From: Bythopirellula polymerisocia
Lineage (GTDB): Bacteria > Planctomycetota > Planctomycetia > Pirellulales > Lacipirellulaceae
Length of the DNA stretch: 64,000 nucleotides
Assembly: GCF_007860015.1 (NCBI RefSeq)
Contig: NZ_SJPS01000009.1
Coordinates: 1-64,000, forward strand
Direction of reading: 5' to 3'
Under the pieces are notes generated by a model. That model was not told the DNA's origin and ran no database searches. It saw nothing but the letters and a program-made list of their open reading frames with translations. The position numbers and the translations under genes are program-made. This document shows, piece by piece, positions 1 to 64,000 of this stretch (positions within the stretch are counted from its first letter, which is position 1; the number at the start of each line of letters is the position of its first letter).

Positions 1-10
1 GGACCAGGTG

Positions 11-83
11 GCCCTGGGTGATTACTCACCCAGGGCTCCCACAGACCCGTACGTGCCCGCATTAGAGCATACGGTTCCTCAAA
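11..83 (-). ncRNA. Group II intron domain V and terminal hairpin
   Basis: Read on the minus strand, 78-44 gives GAACCGTATGC, a loop and GCACGTACGGGTC, which matches the well-known catalytic domain V pattern (GAGCCGUAUGC ... GCACGUACGGUUC). It is followed by a perfect 11-bp hairpin at 11-36 (stem GCCCTGGGTGA, tetraloop GTAA), probably domain VI or a 3'-flanking structure. The exact 3' splice site was not identified and may be at the very edge of the window. Confidence 0.75.
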
Positions 84-1421
84 TCATGGTTTCGCTGCGT
101 GACGAAGCTGCGAACGAACTGCGCGTGCGGGAGCAAGCGGGTAACGACGGAGCAATGCGCAGAATTTCTGCCAGTGCATCGAGTGGATGTTGTTGCGGCG
201 ATTAAGCCACTTACGCCATCGATTCTCGACTTCCTGGCGAAACCGGTTCATTGCTTCCGAGTTCCCTGTCACTCCGTAATACGCGTAGTGTCCACGTAGC
301 TTCTGGTTGAGCTTGTGCTGCTGCTCTGCAAGCGACAAGTGTCGATTGTCGTGGCACCATTGATCGATGCGACGAACAGCGCGGGTGAAGCGATCCGTGG
401 CAGTCTTGAGCTTGACCACCCAATAGCCCTTCAGGGATTTCGCCCAGTAGTGGGTGAATCCAAGCAGGTCAAACGTGCCAGGACGATCGTCGTCCTTCGT
501 CCGTGAAGACGGAGGGCGGAACGATATAAGTTTCGTCTTGGTCGGGTGGACGGTCAGCCCATACCTACCAAATCGTTTCGGAAGGACTTCCAGCACGCGT
601 TCAGCATCGCGAGGATCGCAAAAGCCGATCACGAAATCATCCGCATAGCGGATGAGGAAAGCCTTCCCACGCAGGCGGGGCTTCACTTCTTGTTCGAACC
701 AGAGGTCCAGCACGTAGTGCAAGAACACGTTCGAAATCAAGGGAGAAACAACACCACCCTGGGGCGATCCAGAGTCCGGGTAACTGACGTTACCATCTTC
801 CATCACGCCCGCTTTCAACCACTTGTCGATCAGACGCAGCAACACGCCATCACGCACCCTCTGTCGGAGAAACTGCCTGAGATGTTGATGATCCAGATTA
901 TCGAAAAACTTCCGGATATCGACCTCCAAAACTGTCACGCCCGTTCGCCAATGGCGCATCGTCTGGTCGCGGAAGGAAGTCAACGCATCGTGTGCCGAGC
1001 GGCCACGTCGAAATCCGTAGGAACAGTCCAAGAAGTCCTGCTCATAGATCGGATCCAGTAACATGACCACCGCACGCTGGAGAATCTTATCCTCAAGCGT
1101 AGGTATTCCGAGCGGACGAGTCTCCGTGGTGGAGCCACCTTTCGGAATGTGCACTCGGCGCACAGGAGGAGCTTTATAGGTGCCGGACTTCGCGCGGTCG
1201 AGCAGGCTTTGAAGGTTGCCCTCCAAATCCTGTTCATATTGTTCCGCGGTCACGCCGTCGACACCAGCGGCACCGTCCTTACGCGTGCATCGATACGCAT
1301 CCTTTAACCAGTCGATGTCCATCAGATAGGCGAGCGAAGTGAAGGCCATCTCTGAAGACCGTCTCGCCAACGCTGCTATCCGTCTCTGTTTCGTGTACAC
1401 GTCTATCGAATTTCGAGGCAT
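84..1421 (-). CDS. ltrA: Group II intron reverse transcriptase/maturase
   Basis: This 445-residue protein copies the spliced intron RNA into DNA and helps the RNA fold (family knowledge). The reverse transcriptase fingers/palm holds the catalytic YADD motif at about residues 258-262. Upstream are the RT blocks with RPLGIPTLEDKILQ, and SPQGGVVSPLISN precedes YADD. The C-terminal third carries the maturase X region with LRGHYAYYGV. I see no HNH endonuclease zinc motif at the C-terminus, so target priming is probably endonuclease-independent. Length is normal for an intact gene and no frameshift is visible. The stop codon sits only a few bases before domain V, as expected for an ORF looped out of domain IV. 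Confidence 0.93.
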   Translation of the reverse strand: MPRNSIDVYTKQRRIAALARRSSEMAFTSLAYLMDIDWLKDAYRCTRKDGAAGVDGVTAEQYEQDLEGNLQSLLDRAKSGTYKAPPVRRVHIPKGGSTTETRPLGIPTLEDKILQRAVVMLLDPIYEQDFLDCSYGFRRGRSAHDALTSFRDQTMRHWRTGVTVLEVDIRKFFDNLDHQHLRQFLRQRVRDGVLLRLIDKWLKAGVMEDGNVSYPDSGSPQGGVVSPLISNVFLHYVLDLWFEQEVKPRLRGKAFLIRYADDFVIGFCDPRDAERVLEVLPKRFGRYGLTVHPTKTKLISFRPPSSRTKDDDRPGTFDLLGFTHYWAKSLKGYWVVKLKTATDRFTRAVRRIDQWCHDNRHLSLAEQQHKLNQKLRGHYAYYGVTGNSEAMNRFRQEVENRWRKWLNRRNNIHSMHWQKFCALLRRYPLAPARAVRSQLRHAAKP

Positions 1422-2134
1422 TCGTCGTGTTTCTCAAAAACGGTTCCATGATTCGACGTCTCGCTTTCCTCCACTGGCTCCAACAGGGTGAAGTTCGCCA
1501 GCTTCAACGGTACTATCAAGACGCTATGACTTCCTGCTACCCATCTCGCCGCACTTCGTTTCCTTCGCTTGGCGATACCTCGGTTGCACTCGTTCTCTTT
1601 CGCTCCCCGGCAGACGAGCGAGCTGCCAAGGCCTGGAGTTGGTAACCCGGTGTCTCCGTCCGGGATGTTGCCGAGGAAGCAACAGGATCTCCCAAGTTCC
1701 TGGGGAACCTCAATCATCCGTTTGCACATGTTCCAAACCGACGCCGGCAGGACTGCTTGCACCAGACCCATACAGTGCAGCAACGTGGCCCTTGGTCATC
1801 AAAAGGCAAAGGCTCCCACGATTGGGTCTTTCGACGCTCAATAGCATGGCTTTCGGATTCGCTGTTTACGCTTCGCAGGACCGGTCACCCGGCACCACGC
1901 AAAACTCGCTTCCAGTTGCTGGTCAAGCTCTACTGGACGGGATTCTCACCCGCAAGGTTTCGATGAAAGGTTTCAAAGGTGTAATTTACATCTCATTCCC
2001 CCTTCCCAAGCTTTGCTTGGCGCAAGTGATGCAACCGACGCGGATCCGAGACCGTTGGAACTCAAGTCGGTGTGTCGGACCGAAGGAGGTTCACGGTCGC
2101 TCGATGCGATCAGGTCAGAACCCTTTGCTGCTGC

Positions 2135-3733
2135 TTAGAAATCCAACTCCCACTGAGAATAAACAAAGTCAGCGTCGGTGGGGGCCAGGATTTTGTCGCC
2201 GCGCCATAAGTGGGACCAGCCGAGTATTATGTTAGAGCGTGGTCCCCATTGATACTTTGCAAGTACGTCTAATTCGTCACCGAAGTCCTTACGAGTGAGG
2301 CTTTGAGGTGGCGTGCCACCGATGGAAGGCACAATGTCGTCGGCCTGGTTAGCCATGAAATGGTAATACCAAAAAAGCAAGTTGATTTTTTCTGTCGGCT
2401 TCATCGTTAGCAGCATATTGGGGGACTGAATGTTCGACCTCTGGACGGCGTCGACGAAACCCAAGTATTTGTGTGCCAAAGGAAAGAGCTGGTTGAAGCG
2501 GTTGAAATCACCGCCGGGAGCGTTGCCTGACGCATAGTCGTAGTAGCCCCACAAGGTCGGTGACCAGGGAAGCTGAGAGCCAAGGCTGCGGCCAATTCCA
2601 CAAGTGCAGAAACCAGCTTCTTGGTTGACTCCAAGGGCACTCTGGCGCCCCAATTGCGGGCCACCTTCCATTTCAAACAGCCAATCGTCGATCCCACCAT
2701 TTATGCGTATACCGAATGTATGCAAGGAGAAATCGCCGGAACCGGCGATCGGTCCTCCCGATCCTACAATCGGTGGATTGTTGTTATCGTAGCCGATGTA
2801 GTAGGGTTGAACCGTGAAATTCTCAAATCCGCTATATGAAAGATAGCAACCATAAAAGGGTTGATCATAGTCTGCTCTATCCAGCTCGTTCGGAAGTACC
2901 GGCACGTAGTGCGTATAGAAGATATCGGTCTCCCAATCTCCGGTTTTGATCATGACCTTAGCTCCTTCAAAAGTGCGACGAGTATTCGCCCAATCAAGCG
3001 GAGAAATCAGTCGTTGATTTCCGTACAATAGTTCTTGGCGACCTACTCTCAAGGTCGTGCTTTCGAGCAGTTTGAGGTCGACAAAAGCATTGAGGAAATC
3101 GCCGAAGTTGCGGTCAATCGGCCTGGGGATGTATTCGGAATTGGCCCCGTCGGCGGCATAGATGCCTTCGGTATAGAAACGAACACATTCGTTTACCTGC
3201 CAGTTGCCATAGAGCCGCGTCCGAGTAAGCACAAAATCGTTCGTAGTTGGCTCAAATCGAGTAGCTCCCGCTTGCTGACCCATGCCGCGCTCGTGGTGAT
3301 AACGGAGTCGTTGTTGGCCACCAATGTCGAGTGTGCCCCATCTTCCGTCTTCGCCGATAGTCATGAGCTTCAGACGATCTCCAAGGCAATGCCCCTGATA
3401 GTACGGATCGTTCAGGTAGCTGAAGTCGTTGTTGAAGAACAGGTCTTTGTGAGAATTTGCACAAGGATTAGGTTTCTTGGCAGCGTTATTCCCTACAGTA
3501 TCGCCGCAGTCCACCGAGTCGTCACAATCCCAGCAAGCAACCGTATATGCTCCAGTCTGTTGGACGAGCTGGTCATCTGCTGTGGTTGAGAACGGTTGGC
3601 CGTCGGACTCAAGTTCATGCCTTAAGAATAATTCACTTGCGTATTGCGATGATTCAACATGTGATTGCGCCGAGGCACGATCCGTTACGAAGAGCATCGC
3701 AATTGCGCCTAGAAAATAGAACAAACGCGACAT
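2135..3733 (-). CDS. Alginate-export-family outer membrane porin
   Basis: A 532-residue predicted outer-membrane beta-barrel of the alginate-export porin type, probably passing anions or small solutes. I chose the ATG at 3733 because it gives a clean signal peptide (MSRLFYFLGAIAMLF...ASA-Q) with GGGGA upstream; the reading frame is open a further 33 codons. After a short Cys-containing N-terminal stretch, alternating aromatic/polar strands begin near residue 120. The characteristic VGRQELLYGNQRLISPLDW segment lies near residue 240, and the chain ends in an aromatic residue (WELDF), as usual for barrel proteins. It is the last gene of the minus-strand Rieske-cytb-HAO cluster but is separated from the HAO-like gene by 397 bases. 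Substrate is unknown; nitrate/nitrite passage is an inference from context. Confidence 0.75.
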   Translation of the reverse strand: MSRLFYFLGAIAMLFVTDRASAQSHVESSQYASELFLRHELESDGQPFSTTADDQLVQQTGAYTVACWDCDDSVDCGDTVGNNAAKKPNPCANSHKDLFFNNDFSYLNDPYYQGHCLGDRLKLMTIGEDGRWGTLDIGGQQRLRYHHERGMGQQAGATRFEPTTNDFVLTRTRLYGNWQVNECVRFYTEGIYAADGANSEYIPRPIDRNFGDFLNAFVDLKLLESTTLRVGRQELLYGNQRLISPLDWANTRRTFEGAKVMIKTGDWETDIFYTHYVPVLPNELDRADYDQPFYGCYLSYSGFENFTVQPYYIGYDNNNPPIVGSGGPIAGSGDFSLHTFGIRINGGIDDWLFEMEGGPQLGRQSALGVNQEAGFCTCGIGRSLGSQLPWSPTLWGYYDYASGNAPGGDFNRFNQLFPLAHKYLGFVDAVQRSNIQSPNMLLTMKPTEKINLLFWYYHFMANQADDIVPSIGGTPPQSLTRKDFGDELDVLAKYQWGPRSNIILGWSHLWRGDKILAPTDADFVYSQWELDF

Positions 3734-4130
3734 AACCGTTCCCCATTCAAATCGATATCGCAGTAATATAGCTGTATTGATGGGATCGGTAGTTGTGGTT
3801 GGCGTTACTACCTTAAGTGGAATCACCCGCAAAGTTTGCCTAATCGGACACCATCGCGACTGTGTCGGATCGATGCGATTGGCCTAACCGCCTGCTATTC
3901 ACTTGATGATCGATTTGGCCCGTCATGCTTGGCAACGGACGAATTTCGAGCGGGACAGCCATGTTCAATCTATTAAAAGATGCATGTCCATGTGCCCGAA
4001 TTGATCGACAGCAAAGGAGAGCACTTAACACCGCTAGTTCTGAAATGGCGCACAATCTTGATTATGGCGCGCGCCGAAACGCGCGTGGGATCCGTGGAAG
4101 TCGAGGTCCACTAGGTTTATTTTCAATGGT
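3734..4130. other. Intergenic, no gene seen
   Basis: Gap between the HAO-like gene and the porin. Open frames here are short and overlap on both strands without recognisable content. No copy of the TTGACAT/TATAGCG element is present. It may hold an independent promoter for the porin, but I could not point to one. Confidence 0.5.
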
Positions 4131-5816
4131 TTACTCGACATTGACTTCTGCACTGCCATCGGAGTCAGATTCCACTGCCTCCACCAAGTCCTTGGCAACG
4201 GGTTCTCTGGTATTCGCCGGAGCAGCCTCTGCCAGTTTCTTCTGCTGCTCAAACCACTCATGTTCTGGACGGGCGAGGATACCCTCGACGACTCCTTCCA
4301 CTATGATAGCGCTTTGCTCGTTGCCTTCGGCTCGGGCATGTTCGATGATCTCGCGGGCTTGCGGGATCAGTTCCATATAGAATCGCTCCGCAACTTCATA
4401 CATGCCATGCCAATGAGCATAATCGGGAGCCATCATCGAGGCCCCATGCCGGGCCCGTCGACCTTCGTGATGCCATAAATAGAACCAAGTCCATTCGATC
4501 TCTTCATCAAAGTCTTTGGGTGTAAGCAGATTTTGCTCCTTGAGTGTAGCCATGAGCTGCTTGCCTGGTTTAGCAAATTTTTCGTTGTAGTTGACCACGA
4601 AATCGTCGTACTGCTTGTAGAAGGCGTCGATGTAGTTTTGGGTATGACAATGCAGGCAGACCTGCTGCATTTCTAGGCGCTTGTCGAGCCAGGAGCTGTG
4701 GATAAGCTTCTGCCGATCGTCAGGATCCTGTTCGGTAATAACCTTGCCATCAATGTCGGTGTCCATCACAAGACTGACGGGTGGACGATTAGTCCAAGAG
4801 ATCCGCACGCCCGGATCGTGCGTGATGCGGCCTCCATTGCGGGAATGTCCCGACATGTGGCAGGTTGCGCAGGTGGGGGCTTGGGAGTAATCCTTGCCGA
4901 GCACCCATTCGTCGGCATCTAGGTTCATTTTTTCCCTGAGATCACGGAAGGCAACACCATGCTTTGATTCCTCATAGATCTCCTTCTGGGGATGGTCGGG
5001 GCCCAAATGACACTTGCCGCAGTTCTCTGGTTGCCGAGCACGGCGGGGAGAGAAGTCGTGACGGGAATGGCAGGCAGAGCATGAACCCAGCGAGCCGTCG
5101 AGGTTGAGCCGTCCGATGCCCGTATTCGGCCAACTGCTAGCCTGCAGCACGGGACGACCATCGTTGGTTTTCTTGATCAAAGCAACGGCCTGCAGATTCG
5201 TCGGTTTGCCGTTCTTATCGGGTTGGAGATCCTTGACTGTGATGCTGCTGCCATCCGTGCCTTCGAGAGCGATTTCGCTGCCGTGACACTGTTTGCAACC
5301 GGTGTCCACGCTGGCCATGCCGTTGACAATGTCAAAGTCGCGACCCGGTGTCGATGAATGAGGATTGAAGGGAACGCGGGCTCCTTCGACTGTCTCGGCC
5401 AGAAAGTTATCGAGCGATGCCAGGATATTGCCGGCCTTGGCGTGATGGCTGGCCATGAATTCCTTAGTAATCTCTTCGTGGCAGTGCGAGCAATCTTTGG
5501 GGGTTACGATGGTGGCGATGAGTTCGCCATAATGAGTGTAGGCGTCGGCATCCCCCGTCTGAGCTTGGTGACACTCGACGCAGCCTACTCCCTTTTCGGC
5601 ATGGGTGCTGCCGGTCCAGTGGTCGGTTATGCCTGGCGAAGACTCGCTATGACACTTTACGCACGCTGCGGACTTCGCCGGGATCGAGATGGCGTGCGTC
5701 ACCAACCCCGCCTCCTGCCGCTTGCGGGCGACCTCCATCCATTGCACAAAGACCAACGACAATAGAAATAGCAAGCCCAGCAGGCCGATGATGATTTGTT
5801 TGACTTTCAAACTCAT
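4131..5816 (-). CDS. hao: Octaheme HAO-like cytochrome c
   Basis: A 561-residue member of the hydroxylamine oxidoreductase octaheme family. Eight CXXCH sites are visible in order: CVKCH, CVECH, CSHCH, CKQCH, CSACH, CGKCH, CATCH and CLHCH. An N-terminal membrane anchor (about residues 7-25) makes it periplasm-facing and membrane-tethered. The C-terminal HAO signature WHHEGRRARHGASMMAPDY...HWHG contains a tyrosine at about residue 466, near where HAOs that oxidise hydroxylamine carry the tyrosine cross-linked to haem 4. Depending on that residue, the enzyme oxidises hydroxylamine/hydrazine or reduces nitrite/NO. It lies 110 bases after cytochrome b, an arrangement like the Rieske/cyt b clusters with HAO-like subunits known from anammox planctomycetes. 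No lysine-ligated CXXCK haem is present, so it is not NrfA or octaheme nitrite reductase. Confidence 0.85.
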   Translation of the reverse strand: MSLKVKQIIIGLLGLLFLLSLVFVQWMEVARKRQEAGLVTHAISIPAKSAACVKCHSESSPGITDHWTGSTHAEKGVGCVECHQAQTGDADAYTHYGELIATIVTPKDCSHCHEEITKEFMASHHAKAGNILASLDNFLAETVEGARVPFNPHSSTPGRDFDIVNGMASVDTGCKQCHGSEIALEGTDGSSITVKDLQPDKNGKPTNLQAVALIKKTNDGRPVLQASSWPNTGIGRLNLDGSLGSCSACHSRHDFSPRRARQPENCGKCHLGPDHPQKEIYEESKHGVAFRDLREKMNLDADEWVLGKDYSQAPTCATCHMSGHSRNGGRITHDPGVRISWTNRPPVSLVMDTDIDGKVITEQDPDDRQKLIHSSWLDKRLEMQQVCLHCHTQNYIDAFYKQYDDFVVNYNEKFAKPGKQLMATLKEQNLLTPKDFDEEIEWTWFYLWHHEGRRARHGASMMAPDYAHWHGMYEVAERFYMELIPQAREIIEHARAEGNEQSAIIVEGVVEGILARPEHEWFEQQKKLAEAAPANTREPVAKDLVEAVESDSDGSAEVNVE

Positions 5817-5926
5817 GCCTTCACTCCAGATGCAAACACGAATGCTTGCCTGATGAAAAATTTCGAAAAAATAAAAACTTGTTCTAACTTATAGTGAGGT
5901 CTGTGGGTTGCCGAGAAGCTGTTCTC

Positions 5927-6976
5927 CTAATGCGCGACGGCTGCCTCCCAAACGGTCAGCCCGATCAAGAGGAACGTCGCAACGATACCGATATACACGC
6001 TGATGTCCTCATTGCCGGTGAGCTTCAGCAAGAATGAGTCGATCCAGGGCCAGAGGAACATCGCCGCCACGATGAAGCCGGTGCTTAGTACCGCAAAGGT
6101 CAGTGAAAACAGCTTTAGCCAGCGGAAAGAGACGTAAAAAAACCATTCCGGCTTGATCACTTCCGGAGTCAATTGGGGGTCGGCCATGGGCCCCATCGTG
6201 GCGGGCAGGATTGTCGCCAGGGCACTGAGCAAGATCATGAGCACCAAGCCGATCATCAATTCCGACAGGATGTGATCAGGAAAGAAGTTGAAGTGGTCGG
6301 GCTTGTTCGGGTCTTCGTCGCCGAATTTGAGTTCCGTGACTCCATGCAGGCGAATAAAGGCGATATGAACGCCGATCAGCAGGATCATCGTCATTGGAAA
6401 TACAGCAGCATGAAGGATGTAGAAACGTGATAGGGTTCGAGAGTTGTATTCATCCCCTCCTAGGAGCATGTGCTTGGCAAATCCTCCGACGACCGGCACA
6501 GCGTCGCTGATATTGGCAGCAACCGTGGCACCCCAGAAACTCAATTGCTCAAAGACCAAGCTGTAGCCTGTAAATCCGCAGAGGAGCGTACACATCAACA
6601 GCGTCATGCCGATGACCCAATTCAATTCACGTGGCCGGCGATAAGCCGCGGTGAAGTACACCCGCATTTGGTGCAAGATGACCGCCGCAATCATCAGCGT
6701 TGCCCCCCACTTGTGCAGACTCCGCAGGTACCAGCCGAAGGTCGCTTCCTCTGTGATGTAGCGGACCGACTCGAAGGCGGTGCCGGTCGAAGGTTGATAG
6801 TAAAAAGCGAGCAGAATGCCGGTGACGATCTGTACGACAAACAAGTAAGCGGGGGTCCCCCCCAAGCAAAACCACCACCGTTTGAGATGATTGGGAACGG
6901 GTTCGTTGGTCAATTCCCGCAGTTGAGCACTGCTGATCGGAATTCGCTCTGACACCCACCGGTCCAAGGAACCCAT
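5927..6976 (-). CDS. petB: Cytochrome b (b6-type) of a Rieske/cyt b complex
   Basis: Integral membrane subunit of a quinol:cytochrome c oxidoreductase. The ATG at 6976 is chosen because it follows the Rieske stop codon by one base and gives MGSLDRWVSERIP, a normal cyt b N-terminus. Haem-b histidines are at residues 88, 102, 189 and 204; the 14/15 spacing is that of cytochrome b6 rather than mitochondrial cyt b. The Qo-site motif appears as PEWF (KPEWFFYVSF) instead of PEWY. At 349 residues it contains the b6 core plus a fused subunit IV-like C-terminus. It is translated with the Rieske gene and followed by the HAO-like cytochrome. Confidence 0.92.
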   Translation of the reverse strand: MGSLDRWVSERIPISSAQLRELTNEPVPNHLKRWWFCLGGTPAYLFVVQIVTGILLAFYYQPSTGTAFESVRYITEEATFGWYLRSLHKWGATLMIAAVILHQMRVYFTAAYRRPRELNWVIGMTLLMCTLLCGFTGYSLVFEQLSFWGATVAANISDAVPVVGGFAKHMLLGGDEYNSRTLSRFYILHAAVFPMTMILLIGVHIAFIRLHGVTELKFGDEDPNKPDHFNFFPDHILSELMIGLVLMILLSALATILPATMGPMADPQLTPEVIKPEWFFYVSFRWLKLFSLTFAVLSTGFIVAAMFLWPWIDSFLLKLTGNEDISVYIGIVATFLLIGLTVWEAAVAH

Positions 6977-6977
6977 C

Positions 6978-7502
6978 TCATGCCTCCCGTGTGCCACGGA
7001 CTGATTCAGTGGGAACTTTAATGAAGAGTAGGCCATTCTCAACCATCAATGGGAACCGTTTCAGGGACTGATTCGCTGCTGCAGGAGGTCCCTCGGTCGC
7101 TTTGCCGCTGGCATCGAAGGCGCCATTGTGACAGGGGCAAAAGAAACGATTGTTCTGAGATTCCCAATGGACAGCACATCCCAGATGGGGGCAGACGCTG
7201 GAAAGGGCAATGAAATCTTCGGCAGTGCTTCCTTCACTTTGTCGCGCCACGACAACCTTGGACCCGACTGGGGTCTCGAAAGGAATTGAACTGCCGATTT
7301 TCAGTTGGTCAACCGTGGCTAGGAACTGCCAACTTGTCTTGTCTCCGCCTGAAGGATAGAGAAATCTGCCGGCATAGGTGGCAAACGTGCCATAGCCGCC
7401 GATCAGCCCGCCCGCCATCATGGCGGTCGCCATCGCTCCAAGAAATCCTCGCCGCTCCCCGACGTCGTCAGTGAGATCATGATGATGCTCTTCCATCGGC
7501 AC
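6978..7502 (-). CDS. petC: Rieske [2Fe-2S] protein
   Basis: The iron-sulfur subunit that takes the first electron from quinol in the Rieske/cyt b complex. An N-terminal membrane helix (about residues 18-45) precedes a Rieske domain with ligands C104, H106, C122 and H125, and the disulfide pair C109/C124 (CPHLGC and CPCH). The start is taken as GTG at 7502, with AGGA about 10 bases upstream; an ATG two codons later is possible. It is the first gene of the minus-strand respiratory unit. A promoter with the shared TTGACAT/TAGCG element lies 65-95 bases upstream, divergent from an Rrf2 regulator. Confidence 0.93.
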   Translation of the reverse strand: MPMEEHHHDLTDDVGERRGFLGAMATAMMAGGLIGGYGTFATYAGRFLYPSGGDKTSWQFLATVDQLKIGSSIPFETPVGSKVVVARQSEGSTAEDFIALSSVCPHLGCAVHWESQNNRFFCPCHNGAFDASGKATEGPPAAANQSLKRFPLMVENGLLFIKVPTESVRGTREA

Positions 7503-7567
7503 GAGTCTTTTTTCCTTTCTGACAAGAAGCGGGAGGAGTATCCTTCACGTGTGCTATTGAGAGCGTT

Positions 7568-7595
7568 AGGATAAACCGCTAATAGTGCATGTCAA
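7568..7595 (-). promoter_or_regulatory. Promoter/operator copy 1, upstream of Rieske operon
   Basis: On the minus strand TTGACA (7595-7590) and TATCCT (7573-7568) are separated by 16 bases. The spacer begins TGCACTATTAGCGG. The same CCTTGACAT ... TAT(T)AGCG arrangement recurs at 9611-9640 and 18100-18128. It overlaps the core promoter and lies beside an Rrf2 gene, so it is a likely repressor site. The binding protein is inferred. Confidence 0.7.
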
Positions 7596-7628
7596 GGTCG
7601 TGTTTTCCCTTTTTCTGGATTCGCCCAC

Positions 7629-8054
7629 ATGATTACTCAAACGGCCGAATATGCTTTGCGGGCTATCGTGTTGCTGGCCGACAAGGAAGAGGTCATCAGT
7701 CGACTTGACATAGCCGAGGTCACTCAGGTTCCCAGCGATTACCTCACGAAAGTGTTGCAGGAACTTGTTCGGGCGGGGATCGTCAACGGCCAGAGGGGAC
7801 GGGGGGGTGGCTATAGCCTCGTTAGGTCTCCCGAGCAGCTTAGCGTCTACGATGTTGTTGCGGTCATCGCTCCCCTCCGACGCATCGAGACCTGTCCCCT
7901 AGGACTCTCAGAACATCACAAGCTGTGCCCGCTGCACAAGAGGCTCGATGAAGCGGCAGCGCAAGTGGAGCAGGCGTTGAAGCAGACCACGATTGCCGAG
8001 TTGATTGCCAAGAAGCAACTTCAAGCGAACTGCCGCTTCCCAAACCATCTCTAG
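7629..8054 (+). CDS. Rrf2-family transcriptional regulator
   Basis: A 141-residue winged-helix regulator of the Rrf2 family (IscR/NsrR/RirA relatives). The N-terminal helix-turn-helix starts MITQTAEYALRAIV, and the wing contains GQRGRGGGYSL. Family members usually sense NO, redox state or Fe-S status through a cluster held by three cysteines. Here the sensor loop has only two, C89 and C100 (CPLG...LCPLH), close to histidines 96, 97 and 103 that could serve as extra ligands. It is divergent from the Rieske-cytb-HAO unit and convergent with hemG, overlapping its 3' end by 4 bases. It probably represses from the element at 7568-7595; which Rrf2 binds which copy is not known. Confidence 0.9.
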   Translation: MITQTAEYALRAIVLLADKEEVISRLDIAEVTQVPSDYLTKVLQELVRAGIVNGQRGRGGGYSLVRSPEQLSVYDVVAVIAPLRRIETCPLGLSEHHKLCPLHKRLDEAAAQVEQALKQTTIAELIAKKQLQANCRFPNHL

Positions 8055-9553
8055 CCGATTGAAGCTGAACGAAAGGGATATTGTCGCTGGTCCCTGGGAT
8101 GACGACTTTGTGACAACTTTGCCAACAAGCTCTCTGCCGCCAATTCTCCTGTATGAATACAGTTGGGAACACCGATGCCATGCAGTGCGTTGCCGGCTAG
8201 GGCGAGATTCGGCAGTAGTTCGGCGCGTTGCTCGATTCGCCTTACGATCCCCTCATGTCCCACGTAATACTGAGGCATTGCATTGTTCTGGCGAACGATG
8301 TGACAGAGGCTTGGTTCTCCACGGATTGCGAGCAGATCAGCCAATTCCTCCCGCACCATTCTTTCCAGTTGCTGGCCATCTAAATTCAGGAGTTCGCTCT
8401 GGCAGGCCCCTCCCACGAATGCGCGTAGCAGCACATGTCCCTCCGGAGCGCGTCCAGCATACTTGATACTTGAGAAACTAGTGGACAGGATTTTTCGCCC
8501 TTCGATCGCAGGCACGACTAAGCCGAATCCATCCAAAGCGTGTCCAATCTGTTCACGTCGGAAGCCCATTGAAACTATCGCGCAACTCCCGTAGTGAATC
8601 TTTCCAAATGCGTTGGCCGATTCCGAGTCAACCGACTTGAGCAAGGTGGAAGAATGTTGTGCAGGTGTTGCCAGGATGACGCCATCTACGTCGAGGCTCC
8701 GGCTATACTCTCCTCCAATCGTTAAACGCCAACCCGCTTGGGCGGTAGGCGTCATTCGTGCGACGAGGGAGTCTAGCAAAACGGCTGCCTCGTCGAGACG
8801 CTCGACGATCGCTTGCACGAAAGCCGACATTCCCCGACGGGGTGCAACAAATTGGCTGTAGCGTGCTCCACTGCTCTGCTGAGCAGTCGTTCGCTGTGCC
8901 TTCTGTTGTTTCCACATCGCACGGATCAAACTTCCGTGGTCCTCTTCCATCTGGCGAAAGCGTGGCATGGTTGCACCTAAACTAAGCTGTTCTGGATCAC
9001 CCGTGTAGATGCCTGCAATAAGGGGCTGTACCAATCGCTCGTACATCTCATAGCCAAAACGTCGTCGGACAAAACCAGCAAGGGATTCACTCTCGTCGAC
9101 AATGCGGCGAGGAACAAACAATTCGGCTGCCATCCGCAATTTGCCAAGCATGCTCAGGATGGGAGTCGATGCAATGGGACAGATCCTACTGGGTGCCATG
9201 ACGGCAAAGCCTGCGGGGATCGCTCGCAATTTTCCTTTGCACACGACGAACGCGCGGCGATGTTCGCTGTTGGTCTCGAGTAGATCTTCCTCCATTCCCA
9301 GTCGTTGGCAGAATTCCACAGCCCAAGCGGGCGTGGTGATAAAGTTATCTGCGCCATGCTCCAGGAGAAACCCGTCGCGCTGTTCGGTTCGTAGTACCCC
9401 TCCCAAACGGTCACGGGCTTCGAGCAAGATGACTTGCACGTCGGGTGCGAGGTCGAGGAGGCGGCGTGCCGCGGCAAGTCCAGAAATTCCCCCGCCTACC
9501 ACAGCAATGCGGCGACCCTTGTTTCTCGGCTGAGTTGTGGGACCAATCGGCAT
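8051..9553 (-). CDS. hemG: Protoporphyrinogen/coproporphyrinogen oxidase (HemG/HemY type)
   Basis: A 500-residue FAD-dependent oxidase of haem synthesis, turning (copro/proto)porphyrinogen into the porphyrin. The N-terminus has the Rossmann dinucleotide-binding motif VVGGGISGLAAARRL followed by an acidic strand end (LLEARDRLGG). The C-terminus has the family's second FAD contact, LALAGNALHGIGVPNCI. Length is typical. It is divergent from the radical SAM gene at 9699, with promoter copy 2 between them, and stands within a locus that consumes much haem c and haem b. A role in supplying haem for the anaerobic cytochromes is inferred. Whether it prefers proto- or coproporphyrinogen cannot be read from sequence alone. 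Confidence 0.88.
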   Translation of the reverse strand: MPIGPTTQPRNKGRRIAVVGGGISGLAAARRLLDLAPDVQVILLEARDRLGGVLRTEQRDGFLLEHGADNFITTPAWAVEFCQRLGMEEDLLETNSEHRRAFVVCKGKLRAIPAGFAVMAPSRICPIASTPILSMLGKLRMAAELFVPRRIVDESESLAGFVRRRFGYEMYERLVQPLIAGIYTGDPEQLSLGATMPRFRQMEEDHGSLIRAMWKQQKAQRTTAQQSSGARYSQFVAPRRGMSAFVQAIVERLDEAAVLLDSLVARMTPTAQAGWRLTIGGEYSRSLDVDGVILATPAQHSSTLLKSVDSESANAFGKIHYGSCAIVSMGFRREQIGHALDGFGLVVPAIEGRKILSTSFSSIKYAGRAPEGHVLLRAFVGGACQSELLNLDGQQLERMVREELADLLAIRGEPSLCHIVRQNNAMPQYYVGHEGIVRRIEQRAELLPNLALAGNALHGIGVPNCIHTGELAAESLLAKLSQSRHPRDQRQYPFRSASIG

Positions 9554-9610
9554 GATGTTTCCAAGCCTGTCGTAGCAGAGACAAACCGGACAAAAGAGGA
9601 TAAACGGACC

Positions 9611-9640
9611 TTGACATCCACAATATAGCGGTGCTAGATT
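9611..9640 (+). promoter_or_regulatory. Promoter/operator copy 2, upstream of radical SAM gene
   Basis: TTGACA (9611-9616) and TAGATT (9635-9640) are 18 bases apart, with ATATAGCGG in the spacer. It is nearly identical to the narC promoter copy at 18100-18128, including the preceding CC and the shared TAGATT box. It lies about 58 bases before the radical SAM start and 58 bases from the hemG start, so it could affect both genes. Confidence 0.7.
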
Positions 9641-9698
9641 TGATTAGTCAACTCAGTCGGACTCTGTTGCCATTACCGCATACTGAAGATGCAATTCC

Positions 9699-10781
9699 AT
9701 GGTTAGACCAAGAAACCGGAGCGATTTCCGGGCTACCGACTTTCGCCGAAGCCCTTTGCTTGTCTTCTACGAAGTTACCCAAGCGTGCGGTCTGGTGTGT
9801 ACGCATTGCCGCGCATGTGCCAAGTTGGAAGCAGACCCCAACGAACTCTCGACCGCAGACTCGTTGCGGCTGATCGACCAATTGAGCAATTTTCCCGACC
9901 CCCCCATGCTCGTGTTAACGGGAGGAGACCCGCTGTGCCGAACCGACATCTACCAGTTGATCGAACATGCGACGGCGGCAGGTTTGGAGACTTCGATCAC
10001 CCCCTCGGCCACGCTGCTTGTTACCAGGGAGGCGGTCAGGCGATTGCGTTACAGTGGGATCCATCGCATGGCGATCAGCATCGATGGAGCTAATTCAGAG
10101 ACGCATGATAGTGTTCGAGGTGTGACAGGCAGCTTTGCGCGGAGCCTGGAGATCCTCAAGGATGCCCAGCAGCTTGGATTGCCGACGCAGGTAAATACGA
10201 CCCTAACGCCAGGCAATTTTAGTCAGATCGAAGAACTGGCAAAGTTGATCGCCACGTTCGACATCGTCTTGTGGTCGGTGTTTTTTTTGGTTCCGGTGGG
10301 GCGCGCTGCATTCTCAGGCCGACTCTCGGCAGAACAGTGCGAAGTCGCTTTTGAGCGGTTGTGGACGCAATCGCATCGGCAGCCCTATCGGATTAAGACG
10401 ACCGAGGCTCCCCACTATCGACGTTATTCTTTGCAACAGGAACGCTTGAGTCCGTCCGAAAGGAAAGTGCCGGCACCGTTTCGCGCGACCGGGATTAACG
10501 ACGGTAAGGGAGTCCTGTTTGTCGGACACACCGGCGAGATCTACCCCAGCGGATTTATGCCCCTCTGCTGCGGCCAGTTTCCGCAGCAGGATGTAGTACA
10601 GGTCTATCAAGAGTCTCCCTTACTAAAAGATCTACGTAATCCGAATCGACTCGAAGGAAAGTGTCGGCAATGTGAATACCGCACCATCTGTGGAGGGAGC
10701 CGGGCGAGAGCCTATGCATTGACCGAAAATCCCTTTGCCGAGGAGCCGGACTGTGCATACATTCCGGCAGTCTTAAGCTAG
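9699..10781 (+). CDS. Radical SAM/SPASM protein, haem-modification type
   Basis: A 360-residue radical SAM enzyme. The N-terminal motif CGLVCTHCRAC (CX3CX2C, cysteines near residues 31-38) binds the SAM-cleaving [4Fe-4S] cluster. A C-terminal SPASM-type region (CCGQ ... GKCRQCEYRTICGGSRARAY ... PDCAY) should bind one or two auxiliary clusters. The nearest families I recognise are the NirJ/AhbC/AhbD haem-modifying enzymes and the related TIGR04053 group. It is divergent from hemG and carries the same promoter element as narC and the Rieske operon. That makes a role in making or altering a haem for the respiratory cytochromes likely. The exact reaction is not known. Confidence 0.8.
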   Translation: MVRPRNRSDFRATDFRRSPLLVFYEVTQACGLVCTHCRACAKLEADPNELSTADSLRLIDQLSNFPDPPMLVLTGGDPLCRTDIYQLIEHATAAGLETSITPSATLLVTREAVRRLRYSGIHRMAISIDGANSETHDSVRGVTGSFARSLEILKDAQQLGLPTQVNTTLTPGNFSQIEELAKLIATFDIVLWSVFFLVPVGRAAFSGRLSAEQCEVAFERLWTQSHRQPYRIKTTEAPHYRRYSLQQERLSPSERKVPAPFRATGINDGKGVLFVGHTGEIYPSGFMPLCCGQFPQQDVVQVYQESPLLKDLRNPNRLEGKCRQCEYRTICGGSRARAYALTENPFAEEPDCAYIPAVLS

Positions 10782-10804
10782 TTTCGTGGTTCACTTCCAC
10801 GTGT

Positions 10805-11314
10805 TCACTCTGCCGAATCGAGTGCAAGAATATTGTCGGCTAGCAGTGAAATATCTGCCCGAGGCCAGACTGGTACGGCGAGATTTGCAACCTTGTCGTG
10901 GCTAACGACAGCAAGAATCGAGGGATCTTTCAGGGCCAAAGGAGCAGTGCCTAAGGATTCGCGCCAAACCTCAATCTTCCTCGCTTGCGTTTGCGTATCC
11001 CCTTCTACAAGCACGAGTTGGCAGTCGGCAAAGTTCGACTCAAACACGTCGTAGCGACTGTCCAGCGAGGAATCATCAATCGATTCAGGCGGCCAAAAAA
11101 CGGCATTCATGGATCGTGAAAGGATTCCGACAACCACTGCACCAGCTTGGCGATGTCGGTGAGAGTCTTTGCCAGGGACGTCGAGTTCGTGTTGGTGATG
11201 CGTGTGTTTGATCGTGCCGACTCGTATGCCTCGCGCAGTCATCCCCTGAACCAACTCCGTGACAAGAGTGGTCTTTCCATGATTCTTGCCGCCAATGATG
11301 TGGATACGTTTCAA
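10805..11314 (-). CDS. mobB: MobB, molybdopterin-guanine dinucleotide synthesis GTPase
   Basis: A 169-residue P-loop protein with the Walker A motif GGKNHGKTT at the N-terminus and the MobB-type TIKHTHHQHELDVPGKDSHRH segment near residues 35-55. MobB helps MobA/the chaperones load the bis-MGD cofactor, which NarG requires. The start is a TTG at 11314 overlapping the stop of the preceding DGC gene (TTGA), because no later methionine keeps the P-loop. It is the last gene of the minus-strand operon that starts at 18053. Placement opposite narG supports a role in nitrate reductase maturation. Confidence 0.9.
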   Translation of the reverse strand: MKRIHIIGGKNHGKTTLVTELVQGMTARGIRVGTIKHTHHQHELDVPGKDSHRHRQAGAVVVGILSRSMNAVFWPPESIDDSSLDSRYDVFESNFADCQLVLVEGDTQTQARKIEVWRESLGTAPLALKDPSILAVVSHDKVANLAVPVWPRADISLLADNILALDSAE

Positions 11315-11718
11315 ATATCGGACGCCCCAGAAAATGTGCTTATATCTTGGATAATTCTTGCCTTAATCCTGATTGTGTCGGCTGGCGAGCAATCCCCATG
11401 CTGAACCTTGAGTAAACCATGTTCCGTGAGGGTGTAGTGCCGCGTCGGTTCGGCGCCAACTTGTTCAAGACAATGTTTCACGCAATGCAACGGGCAACCG
11501 TCGATAGCCAGAATCCGCCACCCCGAGGTGGCTTTGTTTACCAGAGAGGGAACTCCACCCCCTACACCTGCGATGCAGGACATTTCGGCAAACTGTTCGC
11601 GGTCTAATTCAACGGAAATGCTGTTGGCTAGCTGCGCGGTGTTCGAACATCCCGAACAGGAATAGACCAAAGGGAACTCGTCGTAGAATTTCTTTTTCAT
11701 TGAGGGTGTGTTACTCAT
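11311..11718 (-). CDS. DGC-domain putative zinc-binding protein
   Basis: A 135-residue cytoplasmic protein of the DGC family, named after its conserved Asp-Gly-Cys. Visible are YSCSGCSNTAQLAN near the N-terminus, SCIAGVGGG in the middle and IDGCPLHCVKHCL near residue 85, giving several cysteine pairs suited to metal binding. The start at 11718 follows the radical SAM stop by one base; a later methionine (MKKKFYDEF) is also possible. Members often sit near molybdenum or respiratory genes. The function is not established. Here it lies between a B12 radical SAM gene and mobB with overlapping codons. Confidence 0.82.
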   Translation of the reverse strand: MSNTPSMKKKFYDEFPLVYSCSGCSNTAQLANSISVELDREQFAEMSCIAGVGGGVPSLVNKATSGWRILAIDGCPLHCVKHCLEQVGAEPTRHYTLTEHGLLKVQHGDCSPADTIRIKARIIQDISTFSGASDI

Positions 11719-11719
11719 T

Positions 11720-13510
11720 TTACTCGGTGGGGGAAGACGCGAGGGTCGCCAACTCACGGTCTGCCGCAGAGATCATGGGAGTGGGGGTGATTGAATGAAC
11801 CTCACGGCTGGCCAAGACGCTTTGGATCTGCTTGGAATTAGGCGGCCCTTGGGCATGATTCGTTTCGTAGAATGTTGGAGGTTCGTAGGTCCAGCCTGAT
11901 TCGAGCAACTTCTGTTGTTCTTGGAGCTTGTGATACAAGTAACGGCCGGCAATGGGAGCAGCCAACCGTGATCGCCAGCCGAACTCGCCATACAATTCCT
12001 CCAGAAGTTCGTTGATCTGGGCGACATACTGTGGGTTGTCGCGATACTGGCGGCGAGTTGCCCAGAGAACCCCCGCATAGCGGACTGGCAAATTCGACGC
12101 TTCATGAGCAAACCGCGCTCGGATTCTCGGATCGGGGTGCTGCTTGTACTTTTGCCATCCGCGGAGCACGGTGCGGACAATGCGCACCACACTAGGTCCG
12201 TTCACTTCAAAGTCGCGGCGAAAAGCGCGGAGCAAGAACTCGGTTTCCTGACCGTCCTTGATGTGAGGATGATGGTAATTAAAGACATGCTGACCATGAA
12301 TGTCAGCAATCGAAACGTCGCCCAGGCTCTTGAGCGATTCGTTGGCTTCATGCTCGCTGAACAGAGGGGTGCCTGGAATAGGTGTATAAAGCATGAACTG
12401 GTGGAACTCTGTGTTGTGGCTCACCGCATGTTCGATAGCTTCGTCGATGTTCTCCGGGGAGTGATCTTCCAAGCCGATGATGCTCGATCCCAGGACACGA
12501 ATGCCGTGATCGCGGAGCTTCTTCACAAACTGGACGGTATCGGTTCCCGAGAGCTTCGTATATTGCGACCCCTTGCCCTCGAGTCCCAGCCAGACCCAGG
12601 AGACCCCCAGTGCCACCAGTTGCTCCATGGTGTATTTCTGCAGCACGTTGGCAGAGCTGAAGACATACAGGGACCAGGGTTTTTCATATTCTTCGATATA
12701 CTCCAAGAGTCCTAACGCCCGTTTCCTGTCCAGCAGAAAATTCTCATCCATGACAAAGAAAGATTTCACACCGAGCGAAGATTCCAGCTCGGACATGATC
12801 TCAAAGAGTTCTTTGCCGGATTGATAATACTCGATGAACTTGCCCTTGCCGCCAAACATGGCCGAGGTCGAACAGAAATTGCAGCCGATCGGGCAGCCGA
12901 CCGAGGGGATCAGCGTCGCGCAGGCATCGCCCGGATGATTGCGCAAGTTGACTCCCATGATGCGGGAACCGATGTTGGCACGCACCACGGGGTGCCGCAC
13001 GGGCTGGTGCTCGTCTTCGCCAAGAAACTTGCGCATCCAACGCACCCCATCGCCGCGGACGACGTGATCGACGTCTGCGTATTTTGGCAACACGGAGAGA
13101 TTGGCGATGTGCCCACCGACCACAATCGTGGCGTTCGGCTGGAGCTTGCGGATCAGCTTGCAAATGCGGCGAACCTTGAGCAGGTTGGTCATGATCGAGC
13201 TGATGCCAATGATGTCGTATTGGTTCGTCTTGAGTTCTTCGACGAATCGCTCTTCGGTGGGGAAATCAAGCAGAGTGCAGGGGGCTTGCAGGTTGACTTG
13301 GATCAACATCAGTCCCCAAGAGCGATTGAACGTACGCAAGGAGAAGCCTTGTTGCACGCGGGTTACCTGGTTGTGGTAGAGCTCCATCGGGTTGATGAGC
13401 CGACTGCCGTAGGCATCGTCTTGGGCATAAGGCCCAAAGACACTGGTGAGCAACACGCGGGCACGTGTACCTTTGAGATGCAGTGGATGGCTGGAATTAG
13501 GCTGTGACAT
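11720..13510 (-). CDS. B12-binding-domain radical SAM protein
   Basis: A 596-residue enzyme with an N-terminal cobalamin-binding-type Rossmann domain (IIGISSIMTN and VVGGHIANL at about 95-155). A radical SAM core follows, with CPIGCNFC (CX3CX2C) near residue 205. The C-terminal 200 residues are helical and rich in arginine and aromatic residues, with no motif I know. Class B relatives methylate unactivated carbons or build lipids and cofactors. The product here cannot be named. It follows the 13539-14084 gene by 28 bases and abuts the DGC gene, so it is co-transcribed with hemerythrin and mobB. Confidence 0.85.
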   Translation of the reverse strand: MSQPNSSHPLHLKGTRARVLLTSVFGPYAQDDAYGSRLINPMELYHNQVTRVQQGFSLRTFNRSWGLMLIQVNLQAPCTLLDFPTEERFVEELKTNQYDIIGISSIMTNLLKVRRICKLIRKLQPNATIVVGGHIANLSVLPKYADVDHVVRGDGVRWMRKFLGEDEHQPVRHPVVRANIGSRIMGVNLRNHPGDACATLIPSVGCPIGCNFCSTSAMFGGKGKFIEYYQSGKELFEIMSELESSLGVKSFFVMDENFLLDRKRALGLLEYIEEYEKPWSLYVFSSANVLQKYTMEQLVALGVSWVWLGLEGKGSQYTKLSGTDTVQFVKKLRDHGIRVLGSSIIGLEDHSPENIDEAIEHAVSHNTEFHQFMLYTPIPGTPLFSEHEANESLKSLGDVSIADIHGQHVFNYHHPHIKDGQETEFLLRAFRRDFEVNGPSVVRIVRTVLRGWQKYKQHPDPRIRARFAHEASNLPVRYAGVLWATRRQYRDNPQYVAQINELLEELYGEFGWRSRLAAPIAGRYLYHKLQEQQKLLESGWTYEPPTFYETNHAQGPPNSKQIQSVLASREVHSITPTPMISAADRELATLASSPTE

Positions 13511-13538
13511 GAGAAACCACCATAAAAGTTATCGGGAA

Positions 13539-14084
13539 TTACCAACCAACAGGGTCCTGTGGGCCGATCAAACCCGCGCATAGTTCGCTATTGAGAACGG
13601 CTTCCATTGCTGAGGTCGATTCGCACATACCTTGTCGCTCTCGTTCGAGGAATTCCATCTGGGACTGTTCATGGCGAACCAAGTGTCTCAGGAGGAGGGA
13701 ATCTACACCTTCATATTCATGCTCGATCTCTTGGCCATTGTCGTCAACCAGATAGGCGGCAAATGCATTGGGATGCACAGTTGCTTCCATGCGATCGAGA
13801 AAAGAGCTCCAGTCCCCCTTCCCCCATCGTTGGCCTAGCTTAATGCCGTTGCGGTAGAAGGAGGTCTCGACTTTCGGGCGAGCGACCCCTTCCCGCTCTA
13901 AAGCTTTCATGCAGAGAATTTTGTTACTTGCCTCCAGGCGGCGATAGATATCGAGCTTCTGTTTTTCCACGGGATCCTCCCGCAACAGCATGGCCACTTC
14001 GCCCGCAATGGCCCCCGCCGTTTCTACTTTGAGGCAAAAAACCAAAGCTGCCAGATACTGTTCACGATTCATGATGAGGTGCAT
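13539..14084 (-). CDS. Unknown helical protein, possibly ferritin-like
   Basis: A 181-residue protein I do not recognise. It is predicted to be mostly helical. Glu-rich segments (VETAGAIAGEVAML, YRRLEASNK) and a C-terminal HLVRHEQSQMEFLERE segment have the spacing of a ferritin-like four-helix bundle, but I cannot confirm a di-iron site. No signal peptide is seen. The start codon overlaps the hemerythrin stop (TAATG), so the two are translationally coupled. That favours a partner role with the hemerythrin in iron, oxygen or NO handling. This is inference. Confidence 0.6.
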   Translation of the reverse strand: MHLIMNREQYLAALVFCLKVETAGAIAGEVAMLLREDPVEKQKLDIYRRLEASNKILCMKALEREGVARPKVETSFYRNGIKLGQRWGKGDWSSFLDRMEATVHPNAFAAYLVDDNGQEIEHEYEGVDSLLLRHLVRHEQSQMEFLERERQGMCESTSAMEAVLNSELCAGLIGPQDPVGW

Positions 14085-14686
14085 TACTGGTGCTCACTAC
14101 AACAAATACCCATTTCACTGTTTGAGGCTTGGCATGTCACTCTAAATCGCTTTGCCAATTCGGTAGCAATTGCAAGGTACTTCTCATGCGTCCCCGGTCC
14201 CAGGTCGTCATGCTCGACGTGGGCAAATGACTTTAAGAGGCCCAATTGATCCTCCTCACTCAGTGCCTGATCAGACATTTGGAACAAGCAATGGTCTTCT
14301 TTGAGGATATGCTCCCTGAGTAGTTGGATGAACGCCTTGGCATGGGACACAAAGTCCTTCTTTGCCTCAGAAACTCCAGTCTCAAAAGTGCAAACTGCCG
14401 TAGCCATACCCTGGACATGCTTGCGTCCTGCTTCGTGTTCGTGGAGCATGACCCCCGTCGGGCCTTGTTCGCGCGAGAATCCTTTTTCCTCTAGGAGTGG
14501 GAACAGGCAATCCTCTTCTTTGCCATGATGACATTTGTCGGCGAAATTACTGAAGAAGTCGATCGCTTGTTTAGCAGACTCGACGTCCAATGCTCCAGCT
14601 TCAGCGCGTTGGGCCATGACCTCCAAGCAGTCCAAGACCTGTTCGATCACACGGTGTTCTTGCATGAGTATTTCGGTGGGTCGCAT
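14084..14686 (-). CDS. Hemerythrin HHE-domain protein
   Basis: A 200-residue protein with a hemerythrin-type di-iron four-helix bundle. Visible candidate ligands are the HR pair at residues 11-12, CHHGKEEDCLFP, MLHEHEAGRKH and LREHILKEDHCLF. Such proteins bind O2 or NO, or repair Fe-S centres (YtfE/RIC type). The start is taken at 14686, which has GAAGAG eight bases upstream and begins directly at the domain. An ATG at 14737 overlaps the previous stop (ATGA) and would add 17 residues. The C-terminus carries a Cys pair (GICCSEH). Together with two Rrf2 regulators, it suggests nitrosative-stress handling. Confidence 0.88.
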   Translation of the reverse strand: MRPTEILMQEHRVIEQVLDCLEVMAQRAEAGALDVESAKQAIDFFSNFADKCHHGKEEDCLFPLLEEKGFSREQGPTGVMLHEHEAGRKHVQGMATAVCTFETGVSEAKKDFVSHAKAFIQLLREHILKEDHCLFQMSDQALSEEDQLGLLKSFAHVEHDDLGPGTHEKYLAIATELAKRFRVTCQASNSEMGICCSEHQ

Positions 14687-14733
14687 GGTAATTTCTCTTC
14701 TATTGAGTTGAGAGTGGTTCTTCAAGATCCCTG

Positions 14734-16047
14734 TCATTGAATGGCTCTAACTGATGAGTCAGTTTTCCAGTAATGAGGCAAGTCTGATTTCGTATCTCGC
14801 AGGATATCGAGGATCGCTTGCTGGTCGTGGGGAGTAAGGTGGCTGTATGTTCCGCTCGTGTCAGCTCCAGTCAAGACGTCAAAGAGACGCTGATAGACGA
14901 GAGCTTTCGTCGCTGGGGGAAGCTTTTCGAAGGAATCGGAATAGATAAGGTAACTGCAGGGGTATTTCATCAGCCGCTGGGAAAGGTCGAGTTCGCGTAA
15001 TGAACGTCCTCGAGAGCCAGGGGTACCGCGCGCGGCGAACTCTTCGGCGAATGTTGAAGATCCTTGAACGGGGTCTTCCAGAGGAAATTCATCGGCGAAC
15101 AACAGACACTGAACTAGTTCGTCTACTGCTGCGGAGATTCTCCGCTCGGTCGACTCACTCTGGTAGTTGAGCGGCCGATCCAACGCCTCGTTCATGATGC
15201 CGTCGTAGTGGGTAGCTGAACGGGTCTCAAAGTTGGCGCGGGTGATCAGATTGAGCATCCGAGTTTGATGCTCCAAAACCATGAGTGCTACGATGTCGCT
15301 ATGGGACGCAAGGTAGGGTGCCGTATTGAGGAGCTTGCTTATGTCGGTAACATTGGCACCTGCTTCGACATCAATTGCTTCAGGCTCGTCGCGGTTGGGG
15401 GCCACGACGTTTCCCATGTGCCTCGCTTTCCCATGGGTACCGGTGACATACCAGCCACCCCAGCGTTCCTGTAAAGGGCTTCGATAGTCGGTTGTAAACG
15501 TGCCGGCCCCGTAGTGGGGCTGTCCCGAGGGGGCAGAGAACACGGATCGCACCAAGTGCCCCGGGACGCCGGATGTGCGCGAGGAAGCGTGGCAGATAAT
15601 ACACTGTCCACGATCTCTCACGAAGGTGGGCGTTGCCGACACCTCTTGCGCTAGAGTGTAGAATACTGCGCCCAGTTGGGGATCCGCCGTGGAGATCTCG
15701 ACAATGTCTCCCCCTTGAACCCAACCTACGAAGGCATCGTCGCCGAAATACACAGCCCGTGGTCTGCGGGGAGTGATCTTCTGGAGTTGAAAGCTGGTCT
15801 TGGAAAAGACAAGCATTTGTGACGAGAGTGAGATACCCAGTTGCTCAAGTACGGAGGGTAAATAGCCGCGGTCCTTGTCAAAAGTGAGTTCTGCCTCACC
15901 GTTGTCTAGACGTTCCTGTAGTCGCGAAACAGGATTGGAGGGTGTTGCCGTAGAATAGTTGATCGGTTCACAGTCGAAGTCCAATTGCGCCCAGGTTTTT
16001 CCGGGGCTGATTAACAGCATGACGATAGTTAGAAAATAAATTCGCAT
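14734..16047 (-). CDS. Secreted monohaem protein of unknown function
   Basis: A 437-residue exported protein. The start at 16047 gives a signal peptide (MRIYFLTIVMLLISPGKTWAQ); the frame is open upstream only from a TTG. A single CXXCH (CIICHASS) lies near residue 150. Flanking conserved-looking segments include LVFSKTSFQLQ, PRAVYFGDDAFVGW and VALMVLEHQTRMLN. The long C-terminal part is helical with no second haem. I do not recognise a named enzyme family. The preceding nitronate monooxygenase-like gene ends 18 bases upstream. It may be an electron-transfer or sensor cytochrome of the regulon. Confidence 0.75.
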   Translation of the reverse strand: MRIYFLTIVMLLISPGKTWAQLDFDCEPINYSTATPSNPVSRLQERLDNGEAELTFDKDRGYLPSVLEQLGISLSSQMLVFSKTSFQLQKITPRRPRAVYFGDDAFVGWVQGGDIVEISTADPQLGAVFYTLAQEVSATPTFVRDRGQCIICHASSRTSGVPGHLVRSVFSAPSGQPHYGAGTFTTDYRSPLQERWGGWYVTGTHGKARHMGNVVAPNRDEPEAIDVEAGANVTDISKLLNTAPYLASHSDIVALMVLEHQTRMLNLITRANFETRSATHYDGIMNEALDRPLNYQSESTERRISAAVDELVQCLLFADEFPLEDPVQGSSTFAEEFAARGTPGSRGRSLRELDLSQRLMKYPCSYLIYSDSFEKLPPATKALVYQRLFDVLTGADTSGTYSHLTPHDQQAILDILRDTKSDLPHYWKTDSSVRAIQ

Positions 16048-16064
16048 GGGAGACCGGGAGATTT

Positions 16065-17534
16065 TCAATGGCTCGCTAGAGCAGTTACAGGGTTGCGGAT
16101 TGCCACGAGTGAGAGCAGGTAATTCACGACTTCGTGAGCGGTGTACTTGACCGCTTCAGGATCTATCAAGAATTGCGAGAGGTTCCTGGCATCGTCGCCA
16201 CACGTGACCAAGGGCAACTCGTGTTCGCCAGCGCCCCGTACTTGTCCCAAGCCAACATTGGCCATGAGGCCATTGCATACACACTTTCGATTCATAGTAT
16301 CTTCCGCGATGCCGTCCTTATGCACATAAGCTGCCACAGGTTCGGCGGGGCAGCGCCATCCCAACGTGCCGTCGGCTTTCTTGAACCCCTGGCGCAGAAA
16401 GCCAAGGTCGCAAACCCGTTTCCGGAGTTGATAATGAGCCGAGTCGGAAACGCTTCCGAGCAGGGAAAGAACTTTGAACGGAAAACCAGCCGGAGAGGCA
16501 ACCGGATCGGTGCGTACCTCAAGCTTGCCGGACTTGCTCAGTTGGACAACTTCCCGTCGAAGATCTTCTCGCATCCCCGATTCTTCGCAGAAAGCAAAAG
16601 CGGTCCCCACCTGGACCCCAGTGGCCCCCGCTTCCATCGCAGCAACTACCTGCTCGGGGGAACCATAGGAGCCGGCCAGCCAGAACGGGAGCCCGAGTTC
16701 TTTCATTGCGTTCATATCGACCTCGTCTCGGTCGCTGTAGATTGGCTCGCCGAGTTCGTTGAGTTGCGTCTTTCCGCGAGGAGGGGCATTGTGCCCGCCG
16801 GCCGTAGGGCCTTCGACCACGAAACCATCGACAGTTCCGCTGGATTTGCGGGCCAGCATAGCAGCAAGTGTCGCGGAAGCCACGATTGGTAAGAACTTGG
16901 GACGACGCAGCCAAGGAACTTGGCCACCCGTAAACGCCTCAGGATCGAAACGCGTGGAGAAGTGGTCATCGCGCTCAGCACCGGCAACTTTCAAGGCAAG
17001 TTCAACTGGTTTCCCATCACACAGACGGTCGATGACTCCAGGGATGGAGGTCGGGATGCCCGCCCCCATCAACACGTAATCGACTCCTGCAAGCATTGCA
17101 CCGAATAGCGACGGCAGCGCGGGAAGTTGGATTTTCTCCAGATAATTGATTCCGACTAAGCCCTCGTGATCCTCCTTGGCCAAGAACACTTCGGCAAAGT
17201 TTGCCAGAACGATCAATTCAAGTTGTTCTTGGGTCGGCGCTTCGGTCAATAATTTCGTGGCGACAAATGGAATGTCCTTCGCCTTTCCCCCGGGCGAGAA
17301 GTAGCGATCGTGCACTCGCTGCGCGATCTCTGGTAGCGGAAATTCGTTAAAGGCTCGTCGCAGGGCTCCGCCAGGATCGCCCAATTGCAAGCGGCGAACC
17401 ATAACCGTGTCCAAAGCTGTCCCCGAGACAACGCCCAGTTGGCCAGCCAAAGCTACGGCCTTTGCCAATAGCCAGGACGAAACCGCTACTCCCATTCCCC
17501 CCTGAATGATGATCGGATGCTGATTGTGCATCAT
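16065..17534 (-). CDS. Nitronate monooxygenase / 2-nitropropane dioxygenase-like flavoprotein
   Basis: A 489-residue FMN-dependent TIM-barrel protein. Features seen are IIIQGGMGVAVSS at the N-terminus, VDYVLMGAGIP in the middle and the FMN phosphate-binding segments VEGPTAGGHNAPPRG and AGATGVQVGTAFAFCEESG. It is longer than simple nitronate monooxygenases (about 330 residues) and resembles the PfaD/enoyl-reductase-like branch, with a C-terminal Cys-rich extension (RKCVCNGLM). Natural substrates of this branch are poorly known. It follows the Rrf2 gene by 12 bases and precedes the monohaem protein by 17 bases, so it belongs to the nitrosative/anaerobic operon. Confidence 0.85.
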   Translation of the reverse strand: MMHNQHPIIIQGGMGVAVSSWLLAKAVALAGQLGVVSGTALDTVMVRRLQLGDPGGALRRAFNEFPLPEIAQRVHDRYFSPGGKAKDIPFVATKLLTEAPTQEQLELIVLANFAEVFLAKEDHEGLVGINYLEKIQLPALPSLFGAMLAGVDYVLMGAGIPTSIPGVIDRLCDGKPVELALKVAGAERDDHFSTRFDPEAFTGGQVPWLRRPKFLPIVASATLAAMLARKSSGTVDGFVVEGPTAGGHNAPPRGKTQLNELGEPIYSDRDEVDMNAMKELGLPFWLAGSYGSPEQVVAAMEAGATGVQVGTAFAFCEESGMREDLRREVVQLSKSGKLEVRTDPVASPAGFPFKVLSLLGSVSDSAHYQLRKRVCDLGFLRQGFKKADGTLGWRCPAEPVAAYVHKDGIAEDTMNRKCVCNGLMANVGLGQVRGAGEHELPLVTCGDDARNLSQFLIDPEAVKYTAHEVVNYLLSLVAIRNPVTALASH

Positions 17535-17546
17535 CGTGAATCCTTT

Positions 17547-18053
17547 TTATTTGTTAGTGGGTCGTTTACTTTTGCTCTGTTTGCTTTGTGGGTTACGTGA
17601 TGCGCGACTTATGTCAATAGTCATTACCTTCGTCTCTTCACATAATGGCGTGACACTTCCTGGTTCAGCAAGGACATCGGCTATCGTTGTGTCACGAAAT
17701 TGTTCTTCTACCATCGCCATGGCTTGATCGAGACGTCGATGAAGCTGACAGAGTTTTGAACCGTGGGACTTGATCCCAAGCGGGCACTCGAGAATTCGCT
17801 GGAAAGGTTCCACTGCATCGACCACTTCCCACACGGTCAACTCGTTTGGTTTCCTAGTCAGAATGAACCCGCCGTGCGGTCCCCTTTGCGAACTGACAAG
17901 TCCGGTGCGTACTAGTCCCTGCATCAACTTCGAGAGATAAGGTGCCGGCACCTGGGTGATCTTGGAGATCTGCTGGGCAGTGCAAGGCAGACCGTCGTGT
18001 TGGGCAATCGTGACGATGGCACGCAAGGCGTATTCAACCGTTTGAGAAATCAT
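17547..18053 (-). CDS. Second Rrf2-family regulator
   Basis: A 168-residue Rrf2 winged-helix protein, a paralogue of the 7629-8054 gene (MISQTVEYALRAIV; wing SQRGPHGGFIL). Sensor-loop cysteines are C90 and C102 (ECPLGIKSHGSKLCQLH); a further cysteine, C24, lies in the DNA-binding part. A Lys/Ser-rich tail of about 25 residues follows the usual end of the fold. It heads the long minus-strand operon and is divergent from narC, with promoter copy 3 between them. It is probably an NO- or redox-sensing repressor of narC and of itself, inferred from position. Confidence 0.9.
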   Translation of the reverse strand: MISQTVEYALRAIVTIAQHDGLPCTAQQISKITQVPAPYLSKLMQGLVRTGLVSSQRGPHGGFILTRKPNELTVWEVVDAVEPFQRILECPLGIKSHGSKLCQLHRRLDQAMAMVEEQFRDTTIADVLAEPGSVTPLCEETKVMTIDISRASRNPQSKQSKSKRPTNK

Positions 18054-18099
18054 AGGCGTGAAGTTTGGTATCTCAAATTAAAAATAAGATATAAAGACC

Positions 18100-18128
18100 T
18101 TGACATCCGTTATAGCGACCGGTAGATT
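18100..18128 (+). promoter_or_regulatory. Promoter/operator copy 3, upstream of narC
   Basis: TTGACA (18100-18105) and TAGATT (18123-18128) are separated by 17 bases, with TTATAGCG in the spacer. The core CGTTATAGCG is an imperfect palindrome around TATA. It closely matches copy 2 at 9611-9640 and copy 1 at 7568-7595. It lies between the second Rrf2 gene and narC, and should be the main promoter for the 18-kb nar-act run. Confidence 0.75.
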
Positions 18129-18245
18129 GACTTGCAACAAGGAGTTATGGATCGTTATATCTGATTTATGGTCTTGAAATTGCAGAACCATTTGTTTTTC
18201 ATTGCGAAAGACGTTTTAGAGCGGAGTTTTCAGGGCGAGAAAAAA

Positions 18246-19187
18246 ATGCCTCACAGCATTCTTAGTTTACTTAGACTTCCCAGGCTGCCAGTTGCCGTGG
18301 TCTCAGTACCACGGTCTTTGGAAGGAATCAGTGAATCCTGCCCTAGGGTTTTTGTGGCACACATCGTTGTTTGCCTCGTTTCCATTTTTGCGATCCCCGG
18401 TGCCAAGGGGCAGGACACACCAGACTACTTTCGTCAGAACTGCATTAGCTGCCACACCATAGGAGGCGGGCGACTCACTGGTCCTGACTTGAAGGGCGCC
18501 ACTGAGAGACAGGATCGCGAGTGGCTGAAGAAGTTCCTGATGAATCCTCGGGGAGTGATAGATAGCGGCGATGCCTATGCCAAGAAGATTTTCGAGGAAT
18601 CTCGCAATGTGCCAATGCCCACGCCACCGGGAATCACTGCCGAAAGGGCTGAAAAACTACTCGACTTGATTGAGGCGGAGTCACTGCTAGAAGAATCTCA
18701 GTTCAAGGGATTGCAAGTCTCTACCGCTCCATTCACGGATGCGGATCGTACACGAGGGCGAGAAATATTTCTCGGGCCTCAACGTTTGGAAGCTGGGGGT
18801 ACTGCGTGTGTTTCGTGTCACAGTATGCATGACACGACGGCACTTGGAGGGGGCCGACTGGGACCAGATTTGACCAACGTCTATGAGCGACTAGAGGGTC
18901 GTGTTGCTTTAAGCGCTTGGTTGATGGCACCAGGTACTGAGACGATGCAACCAATATTTAAGAACCATCCCTTGTCGGCGGATGAAATTCATGCTTTGGT
19001 CGCCTATTTTGAATCGACCGCTGCAGAGCGACCCGCAAATACTTCTACTAATCGTGTAACGTTTTTGCTCTCGGGACTGGCACTGGCCGTGATGGGAGTG
19101 TTCTTTTTCGATGTTATCTGGAAACGTCGATTTCACAGCGTTCGTAGAACGCTAGTCGAGGCAAATACCTCTCGAGGTAAATCATGA
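18246..19187 (+). CDS. narC: NarC-like dihaem cytochrome c
   Basis: A dihaem periplasmic cytochrome c with CISCH in the first half and CVSCH in the second, and a C-terminal membrane helix ([22 protein letters not shown]), so it is anchored with its haems outside. Gene order narC-G-H-J-I-K is like that of Thermus nitrate reductase, where NarC passes electrons and assists NarI assembly. Start chosen at 18246 (ATG with AGGGCGAG upstream). An ATG at 18168 in the same frame would add 26 residues but has no clear ribosome site. Both give a hydrophobic export segment before QDTPDYF. The stop overlaps the narG start (ATGA). Confidence 0.85.
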
Positions 19188-22100
19188 GTGTATTAGATGC
19201 GATCGCTTGGATCCGCGATGAAGTCAATCCCAAAGGTCGCAGTTGGGAAGAATTCTACCGTAATCGCTGGCAACACGACAAAATTGTTCGAAGCACGCAT
19301 GGCGTCAATTGCACCGGCGGATGTACCTGGCAAATTCATGTTAAGGACGGGATCGTCACCTGGGAGATGCAGGGCCTGGACTATCCAGTACTTGAATCGG
19401 GTATTCCGCCCTATGAGCCGCGAGGCTGTCAGCGCGGGATCTCTTACAGCTGGTATCTCTATAGTCCCCTGCGTGTTAAGTATCCGTACATTCGCGGAGC
19501 CATGTTGGATTTGTGGAGAGAAGCCAGGGGAGATCACGAGGATCCGGTCGATGCCTGGAAGAGTATGGTAGAGAATTCCGAGTCGCGACGCCGTTGGCAA
19601 CGGGCGCGCGGTAAAGGTGGGCTGAGGCGCACCGATTGGGAGACCGTGTTGGAAATCATTGCAGCCTCTTTGATCCATACGATCAAATCTCATGGTCCCG
19701 ATCGCATTGCCGGCTTCTCGCCGATTCCTGCGATGTCCATGATTAGTTATGCATCGGGGTCACGACTGCTGCAGTTGTTGGGTGGTGTTTCGCTATCGTT
19801 TTACGACTGGTACTGTGACCTGCCGACGGCTTCGCCTGAAACCTGGGGCGAACAGACCGACGTAGCCGAAAGCGCTGATTGGTATCACGCCAAGTTGCTG
19901 GCCGTGATGGGTTCGAATCTGAACATGACCCGCACTCCCGACTGCCACTTCGCTGCCGAAGCGAGGCACAACGGCTCCAAGATGTGGGTTTTCTCGCCGG
20001 ACTTCAGTCAGGTTTCTAAGTATGCCGACGAATGGATCGATATCAATGCTGGCCAGGACGGCGCCTGGTGGATGGCCGTCAATCATGTGCTTTTGACGGA
20101 GTTTCACCATCAGCGACAGGTCCCTTATTTTGATAAGTACACGCGCAAGTTTACGGACGCACCATTCTTGGTGGAGGTCAAAAAGGGTGCTGACGGGGTT
20201 TTGCGGCCAGGCCAACTGCTTCGGGCAGGACGACTCAAACAATATTCCGACCAGCAACATGGCGAGTGGAAGTTCCTCATGTGGGACGAGCAGACTGACG
20301 CTGCCAAGATGCCCATGGGAAGTTCAGGCGACCGCTGGGGAGACGTGAAAGGCAAATGGAATCTGCTGCTGAAGGATGGCAAAGACGGGAGTGAGATTCA
20401 TCCAACACTCACATTCTTGCCAAAGAACGATGGCGTCGTGCAAGTGGAACTCGACGACTTTGGAATGGGGTCGGTGTATAAACGAGGTGTCCCCGTACGG
20501 ACCATCAAGACTGCTGATAATCAGCAGGTGCAGGTGACAACCGTCTATGACCTGATGATGGCTCAATACGGCGTGAATCGTGATTTGGCGGGCGATTACC
20601 CGACCGATTACAACGATGAAAATGCCCCCTTCTCTCCAGCCTGGACGGAAAAGTACACCGGTCGTGGTCGAGAAGACGTGATTCGCTTCGCCCGAGAGTG
20701 GGGCCAGACAGCAGAGCTGACCGAAGGCAAGTGTACGATCATCATCGGTGCCGGTGTGAATCACTGGTATCACGCTAACCTGATGTACCGCGCAGGCATT
20801 CACGCGCTCATGTTTTGCGGCTGCGTTGGCAAGAATGGCGGTGGCTTAGCCCACTATGTTGGACAGGAAAAGCTGGCTCCAGCAGAATCCTGGGCGTCGA
20901 TTATGTCAGCAAAGGATTGGCAATCGACCCCTCGTCTGCAAAACGCACCGAGTTGGCACTACGTCCATTCGGACCAATGGCGCTACGAAAAAGATTTTAC
21001 GGACTACCACACAGTTCCCAAGCAACAAAGCAAGGACAGCATGGCTCAGGGGCATGCGATGGATATGCAGGTCCGTGCCGTACGAAATGGCTGGTTGCCG
21101 TTCTATCCTCAGTTTCCCGAAAACCCTCTGGAAGTCGCCGCCGCGGCGCGTAAAGCTGGCGCCAAATCGCCTGAGGAAGTCGCCGCTTGGGTCGCTGCCC
21201 GGCTGAAAAACCGCGAGATGAAGTTATCGGTCGAGGATCCTGATGCAGAGGAGAATTGGCCGCGAGTCTGGTTCATCTGGCGTGGCAACGCTTTGATGGC
21301 GAGTGCCAAGGGGCATGAATATTTCTTGCGTCATTATCTAGGTACGCACGACAATTGCGTCAATGAGGACATGGCCGCCGACTCGGTCAAAGAGATCGTG
21401 TGGCACGAGAACGCGCCGCAGGGAAAGATGGACCTGGTTGTAGATCTCAACTTCCGGATGGACACTTCGGCGCTTTATTCAGACATCATCCTTCCAGCCG
21501 CGACTTGGTACGAGAAGGCAGATCTTAACTCGACCGATATGCACAGCTTCATCCATCCACTCTCCAAGGCGGTGCCTCCTTGCTGGGAGTCGAAAAGCGA
21601 TTGGCAGATTTTTGAGCTGGTTGCCCAGAAGTTCTCAGCGCTCGCGGAGAAGCATTTCCCCGAGCCTGTGGAGGACTTGGTGGCGGCACCCCTGGCCCAC
21701 GATTCACCGGCTGAGATCGCGCAGCCGGATATGAAACAGTGGATTGACGGTGGCGTCGAGGCGATTCCAGGCAAGACGATGCCTAACTTCAAGATTGTCA
21801 CCCGCGACTACAAGAATCTTTTCAACCAATATATCTCTTACGGTCCGAATGTCCGCGAGGGAGGATTGGGAGCCCACGGCACGAATTATGGAATCAAAGA
21901 AGAATACGATGAGTATCTCACGACACATCCCACGGTGACTTGGAATGGCAAGACCTATCCATCACTCCGCCGCGATACCGAGGTGTGCAACACGATCCTC
22001 CACTTTGCCACGGTAACCAACGGCGAATTGGCCTATCGCTCCTACAAGAATATGGAGGAGAAGACGGGCTTGCCCCTGGTGTATTTGGCGGAGAAGAACC

Positions 22101-22843
22101 GTGGGGTGCGAGCTACGTATGAAGATCTGCAATGCCAACCGCAGCGATTCATCAATAGCCCGATGTGGTCGGGACTCATTGAAAATGGCCGCACTTATTC
22201 GGCCTTCACCTACAATATCGAGACCGACGTGCCCTGGCGGACCTTGACCGGCCGACAACATTTCTATCTCGATCATCCCGTGTATATCGAGTTTGGCGAG
22301 CATGTACCAACTTACAAGCCTAAGCCGTTGCCTACTCAGTACGCCGACCTCACTTTCAGCGAAGGGGAAGCACCTCCTGAATCGCAAGTTCTGACACTCA
22401 ATTATCTGACGCCTCATGGCAAATGGCATATCCATTCAACCTATGGTGACAACCAACGGATGACCACGCTTTCGCGCGGTGTCGATCCGATTTGGATAAG
22501 TGTCCAGGATGCGAAAGCATTGGGAGTCGACGACAATGATTGGGTGGAAGTTTACAACGACAACGGTGTTGTAGTCACACGAGCGGCAGTGAGTTCGCGG
22601 ATACCGCCAGGTATTTGTATTCAATACCACTCACCGGAACGAACCTACAGTGTGCCTCGTTCGCCACTAAGAAAGAATCGTCGTGCAGGAGGACACAACA
22701 GCCTGACGCGCACCCGATTAAAGCCCAACTTTATGATCGGCGGTTATGGGCAGTTTACTTATCACTTCAATTATTGGGGGCCGATCGGCTGTAATCGCGA
22801 CACCCACATTATTATCCGTAAATGTCCCGTCGTGAATTTCTAG
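19184..22843 (+). CDS. narG: Respiratory nitrate reductase alpha subunit
   Basis: The 1219-residue catalytic subunit that reduces nitrate to nitrite at a bis-MGD molybdenum centre. It aligns by eye along its length with E. coli NarG. The FS0 [4Fe-4S] ligands are H39, C43, C47 and C82 ([18 protein letters not shown]), and the Mo-ligand aspartate is D212 in WYCDLP. The segment [17 protein letters not shown]-like region is also present near residue 170. No Tat signal is seen, consistent with the cytoplasm-facing NarGHI type. It overlaps narC by 4 bases, and narH starts 21 bases after its stop. It needs MobB-made cofactor and NarJ chaperone. Confidence 0.97.
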
Positions 22844-22864
22844 AGGGATTAAGGAAATACGAAC

Positions 22865-24358
22865 ATGAATATCCGCTCCCAAGTGTCCATGGTGTTTCAC
22901 CTCGATAAGTGCATCGGTTGCCACACGTGCAGTATTGCTTGTAAGAATGTGTGGACCGACCGCAAGGGTGCGGACTACATGTGGTGGAACAACGTCGAAA
23001 CTAAACCGGGAACGGGTTATCCCACTAAGTGGGAAGATCAAGAACAGTACCATGGCGGCTGGGAAAAGAATGGCGATCAGCCGATCAACATCAAGTCGAC
23101 GGGCAAGGTGCGGGTGATTCCCAATATTTTTCACAACCCGTACATGCCCAGTATGGATGATTATTACGAGCCATGGACCTACGACTACCAGAACCTGTTC
23201 AACGCCGAAGAGGGTTCTGATCAGCCGATCGCCAAGCCGATTTCCATGATTACCGGCGAAGACATCAAGGTCGAAGCCGGCCCCAACTGGGACGACGATC
23301 TAGGAGGGTCAGAGATTTATGCGGCCAACGATCCCAATCTGAAGGGACTCTCGGAGCAACAACGCTTGCAACTTAGTTCGGTCGAGCGATTGGTGCTGTT
23401 CTATCTGCCACGTATCTGCAATCACTGCTTGAATCCTTGCTGTGTGGCTTCATGTCCCTCTGGTGCGCTCTACAAGCGAGGTGAAGATGGCATTGTACTG
23501 ATCGATCAAAAGAAGTGTCGTGCCTGGCGGAGTTGCGTGGCAGCTTGCCCTTATAAGAAAACGTACTTCAACTGGTTCACGGGTAAGAGCGAAAAGTGCA
23601 TCCTTTGTTTCCCGCGACTTGAAGTCGGCGAGGCCCCTGCTTGCTTCCACTCGTGTGTGGGCCGAATTCGCTATCTTGGGGTGTTGCTCTACGATGCTGA
23701 TCGTCTGGAGGAAGTAGCCAATTTACCCGACGACCAGTTAGTCGAGGGGCAGCGTTCTTTGATTCTCAATCCCCATGATCCCGAGATCATTCGCAAAGCA
23801 CAGTCGGCAGGAATTCCCGACGGAGTGATCGAATCGGCCCAGCGATCTCCGGTTTACAAGTTCGTGATGGATTGGAAGATCGCCCTTCCGCCGCACATTG
23901 AGTACCGCACCTTGCCAATGCTCTTTTATGTTCCACCAATGTCTCCGGTGATCGCTAACTTTGAAGATGGTCTGGCTAGCCACAAAATGCAGCGTCTGTT
24001 CCACGGCATCGACGAAGCACGAGTGCCGATGAAGTACTTTGCCAATCTCTTTGGCGGTGGACAAGAAGGAGTTGTACGCTATGCGATGGGCAAGCAACTT
24101 GCTGTCCGCTGGCATCGCCGGGCCGAGACGGTTGGCGACGTCGATCGAGCTACGGCCGACCGCTTCTTACGCGAGGCAAATTGCACAATCGAGGAAGCGG
24201 AAGCAATTTACAAGCTCACTTCGCTCTGCACGTTCGAGGATCGGTTTGTTATTCCCCCCATGTATCGGGAGCAGGCGATCGAAATGGTCAAGGAACCACA
24301 CGAGCAACGCGCCGAAACCGGCTTTGGATTCGTCGGTTGTCCACAAAGGGGGCTTTAA
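22865..24358 (+). CDS. narH: Respiratory nitrate reductase beta subunit
   Basis: The 497-residue iron-sulfur subunit wiring NarI to NarG. Four cysteine groups are seen: CIGCHTCSIAC, CNHCLNPCCVASCP, CRAWRSCVAACP and KCILCFPR...CFHSC. In the third group a tryptophan replaces one cysteine, as in E. coli NarH, marking the [3Fe-4S] cluster; it is not a sequencing error. The frame ends TAATG, overlapping the narJ start. Length and cluster order are normal for the family. Confidence 0.97.
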   Translation: MNIRSQVSMVFHLDKCIGCHTCSIACKNVWTDRKGADYMWWNNVETKPGTGYPTKWEDQEQYHGGWEKNGDQPINIKSTGKVRVIPNIFHNPYMPSMDDYYEPWTYDYQNLFNAEEGSDQPIAKPISMITGEDIKVEAGPNWDDDLGGSEIYAANDPNLKGLSEQQRLQLSSVERLVLFYLPRICNHCLNPCCVASCPSGALYKRGEDGIVLIDQKKCRAWRSCVAACPYKKTYFNWFTGKSEKCILCFPRLEVGEAPACFHSCVGRIRYLGVLLYDADRLEEVANLPDDQLVEGQRSLILNPHDPEIIRKAQSAGIPDGVIESAQRSPVYKFVMDWKIALPPHIEYRTLPMLFYVPPMSPVIANFEDGLASHKMQRLFHGIDEARVPMKYFANLFGGGQEGVVRYAMGKQLAVRWHRRAETVGDVDRATADRFLREANCTIEEAEAIYKLTSLCTFEDRFVIPPMYREQAIEMVKEPHEQRAETGFGFVGCPQRGL

Positions 24359-25143
24359 TGACAGACTTACCCATTGTCGAAGCAATTTCTTCGGAGAGTC
24401 CGGTTCCAGAAAAAGTGCGCAGTCTCGGTACGATCAGTCGCTTGCTGAATTACCCTGACGAGCACTACCTCCAACTGGTCGAGATGCTCTACCTCATTGT
24501 GCAATCGCAGTTGCCCGAGGCAGCGAAAGGGATTTCCGAATTTGGCCAATTCGTTGAGCAGTGTGTGGATCACGAATTGGAAGAGGCTTACACACGCACA
24601 TTTGATGTGAACCCTTCTTGTGCGTTGGAAATCGGCTGGCATCTATTCGGTGAAGACTACATGCGGGGCCAATTTCTGGTGCGGATGCGCGGCGAACTAG
24701 CCAAGTATGAGATCCCCGAATCGGCTGACCTGCCGGACCATCTCACCCATGTGTTAGCTGTCATCGCAGCCTTGCCAGATGAAGAGGCGTTCCAATTTAC
24801 CCATGCTTGCGTGTTCCCTGCACTCTTCAAGATGCAGGCATCGCTGGATAAGAATCAGTCGCCTTTTCGCCACCTGATTCGCTGTCTGTTGTTGGTGCTT
24901 GAGGAGTATTACGGCCAGGGTGAGTCCTGGGGGGAAAACGATGAAAAGTTGCTACGGAACACGGATTCCTTTCCCGGTCAGAACGGTCCTCGTCCCCCAG
25001 GAATGAATGATCCACTGCGTTCGTATCCCATGCCCACTTCTCCCTGTGGCGACAGGGAGATCGAATTTGTGCCCTTGCAGATGCAGTATGCAGCCCCCGC
25101 AAGCCAACCAGCCGCCATCAACGGCAACCCCATGAGAGATTGA
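24358..25143 (+). CDS. narJ: Nitrate reductase assembly chaperone
   Basis: A 261-residue cytoplasmic chaperone of the NarJ/TorD family that holds apo-NarG during molybdenum cofactor insertion. The ATG at 24358 overlaps the narH stop; the frame is open upstream but lies inside narH. The helical region includes LGTISRLLNYPDEHYL near the N-terminus and YTRTFDVNPSCALEIGWHLFGEDYMRG, the typical NarJ segment near residues 80-105. The C-terminal 50 residues are proline-rich and low in structure. narI begins 1 base after the stop. Confidence 0.92.
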   Translation: MTDLPIVEAISSESPVPEKVRSLGTISRLLNYPDEHYLQLVEMLYLIVQSQLPEAAKGISEFGQFVEQCVDHELEEAYTRTFDVNPSCALEIGWHLFGEDYMRGQFLVRMRGELAKYEIPESADLPDHLTHVLAVIAALPDEEAFQFTHACVFPALFKMQASLDKNQSPFRHLIRCLLLVLEEYYGQGESWGENDEKLLRNTDSFPGQNGPRPPGMNDPLRSYPMPTSPCGDREIEFVPLQMQYAAPASQPAAINGNPMRD

Positions 25144-25144
25144 A

Positions 25145-25837
25145 ATGAGTCAGCACTTTTTCGATCAGTTTCTGTTTGTAGCACTCCCCTATGTGTGCCT
25201 GTTTACTTTTTTTCTGATGACCATCTACCGCTACAGGGTGCAGTCATTTTCTTACTCGAGCCTTTCGAGCCAGTTCCTAGAAAATAAGCACCATTTTTGG
25301 GCGGTCGTGCCGTTCCACTATGGGATTCTGGTAGTTACGGCGGGACATTTCCTCGCGTTTCTCATTCCACGATCGCTCCTTGCTTGGAATAGCAAACCCT
25401 GGCGGCTCTACGTGTTGGAAATCTCGGCACTCGCATTCGGCATCCTAACACTGATTGGTCTGGTGGGAGTGATCGTGCGGCGAATGAGTAGCAGTAAGGT
25501 ACGCATGGTCACCACACCGACGGATTGGTTGTTGTTTCTCATGTTATTGGTACAGACAGTCAGCGGAGTGAGCATCGCCCTGTTCTATCCTTGGGGTTCT
25601 TCCTGGTTTGCAACAAACATGTCGCCCTATCTGTGGTCGATTCTCAAGCTGGATCCGGACGTCACCTTTGTGGCTGCGATGCCTTGGTTGGTCAAGTTGC
25701 ATGTCGTCCTAGCATTTCTCACGATCGGGTTCTTTCCCTTTACCCGACTGGTCCATGTGCTGGTAATACCCAATCCCTACCTGTGGCGGAAGACGCAAGT
25801 GGTGCGTTGGTATAGTCGGAAAGAAGGAAAGACTTAG
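25145..25837 (+). CDS. narI: Respiratory nitrate reductase gamma subunit (cytochrome b)
   Basis: The 230-residue membrane subunit that oxidises menaquinol and passes electrons to NarH through two b haems. Five membrane helices are evident. Candidate haem ligands are the histidines around residues 56-75 (HHFWAVVPFHYG ... AGHFLAF) and in the last helices (KLHVVLAF ... RLVHVLVIP), matching the two-pair arrangement of NarI. Length is normal. It lies between narJ and the first transporter with gaps of 1 and 4 bases. Confidence 0.95.
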   Translation: MSQHFFDQFLFVALPYVCLFTFFLMTIYRYRVQSFSYSSLSSQFLENKHHFWAVVPFHYGILVVTAGHFLAFLIPRSLLAWNSKPWRLYVLEISALAFGILTLIGLVGVIVRRMSSSKVRMVTTPTDWLLFLMLLVQTVSGVSIALFYPWGSSWFATNMSPYLWSILKLDPDVTFVAAMPWLVKLHVVLAFLTIGFFPFTRLVHVLVIPNPYLWRKTQVVRWYSRKEGKT

Positions 25838-25841
25838 TTAC

Positions 25842-27632
25842 ATGGAAGTCCGCAACAAAGCGACCCGCATCGAATTATTTTCACTCAAGACTCGCCCGAT
25901 GCGCGCCTTCCACATGTCGTGGTTCGCGTTCTTTTTATGCTTTTTTGCTTGGTTCGGTATCGCCCCGTTGATGGCGATCGTTCGCGACGAATTAGGGCTA
26001 ACCAAGGAGCAAATCGGCAACACGATCATTGCCTCTGTGGCGATTACTATCTTCGCGCGGCTATTCATCGGCTGGCTTTGTGACCGAATCGGGCCGCGGT
26101 TGAGTTACACATTCTTACTCATGACGGGCTCGATTCCTGTCATGTTAATAGGATTGGCCAACTCGTATGAGTCCTTCTTACTGTTTCGTCTCGGTATCGG
26201 AGTGATTGGGGCATCGTTCGTTATTACTCAATATCACACCTCGGTCATGTTTGCCCCGAATGTAGTCGGTACAGCCAACGCCACGAGTGCAGGCTGGGGG
26301 AATTTGGGTGGTGGGGTCACTCAAATGATCATGCCTCTCGTGTTCGCTTTTTTCATCTGGCTTGGCTACGGTGATCCCACTGCTTGGCGTCTCTCGATGG
26401 TGGCCGCGGGTGCGGTCTGCTTCGTGACAGGCGTCGCATATTACTTCTTCACGACCGACTTGCCTGATGGCAATTTCAAAGAACTACGTGCTTCTGGGGA
26501 AATCTCGTCAACCGAGAAAGGAAAAGGCTCCTTTTGGCTCGCCGCTCGGGACTATCGGGTCTGGGCATTATTCCTGGTCTACGCTGCTTGTTTTGGTGTT
26601 GAACTGACTATCAACAACATTGCAGCAATTTACTATATGGACTACTTCGACTTGGGCCTGAAAACGGCGGGGCTCGTCGCTGGCCTGTTTGGGTTGATGA
26701 ATATTTTCGCCCGTACACTCGGTGGGTTCATTAGTGACCGATTTGTCCGCATTGCAGGACTCAAAGGCCGTGTCCAATGGCTATTTTTTGCACTCTTGGT
26801 AGAAGGGTTCGCACTGCTGCTCTTCTCTCAAATGCAAGTGCTGGCCTTAGCTATTCCGACCATGATTGTTTTCAGCTTGTTCGTGCAAATGTCCGAGGGG
26901 GCCACCTTTTCTGTAGTTCCGTTTATTAATAAGAAGGCCTTGGGTAGCGTGGCTGGCATCGTGGGTGCGGGTGGAAACATGGGTGCCGTATGTGCAGGCT
27001 TCTTGTTTCGTTCAGAAGGCCTGAGCTATCCCCAGGCACTCTTGATTCTTGGCGGAGCTGTTTGTGTCTTTTCGTTTTCTACTTTGCTGGTGAAGTTCAG
27101 CCCTGCCGCAGAGAAAGAGGCTGCCGATGAGTTTGATCTGGCCATGACCCGCAGGCGTGAAGAACTCAAAGATCGCAAGCCGCTTCGCGAACTCATTCCC
27201 GGAATTCGTCACCTTCGACCCATGGATGCGCTGCGAATCTATTTAGGCGTCGCCCTGTTTATCAAGGGTATCTACTTCATCACGAATATGGCCGAACTTG
27301 AGTCGACTCTCGGCGAAGGCCTTGGTCAAGGGCAGACGATGATCGCCTGGTCTGTGGTGTTTGCACACATTATTGGTGGAGCCTGCCTCATGCTCGGTTT
27401 CGTAACGCGTGTAGCCGCAGCTGCAAACGCTTTGATTCTCTTTGGCGCCGTCTTGTTCTCTTTGGGAGGCACCGCAGCAAGCGAAAGCGTCCTCGGAACA
27501 AACGTCGATTTCCAATTTACTGCGTTCGTTTTCTTCACACTCGTACTCTTCGTGTGGCGGGGATCTGGTCCCTTGTCGCTCGACCATTTGTTGCGCCTCG
27601 ACGTCGAAGCGGAACCGGAAATAGTATTGTAA
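25842..27632 (+). CDS. narK: NarK-type nitrate/nitrite MFS transporter fused to a DoxX-like domain
   Basis: A 596-residue membrane protein. Residues about 20-435 are an MFS transporter of the nitrate/nitrite porter group, with the glycine-rich signature GWGNLGGGVTQMIMP and DRIGPRLSY between helices. After a polar linker (about 440-470, KEAADEFDLAMTRRREELKDRK) comes a second membrane unit of about four helices (MDALRIYLGVALFIKG ... GGACLMLGFVTRVAA ... FVFFTLVLFVW) that reads as a DoxX/SURF4-like domain. Nitrate porters normally end after 12 helices, so this is a fusion. The DoxX part could pass electrons or sense redox state beside the transporter; that is speculation. Confidence 0.85.
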   Translation: MEVRNKATRIELFSLKTRPMRAFHMSWFAFFLCFFAWFGIAPLMAIVRDELGLTKEQIGNTIIASVAITIFARLFIGWLCDRIGPRLSYTFLLMTGSIPVMLIGLANSYESFLLFRLGIGVIGASFVITQYHTSVMFAPNVVGTANATSAGWGNLGGGVTQMIMPLVFAFFIWLGYGDPTAWRLSMVAAGAVCFVTGVAYYFFTTDLPDGNFKELRASGEISSTEKGKGSFWLAARDYRVWALFLVYAACFGVELTINNIAAIYYMDYFDLGLKTAGLVAGLFGLMNIFARTLGGFISDRFVRIAGLKGRVQWLFFALLVEGFALLLFSQMQVLALAIPTMIVFSLFVQMSEGATFSVVPFINKKALGSVAGIVGAGGNMGAVCAGFLFRSEGLSYPQALLILGGAVCVFSFSTLLVKFSPAAEKEAADEFDLAMTRRREELKDRKPLRELIPGIRHLRPMDALRIYLGVALFIKGIYFITNMAELESTLGEGLGQGQTMIAWSVVFAHIIGGACLMLGFVTRVAAAANALILFGAVLFSLGGTAASESVLGTNVDFQFTAFVFFTLVLFVWRGSGPLSLDHLLRLDVEAEPEIVL

Positions 27633-27638
27633 CACATT

Positions 27639-29231
27639 ATGGCTAGAACACCTGAACACTGGGATGTCGAGGATTCTGTATTTTGGGATTCGACAGGCAA
27701 ATCCATCGCCAATCGCAACCTGTGGGTTTCGATTCCCAATCTCCTCTGCGGATTCTCTGTCTGGTTGTATTGGGGCATGATCGTCAAGGTGATGCAGCGC
27801 CTGCATTTCGCCAACACCGAGCTATTCAATTTCACGTTTAATAATGAAGGCCAAGCCTACGATGAGGCGGGCTACCGGGCTCTGCTATTCACGCTGCCGG
27901 CAGTGGCAGGACTGGCGGGTGCGACGCTGCGGATCCCCAATTCGTTTATGATTGCGATCTGTGGTGGGAGGAACGTCAAGTTCATGACCACGGTCATGCT
28001 GATCATACCCGCCTTGCTGACGGGGCTTGCTCTCCGAAATCCGGAAACGCCGTTCTCCGTCTATATCATCCTGGCTGCTTTCTCGGGTGTCGGCGGTGGG
28101 GCCTTTGCGTCCAGCATGTCGAACATTTCATTCTTCTTCCCCAAGCGGATGCAAGGTCTGGCGCTCGGGCTCAACGCGGGACTGGGGAATGTGGGAGTCA
28201 GCGTAATGCAGTTCCTCGTTCCTTGGGTGATCACCCGGAGCTTGTTTGGTGGAATCGGCGGAGATCCTCAGGAATTCCTCGTCAAAAATGAGACTCAGCA
28301 ACTCTGGATCCAGAATGCGGCGCTGGTGTGGGTGCCGATCATGATCGTGTTGACAATCATGGCATGGGTGTTCATGAACAATCTGCCACAGCACAAATGT
28401 GGTCCAACGCCTGTGGCGATCGGCAAATATCTCTGGCTACAGATGATCGGGTTTCTCGGCACAGCAGTGGGGGTCATCTTCTTGATGTTTGTACCAATGC
28501 CAATTCCGGAGTTGGTACGTATTTTCTTGGTGCTGCTCGTATCGGTGATCACTACCTTGCTGGGCATGCGATTCATGACTCCGCAGGCCATTCAACAACC
28601 GCTCAATGGCCAGTTTGCCATTTTCCGCAATAAGCACAACTGGGTTATGACATGGCTCTATGTGATGACATTTGGTTCGTTCATTGGCTACTCAAACGCC
28701 TTCCCCAAACTGATCGACGATATCTTCGTCACCCCTTCCAACGGACTTGTTACCTCGCATTACATTTGGATTGGTGCAGCAGTAGGGGCGCTCATTCGTC
28801 CGGTGGGGGGTTGGCTGTCTGATAAATTAGGAGGTGCGCGGGTCACTCAGTGGGACACCTGGGTCATGGTCGCCGCGACTGTATTAGCGGGTTATATCGT
28901 TGCGTTGGCAGGACAAAGCGAGACCCCCGAAAAGTATTTCATTCCGTTCCTGGTGACTTTTGTCGTGTTATTTGCCTCTACAGGAATCGGTAATGGTTCT
29001 ACATTCCGTATGATCCCCATTATTTTTTCCAAAGAACAAGCGGGACCAGTCCTCGGTTGGACCTCTGCCATTGCGGCCTACGGTGCCTACCTAATACCCC
29101 AGGTATTCGCGACGCAGATTGAAGCCGGTACACCAGAATACGCGCTCTACGGATTCGCAGTCTATTACGCCAGTTGCCTGATTGTGAATTGGTGGTTTTA
29201 TGCTCGTGCTGGTGCAGAAATCAAGTGCTAA
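27639..29231 (+). CDS. narK2: Second NarK-type nitrate/nitrite transporter
   Basis: A 530-residue 12-helix MFS protein, probably a nitrate/nitrite antiporter exporting nitrite made by NarG. The nitrate signature is clear at about residues 160-190 (SSMSNISFFFPKRMQG, GLNAGLGNVGVSVMQFL). A second signature-like segment lies near residue 450 (STGIGNGSTFRMIPIIF). It starts 6 bases after the first transporter and lacks the DoxX extension. A pair of NarK types is common in nitrate-respiring operons: one usually symports nitrate with protons, the other exchanges nitrate for nitrite. Which is which here is not decided by sequence reading. Confidence 0.9.
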   Translation: MARTPEHWDVEDSVFWDSTGKSIANRNLWVSIPNLLCGFSVWLYWGMIVKVMQRLHFANTELFNFTFNNEGQAYDEAGYRALLFTLPAVAGLAGATLRIPNSFMIAICGGRNVKFMTTVMLIIPALLTGLALRNPETPFSVYIILAAFSGVGGGAFASSMSNISFFFPKRMQGLALGLNAGLGNVGVSVMQFLVPWVITRSLFGGIGGDPQEFLVKNETQQLWIQNAALVWVPIMIVLTIMAWVFMNNLPQHKCGPTPVAIGKYLWLQMIGFLGTAVGVIFLMFVPMPIPELVRIFLVLLVSVITTLLGMRFMTPQAIQQPLNGQFAIFRNKHNWVMTWLYVMTFGSFIGYSNAFPKLIDDIFVTPSNGLVTSHYIWIGAAVGALIRPVGGWLSDKLGGARVTQWDTWVMVAATVLAGYIVALAGQSETPEKYFIPFLVTFVVLFASTGIGNGSTFRMIPIIFSKEQAGPVLGWTSAIAAYGAYLIPQVFATQIEAGTPEYALYGFAVYYASCLIVNWWFYARAGAEIKC

Positions 29232-29258
29232 GAGACAGGTAAGTTCGGACAAAAAGCA

Positions 29259-29912
29259 ATGCAACAACGAGTCCTCTTAATCGTACTGCTGATTGGTGTT
29301 GGCTTCGGCCTGTCGCTGCTCGTGTCAGCGATGAGTTTGTGGCACATGCCCGACAACCAGCAAGGTTACGCCCCTGAGCAACCCATCAATTACTCGCATC
29401 GACTCCACGCCGGTGAATTGCAGATCGACTGTAAATTCTGTCACTCTGCGGCGCAGTCGGGTCACTACGCTGGCATTCCTTCAACTGAAGTCTGTATGAA
29501 GTGCCATCGCTATGTGACTGCTCCCTACGACCAGATGCAACAGGAACTGCAATTGGCTGACAAAGAAGGACGTAAGCCTGAGACGATTGTCTCGCCAGAA
29601 CTTAAGAAACTTTACGATTCCTTAGCGCTCGATGAGAACCTCCAGCCGATTGAAAACGGTACGCCTCAGTCGATTCCTTGGGTGCGAGTTCACAATCTCC
29701 CCGACTTTGCATGTTTCAACCACCAGGCGCATGTCGCGGCGGGGGTGACGTGCCAGACTTGCCATGGCCCGGTTGAATCGATGGAGCGCGTGAGCCAGTT
29801 TGCGCCACTTTCGATGGGTTGGTGTGTCAATTGCCATCGCGAATCAACCCGGGATGGCGTCAATGGCCGTGAGGTTCACGCTGCCACCGATTGCACTGTT
29901 TGCCACCACTAG
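29259..29912 (+). CDS. actA: ACIII pentahaem cytochrome c subunit
   Basis: A 217-residue cytochrome with an N-terminal membrane anchor and five CXXCH sites (CKFCH, CMKCH, CQTCH, CVNCH, CTVCH), the haem count known for ActA of alternative complex III. Further histidines (YSHRLHAG, FNHQAHVAAG) are candidate sixth ligands. It is the first gene of the act set, 27 bases after narK2 with no terminator in between, so the act genes appear to be read through from nar. Confidence 0.92.
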   Translation: MQQRVLLIVLLIGVGFGLSLLVSAMSLWHMPDNQQGYAPEQPINYSHRLHAGELQIDCKFCHSAAQSGHYAGIPSTEVCMKCHRYVTAPYDQMQQELQLADKEGRKPETIVSPELKKLYDSLALDENLQPIENGTPQSIPWVRVHNLPDFACFNHQAHVAAGVTCQTCHGPVESMERVSQFAPLSMGWCVNCHRESTRDGVNGREVHAATDCTVCHH

Positions 29913-29921
29913 TTTTCGAAC

Positions 29922-32900
29922 ATGAATGCTATGAATCAGAATTCTGACGACCATCGATCCCTCGGCACTGAACCCCGGGGTCTACGAAGACTTTCCAATG
30001 GTTATTTCGTCTCGACGGAAGAAGCTCCGGCGCTGAGCCGACGCGAGTTCTTAGAAGCCGCCGGGTTTTCGCTCTCGCTGGCAGCGATGAGCGGCTGTGG
30101 CCGAGCCCCTGTTGAATCTGCTTTGCCATTTCCCATCCAGCCCGTGGGTGCCATTCCCGGTCGTCTCCAATACTATGCTTCCACCTGCGCGGGTTGTCCG
30201 GCAGCTTGCGGACTGCTCATTGGAACCCGCGATGGCCGACCATTAAAGATGGAAGGCCTGCCAGAGCACCCGCTCTCTCAAGGGGGACTCTGTGCGGTGG
30301 GACAAGCACTGCCAATCGGCCTGTATGACAGCCAACGCCTGATAGGCCTGCTTCGTGCAGGCAAGAAAGCAGAGTGGGCACAGGTTGACGAAGAAATCCT
30401 TCAAGGCCTCCGCCAGATTAAAGACCAAGAACAGCAAGTTGTGATTGTTACGTCAACAATCACCAGCCCAACGATCCAAGCTAGTATCGACAGCTTTCTT
30501 GATCAGTTCCAGAATGCCAAACACGTCGTGCTCGATGCCGTAAGTTCCTCAGCTATTCTGGATGCACACGAACAAACCCATGCGGTACGCGTGCTTCCCC
30601 ATTATCGGTTTGATCGCGCCGAGGTCGTGGTGTCTTTTGGGGCCGATTTTCTCGGTACCTGGATTTCGCCCGTCGAGTTTACTGCGGACTGGAGTGCTCG
30701 GCGAGTTCCCAGAGAGCAGTCCCCCGAGATGTCTTACCATGTCCAGTTGGAAAGTCGGATGTCTCTCACGGGGAGTAATGCGGATCGCCGAATCGCGATT
30801 CACCCGAGCAACCAAGGGCCGCTGGTGGCACGTCTGGCGGACAAGTTGGCGGCGGCGGCGGGCAGGCAGCTAGACGAACCACTGGCACCGAGGATTGCAG
30901 AGAGCGACGAGAATCTTGTCTCTGAACTTGCCGAGCGTTTGTGGAATGCTCGGGGAAAGAGCCTTGTGCTCTGTGATAGTCAGGAAGTTGGCGTCCAAAC
31001 ACAAATCAATTTCATCAATGACCTGCTGGGCAACTACGAACACACGTTAGATATTGAGCGTCCAAGCCTTCAGCGGCAAGGGAACGACCGAGAAGTCCAG
31101 CAACTGGTCGAAGATATCCGCGCTAAGCAGGTTGGTGCACTGATCGTCGCCGAGGTGGATTTGCTATACGATCTCGCCGGGCATGAATCGCTCTCCGCCG
31201 AAGTCGGTGAAATCCCGTTGACGATTAGCTTTTCGCATCGTGTGGATGAGTTTGCCGCGATTGCCAAATTTGTGTGCCCTGACCACCACACGCTAGAATC
31301 GTGGTCTGACGCTGAGCCGATCAGCGGTTTGATCAGTTTGATTCAGCCGACGATCCGCCCTCTGAGTAATACTCGAGCCATCGTGGAAAGCTTGGCAGTC
31401 TGGTCTGGTCAACCTCAGGCAGCCTATGAGGTGGTTAAAGACCACTGGGAAAAGAAAATCTTCCCTCGCCGCCGGTCGACGGGCTCTTCCCAGTTCCTCG
31501 ATTTCTGGGAACAAGCTCTGCGGGACGGATTTGTCGAAGTCAGTTCGGAGGCCCCTACGATTGGAAGGTTTGAGACCAGTGTTCTAGAGCCAGTAGCTCA
31601 GGAGAGGATGTCTGAGAACTTCTCCTTAGTGCTCTACAACAAAGTGTCAATGCTTGACAGCCGCCACTCCCATAATCCTTGGCTCCAAGAACTACCCGAC
31701 CCAGTCACAAAAGTAACTTGGGACAACTACGTTAGTATTTCACCGCGGGATGCGGCAGAACTCGGTATTCAAGATGGTGATGTGGTTAAGGTTTCAGCCG
31801 GCAAGAATGGATCCCGAATCGAGTTACCAGCCCTGATACAGCCCGGTCAACATGACGGGGTCTTGGCGGTTGCCCTCGCTTACGGATGCAAAGGGACCGA
31901 TCGCTTTGCAAAGATTGGGCCACAATGGATCGAAGCCCGCCCGAGTGTTTCGGAGAATGGCTTGGTTGGGGTAAACGCCGCAGTTTTTGTCTCGTTTCAT
32001 GGTGGCACCCAGCGCTACACGCGGGCCGGTTTTTCTCTGGCAAAGACTAGCAGGCATCGCGAACTCGCCGCTACCCAAGAGTACAACTCCCTGGAGTTGC
32101 CGCCAGAGGTAGCGCCGCATGGTGCAGAACGGCGCAAGATCGTTCAGCACACGACTCTTGCCGCTTTCACCAAGGATGCCGAGGCAGGCGCTGTCGAGGA
32201 GCACTTTAGCACCGAGACGCAATTGTGGCCAGAAGACCATCCCAAACCAGACCATACCTGGGGAATGGTCATTGATCTCAATAAATGTACCGGATGTTCA
32301 GCGTGTGTAATTGCTTGTCAGTCTGAAAATAATATCCCCGTTGTCGGTTACGACGAAGTGCGACGCCAACGCGAAATGCACTGGATACGCATCGATCGAT
32401 ACTACGATGGGGAAGACGAAGACCTGAACGTTGCGCATCAACCTATGATGTGTCAACACTGCGGCAATGCACCGTGTGAAACCGTGTGTCCTGTTTTGGC
32501 AACGGTCCATAGCAGCGAAGGCCTTAACGAACAGGTTTACAACCGCTGCGTCGGCACGCGCTATTGTGCGAATAACTGCCCATACAAAGTCCGTCGTTTC
32601 AATTGGTTCAAGTATCCCTACGACGATACTCTGCAAAACCTGGTGCTCAACCCTGAGGTAACGGTCCGTTCGCGGGGCGTTATGGAAAAATGTTCGATGT
32701 GTTTCCAACGGATCGAAGCCGGGAAGATTGAAGCCCGCAGTCAGGGGTTGCCGATTGTTGATGGTGCTATTCAGACGGCATGCCAGCAATCTTGTCCAGC
32801 CAGTGCAATTGTTTTCGGTGACATGAACGATCCGCAGAGCGAAATTCATCTGGCTCTGGAGAACCCCCGCCGTTACCGAGTCCTCGAAGAACTCAACGTG

Positions 32901-32963
32901 CGTCCAGCGGTTTCCTATTTGAGAGTCGTAAGAAATCGCGACGAGGAGTCTCAGCATGGCTAA
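29922..32963 (+). CDS. actB: ACIII iron-sulfur/molybdopterin-fold subunit
   Basis: A 1013-residue fusion typical of ActB. The N-terminus has a Tat-like segment ([10 protein letters not shown]) near residue 40. Residues about 90-700 form a molybdopterin-oxidoreductase-like domain, thought to lack cofactor in ACIII, with a CAGCPAAC...GGLCAVG cysteine group. Residues about 770-1000 form the ferredoxin-like domain with [37 protein letters not shown] and CSMCFQR...CQQSCP, enough for one [3Fe-4S] and three [4Fe-4S] clusters. It carries electrons from the quinol site towards ActA. Its last 8 bases overlap actC. Confidence 0.93.
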
Positions 32964-34395
32964 GTCAAAAAAGCAACGAACGACTCCGGTTGCTCCAGTG
33001 CAAGCTGCCGACCCGCTGGCGACTCTGCGTCCCCAATTGATCACTGGCGGAAAGACGCCCGCGGATGTGACTCGCGATATCTGTGCTCCCCTGGATCATA
33101 GTCCTGGCGCTCTGTGGTGGTCCGCCTTTTCGGTGTCCATGACTGCCCTTATCGTGGGGACTATAGCGGTCACCTACCAAATCGCCACGGGTATCGGTAC
33201 GTGGGGATTGAATCGAACCGTAGGATGGGCGTTCGACATTACCAATTTCGTGTTCTGGGTTGGTATTGGCCATGCCGGCACGCTGATTTCGGCCGTGCTC
33301 TTTCTGTTTCGGCAGAAGTGGCGCACTTCGGTGAATCGCTCAGCAGAGGCAATGACGCTAATTGCTGTCGTCTGTGCCGGTCTCTTCCCCGTGATTCACA
33401 TGGGACGTCCTTGGCTGGCGTTTTGGATGTTCCCCTATCCCAACACGCGCGGCTCACTCTGGGTCAACTTCAAGTCACCACTGCTCTGGGATGTCTTTGC
33501 GATCTCCACTTACTTGCTCATCTCAGCCGTCTTCTGGTACGTAGGATTGATTCCTGATCTGGCCACGATTCGCGACAAATCCAAACCGGGTTGGCGTCGA
33601 CGCATTACAGGGTTCTTCAGTCTCGGCTGGAACGGTTCGGCACGCACTTGGCATCGCTATGAAACGGTTTATATGTTGCTAGCTGGTCTTGCTACGCCGC
33701 TGGTGTTTTCCGTGCATACGATTGTGAGTATGGACTTTGCCACCGCCATGATTCCCGGTTGGCATACGACCATCTTTCCTCCTTATTTCGTAGCTGGGGC
33801 AATCTTTAGCGGGTTGGCCATGGTGCTGACCCTCATGCTCATTGCCCGCAAGGTAATGCATCTCGAAGACTACATAACCGTCCTGCATATCGAAGCGATG
33901 TGCAAGCTGATGCTCTCAATGGGCTGCATTGTGGGCTTGGCCTATGGCACGGAATTCTTTATCGCGGCCTACAGCGGCAATCCCTACGAACAGTTTGTGT
34001 TTCTCAATCGGGCACTAGGACCGTTTAGTTGGGCCTATTGGACCATGGTTTCTTGCAACGTGTTGATTCCGCAATTGTTGTGGTTAAGGTCGCTGCGGAG
34101 GAACTTCGCTTTCGTCTTCCTGATCAGCATTGTTGTCAATATCGGCATGTGGTTTGAACGCTTTGTAATTATCGTCACGAGCCTGCATCGCGATTTCTTA
34201 CCCTCAAGTTGGGCCAGTTATGTGCCCACGATTGTTGAGGTCGCCACCTTGGTAGGAAGCTTTGGCCTGTTCTTTTCCTGTTTCTTGCTGTTTTGCCGGT
34301 TTATGCCCGTGATTGCCATGGCCGAAGTAAAGGGAGTGCTGAAATCTCCCCAGCGTGATCTAAAGCACGATTCGGCAAGAGGAGATGCAGCATGA
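32956..34395 (+). CDS. actC: ACIII NrfD/PsrC-like membrane subunit
   Basis: A 479-residue integral membrane protein of the NrfD family, with about ten helices, that holds the quinol-binding site and part of a proton route in ACIII. Landmarks are [17 protein letters not shown] before helix 1, [33 protein letters not shown], and [17 protein letters not shown]. It overlaps actB by 8 bases and actD by 4 bases (ATGA). Confidence 0.93.
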
Positions 34396-34931
34396 GTGAC
34401 CGTAGACTTCTTGCTTCCTTCGACTGTGAAGAAGACCTGTTGGCAGCCACCACACTGCTCAATAGCAAGGGATACAGGATCGTCGATGCCTTTACTCCCT
34501 ATGCCGTGCATGGCCTCGATCACGCCATGGGCCTCAAGCCCTCGCGGCTTACCTGGGTCTGTTTTGTTTGCGGCATGGTGGGTGCCTTGGGAATGCTCTG
34601 GTTTGAATACTGGATAGGTGCAATCTCCTGGCCAATCGATGTCGGCGGTAAGCCGTGGAATTCGCTTCCCTCGAATGTCCCCGTTGCTTTTGAAACCGCC
34701 GTACTGCTGGCAGGATTTGGCAGTGTGTTCGCGCTGTTGGGAGTATCTCGTTTGTATCCGGGAAAGAAGGTTCAGCCAGTGCTAGAGCGTGTGACCGACG
34801 ATCGATTTGTACTGGTACTCGACGAAGCAGATGCTCGCTTCGACATGTCTCAAGTTGAAGCGATGCTCAAGCCATTCAACCTTGCTGCACTTGAAGAGCG
34901 GGTTGTCACGACGGAGGGATTGCAGCGATGA
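34392..34931 (+). CDS. actD: ACIII DUF3341 membrane subunit
   Basis: A 179-residue protein with two membrane helices (about residues 55-78 and 95-118) separated by a short loop and flanked by cytoplasmic domains. The N-terminal ferredoxin-like fold begins [18 protein letters not shown], and the text [16 protein letters not shown] before helix 1 is typical of DUF3341/ActD. It packs against ActC in ACIII structures and carries no cofactor. ATGA overlaps occur on both sides. Confidence 0.92.
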
Positions 34932-35602
34932 TTTACCGTTTGAATATTGGCTTGCTAGTCCTGCTGGGAGCAATCCTGGTGATGTTGATGGTTCTGAGAG
35001 TCGACAATTCACGCCCAAATTACCAAGTGAATCTGGGCGACGACATGACTTATTCGCCAGCCTTCACTCCGTTCGAAGCCAATAGCAACTTCGCCAATGG
35101 TCGCACTCTGCAGGATCCCGTGCCCGGGACAATTGCGCGAGGCACCCAGTTGTTTTCCTTTGAAGCCACGCCTGAGGGTGCGCTGCGAGCGGGCACAGAA
35201 CTGCCGAACCCCTTCGATCCTAGTTCGGAAGCAGGGATCGCTTCCGCGGATCGGGGGGATGCCCTGTTTTCTGTCTTTTGCATATCTTGCCACGGTGCTG
35301 ACGGCACAGGTAACGGTCCGGTGGCGAAGTGGGGTTTTCCTCCTCCTCCGTCCCTTCTGACTGGCAAGTCTCGCGAAATGAAAGACGGACAATTATTTCA
35401 CATTCTCACCTATGGTCAGAACAGCATGCCGCAGTTCGCAGCCCAATTGCCGCCCGCAAGCCGGTGGGATCTTATCAACTATATCCGACGTATCCAAAAC
35501 GAGTCGCCTCCAATCACCACTGAAAGTTCCGTGTACTCGAATCCTTCTGGGAAAATAGAAGCGCCTCTGGCAATCTCAGCCAATACGGAAGCTCAACCAT
35601 GA
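34928..35602 (+). CDS. actE: ACIII monohaem cytochrome c subunit
   Basis: A 224-residue protein with an N-terminal membrane anchor (LLVLLGAILVMLMVL) and one cytochrome c domain: CISCHGADGTGNG near residue 118, with NSMPQFAAQL giving the likely methionine ligand near residue 162. ActE is the electron exit of ACIII to soluble or oxidase-bound cytochromes. It has no lipobox cysteine, so anchoring is by helix. It overlaps actD and actF by 4 bases each. Confidence 0.92.
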   Translation: MIYRLNIGLLVLLGAILVMLMVLRVDNSRPNYQVNLGDDMTYSPAFTPFEANSNFANGRTLQDPVPGTIARGTQLFSFEATPEGALRAGTELPNPFDPSSEAGIASADRGDALFSVFCISCHGADGTGNGPVAKWGFPPPPSLLTGKSREMKDGQLFHILTYGQNSMPQFAAQLPPASRWDLINYIRRIQNESPPITTESSVYSNPSGKIEAPLAISANTEAQP

Positions 35603-36762
35603 CTCCTGCAAGTGCTCCATTCTCAACTCTAAGCCGTCGGTTGGCTCTCCTTGCCATAGTCTCAGCCATTACCCTGGCCATTGGTGCAGCAATTTCACCT
35701 GTTCGCACATGGAGCAATCTGTTGATTATTAATTTCTACCTTGTCACATTAGGACTTGGTGGTGCACTGTTCATTGCCTTGACTTATGTCTGCAACGCTT
35801 CATGGAATGTAAGTTTTCGCCGAGTTCCAGAAGCGTTAGCCGTCCTGCTTGCGCCGGTTGGCTTGGGTCTTTTGGCGGTCCTTGCCCTGGGACGCGAGCA
35901 CTACGACTGGCATCCCCACGGCACCGGTGACGCTGGTACCTTCTGGTTCAAAGAGATGTGGTGCAATTCGACTTTTTGGTTTGGCAGGGCGGCTGTCTAT
36001 GTCTCCTTATGGATTCTGTTGTCTCGTGCATTGGTGACTGTATCGCGGCGCCAAGACAACACCGGAACACTGGGCCTAACCATCGCCAATAAGCGATTGT
36101 CCGCCCTATTTCTCTTCGTCTATGCAGTGACTTTTTCGCTTGCTAGTTGTGATTGGCTCATGTTGCTCGAGCCTTTATGGTTTAGTACAATCTGGGGCGT
36201 GTACAATTTTGCAGGCATGGTTCAAGCGGTACTCGCTACCATGATCGTGTTGGCACTTGTGCTTAGATCGCGAGGCCCTCTGCGGCGTATCTTTACAGAC
36301 GATCACCTTCACGATCTAGGAAAATTGCTCCTGGGGTTTAGTTGTTTCTGGATGTACATCTGGTTCAGCCAATACATGCTAATTTGGTACACCAACATTC
36401 CAGAAGAAGCGTCCTATTTCATTCCCAGAATGCAGGGCGCGTGGGGACCCATTATGGTCGTCAATATTGTGCTGAATTGGATCGCTCCATTTTTATTTTT
36501 GCTACCCAGGCCATGCAAACGGAGCGAAAGCGTCATGATGAAAGTGGCTGTCATTGTGCTCATCGGGCGTTGGGTCGACCTCTACGTGATGGTTTTTCCC
36601 ACCACGATGGGTGACTGGCCGGTTTTTGGCCTGTGGGAACTTGCCGGAGGATGTCTATTGATTGGCACATTCGGATGGTTGTTCTTCCGGTCCTTCGCCA
36701 AAGCGGCACCTGTGCCAAGTGCCGATCCATTACTCGGCGAGAGCCTCCATTATCACTGTTAA
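35599..36762 (+). CDS. actF: ACIII second membrane subunit (ActF)
   Basis: A 387-residue polytopic membrane protein, the second NrfD-like subunit of alternative complex III. About ten helices are visible. Charged and aromatic segments (HYDWHPHGTGDAGTFWFKEMW, FWMYIWFSQYMLIWYTNIPEEASYF) match the ActF pattern. It is the last gene of the nar-act run. No cytochrome oxidase genes follow, although many act clusters continue with caa3 oxidase. A hairpin at 36815 probably ends the transcript. Confidence 0.9.
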   Translation: MTPASAPFSTLSRRLALLAIVSAITLAIGAAISPVRTWSNLLIINFYLVTLGLGGALFIALTYVCNASWNVSFRRVPEALAVLLAPVGLGLLAVLALGREHYDWHPHGTGDAGTFWFKEMWCNSTFWFGRAAVYVSLWILLSRALVTVSRRQDNTGTLGLTIANKRLSALFLFVYAVTFSLASCDWLMLLEPLWFSTIWGVYNFAGMVQAVLATMIVLALVLRSRGPLRRIFTDDHLHDLGKLLLGFSCFWMYIWFSQYMLIWYTNIPEEASYFIPRMQGAWGPIMVVNIVLNWIAPFLFLLPRPCKRSESVMMKVAVIVLIGRWVDLYVMVFPTTMGDWPVFGLWELAGGCLLIGTFGWLFFRSFAKAAPVPSADPLLGESLHYHC

Positions 36763-36814
36763 GTGATTTCGATAGCCACAACAATGCCATCATGCCCGAG
36801 TGACAGATTCTGAT

Positions 36815-36833
36815 TCGGTGCTCAAAGCACCGA
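36815..36833 (+). terminator. Perfect hairpin after actF
   Basis: TCGGTGCT, loop CAA, AGCACCGA: an 8-bp perfect stem 53 bases after the actF stop. The downstream tail is AT-rich (TATAAATAAC) rather than a T-run, so intrinsic termination is probable but not certain. Confidence 0.45.
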
Positions 36834-37597
36834 CCTGTATAAATAACTTGCCACATCCGTTTTACTCCAAATGAATCTAATTAGCCGCTCCATTATCGAT
36901 GATGCAGCCACCCCTAAAGCGAGATAGGGCGAGCGAGCGCCGATCTCGTCTTTCGCGGTTTCAATACTTTGCAAACCGTCTCGTTCGCTCAGCACCTACC
37001 GAATGGGACTCAAACTCAGCAAGTCCATTGCTAATAACGACATCTAAAATGTGCACACGCACGTATTGTTACGATGAGGGGTCTTTGCAGGGAGGGTCTT
37101 TTGTCGCTCGCAGTGGTGGGTAGCAAGCTCGCCAGAAGGAGATGAATCACCTAGCAAGTCTCAAGAACTCTTTGATGCTTGACACTCCCAACAACTGCCC
37201 CTTTTTCGGGGTTCCGGTTCGGGGGTGTGAAGTTCGACGATTGCACACAGACAGGCCGTCCTTGGGCGCAAGCGAAACCTACTTCGGTCGAATCGACCTC
37301 CCGCAGTTCGCGGATTTCCAAACTGAGCGAGGTTGGACCAGCCGCCCGCTGGAGGGGCACAAGGCTATCTACGGAGGTCTCTCCCGAGAAATTAGACCGC
37401 TGCGCCCTAGCAAAATTGCTTCGAGCGGTCGGATGATGCATCCGCTGCGAGTTTCAGCGAGGGCGAATTGACAGCGGTGCGGACACCTCAGCAGGTTCCG
37501 ACAAGATTATCGAGTTGCAAAAGGGTGGGGTGTTGGTAGTGTCACGTATCAGTTAATTCTTGAGACTCACTAAGAGACTCGTTGGCGTCTGGAGATA
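36834..37597. other. Intergenic, no gene recognised
   Basis: About 760 bases. Overlapping short open frames on both strands (up to about 110 codons around 37142-37471) look like shadows of each other and match no family I know. GC-rich short inverted stretches near 37200 (CCCCTTTTTCGGGG) may be a weak hairpin. The stretch lies beside a decayed transporter and may be degraded DNA. Confidence 0.5.
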
Positions 37598-37970
37598 TTA
37601 CCTCCCAAAGCTGCGAACAATAGCAGCATCCAGATTTGCGGCTCGTGCTGCGAGATAAATACCGATGAGGATAATTATGCAGCCGCCAATCTGAACGATA
37701 GAGAGTGCTTCATCGAACAGAAGATAGGCAAGTATCGTTGAAAAGATCGGTTCTCCAGTGCCACATCGCGATACGTGAGAGATAAGCAACTCTCGGCGGC
37801 GGAAAACGAGCGTGGGGATCAACATCACTACAAATCCGATGCCCAAGCGATACTCAGCGATGGTCAGCGAAGCCGCTTCCTGCTGGGCGAACCGGACGAA
37901 GATCGCCCCGGTCGACACGGACAAGACGCCCAGTGCCAAGACGAGGTAAGCTTGAGCGGACGGTTTCAAG
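37598..37970 (-). pseudogene. EamA/DMT transporter remnant with internal deletion
   Basis: The frame contains the start of an EamA transporter (YLVLALGVLSVSTGAIFVRFAQ, then AEYRLGIGFVVMLIP) joined after SHVSRCGTG to the last helices of the second EamA repeat (EPIFSTILAYLLFDEALS ... GGCIIILIGIYLA). A working protein has two repeats and about 290 residues; here about 125 remain, so roughly 165 residues are missing. The most likely start is a TTG near 37970, because the longer frame upstream runs antisense-free into the PEP-CTERM gene without similarity. Almost certainly non-functional. Confidence 0.7.
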
Positions 37971-38667
37971 AAAGGATATTGACGGCAAAGGTTCGCTGTC
38001 GATGAAAACCGCTGACGGTTACCAGTGTCAACAACAACACTACACTGGACGGTTCTGGCACTGCGGCAACCGCTGCTAGAGATCCACTGCCATAATGGGT
38101 CTGCCATTCGGCTAAGCTGCCGACGCTTGGGTTGCGCTGCCACACGAGAAAGTCGGTGCCATCCACATCGCCATCGCGATCAAAATCCCCTGCAAACTCT
38201 AGGAGAGTTACGTCGGTGAACTCGATGCCGCCACCCAGAGTTCCATATTCAGCCGAAAGAAAGTCCGTCTCAATGAGCCCGGAGGGATACGTGGCGATCT
38301 TGAAAACCCCTTGCACACCGGTGAGAGAAAGCTCAATCCATTGTTCTTTGTTGGCAAAATAGTCTTGAATCCAGCTGGTACCAGTCGCTGAATCGACACC
38401 AGTAAAACGATCAATCGACGTGGCGGGAGGACCTTCAAGTAGCATCGAAACGGCTGTCTGACCGTCGGTATCAAAAAACATGGCTCCCGTGGCGCGATTG
38501 TAGTAGAAATCTGCGATTCCAGTACCAGGTAGGCCATCGGAATAGGCGCGTGTTGCGATCAGACTCACCGAAATGAGCAACAATCCAGACAGAAGAAACC
38601 TGCAATGCGCAAACACGAAATACCTCAAGGAATGACAAGCCGCAACAAACAATTTCAACGACTCCAT
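37966..38667 (-). CDS. PEP-CTERM protein with dockerin-type repeat
   Basis: A 233-residue exported protein. The signal segment is at about residues 22-42 (FLLSGLLLISVSLIATRAYSD). A short beta-rich body follows, then one dockerin-type calcium motif (DFDRDGDVDGTDFLVWQRN) near residue 165 and a C-terminal PEP-CTERM sorting signal (VPEPSSVVLLLTLVTVSG, then HRQR). PEP-CTERM proteins are handled by exosortase and end in the outer envelope or matrix. The function of the body is unknown. It precedes the EamA remnant and follows the large hydrolase on the same strand. Confidence 0.82.
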   Translation of the reverse strand: MESLKLFVAACHSLRYFVFAHCRFLLSGLLLISVSLIATRAYSDGLPGTGIADFYYNRATGAMFFDTDGQTAVSMLLEGPPATSIDRFTGVDSATGTSWIQDYFANKEQWIELSLTGVQGVFKIATYPSGLIETDFLSAEYGTLGGGIEFTDVTLLEFAGDFDRDGDVDGTDFLVWQRNPSVGSLAEWQTHYGSGSLAAVAAVPEPSSVVLLLTLVTVSGFHRQRTFAVNILS

Positions 38668-38734
38668 GGTTTAGCGAAGGCAAATATCAACATAGTTTCT
38701 AGTTCTTTCCGCTTTGGGCTTTGACAGCCGCTGA

Positions 38735-41700
38735 TCACCGCGACATGTACGCCCTTGCCCATTCTACTTCTAGTGCCATTGAATTGGGACTCCACTGCAA
38801 GTCATCCAATTTTGGCGATTGTTCATTCGAAGACTGGGTCAGACTGGTTCTTTTTGAAGAGGGAATGAACCGGTTTCTGCGGAGTTCCCCCAATTCGTCA
38901 AATTCTTTGTGTCCCTGCTCAAAGAGTTGCGTTGATTCAAACGCCAAGTCAGCAAACACCTGGTCGATGACAGCAGTCTCATCCGCTCTTGTAGAGTGCG
39001 TTTTCAACCGGCCAGCAAGCGACATTCTATCGGGAAGAACCAGGGGAAAACTGACAGTGACTGATTTAGCCACATCGGAGACCGTGGTTTGCGATGAATC
39101 CGGCATCAGACCGACAGTATCAGTTGGAGGGATAATTGGGATAGGGGAAATTACCGTTTCGACTTGGAGCGACAAGATGGGAGGTGCAATGTTACTCACA
39201 TCAGTGAAGATATTGCCAAGCCACAGATCGAAATCGTTCGAGTCCACCGCGCCATCGTAATTGAAGTCCCCAGCAGACCAGTTGCCGCCACTTATACGGT
39301 TTTGATTCCAAATATTGAAGTCTGAGGCGTCGACGGCCCCATTCAAATTGGCATCGCCGTAAAGTGTGTGTCGGATGAGGATCGAAGTGGAATCGACCGC
39401 CGTTCCCAGGAACATACCTCCCGGAGGTAGCAACACCGCACTCTCGCCGTACCCAACGGCCGACTGGAACGCATCACCGTAACTCGAGGTGATGCCTGCA
39501 CCGTTCCAATTCCCTGATTGATACGCGCTACTGACCGCCAGGCCAATCGCCGTCAGCGGCGAAGTGAGTGTATAGTCAATGATCAGGCCGTTGTTCCCCA
39601 GATCGAGCATTCCGAAAGGTCCCAATGTGAGTACACTCACGGTCACCACATCCGGCGAATTCTGTGTGGACTCGATGCTCACTTGCCCTTGGACATCTAG
39701 ATCGCTCAATCTCGCGCCAGCAGTTAACTGGATTGCCGCTGCCGAGCAGATCGAGACACTTGGCCCCATAGCGTCTGTTTCAACTGTCAGAATCAATTGG
39801 CCATCCAGAATTTCGATCGTGTCGCTGGAGTCGGCGTTTCGGACAATGAGGGTCTTGCCGATCAGTCCCGAGACCGACAGAGAGTCCGCATCGTATCCGC
39901 CGCTAACAACCACGGTATCGAATTCTGACAACGTGTAGGGTTGGGTAATACTATTGCGGGTCACACTGAGTTGACTCACCCCGGCACTGAGGGTGAACTG
40001 ATCGGCGGACTCGGTTCCGTTGAGATACAGGGTGCGGTCTACAATAATCCCAAAGTCACCAACTCGCGTTTCGTAAAGGCTGGCACCTACCGAACGAGCA
40101 GCGTCAACTATCTCGCTGTATGGCGTATCCGTGATGCTCACGAACCCGAGGTTGCTGTTGTTGTTATTGCTGTTGAGCTTGCCGCTGGAGGGGAAATCCC
40201 AGTATTGGAGCCAATGCACGCCCACGTATCGGTCGCTGTTGAGGGCACTTTCCAGATAGGTGGTGAACTTTTCAGCCCGGTCTGCCTGATCAGTGGCAGT
40301 TTTCAAGCCGTCGGACCACAACCCCGTGTCGTTCGCACTAAAATGGTACTCTCCTGAAATCAGCGGGACGTCGCCTACGAGACCTGGAGGTAGAACCGAG
40401 ATGTCTGGGCCATAACGATTGATGCTTACCACGTCGGCGTAGGCCATGGCCGCCTGGGCCGGAGCCAATCGGACACTCCCAGTGAAACGAGCACCAAGAT
40501 AAAGGTGATTCGGAGCCGCTTCCTGCATTGCCTGTTTAGTCGAGCTGAAATATTGCTCAGCATAGGACACGTCGAAGGCCACGAGGTCAGCGTTGGCGCC
40601 ACCCAAGTTAGGAGTGACATTGCGCAGAGTCAGGAAACTATTCCAGGATGCATAACTGGTTTGCCATTGTGCGTTGAGGTTCTGAATAGTGCCATACTTG
40701 CTTTGCATTTGATCTCGGAATGCGATCTTGGCGGGCTGTGTAGACACGGCCGCCAAGGCCTCCAAACCCACCTCGGTATCATCAGTCAATGTTCCCCGCG
40801 TCCAATTCAACTCATTGTGGATGAAGTACCCAATGGTCCAGGGGTCGTTAAGACTCTTCCCCGCTTCTTCGTTGATGCGGTTTTTCACATTGACCAAGTA
40901 GTTTGGATCAAAATAGTCGGCAAACTTGCTATTAGAGTTAATCAAAGAAGGATTCTGAGGAAACAAGACCATCGTATAGGGGGTTCGTTGCTGTAAGTAG
41001 ACATCTTCATCTGACCAGCCAGCGATCGTGTTCATGCCCCAACTTCGCAGTCGTTCATGTGCGATCTGTTGAGATTGTGCTTCCCAGTCTGTGCCATATT
41101 TTTTGAGTGCGTTGGCAGCGAAAAAATTCATCGTCAGCGGGCGACTTCCCTGATAGTTGCCGCTAGTCACGGTACTGGTTTCGAGTTGCAGAAACTCTTC
41201 CGCCGGGTCAGCAGCATCAGGCAGATAGGCAAAGTATTCTTCTCGATCTGTGACACCCGTCTTGACTGCTACTTCGGTGCTTTCAAATCGGTCGGGGTCG
41301 CTCACGCCGGTAATTCCGTTAGAGAAGAACAATCGACCCTCGGGATCGACTAGCCACCATTTGTCGTTCACTTTTGCGGTGTAGAAAAACCCCGTGGCAG
41401 TCAGTTGTGGCCCTGCGGACCACCCACCGAAGAGATCAAAATCGGCTGGGCCAGGATTCGCAGTAAGGTCCGCTGCTTCTGTTGAGACAGATTGGATCAG
41501 TTCATCCAATGAGTTAATCTTGTCTGTCCAGTTCAAATACCGATATTGCCCGAATTCGTCGATAAAGGGAAAGAAACCCTGGGGGTAAAGTGAACCTCCT
41601 AGCGGCGAAGGAGGCAAACCTTGCAAGCCGACAATTGCCTGTGGGCCCGACAATAGATTAAGGGCTGCCGCACTGGTAGCTGCTGACCATGTACTGCCGA

Positions 41701-43144
41701 GCCGGAATTCATCGAACTGCGTTGTCCCCACGCCACTAAACCGTGAGAAGGCGATGCGGTCAAACGCCAAATCATGGTCTGTGATTACGGCGTCCGGAGT
41801 AACTTCCAGATCTCCCACAACGGGATTCTGCCACACACTTATCGTATCGTTGCCAGAAGCGAAATCGACTTTAACCACGAAGAGGTTAGTGCCGTTATTT
41901 AGTGGATCAAGGTTTATGGCCGTCCCAGCCGGACCTGTTATGACCTGGAAAGCAGAGTTGCTTGCCGAGTACAGGATGCGGAAGACCCGGTCCTCGGAAC
42001 TTACTCCGTCATTATACAAGGAGAACGTGGAAGTTGGGGGCGAGGAGCCATCGACCTTCATCAAAAATGAAAAATACAATTCCGAACTATCCGAGGAAGT
42101 GGCGATGTCTCCACTAGTATCCAAGTAATTTGCCAGAGGGCCATTGTTGCCATCGAGAATCAATCGCGACACTACTTCGGTTCCGTTGAGTTGTAGACGG
42201 TTTGCACCCGCAGTGCCAAATCCCGCGTAGTTTAGGCTCCCTGCTTCGGTCGTCGCCGATGCCGCGGTCGTAGCCCACGCACCATCAAAACCAGGAATGT
42301 ACGACCAGACGTCATCGATGAGACCTCCAGCGAGATACTCCACGTTATTAAATCCATCCGTAGTGATTGGGGCCTTTGGTACCAAATCTAGAGCTGTCTC
42401 ATCAGTCACCGCCGACCACTCGGTACCGAGTCGCACTTCATCGAACTTCGCTGTGCCAGTACCAATAAACCGTGTGAATGCCAGGCGATCGAATGCGATG
42501 TCGAAGGTTGTAAACTGAGCATCGGGAGTGGATTCAGGAGCACCCGCCGTTGGATTCTGCCAGACACTGATTATGTCATTCCCTGTCGAGAATTCGAACT
42601 TGAACACGAACAGGTTAATAGCATTGTTTAATGGGTCAAGATTAGCCGCAGTACCGCTTGGGCCAGCTATAGCTTGAAACGAAGTGTTAGTCTGAGAGTA
42701 AAGTATGCGGAACTCACGATTGGCTGAAGAAGTCCCATTATTAAAGAGTGAGAAGGTCGAGGTGGGGGGGGCAGTGCCATCGACTTGCATCAGCACGGAT
42801 AGATACAAGGGATCACTATTCGCCGAGATGCCGATGTCTCCGTTTGTATCAACGAAGTTTTCCAGTGGATCACCTGATCCCACTGAGAATTGGCGAGATA
42901 TGGTAATCGAATCGTTCAGTTGCACATGATTTGTCCCAGCGACACCTAGACCTGCATAGTGCAGACTACCAGACTCGATCGACGCGGATCCAGAACCGGC
43001 CCATATCCCGTCGAACCCGGAGACGGTCGGAGCAGATCCATCGAGTTGACTACCGACGGAGTACTGCTCAGTATCGAATCCTTCAAGAAGCAATGGCGCA
43101 GCACTCAATAAGTGTCGATCTTCAAGTACTTCGAATCTTCTCAT
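38735..43144 (-). CDS. Large LEPR-XLL agarase-like glycoside hydrolase (GH50-like)
   Basis: A 1469-residue secreted protein. The ATG at 43144 gives MRRFEVLEDRHLLSA, a planctomycete LEPR-XLL N-terminus. Residues about 15-245 and 255-490 are tandem copies of a jelly-roll-like domain with SVWQNP and FDE(V/F)RLG segments. About 510-1050 is a clan GH-A barrel of the beta-agarase type (KWWLVDPEGRLFFSNG), with a probable acid/base in HNELNW near residue 780 and a nucleophile in SGEYHF near residue 932. The roughly 150-residue spacing fits GH50. A dockerin-type pair (GDANLNGAVDASDFN, GDFNYDGAVDSNDFD) lies near 1290-1325. The substrate is probably a marine galactan such as agar; this is inference. Confidence 0.78.
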   Translation of the reverse strand: MRRFEVLEDRHLLSAAPLLLEGFDTEQYSVGSQLDGSAPTVSGFDGIWAGSGSASIESGSLHYAGLGVAGTNHVQLNDSITISRQFSVGSGDPLENFVDTNGDIGISANSDPLYLSVLMQVDGTAPPTSTFSLFNNGTSSANREFRILYSQTNTSFQAIAGPSGTAANLDPLNNAINLFVFKFEFSTGNDIISVWQNPTAGAPESTPDAQFTTFDIAFDRLAFTRFIGTGTAKFDEVRLGTEWSAVTDETALDLVPKAPITTDGFNNVEYLAGGLIDDVWSYIPGFDGAWATTAASATTEAGSLNYAGFGTAGANRLQLNGTEVVSRLILDGNNGPLANYLDTSGDIATSSDSSELYFSFLMKVDGSSPPTSTFSLYNDGVSSEDRVFRILYSASNSAFQVITGPAGTAINLDPLNNGTNLFVVKVDFASGNDTISVWQNPVVGDLEVTPDAVITDHDLAFDRIAFSRFSGVGTTQFDEFRLGSTWSAATSAAALNLLSGPQAIVGLQGLPPSPLGGSLYPQGFFPFIDEFGQYRYLNWTDKINSLDELIQSVSTEAADLTANPGPADFDLFGGWSAGPQLTATGFFYTAKVNDKWWLVDPEGRLFFSNGITGVSDPDRFESTEVAVKTGVTDREEYFAYLPDAADPAEEFLQLETSTVTSGNYQGSRPLTMNFFAANALKKYGTDWEAQSQQIAHERLRSWGMNTIAGWSDEDVYLQQRTPYTMVLFPQNPSLINSNSKFADYFDPNYLVNVKNRINEEAGKSLNDPWTIGYFIHNELNWTRGTLTDDTEVGLEALAAVSTQPAKIAFRDQMQSKYGTIQNLNAQWQTSYASWNSFLTLRNVTPNLGGANADLVAFDVSYAEQYFSSTKQAMQEAAPNHLYLGARFTGSVRLAPAQAAMAYADVVSINRYGPDISVLPPGLVGDVPLISGEYHFSANDTGLWSDGLKTATDQADRAEKFTTYLESALNSDRYVGVHWLQYWDFPSSGKLNSNNNNSNLGFVSITDTPYSEIVDAARSVGASLYETRVGDFGIIVDRTLYLNGTESADQFTLSAGVSQLSVTRNSITQPYTLSEFDTVVVSGGYDADSLSVSGLIGKTLIVRNADSSDTIEILDGQLILTVETDAMGPSVSICSAAAIQLTAGARLSDLDVQGQVSIESTQNSPDVVTVSVLTLGPFGMLDLGNNGLIIDYTLTSPLTAIGLAVSSAYQSGNWNGAGITSSYGDAFQSAVGYGESAVLLPPGGMFLGTAVDSTSILIRHTLYGDANLNGAVDASDFNIWNQNRISGGNWSAGDFNYDGAVDSNDFDLWLGNIFTDVSNIAPPILSLQVETVISPIPIIPPTDTVGLMPDSSQTTVSDVAKSVTVSFPLVLPDRMSLAGRLKTHSTRADETAVIDQVFADLAFESTQLFEQGHKEFDELGELRRNRFIPSSKRTSLTQSSNEQSPKLDDLQWSPNSMALEVEWARAYMSR

Positions 43145-43870
43145 GTTTGGGTATTTAACCCCTTTTCCGAACAAAGCTGAATTCTAAACGAATATGAACA
43201 ATCCCTCGTCGGATTTGGAATGATGAGCAGTTCAAATGTGCAAGGCAATTTCATAGGGAAACATATGACTCAACATTTATAAGTGCGAAAACGTCACTTA
43301 AGCCGCGCATTGATTTCACAGGATCTGTTTGATTTCTGGAAAGATGCTTGTTTACCGCATTCGAGCTGTTGGGAATCGCCTCGACGCGTCAGAATTCATG
43401 CTAATTGCAGAACATCTCATGTGATAGTCCAAGTCGGAGATGCAGGTTCTCCAGCGTGAGCCGCGATTGAACTAGTTTTGGAAAACATAGAACGAGCCCT
43501 TTTTTCTCTAGCTAAATACGTTTACGGCTCATTCCAATTGTCGGAGACCTTGTCCGTAAATCCTTCAAAATGAAGAAGTTACGTGCATTCAGGCCCATTC
43601 TTCATGTCCATCGAATCGGGTTGTTTGGTAAGAAAAGTTTGCTTCTTGGATCTTTTTTGTATTATTATGAGAATCTTAAGGTTTCAAATGGGTTACTCCT
43701 TAGTGGCTGAGTACATATCCTTGGCTCGCTTGTCGTTTTCTTGTCTATGAATTTGTCGTCAACCAGCTTCAGTAACTATTTCAGGTGTGAGCAGATTGAA
43801 CTAGTAGCTATGTGAATTGCTTGCACGTATTTTTGGTCTTTTGTCATCTTTATTGGGGGAGGAATAGCTA
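43145..43870. other. Long divergent intergenic region
   Basis: About 726 bases between the hydrolase (minus strand) and the first PEP-CTERM gene (plus strand). It is AT-richer than its surroundings and has no open frame worth calling. It should contain both promoters. GGGGGAGGAATAGCTAATG at its right edge is a strong ribosome site for the 43871 gene. Confidence 0.55.
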
Positions 43871-44956
43871 ATGCTTCGAATGCAACAGCACTTTATTGAC
43901 ACACCAGTACTCAGTACGCTTCTAACGAACGATCAAAGAGCATCTTCTCCAGCCTTCGGTTTCTGCGCCATTGGGTATTTCTTGGTACTACTCACATTTC
44001 TCGGAAGTGGTTTGACAACTCAGGCCGATGCAGGCCAGATTGCTGTCGATCATTTTCTCACCGGCAATCCTGCGAATACAGCCAATGGTGAGTATTCTGT
44101 CACTCAATTGCGGCGTTCCGAAGTGAATGGTGCCGGTCAAGATCCCACAATTCCAGGTTTTACCGATCCTTGGACCGGCAACGTTACAAGTGGTTCTTTG
44201 GCTGTGGCTCAGTGGACAGCGGAATCAGCTCCTACTGGGTCAACCGTCGGTTACCAGCAAGGTGGTCGTGCCCGGTTTGGTGGCTCTTCGGCTGTCAATG
44301 CGCTACAACGCCGCGTGCAACGAGAACTTTCTTCTTATGCCCCCAGTAACACCTATTACATGTCGCTGATCACCCAGATTGCAACGGGTGATCTGGCGGG
44401 GGCAGACGGCTTTGTGGGCGCAGGCTTTACGAACAGCGATCCTAGCGTAACCCAGCAAGACGCCAATATTGTCGGAGGCAGTGCCCTGCGTGGAGTGTTG
44501 ATTGGTGCCGCTTCTTCAGATGGCTCAGTTACGGACTTCGTCGTCAGGCACGTTGGTTCAACTGGTTTCGTGCAGAATGACGTACTTGAGTCAAATATTG
44601 ACAATATTATTCCGACTCTCACTATCCTGAAATTGGAGTTCAATGACGACCCTGGAAATCCTAATGGAAACTCTAAGTTAACAGTCTGGCAAAATCCGAC
44701 GGACTTTTCGTCGGAGTCTGCTGCCTCGGCGTCGGTAACACCAGTGGTACTGAGAACGTTTGCTCTGGGAACCAATGCCGATATGACGCACTTAACACTG
44801 ACCGGCCTCAACTATTCCAAGGCCGCCAGCTTTGACGAGCCTACCTTAGGCACGAGCTGGGCCTCTGTTATTCCTGAGCCTGGTACGGCTGTCTTGATTG
44901 CATCGGTCCTATTGTTTAGTGGTATGACCCGCAAACGCCGGATGACTATTGGTTAA
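43871..44956 (+). CDS. PEP-CTERM protein with jelly-roll-like domain
   Basis: A 361-residue exported protein. GGAGGAATAGCTA precedes the ATG. A signal segment spans about residues 34-57. The body (about 60-330) resembles the N-terminal repeats of the 38735-43144 hydrolase: a GNVTSGSL segment, LKLEFNDDPGN, LTVWQNPT and FDEPTLGTSW. The C-terminus is a PEP-CTERM signal (IPEPGTAVLIASVLLFSG, then RKRR). There is no dockerin motif. It is a close paralogue of the next gene. The likely role is as an envelope or matrix protein, perhaps binding sugar. Confidence 0.82.
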   Translation: MLRMQQHFIDTPVLSTLLTNDQRASSPAFGFCAIGYFLVLLTFLGSGLTTQADAGQIAVDHFLTGNPANTANGEYSVTQLRRSEVNGAGQDPTIPGFTDPWTGNVTSGSLAVAQWTAESAPTGSTVGYQQGGRARFGGSSAVNALQRRVQRELSSYAPSNTYYMSLITQIATGDLAGADGFVGAGFTNSDPSVTQQDANIVGGSALRGVLIGAASSDGSVTDFVVRHVGSTGFVQNDVLESNIDNIIPTLTILKLEFNDDPGNPNGNSKLTVWQNPTDFSSESAASASVTPVVLRTFALGTNADMTHLTLTGLNYSKAASFDEPTLGTSWASVIPEPGTAVLIASVLLFSGMTRKRRMTIG

Positions 44957-45184
44957 GGGTTTTTCCATTATGTATGAATGCTTCCACTGAATCCGCGGCT
45001 TCCAGTGGAGCCACGACACGTTTTCCAGTTTACAGCAATCGCGATCATGAGGGACACATGCTTGCTGGGGCAGCGATTGCTATAACTGCGTTGAGAGAAG
45101 ATGCCGTCTCTCGAATTGCATTGGGCTTGCTGCGCGGTCACGGACAATCTTCCTTCTCGCAGATCCGAGTTGAGAACGAACTAA

Positions 45185-46465
45185 ATGAAAGGCTTCTGTA
45201 TGTTGTCGATTTTTAAGCGCCACTTGAAACGGCCAGCATTGAAAATTGCTGTGGTGTGGGCGCCGTTGCCAGCTTTTATCTCCGCCGCACTGTTTGTCTC
45301 TCTACTGTCTGGACTGGTTTTAGAGACTCGTGCGGAACTCATTGCTACGGATCATTTTCTGGGCGGCATTCCCGGCGATCCTCTCCTGGGTGAATACGAT
45401 TTGACTGCATTTAAGAATCAATTGCGAAGAGGCAATGCCAATGGCGGCGGTCAGGATCCGACTGTCGCAGGCTTTGTCGATCCCTGGTCTGGAAATGTTA
45501 CATCGGGCTCACTAGGAGTGGCGCAATGGACAGCGGAGCTAGATCCTTTGGGCTCTGAATTCCCCTATCAACTTGGAGGGAGAACGCGATTTGCTGGCGT
45601 GGACAACCTGCAGAGACGTGTGCAGCGAGCTTTGTCTCCTTACACTGCCAGCGACACGTATTACATTTCGCTGGGGGCACAGGTGCTAACCGATGAACTC
45701 GATCTTGACGGGTTTGTGGGCATCGGGTTCACCAATATAGGGGCTACGGTTTCTGAAACCGATGCCAATCTCATCTCAGGAAATTCGCTTCGGGGCTTGC
45801 TGATCGGTGCTGCCGGAGATGGTGTCTCTGGAACCGATTATGTGGTGCGTCATGTTGGCTCTTCAGGTACTGTTCAGAATGACATTTTGCTAGATAACAT
45901 CATCCAGAACATTCCAGAAACCACCTCGCCATACCTCCGCCACACAATCGTAAAGCTTGAGTTCAATGACGATCCGGGCAACCTGAACGGCAATTCCAAG
46001 CTGACCATATGGCAAGATCCTACGAATGTTACAACCGAAGCGGCGGCCTCCGCTTCAGTAACACCGCTGGTATTTAGAACCTTTGCGCTAGATACCAATG
46101 CCGACCTCACTCATCTTACCCTCACCGGCATCGATTACTCTAAAGCTGCTAGTTTCGACGAACCACGACTCGGCACTACCTGGGAAGATGTCGTCGGAGG
46201 CTCCGCGGATTTCGACGGCGACGGCGACGTCGATGGTGCCGACTTTCTCACCTGGCAGCGCGGCTTCGGTGCTACAACAGGCGCATTGCGAAGCGAAGGA
46301 GATGCCAACAGTGATGGTGCAATCGATCAAACGGATCTCAATTATTGGACGAGTGGCTATGGTTCGGCTGCCGTTGTGCCAGTCACCATGGCCGTGCCTG
46401 AGCCAGCCAGTCTGGTATTGTTGCTGTTCGGAGTGCCTGCTCTGAGTCGGATTCTGCGACGTTAG
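45185..46465 (+). CDS. PEP-CTERM protein with jelly-roll-like domain and dockerin motif
   Basis: A 426-residue paralogue of the 43871 gene, sharing GGQDPTV, PWSGNVTSGSLGVAQWTAE, LEFNDDPGN and FDEPRLGTTW. It differs by carrying a dockerin-type calcium pair near residues 340-385 (ADFDGDGDVDGADFLTWQRG, GDANSDGAIDQTDLNYW) before the PEP-CTERM tail (VPEPASLVLLLFG, then RILRR). An N-terminal signal anchor is at about 25-55. A second ATG five codons in (45200) is equally possible as start. The gene pair looks like a tandem duplication with later loss or gain of the dockerin part. Confidence 0.82.
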   Translation: MKGFCMLSIFKRHLKRPALKIAVVWAPLPAFISAALFVSLLSGLVLETRAELIATDHFLGGIPGDPLLGEYDLTAFKNQLRRGNANGGGQDPTVAGFVDPWSGNVTSGSLGVAQWTAELDPLGSEFPYQLGGRTRFAGVDNLQRRVQRALSPYTASDTYYISLGAQVLTDELDLDGFVGIGFTNIGATVSETDANLISGNSLRGLLIGAAGDGVSGTDYVVRHVGSSGTVQNDILLDNIIQNIPETTSPYLRHTIVKLEFNDDPGNLNGNSKLTIWQDPTNVTTEAAASASVTPLVFRTFALDTNADLTHLTLTGIDYSKAASFDEPRLGTTWEDVVGGSADFDGDGDVDGADFLTWQRGFGATTGALRSEGDANSDGAIDQTDLNYWTSGYGSAAVVPVTMAVPEPASLVLLLFGVPALSRILRR

Positions 46466-46586
46466 CCTGAGAAAAGTGTTCTACCGTGGTACGAGAACTG
46501 AACGCCGCGATGGAATCTGATATTCTTGCAGAGCTGAAAGTTTCGAGTTCGGCTCCCGGGTTGCCATTAATCATTTGGAGAAATCA

Positions 46587-48188
46587 GTGCATCTTGCCGA
46601 GAGATCGAATTCGGGAGGGAAAACCCTGCTGGCAACTTCGCTGTTTTTGGGCCTTCCATTCTTTGCAATTGTATCGCTAGTCGCTTCTGAGTTTGATCAG
46701 AGCCAACCGGTAGAAACCGTTGAGCTCGCACCCCTCTTCACGGATAGTGCCGTGCTGCAGCGCGACACTGAACTGCCGATCTGGGGAACCGCCCCATCTG
46801 GAAGTTCCGTGACGATCCAATTTGCTGGTCAAACCGCCACGGCCGTCGCCGATACGGACAACCGCTGGGAAACCAACTTGGCCCCACTCGAAGCTAGTTC
46901 AGCGGGGCGGCCTTTCATTGTCGAATCAGATGCCGGTCAAATTATCTTAGATAACGTCGTCGTCGGTGAAGTTTGGCTTTGCTCCGGCCAATCGAACATG
47001 GAGTGGCCACTAAAGCAAGATCCGCGTGCCGAACACTTGTTGGCAGAATCTGACTTGCCGCTGGTTCGCCAGTACAAGGTGAAACACAACTCACTCGAAG
47101 AGCCTTCAATCGACGCAGAAGGCACCTGGGTTCCTTGTACACCTGACACTGCCGGCGACTTCACTGCCGTTGGATACTACTTCGCCCGCCAGCTTCAGCC
47201 GAAACTCGGAGTGCCCGTCGGTATTGTCAATGCAACCTGGGGCGGAACCAAGATCCAGCCCTGGATGAGCCGTCAAGCGCTGAAGAACTTTTCGGAAGTG
47301 GCAGACAAGTGGAATCGGACCCTCGAAGAGCTTCCCACTAAGCAGATAACATACGAAAAAGAGCTTGAAGAATACCAAAGTAAAGTGACAGAGGCCAAAG
47401 CAACTGGCACCAAATTCAATTGGCGGAAGTATCCCAAGCCTCCACCGGGACCCGCAACTAAATTTGCTCCGTCGGGACTGTTCAACGGCATGATCGCGCC
47501 TCTTGTTCCCTATTCCATTTCCGGAATACTTTGGTATCAGGGCGAGAGCAACTGTGGCAATGCGAACTCTTATAGTCGAATGTTTCCCTCTCATATCCAA
47601 GAGTTACGCCGCCAATGGAACTCGAAGAATATGCCGTTCTATTTTGTTCAATTACCCAATTACGAATGGACCTACGACCGGACTGGAATCAAATGGGCCA
47701 AATTTCGCGAAGCGCAGATGGAAGCTCTGACACTCCCAAACGTTTGTGCCGCTATTGTGATCGACGGCTCGACACCAAACGATGGCCACCCGCCGGATAA
47801 GGAATATGTTGGCACTCGACTTGCTCGGCTGGCGGAAGTGCGGCACTATGGCATTACCAAAGGAGATGCCACGGGACCCCTTTGCCGATCGGCAAAGTTG
47901 AACAATGGCGAAGTGGTGCTTCAATTCGAGGAAGCTTCCAGTGGTCTGCAAGACCAAGCGGGCTCCCTCACTGGATTTGAACTGGCCGGCCCAGACGGAA
48001 AGTTCCGCCCTGGGGGTGCTCGGATCGAAGGGGACCAGGTGGTGGTCTTCTCACAAGTGGTGCCCGAGCCTTCGGCAGTGCGTTATGCCTGGAGCAACAA
48101 TCCCACCTCGACTCTCTTTAACGGCGATGGTCTGCCGGCATCTCCCTTTACGATGTTGGTGGAATCTAGCCGCTCTACCGGGTATTGA
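46587..48188 (+). CDS. Sialate O-acetylesterase-like (SASA domain) protein
   Basis: A 533-residue exported SGNH-type esterase. The GTG at 46587 is chosen because GGAG lies 6 bases upstream; a TTG four codons earlier overlaps that site. The signal segment is LLATSLFLGLPFFAIVSLVASE. The catalytic serine is in WLCSGQSNMEWP near residue 138; a second family landmark is ILWYQGESNCGNA near residue 315, and DGHPPDKEYVGTRLA supplies the likely Asp/His. It removes acetyl groups from sugars. It starts a tight group with an unknown protein and a sulfatase, consistent with trimming a decorated polysaccharide. Confidence 0.88.
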   Translation: MHLAERSNSGGKTLLATSLFLGLPFFAIVSLVASEFDQSQPVETVELAPLFTDSAVLQRDTELPIWGTAPSGSSVTIQFAGQTATAVADTDNRWETNLAPLEASSAGRPFIVESDAGQIILDNVVVGEVWLCSGQSNMEWPLKQDPRAEHLLAESDLPLVRQYKVKHNSLEEPSIDAEGTWVPCTPDTAGDFTAVGYYFARQLQPKLGVPVGIVNATWGGTKIQPWMSRQALKNFSEVADKWNRTLEELPTKQITYEKELEEYQSKVTEAKATGTKFNWRKYPKPPPGPATKFAPSGLFNGMIAPLVPYSISGILWYQGESNCGNANSYSRMFPSHIQELRRQWNSKNMPFYFVQLPNYEWTYDRTGIKWAKFREAQMEALTLPNVCAAIVIDGSTPNDGHPPDKEYVGTRLARLAEVRHYGITKGDATGPLCRSAKLNNGEVVLQFEEASSGLQDQAGSLTGFELAGPDGKFRPGGARIEGDQVVVFSQVVPEPSAVRYAWSNNPTSTLFNGDGLPASPFTMLVESSRSTGY

Positions 48189-48204
48189 GAACGGAAATAA
48201 ACCT

Positions 48205-48945
48205 ATGTGGCATCCGTTTGATTTGATTACGGAGGAGCTTGAACTTGCTCTCGAACTGCGCACTGCACAGCCTGCGGTGAATAGATCACTCTGGTTCGAG
48301 GAGCGTGCCCTGACATACTTTCACGATAAGTCGAGTAAGACTGAGCAATGGCCGGTCAACATGGATGAGTTGCCAGGACTCAAAATTACTCGCCGTGTCA
48401 ATGCGGAAACGGAATTGGAAATCAACCACACGTGGAAACTCGACTATGTGCGCAACCTCTCTGGTAACATGAAGTGCTCCGGCACGTGGCATTCCCCCCA
48501 CTACTGGTCTTTCCGTCGGATATTCAAGCCGATGTTCAGCAGAGCGGCTCGGTTTGATCCAGTGGAGGTCGAGGGCCGCTGGCAGGGCGGCAAGCTGGAG
48601 CAGACGTACACTGGTTCGGCGCACCAGCAAGTACAGACGGAAACAGCCGAAAGGCTCCTTAGCATCTATGCTCTGATGGCAGGTTTCCCGCTTGAAGCAG
48701 GTGAGCCTGGGAGTCCGACAAAACTGTTGGGCGAAGATTTGGTGGTGACCGGTTCCGCTCGAATGCTGCGTAGCACCGAAGCTTTGCAGCACCATCACCT
48801 TGCCAAGTCACTCACTGGTTTTCTGCTTGATGCTCAGGGGAATTTTCCAACCGAATTCTGGGTCAATGAACATGGGCTCGTAGTCTACGTGTTCAACGGA
48901 GTCAGCAAAGCTTTTATCCTCACCAGGGTGGAGGACACGGCATGA
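48205..48945 (+). CDS. Unknown protein between esterase and sulfatase
   Basis: A 246-residue protein I do not recognise. The ATG at 48205 has ACGGAAA upstream; the frame is open further upstream but inside the esterase gene. No signal peptide or membrane helix is seen. The body looks beta-rich (LEINHTWKLDYVRNL, KLEQTYTGSAHQQVQTE, VNEHGLVVYVFNGVSKAFIL). The stop overlaps the sulfatase start (ATGA), so the pair is co-translated. A role in preparing or recognising the sulfated substrate is possible but unproven. Confidence 0.65.
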   Translation: MWHPFDLITEELELALELRTAQPAVNRSLWFEERALTYFHDKSSKTEQWPVNMDELPGLKITRRVNAETELEINHTWKLDYVRNLSGNMKCSGTWHSPHYWSFRRIFKPMFSRAARFDPVEVEGRWQGGKLEQTYTGSAHQQVQTETAERLLSIYALMAGFPLEAGEPGSPTKLLGEDLVVTGSARMLRSTEALQHHHLAKSLTGFLLDAQGNFPTEFWVNEHGLVVYVFNGVSKAFILTRVEDTA

Positions 48946-50303
48946 GCTTGAATATTTCCAGACGCAAATTTCTCTATAGTGGTGCCGTGGCCGGGGCTTC
49001 GGCAGCATTTTCACACTCGTCCTTCGCAGGGAGTACGGGACGGTCCGAACCTCCAAACATCCTGCTAATTAGTGTCGATCAATGGAACAATGCCGTGGGT
49101 GGATTCCATGGCAACATGCATGTGCGGACCCCAAATACTGACCGACTGGCTGCACGGGGCATTGACTTCAAAAGGTCCTATACCTCGGACCCCGTCTGCG
49201 CGCCGGCACGGACCTGCTGGATGACCGGGCGTATGCCGAATGAGCATGGCGTGGCTGGAAATAGATCGAAAATGGTTAGCTCGATCGTTGATATTGGTCA
49301 GTGGTTTGGACAGCACGGATATGAAACCATTCACATAGGGAAGTGGCACTCACCGGGCCGCGATCCACGAAGGAGTTTTAACGTCTACACCGGCACGTAT
49401 CCTTCGGGGCAATACTGTGACGATCCGGTTGCCGATAGTGCCCAGTCGTATCTACTTGGCCGCAGGGAAGAGAAACCATTTTTTATACACGTTTCGCTGA
49501 TGAATCCGCACGACATATGTCAAATCGGTTGCTTGCGTCCCGGACAAGGACCGCTCCCGCTACCGGGAGAAATTGAACTACCACCATTACCGGACAATTT
49601 TAGTGCCAGGCCGAAGGAGCCAGATACGCTAGTTAAGAAAGTTCGCAACTCATTTAAACGTTTATCCTCTCGGAACTGGACGGAGAATGATTGGCAGCTC
49701 TACAACTGGATGTATTACCGCTACTGTGAGATGGTGGATGCTTCAGTGGGTCGGGTGCTCGATGCCCTGGAAGCGTCCGGCGAAGAGGAAAACACGCTCG
49801 TTGTATTCACTTCGGATCATGGCGAAGGGCTGGGAAGTCATGGTCTTTACTGGAAAGCTTTTATGTACGAAGCATCGGTGCGAGTTCCATTTGTGATGGC
49901 GTTCCCCGGCCGGCTAGCCGAAGGAGTGGCTAACGACGACGTCTTCGTTTCTAGCGTGGACTTGTTTCCCACGTTCTGCGATGTCGCAGGCATGCCACAT
50001 CCTAAAGGGCTATGTGGTAAGAGTATTCTGGCACGATTAGATTCGGGAAATCGATCTAATGAGGCGTTGGTGGCCAGTTCTTCCTTTGGCGGTCGAATGG
50101 TGGTTGACAAGCAATTCAAATCCATCCGTTATCAGGGTGATCGAGTGCTGCAGCTTTTCGACCTCATTGATGACCCTGGAGAGACTGTCAACATCGCCGA
50201 GGACTACCCAAGGGTACTCGCTCAGCATCATGAGATACTAGCAGAATTTGAGTCCCGGTTGGTGCCGTATGCCTCAGAGGCTGATTGGTTAGAAAATAGT
50301 TGA
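48942..50303 (+). CDS. Sulfatase (Cys-type, formylglycine-dependent)
   Basis: A 453-residue exported sulfatase. A Tat-like signal is present (SRRKFLYSGAVAGASAAFS). The metal-binding start of the fold is NILLISVDQWNN, and the sulfatase signature CAPAR (C86, to be converted to formylglycine) is in SDPVCAPARTCWMTGR. TSDHGEGLGSHG near residue 290 gives further metal ligands. The maturing enzyme is not in this window. It resembles the heparan/choline-sulfatase-like branch by eye, but the substrate cannot be assigned. It is coupled to the unknown gene upstream. Confidence 0.93.
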   Translation: MSLNISRRKFLYSGAVAGASAAFSHSSFAGSTGRSEPPNILLISVDQWNNAVGGFHGNMHVRTPNTDRLAARGIDFKRSYTSDPVCAPARTCWMTGRMPNEHGVAGNRSKMVSSIVDIGQWFGQHGYETIHIGKWHSPGRDPRRSFNVYTGTYPSGQYCDDPVADSAQSYLLGRREEKPFFIHVSLMNPHDICQIGCLRPGQGPLPLPGEIELPPLPDNFSARPKEPDTLVKKVRNSFKRLSSRNWTENDWQLYNWMYYRYCEMVDASVGRVLDALEASGEEENTLVVFTSDHGEGLGSHGLYWKAFMYEASVRVPFVMAFPGRLAEGVANDDVFVSSVDLFPTFCDVAGMPHPKGLCGKSILARLDSGNRSNEALVASSSFGGRMVVDKQFKSIRYQGDRVLQLFDLIDDPGETVNIAEDYPRVLAQHHEILAEFESRLVPYASEADWLENS

Positions 50304-50425
50304 TTCTGCTATGGAATCGAGATTCGACGACGTTTTTATGAGAATAATCCTGCTTCTCGACGGGTATGTTACCGGGGCTGTAGGTGTAGCTAAGGAATGT
50401 TGAGAGTAGTGGCGGAGGATAGGCA

Positions 50426-50974
50426 ATGACTCAAGAATTCAATGAAGACACTTCGTATACGCACGACGAGTTCATTGCTGAATTCGCTAGGAATTCGCGA
50501 CGAATCTATTGTTACATTCGTTCTCTGGTTCCTAACCGAAATGATGCAGACGATGTCTATCAGAATACGAGTATGGTGATGTGGCGCAAATTCCAGGAGT
50601 TCACATTGGGAGGCAATTTTTTTGCCTGGGGGTGCCAAATTGCCCTCTTTGAAATCCGCAAGATGCGATCAAGCGGCAGACGTCGCCACCTATTCTCTGA
50701 TGAAGCGCTAGAAGCGTTGAATGCAGAGTTTCATGCCCGAAGCGACGATACCCCAGGTCGATTGACAGCCCTCTCCAGCTGCATACAGAAGCTGGCCCCG
50801 AAGTCCAGGTGGCTGATCGAACAGAGGTATTATCATGAGCGTAGCGCCAAAGAGCTTGCTAGTGAAATGGGAAGTTCCTTAGCCTCTTTATATCGTAGTC
50901 TGGCACGAACCCATGCCTGGCTGCTCGCATGTATCCAGCAAATGCTTTCCCAGGAGTCTCAGGGTGGATCTTAA
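50426..50974 (+). CDS. ECF sigma factor (planctomycete/verrucomicrobial type)
   Basis: A 182-residue extracytoplasmic-function sigma factor. Region 2 includes EFARNSRRIYCYIRSLVPNRNDADDVYQNTSMVMW (residues about 15-50), and region 4 a helix-turn-helix at about 130-165 (LIEQRYYHERSAKELASEMGSSLASLYRSLART). It appears to be of the Rhodopirellula/Verrucomicrobium subfamily, which usually sits before a FecR-like anti-sigma partner, as here. That partner overlaps it by 11 bases. It probably controls the downstream cassette. Confidence 0.92.
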   Translation: MTQEFNEDTSYTHDEFIAEFARNSRRIYCYIRSLVPNRNDADDVYQNTSMVMWRKFQEFTLGGNFFAWGCQIALFEIRKMRSSGRRRHLFSDEALEALNAEFHARSDDTPGRLTALSSCIQKLAPKSRWLIEQRYYHERSAKELASEMGSSLASLYRSLARTHAWLLACIQQMLSQESQGGS

Positions 50975-52703
50975 TACGGCTATCAACGATGACATTCTGC
51001 AACTGTTGGTTGAAATGTCCTGCGGCGACGCCAATGAAGAGCAATTTGCTCATCTCGATGAATTGGTACGTACAGAACCAGATGTCCGAGATGCTGTTGT
51101 CACAGGGCTTACGCATTTGGCTGATCTCGAATGGGAAAGTCGGCTGCCAACCAATGTGGACACACTCCTCGACAATCAAGCTACCACGAAATCCGAGACA
51201 TCTCCTGGCCTCCCAATTTCGACCCGGGGTGGCGTATCAGAGACTTCTGAATTGGCCTCGGGCAGTTTGTGGAACCATCAATGGACGCAGCAAGCGCTGA
51301 CGTGTCTGTCGCTGGCCGCAACATTCCTGGTAGGTGTGGCAGTGACTCAGTGGGTCAACAACTCCTCGAGAAGCTTCTGGGATACCGATCGTCATGTGGC
51401 GGATCTCGACTTGATACAACCGCAGCAATCGGCCGTTCCTATTGCCACATTGGTGAGCACAACCAGCTACATGTGGGATCCCCAGGCGAGAGTAGCCATG
51501 GAAACAGGTGCTTCTCTTCATGCGGGAAATTCGGTCGCTCTTCTGGATGGTGTTGCTGAGGTGGAGTTTAAGAATGGTGTGACGACACGCATCAAGGGGC
51601 CGGCGATTTTTTCTCTCAGTGCTTCTGGTACTCCCGAAATTAAATACGGTAAGTTGGTTGTCAGGAATATCCACGATGAACGATTTCATTTGAATATGCC
51701 TATGGCGAATGCCTGGATTCCAAGTGGATCGCTGGTCGGAGTGGATGCGTTTGGCGAAGAAGTAGTCGTGCATGTGTTGGAAGGCAACGCCACCGTAGTC
51801 CCGACGGCTCAAGAGGAGGATCGGTTAGCCATTGTCGCTGGGGAGGCTATCCGGCTTCGTAAGACTGCTCGCTCGGAATTGTCTTTTTTCAGCACCGAAG
51901 CCGATCCCAATGCATTTAAGTTTGATGCGGGGAATGGCGTGGATCACCTTGCTATTCCACCGAAGTATGTGGAGCTTATCAAAGAGTCAGATCCCGTGGC
52001 ATATTGGCGATTTGATTCGATCGATTCGCGTGTCATCCCCAACCAGATCGGTCCGCAACACAATCTGCGTGTTTTAGGTGGTCAAATCCAAAATGTTGAA
52101 TATGGTGACAATCATGTGGCAAGGTTCACTGTCCGTGAGAAGCCTGGCTGCCTTGTATCGGAGGATACATTTGATGAGCTGTCGGGCCGTGATTACACGG
52201 TCGAGCTATGGACAAAGCCGAGCCACTTTCATCGGGGCACACTGGTCTCGCTGGTCGAAAAATCGAGTGATCAACTTGGCAGCATAGAGAGGCACGGTTT
52301 GCTCCTGGAGGTGCAATCGGCAAATCTAGCGACAGACGTAATGGAAATACGGCCCAAATCGCTTCGCTTCCTGCATCGAAGTCCTCCCAGTGAGACGCTG
52401 ACAGGGACTTCGTGTTTCTCCATAACGCCTTATCGGCCCCGGGCATGGCAACATGTGGCAGCCGTCAAAGAAGGGTCCGTGATGCGATTATACGTTGATG
52501 GTACAGAAGTGGCTTCTGAACTAGACGAGACGCAATTGCCAAATAAGTTAACACTTCTTGTGGGACAGCTATTCTCCTTTGGCAGTGTGAGGCCGTTGGT
52601 AGGAGATTTGGACGAATTGGCAATCTACAGTCGAGCCTTGAGTGCTGAGGATTTGCAACGACGAGTCGCTCTCGTGCAGCCTGGGGCGAAGGATGACAAA
52701 TAA
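50964..52703 (+). CDS. FecR/LamG-domain membrane protein, putative anti-sigma partner
   Basis: A 579-residue protein. I chose GTG at 50964 (CAGGAG 9 bases upstream) over the frame opening at 50913, which lies inside the sigma gene. A cytoplasmic helical segment (about 1-75) is followed by one membrane helix (about 110-128, LTCLSLAATFLVGVAVTQW). A FecR-like beta domain comes next (about 180-300, ALLDGVAEVEFKNGVTTRIKGPA), then a LamG/concanavalin-like domain (about 380-570, DYTVELWTKPS, WQHVAAVKEG, GDLDELAIYSRAL). Such proteins are thought to transmit carbohydrate or envelope signals to the ECF sigma factor. Confidence 0.87.
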   Translation: MDLNTAINDDILQLLVEMSCGDANEEQFAHLDELVRTEPDVRDAVVTGLTHLADLEWESRLPTNVDTLLDNQATTKSETSPGLPISTRGGVSETSELASGSLWNHQWTQQALTCLSLAATFLVGVAVTQWVNNSSRSFWDTDRHVADLDLIQPQQSAVPIATLVSTTSYMWDPQARVAMETGASLHAGNSVALLDGVAEVEFKNGVTTRIKGPAIFSLSASGTPEIKYGKLVVRNIHDERFHLNMPMANAWIPSGSLVGVDAFGEEVVVHVLEGNATVVPTAQEEDRLAIVAGEAIRLRKTARSELSFFSTEADPNAFKFDAGNGVDHLAIPPKYVELIKESDPVAYWRFDSIDSRVIPNQIGPQHNLRVLGGQIQNVEYGDNHVARFTVREKPGCLVSEDTFDELSGRDYTVELWTKPSHFHRGTLVSLVEKSSDQLGSIERHGLLLEVQSANLATDVMEIRPKSLRFLHRSPPSETLTGTSCFSITPYRPRAWQHVAAVKEGSVMRLYVDGTEVASELDETQLPNKLTLLVGQLFSFGSVRPLVGDLDELAIYSRALSAEDLQRRVALVQPGAKDDK

Positions 52704-54894
52704 CACCATTAGCCTCGAACGAAGAAAGTCGGACGGCAGTTTTCCAGAATTGCATTACAAATCCATGCGAACTCATCTCTTCCTATCATCAAATTGTCTA
52801 GACAAAAGCTGCAGCCAATTGTCGCACTTCACCAGTGAATCCCTGAAGTGCTTTGTACGAGTCTGCAGGTTGGCGATGGTCAGCTCGGTTCTGTGCGTGG
52901 GACTGGGATTATCACCATCCTGGGCAGACGACATCATTTGTACAAGTGTCGATGGAGTCGCAGGAAATAGGTTGCGGAACGAATATGATGTGATTGTAAT
53001 TGGGGCCGGAACCGGAGGAGTTGCTGCTGCTCTCCAAGCTGCCCGATTGGGGGCAAGTGTGCTCTTGGTTGAACCTACCGATTGGATTGGAGGACAGTTA
53101 GCGGCGGCGGGTGTCACGAGCTTAGACGAAGGCTACCCTCCTCGAGAACGCCTACGTGAAAGAGGTATCTATGGCGAATTCTGGCATCGAGCGGTTGCCT
53201 ACTATCGGGCTTTAGGAAAATCCACCGATACCTGCGCAGTTTCCGAAGATCATTTTGCCGTGGAACCTCACGTTGCGCAGCGATTGCTCTATGACATGAT
53301 TCGCGATACACGTGAAATGCCCCTTCCGGAGGGCAAGCCCGTAGTTCTCGATCTGCTGCTACGTGGTGAGGTGACTGCCGTCGCTCGCGATGGTCAAACG
53401 GTTCGCGGCGTAACCGTAGAGAACGTAGCGGAAGATGGTTCCGTTCGAGAAGAAAACGTCGGCAGCCAAATCGTGATAGACGCCACTGAGTATGGGGACG
53501 TGATCCCACTTACAGGTGCCCTCTACCGAGTTGGGGTGTGGTTATCGGATCGTGAACACCCACCCACTCAGATGGTTCCTCCAGCGCAGCCAATCACTTG
53601 GACGGCCAGCATCAAACAATATCCAAAAGGACTACCCGAGGAGTTGAAGATTACCGAGCCTCCTCGCGAATATAATGAAAAACTAATCAGTCGTTCACTT
53701 TCTCCCAAAGGCACCAGCACATCAAAGTTTCCTTGGAGATGGGAGCGATTCCTGAAATATCGAGGCATGCCAGATTCTTCGAGTCCGCTGAGCGCCCACA
53801 ATGGATCGGGTTTAACCCTGACTCGCTCGCATATCAATTTCCATCCAAATGATCAACCTTTCAGCGTTTTAGATGTCGAAGATCGCGATAAACGCCGTCA
53901 GGCGGAATACCGTGCCCGCCTGAGGACGTTGGGTGTCCTGTACTATATTCAAAATGTGATGAATATTGATGATTGGTCTGTGGCGAACGATGTCGGCTAC
54001 GATTCTCCTTACAATCGCGAAAAGACCGGACAACTTATCCAAGAATTTCCCGATTTAGAACCGTATCGCGAGATATTGTATCATTTCCCTGTTATTGCCT
54101 ACGCACGTGAGAGTCGTCGAATCGTAGGAACCTACACACTCAGTGCAAAAGAAATCCGTAGAACACCTCCTTTTAAGCCGGTACGCTTTGAAACGGCCTT
54201 GGCGATTGGTGATTACCCGGTCGATGTTCACGGGGAAGCAGCGAATCGCAATCTACAGGTTGAGCTCGATCTGGATGAGGAGATTGATCTACCAGAACGC
54301 TGGATTCAATGGGGCTACGGCCCATTTCAGATTCCCTTCGGATCGTTTATTCCTCGGGATGTAGATGGGCTGTTGCCCGCAGAAAAGAATCTTTCACAGT
54401 CGCGCATCGCCAGCGGCGCTACTCGCTTGCAACCTGTGACAATGCTCACCGGGCAAGCCTCTGGGGCTATTGCTGGTGTGGCTTGTCGCATGAGCTTGCA
54501 ACCTCGTGAGGTACCGCCGCTATTGGTACAAAAAGCTTTGTTGGATGCCGGTAGCACACTGGCACTAGATTATTATACGGATGTTGTCCATGGCACAGAA
54601 CTTTGGAAAGCTGTTCAGTTGGCAAGTCTTTATGAACTAATCGACTTTACCGAATGGGACTTTAACGAGAACAAGCGCGTGACTCGCAAGGAACTCGATC
54701 AAGTTAGTGAACGATTGCAGAATGTTCAGATCGAAAGAGTAAATTCGAAGGATTTGAAATCGCATGCTTTCACACTCCAGGCTGAGACTAGACAGGAGCT
54801 GGTCCGAGAAGTGGCCCGACTTCTGCTTCTCACGACGATCGACACCTCGGCTCACAATTCTGCACAGACACTCAGTGGAGCGGCACGAAAATGA
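52693..54894 (+). CDS. FAD-dependent oxidoreductase, exported
   Basis: A 733-residue flavoprotein of the FAD_oxidored family common in planctomycetes. The ATG at 52693 overlaps the preceding stop; later methionines (52765) are possible. After a Cys-containing export region (about 45-80) comes the FAD motif YDVIVIGAGTGGVAAALQAARLG near residue 98, then PTDWIGGQLAAAGVTSLDEG. The C-terminal FAD contact is near residue 590 (SRIASGATRLQPVTMLTGQASG). Relatives are often annotated as xanthan-lyase-like, but the reaction is not known. It is the first enzyme after the ECF/FecR pair, and its last 4 bases overlap the DUF1559 gene. Confidence 0.85.
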   Translation: MTNNTISLERRKSDGSFPELHYKSMRTHLFLSSNCLDKSCSQLSHFTSESLKCFVRVCRLAMVSSVLCVGLGLSPSWADDIICTSVDGVAGNRLRNEYDVIVIGAGTGGVAAALQAARLGASVLLVEPTDWIGGQLAAAGVTSLDEGYPPRERLRERGIYGEFWHRAVAYYRALGKSTDTCAVSEDHFAVEPHVAQRLLYDMIRDTREMPLPEGKPVVLDLLLRGEVTAVARDGQTVRGVTVENVAEDGSVREENVGSQIVIDATEYGDVIPLTGALYRVGVWLSDREHPPTQMVPPAQPITWTASIKQYPKGLPEELKITEPPREYNEKLISRSLSPKGTSTSKFPWRWERFLKYRGMPDSSSPLSAHNGSGLTLTRSHINFHPNDQPFSVLDVEDRDKRRQAEYRARLRTLGVLYYIQNVMNIDDWSVANDVGYDSPYNREKTGQLIQEFPDLEPYREILYHFPVIAYARESRRIVGTYTLSAKEIRRTPPFKPVRFETALAIGDYPVDVHGEAANRNLQVELDLDEEIDLPERWIQWGYGPFQIPFGSFIPRDVDGLLPAEKNLSQSRIASGATRLQPVTMLTGQASGAIAGVACRMSLQPREVPPLLVQKALLDAGSTLALDYYTDVVHGTELWKAVQLASLYELIDFTEWDFNENKRVTRKELDQVSERLQNVQIERVNSKDLKSHAFTLQAETRQELVREVARLLLLTTIDTSAHNSAQTLSGAARK

Positions 54895-55907
54895 TTCATC
54901 GCAAATTACATATTAGAACACTTGGTCCAGGGCTGCGTAGAAGTCGGTATCCTTCGGAGAGGGATACCCATAGCTCGAGGCCCCTACATGGTTTTACACT
55001 TGTGGAACTGTTAGTGGTGATCGCCATTATTGGAGTGCTAGTCGCATTGCTTCTGCCGGCTGTTCAGGCCGCGCGGGAATCTGCCAGGAAATCTCAGTGT
55101 ATTAACAACTTGAAGCAGATGGGATTGGGCGGTCAGAATCACATGTCTACCTATCATGGACTTCTGCCTCCTGGTTACTTGCGAGACAAAGGTAGTTTCC
55201 AGAAACTGGGGATCTTCACCGCCCTATTACCTTTTATGGAACAACAAGCTGTATATGACCAAATCCAATTTGATAAGACGAATCCCCCAACGGCTTTTGA
55301 TGATCCCATTCGCGATCAGATTGTGAACATCTATCTATGCCCAAGTTGGCCGGACCAAGCGGTGATGAAAGCGGGTACCCCATCGCAAATTGGAGCCCTA
55401 ACCACGTATGCAGGAGTCGGAGGGGCAATTTCTAGTCCTACTGTCGAACTGATTGGGGGAGAATACCCGGATAACGGTGCGTTTGCTCTCAAGCAAAAGT
55501 CCCCCACGGAGATCGTGGGCCATCAACGCAGTGCTAAAGAGATTACCGATGGTCAAAGCGCAACATTTATGATCGGTGAATTCGTCCACCGAGATTGCAC
55601 AGTAGGAGGAGAATGTAGCGATCCTCCTGGAAACGTGCGACCTTGGTATATTAGTGGATTTCAGTCGGGAATCGGACAGATTCCGTTGGTTTATTCATTC
55701 AAAGAATTAGAGTATTCGCCGAACACGCGTGGCCTTACCCGCAGTTTACAGGGATGGAATCGCATGCCCATGGGAAGTTATCATCCAGGTATCACCCACT
55801 TTGTGCATGTCGACGGCAGTGTGCATGGCGTGTCCGATGATATTGACATCACAGCTTACCATGCACGAGCAACGGTCAATGGTGGGGAGGTGGCATATGC
55901 TGACTAG
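54891..55907 (+). CDS. DUF1559 prepilin-like protein
   Basis: A 338-residue protein with a type IV prepilin-like N-terminus after a basic leader: GFTLVELLVVIAIIGVLVALLLPAVQAARESARKSQC at about residues 33-70. DUF1559 hallmarks follow: INNLKQMGLGGQNH and GLLPPGYL, then a TYAGVGG-type middle and a C-terminal HPGITHFVHVDGSVHGVSDDI. This family is massively expanded in planctomycetes; its function is largely unknown, perhaps pseudopilus or surface fibre. It is translationally coupled to the FAD oxidoreductase (ATGA). Confidence 0.92.
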   Translation: MIHRKLHIRTLGPGLRRSRYPSERDTHSSRPLHGFTLVELLVVIAIIGVLVALLLPAVQAARESARKSQCINNLKQMGLGGQNHMSTYHGLLPPGYLRDKGSFQKLGIFTALLPFMEQQAVYDQIQFDKTNPPTAFDDPIRDQIVNIYLCPSWPDQAVMKAGTPSQIGALTTYAGVGGAISSPTVELIGGEYPDNGAFALKQKSPTEIVGHQRSAKEITDGQSATFMIGEFVHRDCTVGGECSDPPGNVRPWYISGFQSGIGQIPLVYSFKELEYSPNTRGLTRSLQGWNRMPMGSYHPGITHFVHVDGSVHGVSDDIDITAYHARATVNGGEVAYAD

Positions 55908-55920
55908 GAGGCAAGCTCGA

Positions 55921-56355
55921 ATGACAGCTCTCTTGATGGGGTTCATAGCGGGCTTTACCTTGATCCATGGCTGCTCTCAACCGCCCCCGATGACATCGGT
56001 CAAAGGCAAAGTACTCTACAACAGCGAGCCCCTGAAATTTGGCGTAGTCATGTTTCATCCTCCTAAGGGACAAGTCGCTCAAGCCGAGATTCAGTCTGAT
56101 GGAACCTTTGACCTATCAACATTCCGTAAGGAAGACGGCGTAATACCCGGTCACTATAAAGTGAGCGTCCTATGTTACGAAGCTCACGACTCAGAGAAAG
56201 CCAAACTACTGGATGATGAAGAGGGAGGAATGCTGCTGGGCAAATCTTTGATTCCTTTGAAATATACAAGGGCTAATTCGAGCGGGCTGACAGCGGACAT
56301 TCAGCTGGAAGGCACTCCAGAGGTGGTGCTCGAATTGCAAGGACCAAGTTTGTGA
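55921..56355 (+). CDS. Small lipoprotein with carboxypeptidase-regulatory-like fold
   Basis: A 144-residue lipoprotein. The start at 55921 has a perfect AGGAGG nine bases upstream (inside the DUF1559 stop region), which decides against an earlier ATG at 55897. The lipobox is LIHGC near residue 19. The body (SVKGKVLYNSEPLKFGVVMFHPPKG ... GTFDLSTFRKEDGVIPGHYKVSV) is the transthyretin-like beta-sandwich that regularly follows DUF1559 genes in planctomycetes. No enzyme activity is expected. Confidence 0.88.
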   Translation: MTALLMGFIAGFTLIHGCSQPPPMTSVKGKVLYNSEPLKFGVVMFHPPKGQVAQAEIQSDGTFDLSTFRKEDGVIPGHYKVSVLCYEAHDSEKAKLLDDEEGGMLLGKSLIPLKYTRANSSGLTADIQLEGTPEVVLELQGPSL

Positions 56356-56413
56356 TGCCAAATACAATTTACCGTTGTTGGTTTGCTCCCTCTCGGAAGT
56401 TCGGGTCATCGAA

Positions 56414-58135
56414 ATGAAGTATTTGTTAGTCAAATGTGTATTTGTCTGGATCGCACATGCGACCTGCACGTGGGGAGAGAGCCAAGCACCGGCGTATGAT
56501 GTGGTTGTCTATGGCGGGACTAGTGCGGGGGTAATTGCGGCTGTTCAGGTCGCATCTATGGGAAAATCCGTCGTGCTTGTCTGCCCCGATAAACATCTTG
56601 GCGGTATGTCGAGCGGTGGATTGGGGTTCTCCGATACGGGCAGAACAGCGGTCATTGGGGGCCTATCACGCGAGTTTTACCACCGTATCTGGAAACATTA
56701 TCAAGACGATGCTGCTTGGAATTGGCAGGCACGTTCAGACTTCGGCAATCAGGGACAAGGATCCCTTGCAATGGATGGCGAGGCTCGTACCATGTGGGTC
56801 TTTGAACCGCATGTAGCCGAACGTGTGTTTGAGGACCTGATTGCAGAACATCATGTCACCGTGCATCGCGACGAGTGGCTTGATCGAACAAGTGGTGAAG
56901 GGGTCACCATGCGGGACGGGCGTATCGTGGCTATCACGATGCTGAGTGGCAACATATATCGAGGGAAAATGTTTCTCGACGCCACCTATGAAGGTGACCT
57001 CCTAGCCGCTGCGGGGGTCGAATACCATGTTGGCCGCGAAGCAAATCAGGTCTATGATGAAACGCATAATGGGGTTCAAACCAGTCTGGCGCACCATGAC
57101 CATCACTTTGAATTATTGCCTCGGCCCGTAGATCCTTACGTTGTTCCGGGTGTTCCAGCGAGCGGCCTGCTACCTAGAATTAGCGCCGATCCGCCGGGCA
57201 AGCCAGGTGAGGGCGATCACCGTGTTCAGGCATACTGCTTCCGCATGTGCTTGACGACTGTCCCAGAAAACCGCATGCGATTCTTCAAGCCAGCTGATTA
57301 CGATCCGGCCCAATACGAGTTGCTGCTGCGCATCTTTGAAACTGGCTGGCGGGACAAGTTCGAAAAGTTCGATCCGCTTCCCAATCTGAAAGCGGATGTC
57401 AACAATCACGGTCCCTTCAGTACAGACAACATCGGCTACAACTATAATTATCCCGAGGGTAGCTACGATCGGCGGCGTGAAATATTCAACGAGCACCTAG
57501 AGTATCAGCAAGGTCTGATGTATTTCTTGTCCAATGATGATCGAGTACCTCCTGAGGTACGATCAGACATGGCAGCCTGGGGCCTCGCGAAGGATGAATT
57601 TCGGGATAATGGTGGTTGGAGCCATCAGATATATGTCCGGGAAGCCCGGCGTCTAGTAGGTTCTTATGTAATGACAGAAAATGATTTGACAAGACGACGG
57701 ATTACTCCAGACTCTGTGGGAATGGGCTCATACACTCTCGACTCCCACAACGTCCAACGGTATGTCGGTTCAGACGGTTATGTCCATAATGAGGGTGACA
57801 TTGGTGTCCATATTCGCCCCTATGAAATCGCTTATGGTTCTCTCGTTCCGAAAGAAGATCAATGCCAGAACTTGCTGGTGCCTGTTTGTGTTTCATCTAG
57901 TCATATTGCGTTCGGCTCGATTCGCATGGAACCGGTGTTCATGCTACTCGGGCAGTCTGCCGCAACAGCGGCTGCATTGGCCATTGATTTAGACGTTTCT
58001 GTGCAGCAGGTGCCCTATGAGCAACTCGAAGAACGCTTACTAGCTGACGGCCAGGTGCTACACAATCCAGTGGAAAAGATAAAAGCAGAATCGCCGTCTC
58101 AACGTGCCGCTTTGAGAAATCACGTCGGTCATTGA
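56414..58135 (+). CDS. FAD-dependent oxidoreductase, exported (second)
   Basis: A 573-residue flavoprotein of the same family as the 52693 gene but divergent in sequence. The start at 56414 gives a signal peptide (MKYLLVKCVFVWIAHATCTWG). The FAD motif YDVVVYGGTSAGVIAAVQVASMG lies near residue 30, followed by HLGGMSSGGLGFSDTG. The C-terminal contact is SSSHIAFGSIRMEPVFMLLGQSAATAA near residue 500. It probably oxidises a sugar or sugar acid; the substrate is unknown. It closes the ECF cassette, 58 bases after the lipoprotein. Confidence 0.88.
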   Translation: MKYLLVKCVFVWIAHATCTWGESQAPAYDVVVYGGTSAGVIAAVQVASMGKSVVLVCPDKHLGGMSSGGLGFSDTGRTAVIGGLSREFYHRIWKHYQDDAAWNWQARSDFGNQGQGSLAMDGEARTMWVFEPHVAERVFEDLIAEHHVTVHRDEWLDRTSGEGVTMRDGRIVAITMLSGNIYRGKMFLDATYEGDLLAAAGVEYHVGREANQVYDETHNGVQTSLAHHDHHFELLPRPVDPYVVPGVPASGLLPRISADPPGKPGEGDHRVQAYCFRMCLTTVPENRMRFFKPADYDPAQYELLLRIFETGWRDKFEKFDPLPNLKADVNNHGPFSTDNIGYNYNYPEGSYDRRREIFNEHLEYQQGLMYFLSNDDRVPPEVRSDMAAWGLAKDEFRDNGGWSHQIYVREARRLVGSYVMTENDLTRRRITPDSVGMGSYTLDSHNVQRYVGSDGYVHNEGDIGVHIRPYEIAYGSLVPKEDQCQNLLVPVCVSSSHIAFGSIRMEPVFMLLGQSAATAAALAIDLDVSVQQVPYEQLEERLLADGQVLHNPVEKIKAESPSQRAALRNHVGH

Positions 58136-58589
58136 CGCAAGATCTATTGTGGTACTTCCTTGAAAATAGCTCAAGGCAGAAATAACAATGCTTGAGGCGT
58201 AATGGGCATTTGGGTTTGCAGAAACTAACATCTCGGCGGTCGAATCTCACTGCTGCACTCGGACTACTTTTCTGCGCAAGCTTTATCATCCGGGGTGGTT
58301 TTCGGGAGCCCTGTAATTAACAGCGGTGCTCATCACTTCGGGCATTTTGCGTCAACCTTGCGGTCACTGGATTTTGAATCCAGCGCGTCTTTCTCTAACC
58401 CATTGTCAGGTTAGGTTTTATCGAGAAAATAGAGAGTTAATGGGGCCACAAAACCTATTACAGAATTGTCGCCTCACGTCTGCCAAGAGCACCCTTCGAG
58501 ATTGGGATAGTGAGGTAATCTGAATGCAGCAGTGCAAAAAGATTGTCATCCCTCTTATCCCCATGTGGAATGACAAAGGATTTCACACT
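58136..58589. other. Region before the transposase, no gene seen
   Basis: About 450 bases without a supportable gene. It includes a hairpin at about 58366-58384 that looks like a tRNA anticodon arm but has no other tRNA parts. The left end of the insertion element must lie here. I could not find matching terminal inverted repeats by eye. Confidence 0.45.
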
Positions 58590-59654
58590 ATGACCGGTTG
58601 GTTTTCGCCATTTCTGTTCTTTCTGGCAAGGTGTACAGAGAATGAATTGCGACGGCAAATTGAATTCCTCAAAGCCGAAAATGAAATGCTTCGACAACGT
58701 GTTCCCAAACTGCGGATCTTTCTCGGACGGGAAGAAAGGGAACGGCTCCTGAAGTTGGGAGACGCCATTGGGCCTGGCGCCTCCAGACTCATCACGATCG
58801 TCCACCGCCGCACCTACCAGCGGTGGGTGCGGGAGAAAGCCCTCGGCAATCCCGCCAAAAAGATGGGGAGACCTCCCACAGTAGAGCCAATCCGCCAAGT
58901 CGTGATCCGGCTCGCTCGTGAGACTGGCTGGGGGTATCGCCGCATTCTCGGAGAATTACGCAAATTGCGTATCCAGTTTGTGTCACGAACGACCATCAAG
59001 AATATCTTGAAGGAAGAAGGTATCAAGCCAGGTCCACGGCGTGGATCTGGCACTTGGGATGAGTTTCTCATGGCCCACGTCGATACGCTCTGGCAAGTAG
59101 ACTTCTTCAGCAAGATGGTTTGGACCCCGACTGGACTGCGGCAGGCGTTCGTGCTGGCATTCATCCATGTCGGTACCAGACGAGTGTTTTGTTCGCCGTG
59201 TAGTTTCAAACCCGATGCCAAATGGATGGTGCGACAGGCAGAAGCAGTCGTCGAACGGGCCCGTGATGCTGGTTTGATGATGACCTATCTCATTCGCGAC
59301 CGAGATGGCATGTACATACGAGAGTTTGATCAGGTGTTCAAGGACATGGGTTGTCGAGTGAAGCCAACAGCACCGCGGGCACCCAATCAAAATGCTTTTA
59401 TCGAAAGATGGGTAAAATCAATAAAATTTGAATGCATCAACTATTTCATCGTCTTTGGTAAGAAGCATCTCGACTACATTGTCTCTTCCTATGTGGAACA
59501 TTATAATGAGGTCCGTCCTCACCAATCCTTGGGCAATCGGCCGCTCACGGGAAAGTGGCCTGAGTTCGATGATCCGCTCACTGACAGTGTGCAGATCGTG
59601 TGCCACGAAAGTCTAGGCGGCATCTTGCGGCACTACGAACGCGTAGCTGCTTGA
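58590..59654 (+). CDS. IS transposase, DDE integrase-core type
   Basis: A 354-residue transposase with an rve-type DDE core: D in WQVDFFS (about residue 170), D in LIRDRDGMY (about 235) and E in NAFIERWVKS (about 270). A coiled N-terminus (ELRRQIEFLKAENEMLRQRVP) and a helix-turn-helix lie ahead. The start is placed at 58590 (MTGWFSPFLFFLAR), the form that begins at the recognisable N-terminus; the frame is open 22 codons further. It ends HPHQSLGNRPL-like and RVAA. It seems intact and as a single ORF, unlike IS3 elements that need a frameshift. It lies between the FAD cassette and the integrative element. Confidence 0.85.
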   Translation: MTGWFSPFLFFLARCTENELRRQIEFLKAENEMLRQRVPKLRIFLGREERERLLKLGDAIGPGASRLITIVHRRTYQRWVREKALGNPAKKMGRPPTVEPIRQVVIRLARETGWGYRRILGELRKLRIQFVSRTTIKNILKEEGIKPGPRRGSGTWDEFLMAHVDTLWQVDFFSKMVWTPTGLRQAFVLAFIHVGTRRVFCSPCSFKPDAKWMVRQAEAVVERARDAGLMMTYLIRDRDGMYIREFDQVFKDMGCRVKPTAPRAPNQNAFIERWVKSIKFECINYFIVFGKKHLDYIVSSYVEHYNEVRPHQSLGNRPLTGKWPEFDDPLTDSVQIVCHESLGGILRHYERVAA

Positions 59655-59848
59655 TTATTCTTGTTCGCAGTGTTCACCCGGACCAAAACGAGGACAATTC
59701 ATGAGTCGCCCAACACGGGGCAAATACGGGGCAATGTTGGCAATACTAAGCCACTTGAAACCCAACGCAATTACGATATCATTTCATACGTAACTTATTC
59801 GTAAATGCCGAATTACCTCACAAGTCCAACGTCTGCCTAACGTAAGCT
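59655..59848. other. Junction between IS and integrative element
   Basis: Short stretch with a direct repeat (ACGGGGCAA at about 59716 and 59728). No gene. Right end of the insertion element and left edge of the island should meet here. Confidence 0.4.
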
Positions 59849-61126
59849 CTACACCACGAGATTAGGTTCGAGTCCTACCCGGGGAGCTAGCAAATCACCC
59901 AAAACCCCGAGAATTGTAGATTCCTCGGGGTTTTCTGATTGGGAGTGGGTGCAACTGTGGGTGCAATTCACCCCCTGACAGTCGCTGACAGCACCCACTG
60001 TTGCACCCATTCCAGCAGCCGCTTTCCTGAAGTGATCGTCTGTCACCTGTAGATAATGCTTGGTGGCAACCTTGGGTGTATTTCCCAGCCAAGCTGTGAC
60101 GACGTGCAGTGGGTATTCATTGGCCAATTCGGTCTCTCGGCTAGCTCGTAAATTCTGGAAAAGGCGTGGCCAAATCGTGACACCGGCTTTTTTGATGATT
60201 CTGCAGAATTGTGTCCGTAAATTAGAACTGCGATCCCTGTAGCGATTGATAACGAACTCGGTTCCATCAGCAGCTTGGTCGAACGCTTCAGACAGATACG
60301 GGCGAAGTTCTGGGAATAACGGCACGACACGCCAGGGCTTTCCTTGCTTTTTGGTCTTCTGAGAAGGAACCGTCATCCGATCGTTTTCCCAATCTATATC
60401 CCCCCATTTAAGGGCTAAGGTCTCACTAGGTGTCCGCACGCCGCCATACCTAGCCAGGGCAATAATCAATTTCCACTCAAAGTCAGGACTGGCGGAGATC
60501 ACCTTTTCGATCGTGTCGTGGTCGATGAAATGCTGGCGGGCATCGTTCTGCTCACTGCCTGTCTTTACTTCTGCAAATGGGTTCATGCCTACCAGTCCTC
60601 TACGAAGGGCCGTCTTAAAAATCTGTCGAGCCCGCTTCACCAGTTTACTCATCGTGGCCTCAGCATATTTCTCAATGAGTGTCATACGCCAGTCGTCAGC
60701 GTCAGCCTCAGTGATCGTACGCAGGTCCCGGTCGGCACCAAAGTGATCGACCAGGCACCGCTTGACCTGTTCGAAATTTGTAATCGTGCTTGCTGCAGAC
60801 TCGATCTTGCGAGCCGCGATAAAGGATGACAAGAACTCGCCTAATTTGGCAGAATCTCGTCGGGGAACGTAAGTCTGAAAACCTGCTTTGGCAAGTTTGG
60901 TCGCCATGTCTTCGCCAAGCGTCGACAACCACTGGGCGGTATCGTTACTTGGAGCACAACCTGAGATCGACACTGATACCAAGTCTTCTATCCTAGATTT
61001 GATAGTGTCCGCGGCTTTCTTGGTGCGGTCACCCAGTCGAATGGAGCGTCGTCGGTTGTCCTTGTCGTAAAACTGTAACCGGTAAACGACCTTGCCGCTG
61101 CGTTTTTCTCGGTGAATACTAGCCAT
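59849..61126 (-). CDS. int: Tyrosine site-specific integrase
   Basis: A 425-residue phage-type integrase that would move the island in and out of a tRNA gene. The SAM-like core-binding domain is at about residues 90-190. The catalytic part holds R in YGGVRTPSE (about 230), the box II segment FQNLRASRETEL (about 325) where the usual His of HxxR reads Gln, a Trp (AWLG) in place of the second His, and the nucleophile Tyr in KHYLQV (about 360). The last 40 codons run through a terminator hairpin and end inside the tRNA remnant (APRVGLEP...), which is typical of integrases abutting their attachment site. Confidence 0.92.
   Translation of the reverse strand: MASIHREKRSGKVVYRLQFYDKDNRRRSIRLGDRTKKAADTIKSRIEDLVSVSISGCAPSNDTAQWLSTLGEDMATKLAKAGFQTYVPRRDSAKLGEFLSSFIAARKIESAASTITNFEQVKRCLVDHFGADRDLRTITEADADDWRMTLIEKYAEATMSKLVKRARQIFKTALRRGLVGMNPFAEVKTGSEQNDARQHFIDHDTIEKVISASPDFEWKLIIALARYGGVRTPSETLALKWGDIDWENDRMTVPSQKTKKQGKPWRVVPLFPELRPYLSEAFDQAADGTEFVINRYRDRSSNLRTQFCRIIKKAGVTIWPRLFQNLRASRETELANEYPLHVVTAWLGNTPKVATKHYLQVTDDHFRKAAAGMGATVGAVSDCQGVNCTHSCTHSQSENPEESTILGVLGDLLAPRVGLEPNLVV
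59850..59888 (+). other. tRNA 3'-end remnant, probable att site
   Basis: GGTTCGAGTCC is a standard T-arm, and CCGGGGAG matches an acceptor 3' strand with discriminator base. The T-stem has one mismatch (TTAGG against CCTAC). No D-arm, anticodon arm or 5' acceptor (expected TCCCCGG) lies in the preceding 80 bases, so this is only a tRNA end. It sits at the 3' end of the integrase gene, as an attachment site should. Confidence 0.75.
59901..59934. terminator. Bidirectional intrinsic terminator
   Basis: AAAACCCCGAG and CTCGGGGTTTT form a perfect 11-bp stem with a 12-base loop. The A-run and T-run on the two sides let it act in both directions. It lies inside the last codons of the integrase frame. 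Confidence 0.8.
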
Positions 61127-61205
61127 GGAAATCCTCTTCGGTTAAGTCTTCACTCGCGTGTGCGCGTGTGAGGGGAATTAAGTTCCGGCGTCCCGTAAAA
61201 TACTG

Positions 61206-61424
61206 CTATCCCTTGCGTGACCTTGTCAGTCGCAGTCCAAAATAGTCTGCCAACTTATCCGCCATGTCGAGCCTCAAACTGCTCTCGCTGCGGGAAAATC
61301 GCATAAGAGACATCCGAGGGATACCGCTCATTTTGGAAATCGTCGGAAACGACTCTGGACAATCATTCAATTCTCGCCTCAAGATGTCCGTCAGTGATTC
61401 ATGGGTTTCTCGGTCTCTGGCCAT
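61206..61424 (-). CDS. Small helix-turn-helix regulator
   Basis: A 72-residue Cro/XRE-like protein. The start at 61424 (MARDRETHESL) is preferred over a frame opening 12 codons earlier. The helix-turn-helix is at about residues 30-55 (FPTISKMSGIPRMSLMRFSRSESSLRLDMADKLADYFGL), and a basic tail (RLTRSRKG) follows. It sits between the integrase and the second HTH gene on the same strand; it probably controls island excision or copy. Confidence 0.75.
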   Translation of the reverse strand: MARDRETHESLTDILRRELNDCPESFPTISKMSGIPRMSLMRFSRSESSLRLDMADKLADYFGLRLTRSRKG

Positions 61425-61530
61425 GTATCGGATGATACACTGGCACTTCTGCCATCGCAAGAACCTTTCAGATTTTATTCAAATAGCTAACTTGGAGATC
61501 CAACTGACTAGGCAACCTGGATCGCCCCGC

Positions 61531-61782
61531 TTATTTCGATTTACTCCTGTGGCAGTTTGGGCACCCGGCATCAATGTGATCGTACACGCCTGTCATTGGA
61601 TCCCCAGTTCGCAGTCGCCAGCGAACAAGATTTCCCACTCTAACAGGTGCCGGGACTTTGCCGGCCTCGACCATGCGGATGACATGGCGGGTTGAGCAAG
61701 AGTAGATCTCAGCAATGCACTCGACATCACCCAAGGCCTTCTCCAAATTTTCGGTCGTCGACTGACTGTTTTTGTTCATCAT
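61531..61782 (-). CDS. Excisionase-like MerR/HTH_17 protein
   Basis: An 83-residue protein with an AlpA/excisionase-type winged helix: VECIAEIYSCSTRHVIRMVEAGKVPAPVRVGNLVRWR at about residues 20-56. A C-terminal Cys pair (GCPNCHRSK) could bind zinc. Start at ATG 61782 or 61779; GAAGGG lies 4-7 bases upstream. The spacing to the integrase is typical of an island's excision module. Confidence 0.78.
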   Translation of the reverse strand: MMNKNSQSTTENLEKALGDVECIAEIYSCSTRHVIRMVEAGKVPAPVRVGNLVRWRLRTGDPMTGVYDHIDAGCPNCHRSKSK

Positions 61783-61865
61783 GTTACCCTTCTAATTGAA
61801 ATTGACGTTTGGACATTTGTGTGGACCTAAGGTCGACAAAGAACAGCTCTTTACCGTCCGCAAGG

Positions 61866-61969
61866 ACTTCTTTCTTCTTTCACCCCCCCCATGCATACGC
61901 ATTCATTTTTGGTCGATTTGGATGATTTTTTAAGGTTTTGCGCGAGGGGGGGTGAAAGTAGAAAGAAGT
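61866..61969. repeat. 24-base inverted repeat within the array
   Basis: The 24 bases at 61866-61889 and the complement of 61946-61969 differ by one base. Both contain CTTTC twice and a run of seven or eight C. The 56-base centre is AT-rich (CATTCATTTTTGG ... TTTTTTAAGG). This could extrude as a long hairpin or serve as a replication or recombination site. Confidence 0.7.
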
Positions 61970-62195
61970 TACTTAAACACTTTGAGCTCTTTGATAGGGT
62001 GAAAGAAGTCTGATTGCACAACCCCTTTGTGTCTAAGAGTTTGCAACACTTTTCGAGAACTTCTTTCACCCCAACCGGGGTCCTTTTTTGCTTCAACTTC
62101 TTTCACCTTCTTTCCCCAAAAAGGGGACTTCTTTCACCCCCCCAGGAGGTCACGAAGACCCAACTTCTTTCACCCCTGCACTACTTCTTTCACCC
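61866..62195. repeat. Array of GGGGTGAAAGAAGT repeats (iteron-like)
   Basis: Eight copies of ACTTCTTTCACCC or its complement lie in 330 bases. In plus orientation they are at about 61874-61888, 62059-62072, 62096-62107, 62127-62143, 62163-62176 and 62183-62195; in reverse they are at about 61946-61969 and 61997-62009. The array spans the 3' end of the replication gene and the gap towards the HTH gene. Repeated, spaced, partly inverted short units beside a replication protein look like iterons or a regulatory landing pad. The last replication-protein codons (VKEV twice-like) are made of the repeat. Confidence 0.75.
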
Positions 62196-64000
62196 ACCAA
62201 ACGATAACTCCGGAGTGTTCGTCCCGAGGTCGTTTGCAGCACTGTCTCCAAGTCACCTTGCTGTTCGAGCGTGGTGATCAGCTCCTGGAATGGCTTGGTG
62301 GCGATCTTCATCCGCTTCAGCAGAACACTATGAGATAATTCCTGGCCGGGCGCCTCGCGGAGCTTGCGGAGCAAACGTAGGCACTCTGCGTCAAATGGGT
62401 TCTGAGAGACATGGTTGCGAGCCATGAACAACATGCGTCGCGCCTGGTGCAGCATGAACTCGGTCGCCCAGCGAACTGCGGCCGCGTCAATCCGAGGTGC
62501 CAGGTGATTTGTGCTGACTGCGTACAACAGCGCTAGTTTGCGAACCTGCTCTGGCACGCGACCCCACACGGTCGTCCCGACTGGGTCTCCCCCTGACTCG
62601 GCATTGGCGTACTCGAGCTCCGATCTACATCGCGACTCGGCCAATAACTCCATTGCCTCAGGATCTGCTTCGACGATCTGAGGGTTCGGGTGCCACTCTT
62701 CGAGATTGCCTGTGCCCGGATTGAACTCTGACCACCAGTGGGCTGTCTCCAAAACACTCTTAGGGGGAGCGATCAGACCAGGCTCCTGGCCAACACTGCG
62801 TGGACCACTCTCCACAATCAGCATGCGAGCGAAAAAGCCATTGGTGAGCATCCGCTCAGAGAGCGCTTCGTAGTAGTAATTGGGGATCGCCGTCCCGTAG
62901 ACGATCAGACAGGGCTGATCGATCACACCTGGTGACTCTTTCCCAGCCTTGCGTCGCATGGGATAGACACTGTTGGCCGCCGAGTACAGCGTGAGGAGCG
63001 TCCCCATGATATTCTCATGCAGGGCGTCGCGGGACTTGTTGATGGACTGTAACAGGCCATCGATCTCGTCCGTCTGAAAGAGCATCGTTGGCGTCAGGAA
63101 CAAGGCATCTTGGATCCCTTCTCCCGACGCGAATTTCTCTCCCAAGGCGGACACCAGCCCCACCCGATGAAGGATTTTGGTATTCACTTTACGGGGCCAG
63201 TCTTTGCCGACTGAGGAATACGCCAGGGCGAGCAGGTAGATATTGGTGCGGTTGTCTGCCTGATCTCGCACCTTCCGGCCAGCGAGTAATGCCTGAAGTG
63301 CTAAGGCACCGCAGAAGGCCAAAGCAACATTGGGATAGGGAGCTGTGGCCAGGCAGTGATCCATGACGTCAGAAATAAATCCCGGAACCCGCAACAAACT
63401 CCCTGGCAAGGGACCCGGGTCCGGCAGGGCGATCTGGGTAGGCACCAACGCTGCGTGCCCATTGCTCATCAAACTGGATAGATCAACTGTCTTGTCATCG
63501 GAGCTTTGACCATAGCCGGCAGCCCTGAGGGAAATAGCGGCTGCTCCGAAATCGCCGTCATGTTCCAAGAACGTGTAGACCGTGAAGGGAGCATAGGCAC
63601 GATCCGGCTCAAAGGGTGCGGCATTGGAGGAGAAGACGTAGAGCACCCCTTCCTTGAGAGTCGCGCTCCAGCCCTGCTGCTTCCCTGGGCGACGCCAGTA
63701 CTCGTTCTCACCACGTTTCACCAGAGTCCAACCATGACGTCGTAACACCTCACGGGCATCGCCACGCTCGTTGTAATCGTCTCCCGGACGACCCTCGCCG
63801 TTTACCTGTGCAAACTCTCTGGCTACTGGTGGAATTGATTCGTTGAGTGCATAGGCAGCCTCAATCAACACGGCGCGCTCAGCGTTGGTGATGGTAGGGA
63901 GCCTATCCAGACTCCCTTGTTCTATTCGGTAGCCTGGGGTCGGGGCACAGAGAAAGAGTCCACCTTCACCCCGCGTTTCGATCAGCGTACAGGTGCATTC
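62150..64000 (-). CDS. Primase-polymerase / DUF3987-type replication protein (5' end outside window)
   Basis: At least 616 residues of a replication protein; the frame is open to the window edge, so its start lies beyond 64000. The visible N-terminal part (TLIETRGEGGLFLCAPTPGY) resembles the end of a bifunctional primase-polymerase domain. A DUF3987-like P-loop ATPase/helicase-type region follows, with LAYSSVGKDWPRKVN as a possible nucleotide-binding loop and DEIDGLLQSINKSRD as a Walker B-like segment. A C-terminal winged helix is likely (FDAECLRLLRKLREAPGQELSHSVLLKRMK). It would unwind and prime the element. The C-terminus is encoded by the repeat array. Confidence 0.75.
   Translation of the reverse strand, partial: ECTCTLIETRGEGGLFLCAPTPGYRIEQGSLDRLPTITNAERAVLIEAAYALNESIPPVAREFAQVNGEGRPGDDYNERGDAREVLRRHGWTLVKRGENEYWRRPGKQQGWSATLKEGVLYVFSSNAAPFEPDRAYAPFTVYTFLEHDGDFGAAAISLRAAGYGQSSDDKTVDLSSLMSNGHAALVPTQIALPDPGPLPGSLLRVPGFISDVMDHCLATAPYPNVALAFCGALALQALLAGRKVRDQADNRTNIYLLALAYSSVGKDWPRKVNTKILHRVGLVSALGEKFASGEGIQDALFLTPTMLFQTDEIDGLLQSINKSRDALHENIMGTLLTLYSAANSVYPMRRKAGKESPGVIDQPCLIVYGTAIPNYYYEALSERMLTNGFFARMLIVESGPRSVGQEPGLIAPPKSVLETAHWWSEFNPGTGNLEEWHPNPQIVEADPEAMELLAESRCRSELEYANAESGGDPVGTTVWGRVPEQVRKLALLYAVSTNHLAPRIDAAAVRWATEFMLHQARRMLFMARNHVSQNPFDAECLRLLRKLREAPGQELSHSVLLKRMKIATKPFQELITTLEQQGDLETVLQTTSGRTLRSYRLVGERSSAGVKEVGSS

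Follow-up and report, generated by a model that had tools for sequence, protein, structure and literature searches.

In the first 64,000 nucleotides of contig NZ_SJPS01000009.1 of Bythopirellula polymerisocia (the window), the genes of a nitrate reductase are followed directly by those of an alternative complex III (ACIII). Does this ACIII serve nitrate respiration rather than oxygen respiration, and to which acceptor would its electrons pass?

Gene content of the nar-act string

According to the ORF list and the family profiles, narC-G-H-J-I-K1-K2-actABCDEF formed a string of 13 plus-strand genes at positions 18246–36762. The widest intergenic gap was 27 nt, at narK2–actA, and the pairs narC/narG, actB/actC, actC/actD, actD/actE and actE/actF overlapped. 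The tight spacing claimed in a preliminary description was thus borne out by the ORF coordinates and the family matches. The same description had noted no terminator between nar and act. The scan listed no plus-strand terminator between 28238 and 30613, but its sites were no commoner than in shuffles (22 versus 21.2); hence, this part of the claim has little weight. A putative Rrf2-family regulator (17547..18053, minus strand; TIGR00738, over cut-off) was encoded divergently from narC, and an inverted repeat with 16 nt arms 54 nt apart was observed upstream of narC, without being assigned as an operator.

narC (18246..19187; longest ORF from 18168) encoded a dihaem cytochrome c with two CxxCH motifs (PF00034) and a C-terminal hydrophobic stretch. 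It was followed by narG (19184..22843; TIGR01580, 1466 bits against a cut-off of 1084), narH (22865..24358; TIGR01660, 646 bits), narJ (about 24358..25143; TIGR00684, 66.7 bits) and narI (25145..25837; TIGR00351, 127 bits). NarG, NarH, NarJ and NarI all exceeded their curated cut-offs, which identifies a respiratory nitrate reductase NarGHI, and the dihaem narC 5' of narG assigns it to the Thermus-type, four-subunit (NarC-containing) form. NarC was 29–30% identical to the cytochrome encoded upstream of narG on Thermus plasmids. NarI aligned with E. coli NarI, and four histidines, which we take to be the haem ligands, were kept in the alignment read by eye; NarI looks canonical. Two NarK-type MFS transporters followed, narK1 (25842..27632; PF07690) with a C-terminal DoxX domain (PF07681) and narK2 (27639..29231), both of which scored below the TIGR00886 cut-off of 311.7 bits (310 and 284 bits, respectively). 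A NarC homologue also occurs in a Nitrobacter nitrite oxidoreductase cluster, as given in the available part of one study (PMC7694296), and NarG might accordingly be read as a nitrite oxidoreductase, with the ACIII reversed to reduce quinone. This reading was judged very improbable: NarG was 59–60% identical to Thermus nitrate reductase NarG over 99% of its length, and the two NarK transporters, the octahaem cytochrome and the NO reductase genes fit nitrate reduction.

The act genes comprised actA (29259..29912), a pentahaem cytochrome with five CxxCH motifs that matched 6btm_A and 6f0k_A; actB (29922..32963), with a twin-arginine N-terminus, a MopB-like domain B1 (PF04879) and an Fe-S domain B2, which aligned with 6f0k_B over 18–1005 (E 1e-174); actC (32956..34395), the NrfD-like quinol-binding subunit (6btm_C, E 7e-189; 6f0k_C, E 3e-186); actD (34392..34931; PF11821, 170 bits); actE (34928..35602), a monohaem cytochrome c with one CxxCH (6btm_E, 6f0k_E); and actF (35599..36762; 6f0k_F, E 1e-49). 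The 15 B2 cysteines were conserved in all ActB groups compared. The residues of ActC listed for the quinol site (His139, Ser164, Asp169, Asp253) and the proton path (Tyr323, Glu326, Glu338, Glu394, Arg395) in the accessible text of PMC8076601 were kept in the alignment read by eye. With a five-haem ActA, a B1+B2 ActB, the ActC quinol site, ActD, a monohaem ActE and ActF all present, the complex is identified from its sequences as a bona fide ACIII, for which quinol:cytochrome c oxidoreductase activity is predicted. The completeness of the ACIII, as first described, was upheld.

The adjacency of nar and a six-gene cluster has already been printed for 13 instances in Oslofjord planctomycete MAGs (PMC10732223). 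In the portion of that paper available, the cluster matched no described complex and was considered a possible nitrite reductase, and oxygen reductase genes lay downstream of it in five instances. A novel NrfAH-like nitrite reductase would agree with the multihaem ActA, the NrfD-like ActC and a weak PF02335 match of ActA. However, that match (23.6 bits) was below the cut-off of 24.1, ActA had five CxxCH and no CxxCK, strong NrfA was encoded elsewhere in 14 of 29 genomes with nar-act, and ACIII structures supplied matches for ActA, B, C, E and F, as did the ActD family profile for ActD. The NrfAH-like reading is scarcely credible, and the published interpretation, as far as the text available gives it, is corrected to ACIII.

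Linkage and phylogeny of nar-linked ACIIIs

The preliminary description had proposed a search of other genomes, and the linkage was recovered there. In the phylum sample, actD was located 5–10 kb 3' of narI on the same strand in 29 of the 53 narI-positive genomes; these 29 spanned 15 families and 25 genera. In the remaining 24, nar and act were unlinked or undecidable. MAGs of three other phyla also carried nar-act. The start of actA was at most 60 nt past the preceding nar gene in 24 of the 28 nar-linked loci with actA called, a count that includes overlaps of over-extended ORFs. The conservation of this close spacing across nar-linked loci speaks against a chance adjacency. narI exceeded its cut-off in 51 of 217 ActD-positive genomes versus 2 of 175 ActD-negative ones. 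Among 141 ACIII loci, 70 were oxidase-linked and 39 nar-linked (two of the latter were fetched twice), and none was both. The large ORFs upstream of act in loci L049 and L051, candidates for NosZ, were read by eye as LepA-like GTPase.

In the 85-locus tree, a branch of 35 rows (SH-like support 99) contained 28 nar-linked rows, three short nar-like contigs, three edge rows, one other and no cox-linked row. Oxidase-linked members are thus missing from the clade that holds most of the nar-linked ACIIIs. Some nar-linked rows fell outside this main clade, and the nar trait required 8–9 changes on the tree. Four genomes (G016, G100, G176 and G391) possessed two ACIIIs each, of which the cox-linked one fell within the cox clade and the nar-linked one outside it.

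FS0-type motif in domain B1 of ActB

Cys89, Cys92, Cys96 and Cys124 of this ActB formed an FS0-type motif in domain B1. In Mo-bisPGD enzymes, four cysteines make up the [4Fe-4S] (FS0) motif; it was present in 37 of 40 nar-linked ActBs versus none of 83 oxidase-linked ones, a contrast that rests on only 2–3 independent transitions; this confinement to nar-linked ActBs, relative to oxidase-linked ones, is new here. The nar-linked FS0 class occurred in records titled as four phyla. The independent-contrast test of FS0 against context yielded two pairs on starred branches (three on all), in the expected direction where tested, and was not significant with only 2–3 pairs (p 0.5). A B1 domain free of cofactor ligands is described for the solved ACIIIs but is not definitional, and this ActB departs from it. 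The motif predicts one additional [4Fe-4S] cluster in B1, which would extend the [4Fe-4S] wire known from Rhodothermus ACIII. Ser208 of ActB aligned with a Cys of ArrA that is presumably a Mo ligand. A Mo ligand in B1 via Ser208 was rejected, since the same Ser was found in all 46 cox-linked ActBs of the genome_contigs set (mostly Bacteroidota), none of which has FS0, and is therefore no evidence for Mo.

In the available text of PMC10100899, ActB is assigned an exclusively aerobic role and is said to have lost the Mo/W cofactor and Fe-S clusters. A conserved nar-linked class with FS0 ligands speaks against reading these statements as general. Furthermore, a nar-linked ACIII with Fe-S ligands absent from oxygen-linked versions suggests that ACIII is not only an oxygen-respiration machine, and the class offers a model for the origin of ACIII from a molybdoenzyme. 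A more far-reaching reading would make the nar-linked ACIIIs a separate anaerobic class with an additional B1 cluster (FS0), joined to NarCGHI in a nitrate respirasome where a proton-pumping ACIII delivers electrons to NarI at the level of cytochrome c; FS0 would complete an ancestral wire from the quinol site to the MopB domain that might still lead to a bound Mo/W cofactor. As a whole this is doubtful.

Electron flow and comparison with known systems

Only one ActD was found in this genome by profile search, and its single ACIII is the nar-linked one. Two aa3-like oxidase clusters (contigs C2 and C6) were each adjoined by Rieske and cytochrome b genes, and no oxidase gene was found 3' of actF among the downstream ORFs of the window searched against families, in agreement with the preliminary description. 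The single nar-linked ACIII and the aa3-like clusters with their own Rieske/cytochrome b genes favour dedication to nitrate respiration. We therefore favour, at a probability of about 0.55, an operon in which a Thermus-type NarCGHI is joined by an ACIII that would serve nitrate rather than oxygen respiration; this reading draws on gene content and order, conserved tight linkage, clade structure, the ActC residues and the FS0-type motif. In the 19 kb retrieved with a cbb3-like oxidase cluster (contig C1, locus L016), genes for a quinol:cytochrome c complex were absent, and the ACIII, the only one of the genome, could thus serve this oxidase. Such a general-purpose ACIII would feed the periplasmic cytochrome pool for any acceptor at hand, including oxygen through the cbb3-like oxidase, and nar clustering would reflect nothing more than low-oxygen co-regulation. 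Three Rieske/cytochrome b loci besides that of the window, the lack of any cox-adjoining nar-linked ACIII among the 141 loci and the four genomes keeping one ACIII per operon type argue against this, and it is considered rather unlikely. The dedication first proposed is thus favoured by linkage and gene content and weakened by the cbb3-like oxidase.

An HAO-like protein or NarC had been named as acceptor. The HAO-like octahaem cytochrome c (4131..5816, minus strand; eight CxxCH, PF13447; nearest solved structure 4qo5_A, E 5e-41) shares a separate block with cytochrome b (5927..7042, minus strand; PF00033, PF13631) and Rieske (6978..7502, minus strand; PF00355) genes, and is hence unsupported as an acceptor. 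NarC is the better candidate, since a dihaem narC-type gene preceded narG in 18 of 18 loci where more than 900 nt were available for it (13 identified by profile, 5 by eye). Alternatively, the ACIII might supply HAO-like octahaem or NrfA nitrite reductases in an energy-conserving nitrite ammonification. An HAO-like PF13447 protein was found in 20 of 29 nar-act genomes versus 33 of 166 ActD-positive, narI-negative ones (Fisher 3e-7, ignoring kinship), and HAO-like or strong NrfA (>250 bits; NrfA itself in 14) in 26 of 29. NirK and NosZ were rejected as acceptors: NirK exceeded its cut-off in none of the 29 (weaker matches in 8), and one near-complete NosZ was below cut-off. Conversely, many of these nitrite reductases appear to have quinol donors of their own, cytochrome b adjoining the HAO-like gene in the window and in 10 of 18 relatives' loci, and a tetrahaem gene (NapC/NirT family in the two tested) adjoining NrfA in 11 of 14. 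HAO also tracked narI and not linkage (12 of 22 unlinked narI-positive, ActD-positive genomes), and this genome had no NrfA besides the sub-cut-off match of ActA. Among the N-oxide enzymes covered, its NO reductase was of the fused, quinol-type build (PF22085), a further point for the favoured reading. Supply of the nitrite step as the general role is improbable; it is possible in the 8 of 18 relatives' loci where no cytochrome b was seen, and no tetrahaem gene adjoined NrfA in 3 of 14.

Under the favoured nitrate reading, ActC would oxidise menaquinol at the periplasmic side, ActC/ActF would pump protons, and electrons would exit via FeS1, cross the ActA and ActE haems and reach NarC. Onward transfer from NarC to NarI/NarGH would give nitrate reduction a second coupling site, one absent from textbook NarGHI; when nitrate is scarce, other reductases of the periplasm may receive the electrons from NarC. 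The least secure step is the direction of flow through NarC: the route from ACIII via NarC to NarI is given slightly less than an even chance, and flow into the periplasmic cytochrome pool takes up the rest. Known NarGHI receives electrons directly from quinol and needs no cytochrome c, and the flow proposed in Thermus runs oppositely, from NarI to NarC. This opposite flow and the canonical NarI count against the favoured reading, as do the cbb3-like oxidase, the 24 unlinked or undecidable genomes, the nar-linked rows outside the main clade and the five oxidase-adjoining instances reported in the available part of PMC10732223.

Thermus narCGHJIKT shares the narC-G-H-J-I order, the MFS transporters that follow and a related NarC, whereas no act genes followed nar in the stretch of the T. 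thermophilus JL-18 plasmid read. Thermus NarC binds NarI and has been proposed to replace complex III, according to the available text (PMC7694296). In Thermogutta terrifontis, a planctomycete nar operon likewise adjoins a complex III; this is a bc complex, and neither NarC nor ACIII is mentioned in the accessible part of the account (PMC5673643). The ACIII-like clusters of MBNT15 also lie outside oxidase operons and were suggested for anaerobic (iron) respiration, but they are linked to multihaem cytochromes, with no nar link described in the portion available (PMC9386147). The Oslofjord cluster has the same adjacency and gene types as here, without a clade or FS0 analysis in the text at hand (PMC10732223). 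The ACIIIs of Rhodothermus marinus and Flavobacterium johnsoniae (6f0k, 6btm) share subunits A–F, the pentahaem ActA, the monohaem ActE, the ActC Q-site residues and the B2 cysteines with the present complex. They are cox-linked, and the four distinct solved ActBs aligned lack the FS0 pattern, whereas the ACIII described here is nar-linked and carries the four cysteines in B1.

Gene string and identity of the Act complex

All 13 nar and act genes attributed to the region were found at 18246-36762 (forward strand) by ORF calls and family searches, and the narC start could be placed at either 18168 or 18246. The widest intergenic gap was 27 nt (narK2-actA), at least five junctions overlapped, and no terminal oxidase was found downstream of actF in the window, in agreement with the preliminary description. 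The terminator scan added little because sites in the real sequence were no more numerous than those in shuffled sequence. NarK1 (25842-27632) carried a DoxX domain fused at its C-terminus, with highly similar counterparts of equal length in loci L080 and L087. A group II intron-type reverse transcriptase (RVT_1, GIIM) occupied the left edge (84-1421). Haem-related genes were located close to the nar operon at 8051-10781, where a radical SAM protein above the TIGR04053 cut-off, also AhbD/NirJ-like, adjoined a protoporphyrinogen oxidase. The genome (G000) is 6.14 Mb and 95% complete, and the window lies on its contig C9. The window also encoded a DUF1559 protein, a sulfatase and a VLEDR-type surface protein, which we take to be a planctomycete trait. 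The closest named relatives of its ActB belonged to Planctomycetota MAGs (L080, 72% identity), and together with these proteins they point to Planctomycetota as the phylum.

Judged from its sequence, the six-gene act cluster is an alternative complex III (ACIII). ActC matched the solved chains 6btm_C and 6f0k_C at E < 1e-185, ActB matched 6f0k_B at E 1e-174, ActA, ActE and ActF each matched the corresponding solved ACIII chains, and ActD scored 170 bits against PF11821. By eye, the R. marinus ActC residues His139, Ser164, Asp169 and Asp253 were all retained in the alignment, as were the P-side residues Tyr323, Glu326, Glu338, Glu394 and Arg395; the residues checked are part of the list in PMC8076601. 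Moreover, 15/15 cysteines of B2, the Fe-S domain of ActB, were retained across all groups compared. An NrfAH-like nitrite reductase was suggested for such a cluster in PMC10732223. That assignment was rejected on the basis of the ACIII matches, the retained ActC residues and B2 cysteines, and the haem motifs of ActA, which had five CxxCH, lacked CxxCK and fell below the PF02335 cut-off.

Distribution of nar-act linkage

ActD was present in 217 of the 392 sampled genomes of the phylum. NarI was above the cut-off in 53, with only weaker matches in 23 more, and was found in 51/217 ActD-positive vs 2/175 ActD-negative genomes. In 29 of the 53 narI-positive genomes, the window's included, narI was followed on its own strand by actD at a distance of 5.3-9.8 kb; these genomes represented 15 families and 25 genera. 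The remaining 24 were unlinked or undecidable because ActD was on a different contig, far off or absent (2), and several narI genes were close to contig ends. The actA start was within 60 nt of the preceding nar gene in 24/28 loci, and a dihaem narC-type gene preceded narG in 18/18 loci offering over 900 nt of sequence there (13 called by profile; in the other 5, visual inspection showed a dihaem ORF that overlaps a narG ORF called too long).

The ACIII locus set comprised 141 loci, namely, the window, 60 loci from sampled genomes (28 picked as linked and 32 others hand-picked, hence non-random) and, from more than 588 ActB relatives in genome_contigs, the 80 best matches. With nar required within 10 kb upstream or cox within 9 kb downstream, 39 loci were nar-linked (two counted twice through duplicate fetches), 70 were cox-linked, none were both, 16 were neither, and 16 were cut by a contig edge. 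The linkage also occurred in L088, L093 and L091, whose record titles name Ignavibacteriae, Acidobacteria and Bacteroidetes, respectively; thus, the operon has probably moved between phyla. Nar-act is a real and conserved arrangement that is in part already published. An anaerobic ACIII is not in itself novel because other papers (PMC9386147, PMC9270275) locate the complex away from oxidase operons or assign it to anaerobic chains.

In the ActB+ActC tree of 85 loci (SH-like support), a 35-row branch with support of 99 held 28 nar loci, 3 short nar-like contigs, 3 edge loci, 1 other locus and no cox locus. Nar loci were also found outside this branch, namely, those of family f28 together with L026, L028 and L095. 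Among the two-ActD genomes fetched, four (G016, G100, G176, G391) had a cox-linked ACIII inside the cox clade and a nar-linked ACIII outside that clade. The clustering of nar and cox labels was never matched by label shuffles, which ignore kinship. In four f28 loci (L049-L052), a weakly NarC-like cytochrome lay upstream of ACIII, ActB retained the four cysteines discussed below, and a narGH match was absent from the fetched stretch; L049 and L051 had an additional weakly NarI-like cytochrome b. An Elusimicrobia MAG locus (L094) had an ActE ORF with seven CxxCH and a ten-haem cytochrome gene past actF.

Four-cysteine motif in ActB

Cys89, 92, 96 and 124 of the window ActB aligned in a profile alignment with four cysteines of ArrA, which we take to be the ligands of FS0, the [4Fe-4S] cluster of Mo-bisPGD enzymes. 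Among 138 aligned ActBs (two duplicates and one locus lacking actB were left out of the 141), all four cysteines were present in 34/37 nar loci, 3/3 short nar-like loci, 11/16 other loci and 3/12 edge loci. They were present in 0/70 cox loci, of which 23 had no Cys, 7 had one Cys and 40 were gapped at one or more positions. The three nar-linked ActBs without the motif all belonged to family f45. ActC matches were found in 19 plasmid records, of which 13 were fetched (Isosphaeraceae, rhizobia, Burkholderiaceae and others); all 13 were cox-linked, 11 by annotation and 2 by our own gene calls, and none carried the motif. On the tree, the motif changed 4 times, and 2 (3) independent contrasts were available. 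The relation between motif and context was clear in the counts and weak as an independent test. Residue 871 of the window ActB, in the Fe-S domain, was Gln in 86% of four-Cys ActBs and Met in 29/30 cox-linked ActBs ungapped in the motif.

The MopB-like domain B1 carries no prosthetic group in the R. marinus structure, as described in PMC5928083, and the survey PMC10100899 assigns ActB exclusively to aerobic respiration, with its cofactors lost. No earlier report of an FS0 motif in ACIII was found in the literature searched; work on the complex by Refojo and colleagues (2010-2013), cited in that literature, may include one. The ActB with this FS0-type motif is the part most worth specialist attention.

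Candidate electron-transfer partners and known systems

G000 encoded one ActD, four haem-copper enzymes and four cytochrome b loci. Both aa3-like clusters were adjoined by Rieske and cytochrome b genes, and one haem-copper enzyme was a fused, quinol-type NO reductase (PF22085). No complex III was seen in the 19 kb stretch examined around the cbb3-like cluster, which was far below the cut-off of the ccoN model. On contig C4 (L017, 7437-10556), the NO reductase gene adjoined an Rrf2-like ORF sharing a CPL...CPLH pattern with both window Rrf2 proteins, and a common regulon sensing NO or Fe-S may be guessed at.

The octahaem HAO-like cytochrome (4131-5816), closest in sequence to 4qo5_A, formed a block with Rieske and cytochrome b genes and a divergent Rrf2 regulator (7629-8054; whole block 4131-8054). 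Relatives' versions (e.g., L183) additionally included genes for a tetrahaem cytochrome and for a molybdopterin oxidoreductase. Among the 29 nar-act genomes, 20 had an HAO-like octahaem, 14 had a strong NrfA (one internal stop each in three of them), and 26 had at least one of the two; NirK above the cut-off was found in 0/29, and a near-complete NosZ, below the cut-off, in 1/29. The HAO-like protein was commoner in nar-act genomes than in ActD-positive, narI-negative genomes (33/166), and it tracks nar rather than linkage since it was also common in unlinked narI-positive genomes (12/22). A cytochrome b gene adjoined HAO-like genes in 10/18 fetched loci (with Rieske as well in 8), and a tetrahaem gene adjoined NrfA in 11/14 loci, being of the NapC/NirT family in the two tested. 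Hence, many nitrite-stage enzymes, not all, are predicted to have their own quinol donor, as would the HAO-like protein of G000. The general idea that this ACIII serves nitrate respiration was favoured; the HAO-like protein, put forward as an acceptor in the preliminary description, was not, given its own Rieske and cytochrome b.

Electrons would instead pass from ACIII to NarC, with NarI/NarGH as the main target; we favour this scheme with moderate confidence, its direction being more tentative, because of precedents in Thermus and Thermogutta, which also make a link between complex III and Nar at the cytochrome c level plausible. The window NarG shared 59-60% identity with Thermus NarG, and the Thermus nar operon has the same gene order, but act is absent there. 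According to PMC7694296, Thermus NarC interacts with NarI, is required for growth on nitrate and is proposed as a stand-in for complex III. Thermogutta, a planctomycete, has a bc complex adjoining its nar genes (PMC5673643). The window HAO-like protein with its Rieske and cytochrome b resembles the proposal for the Nap/epsilon-Hao locus of Caldithrix (PMC5317091).
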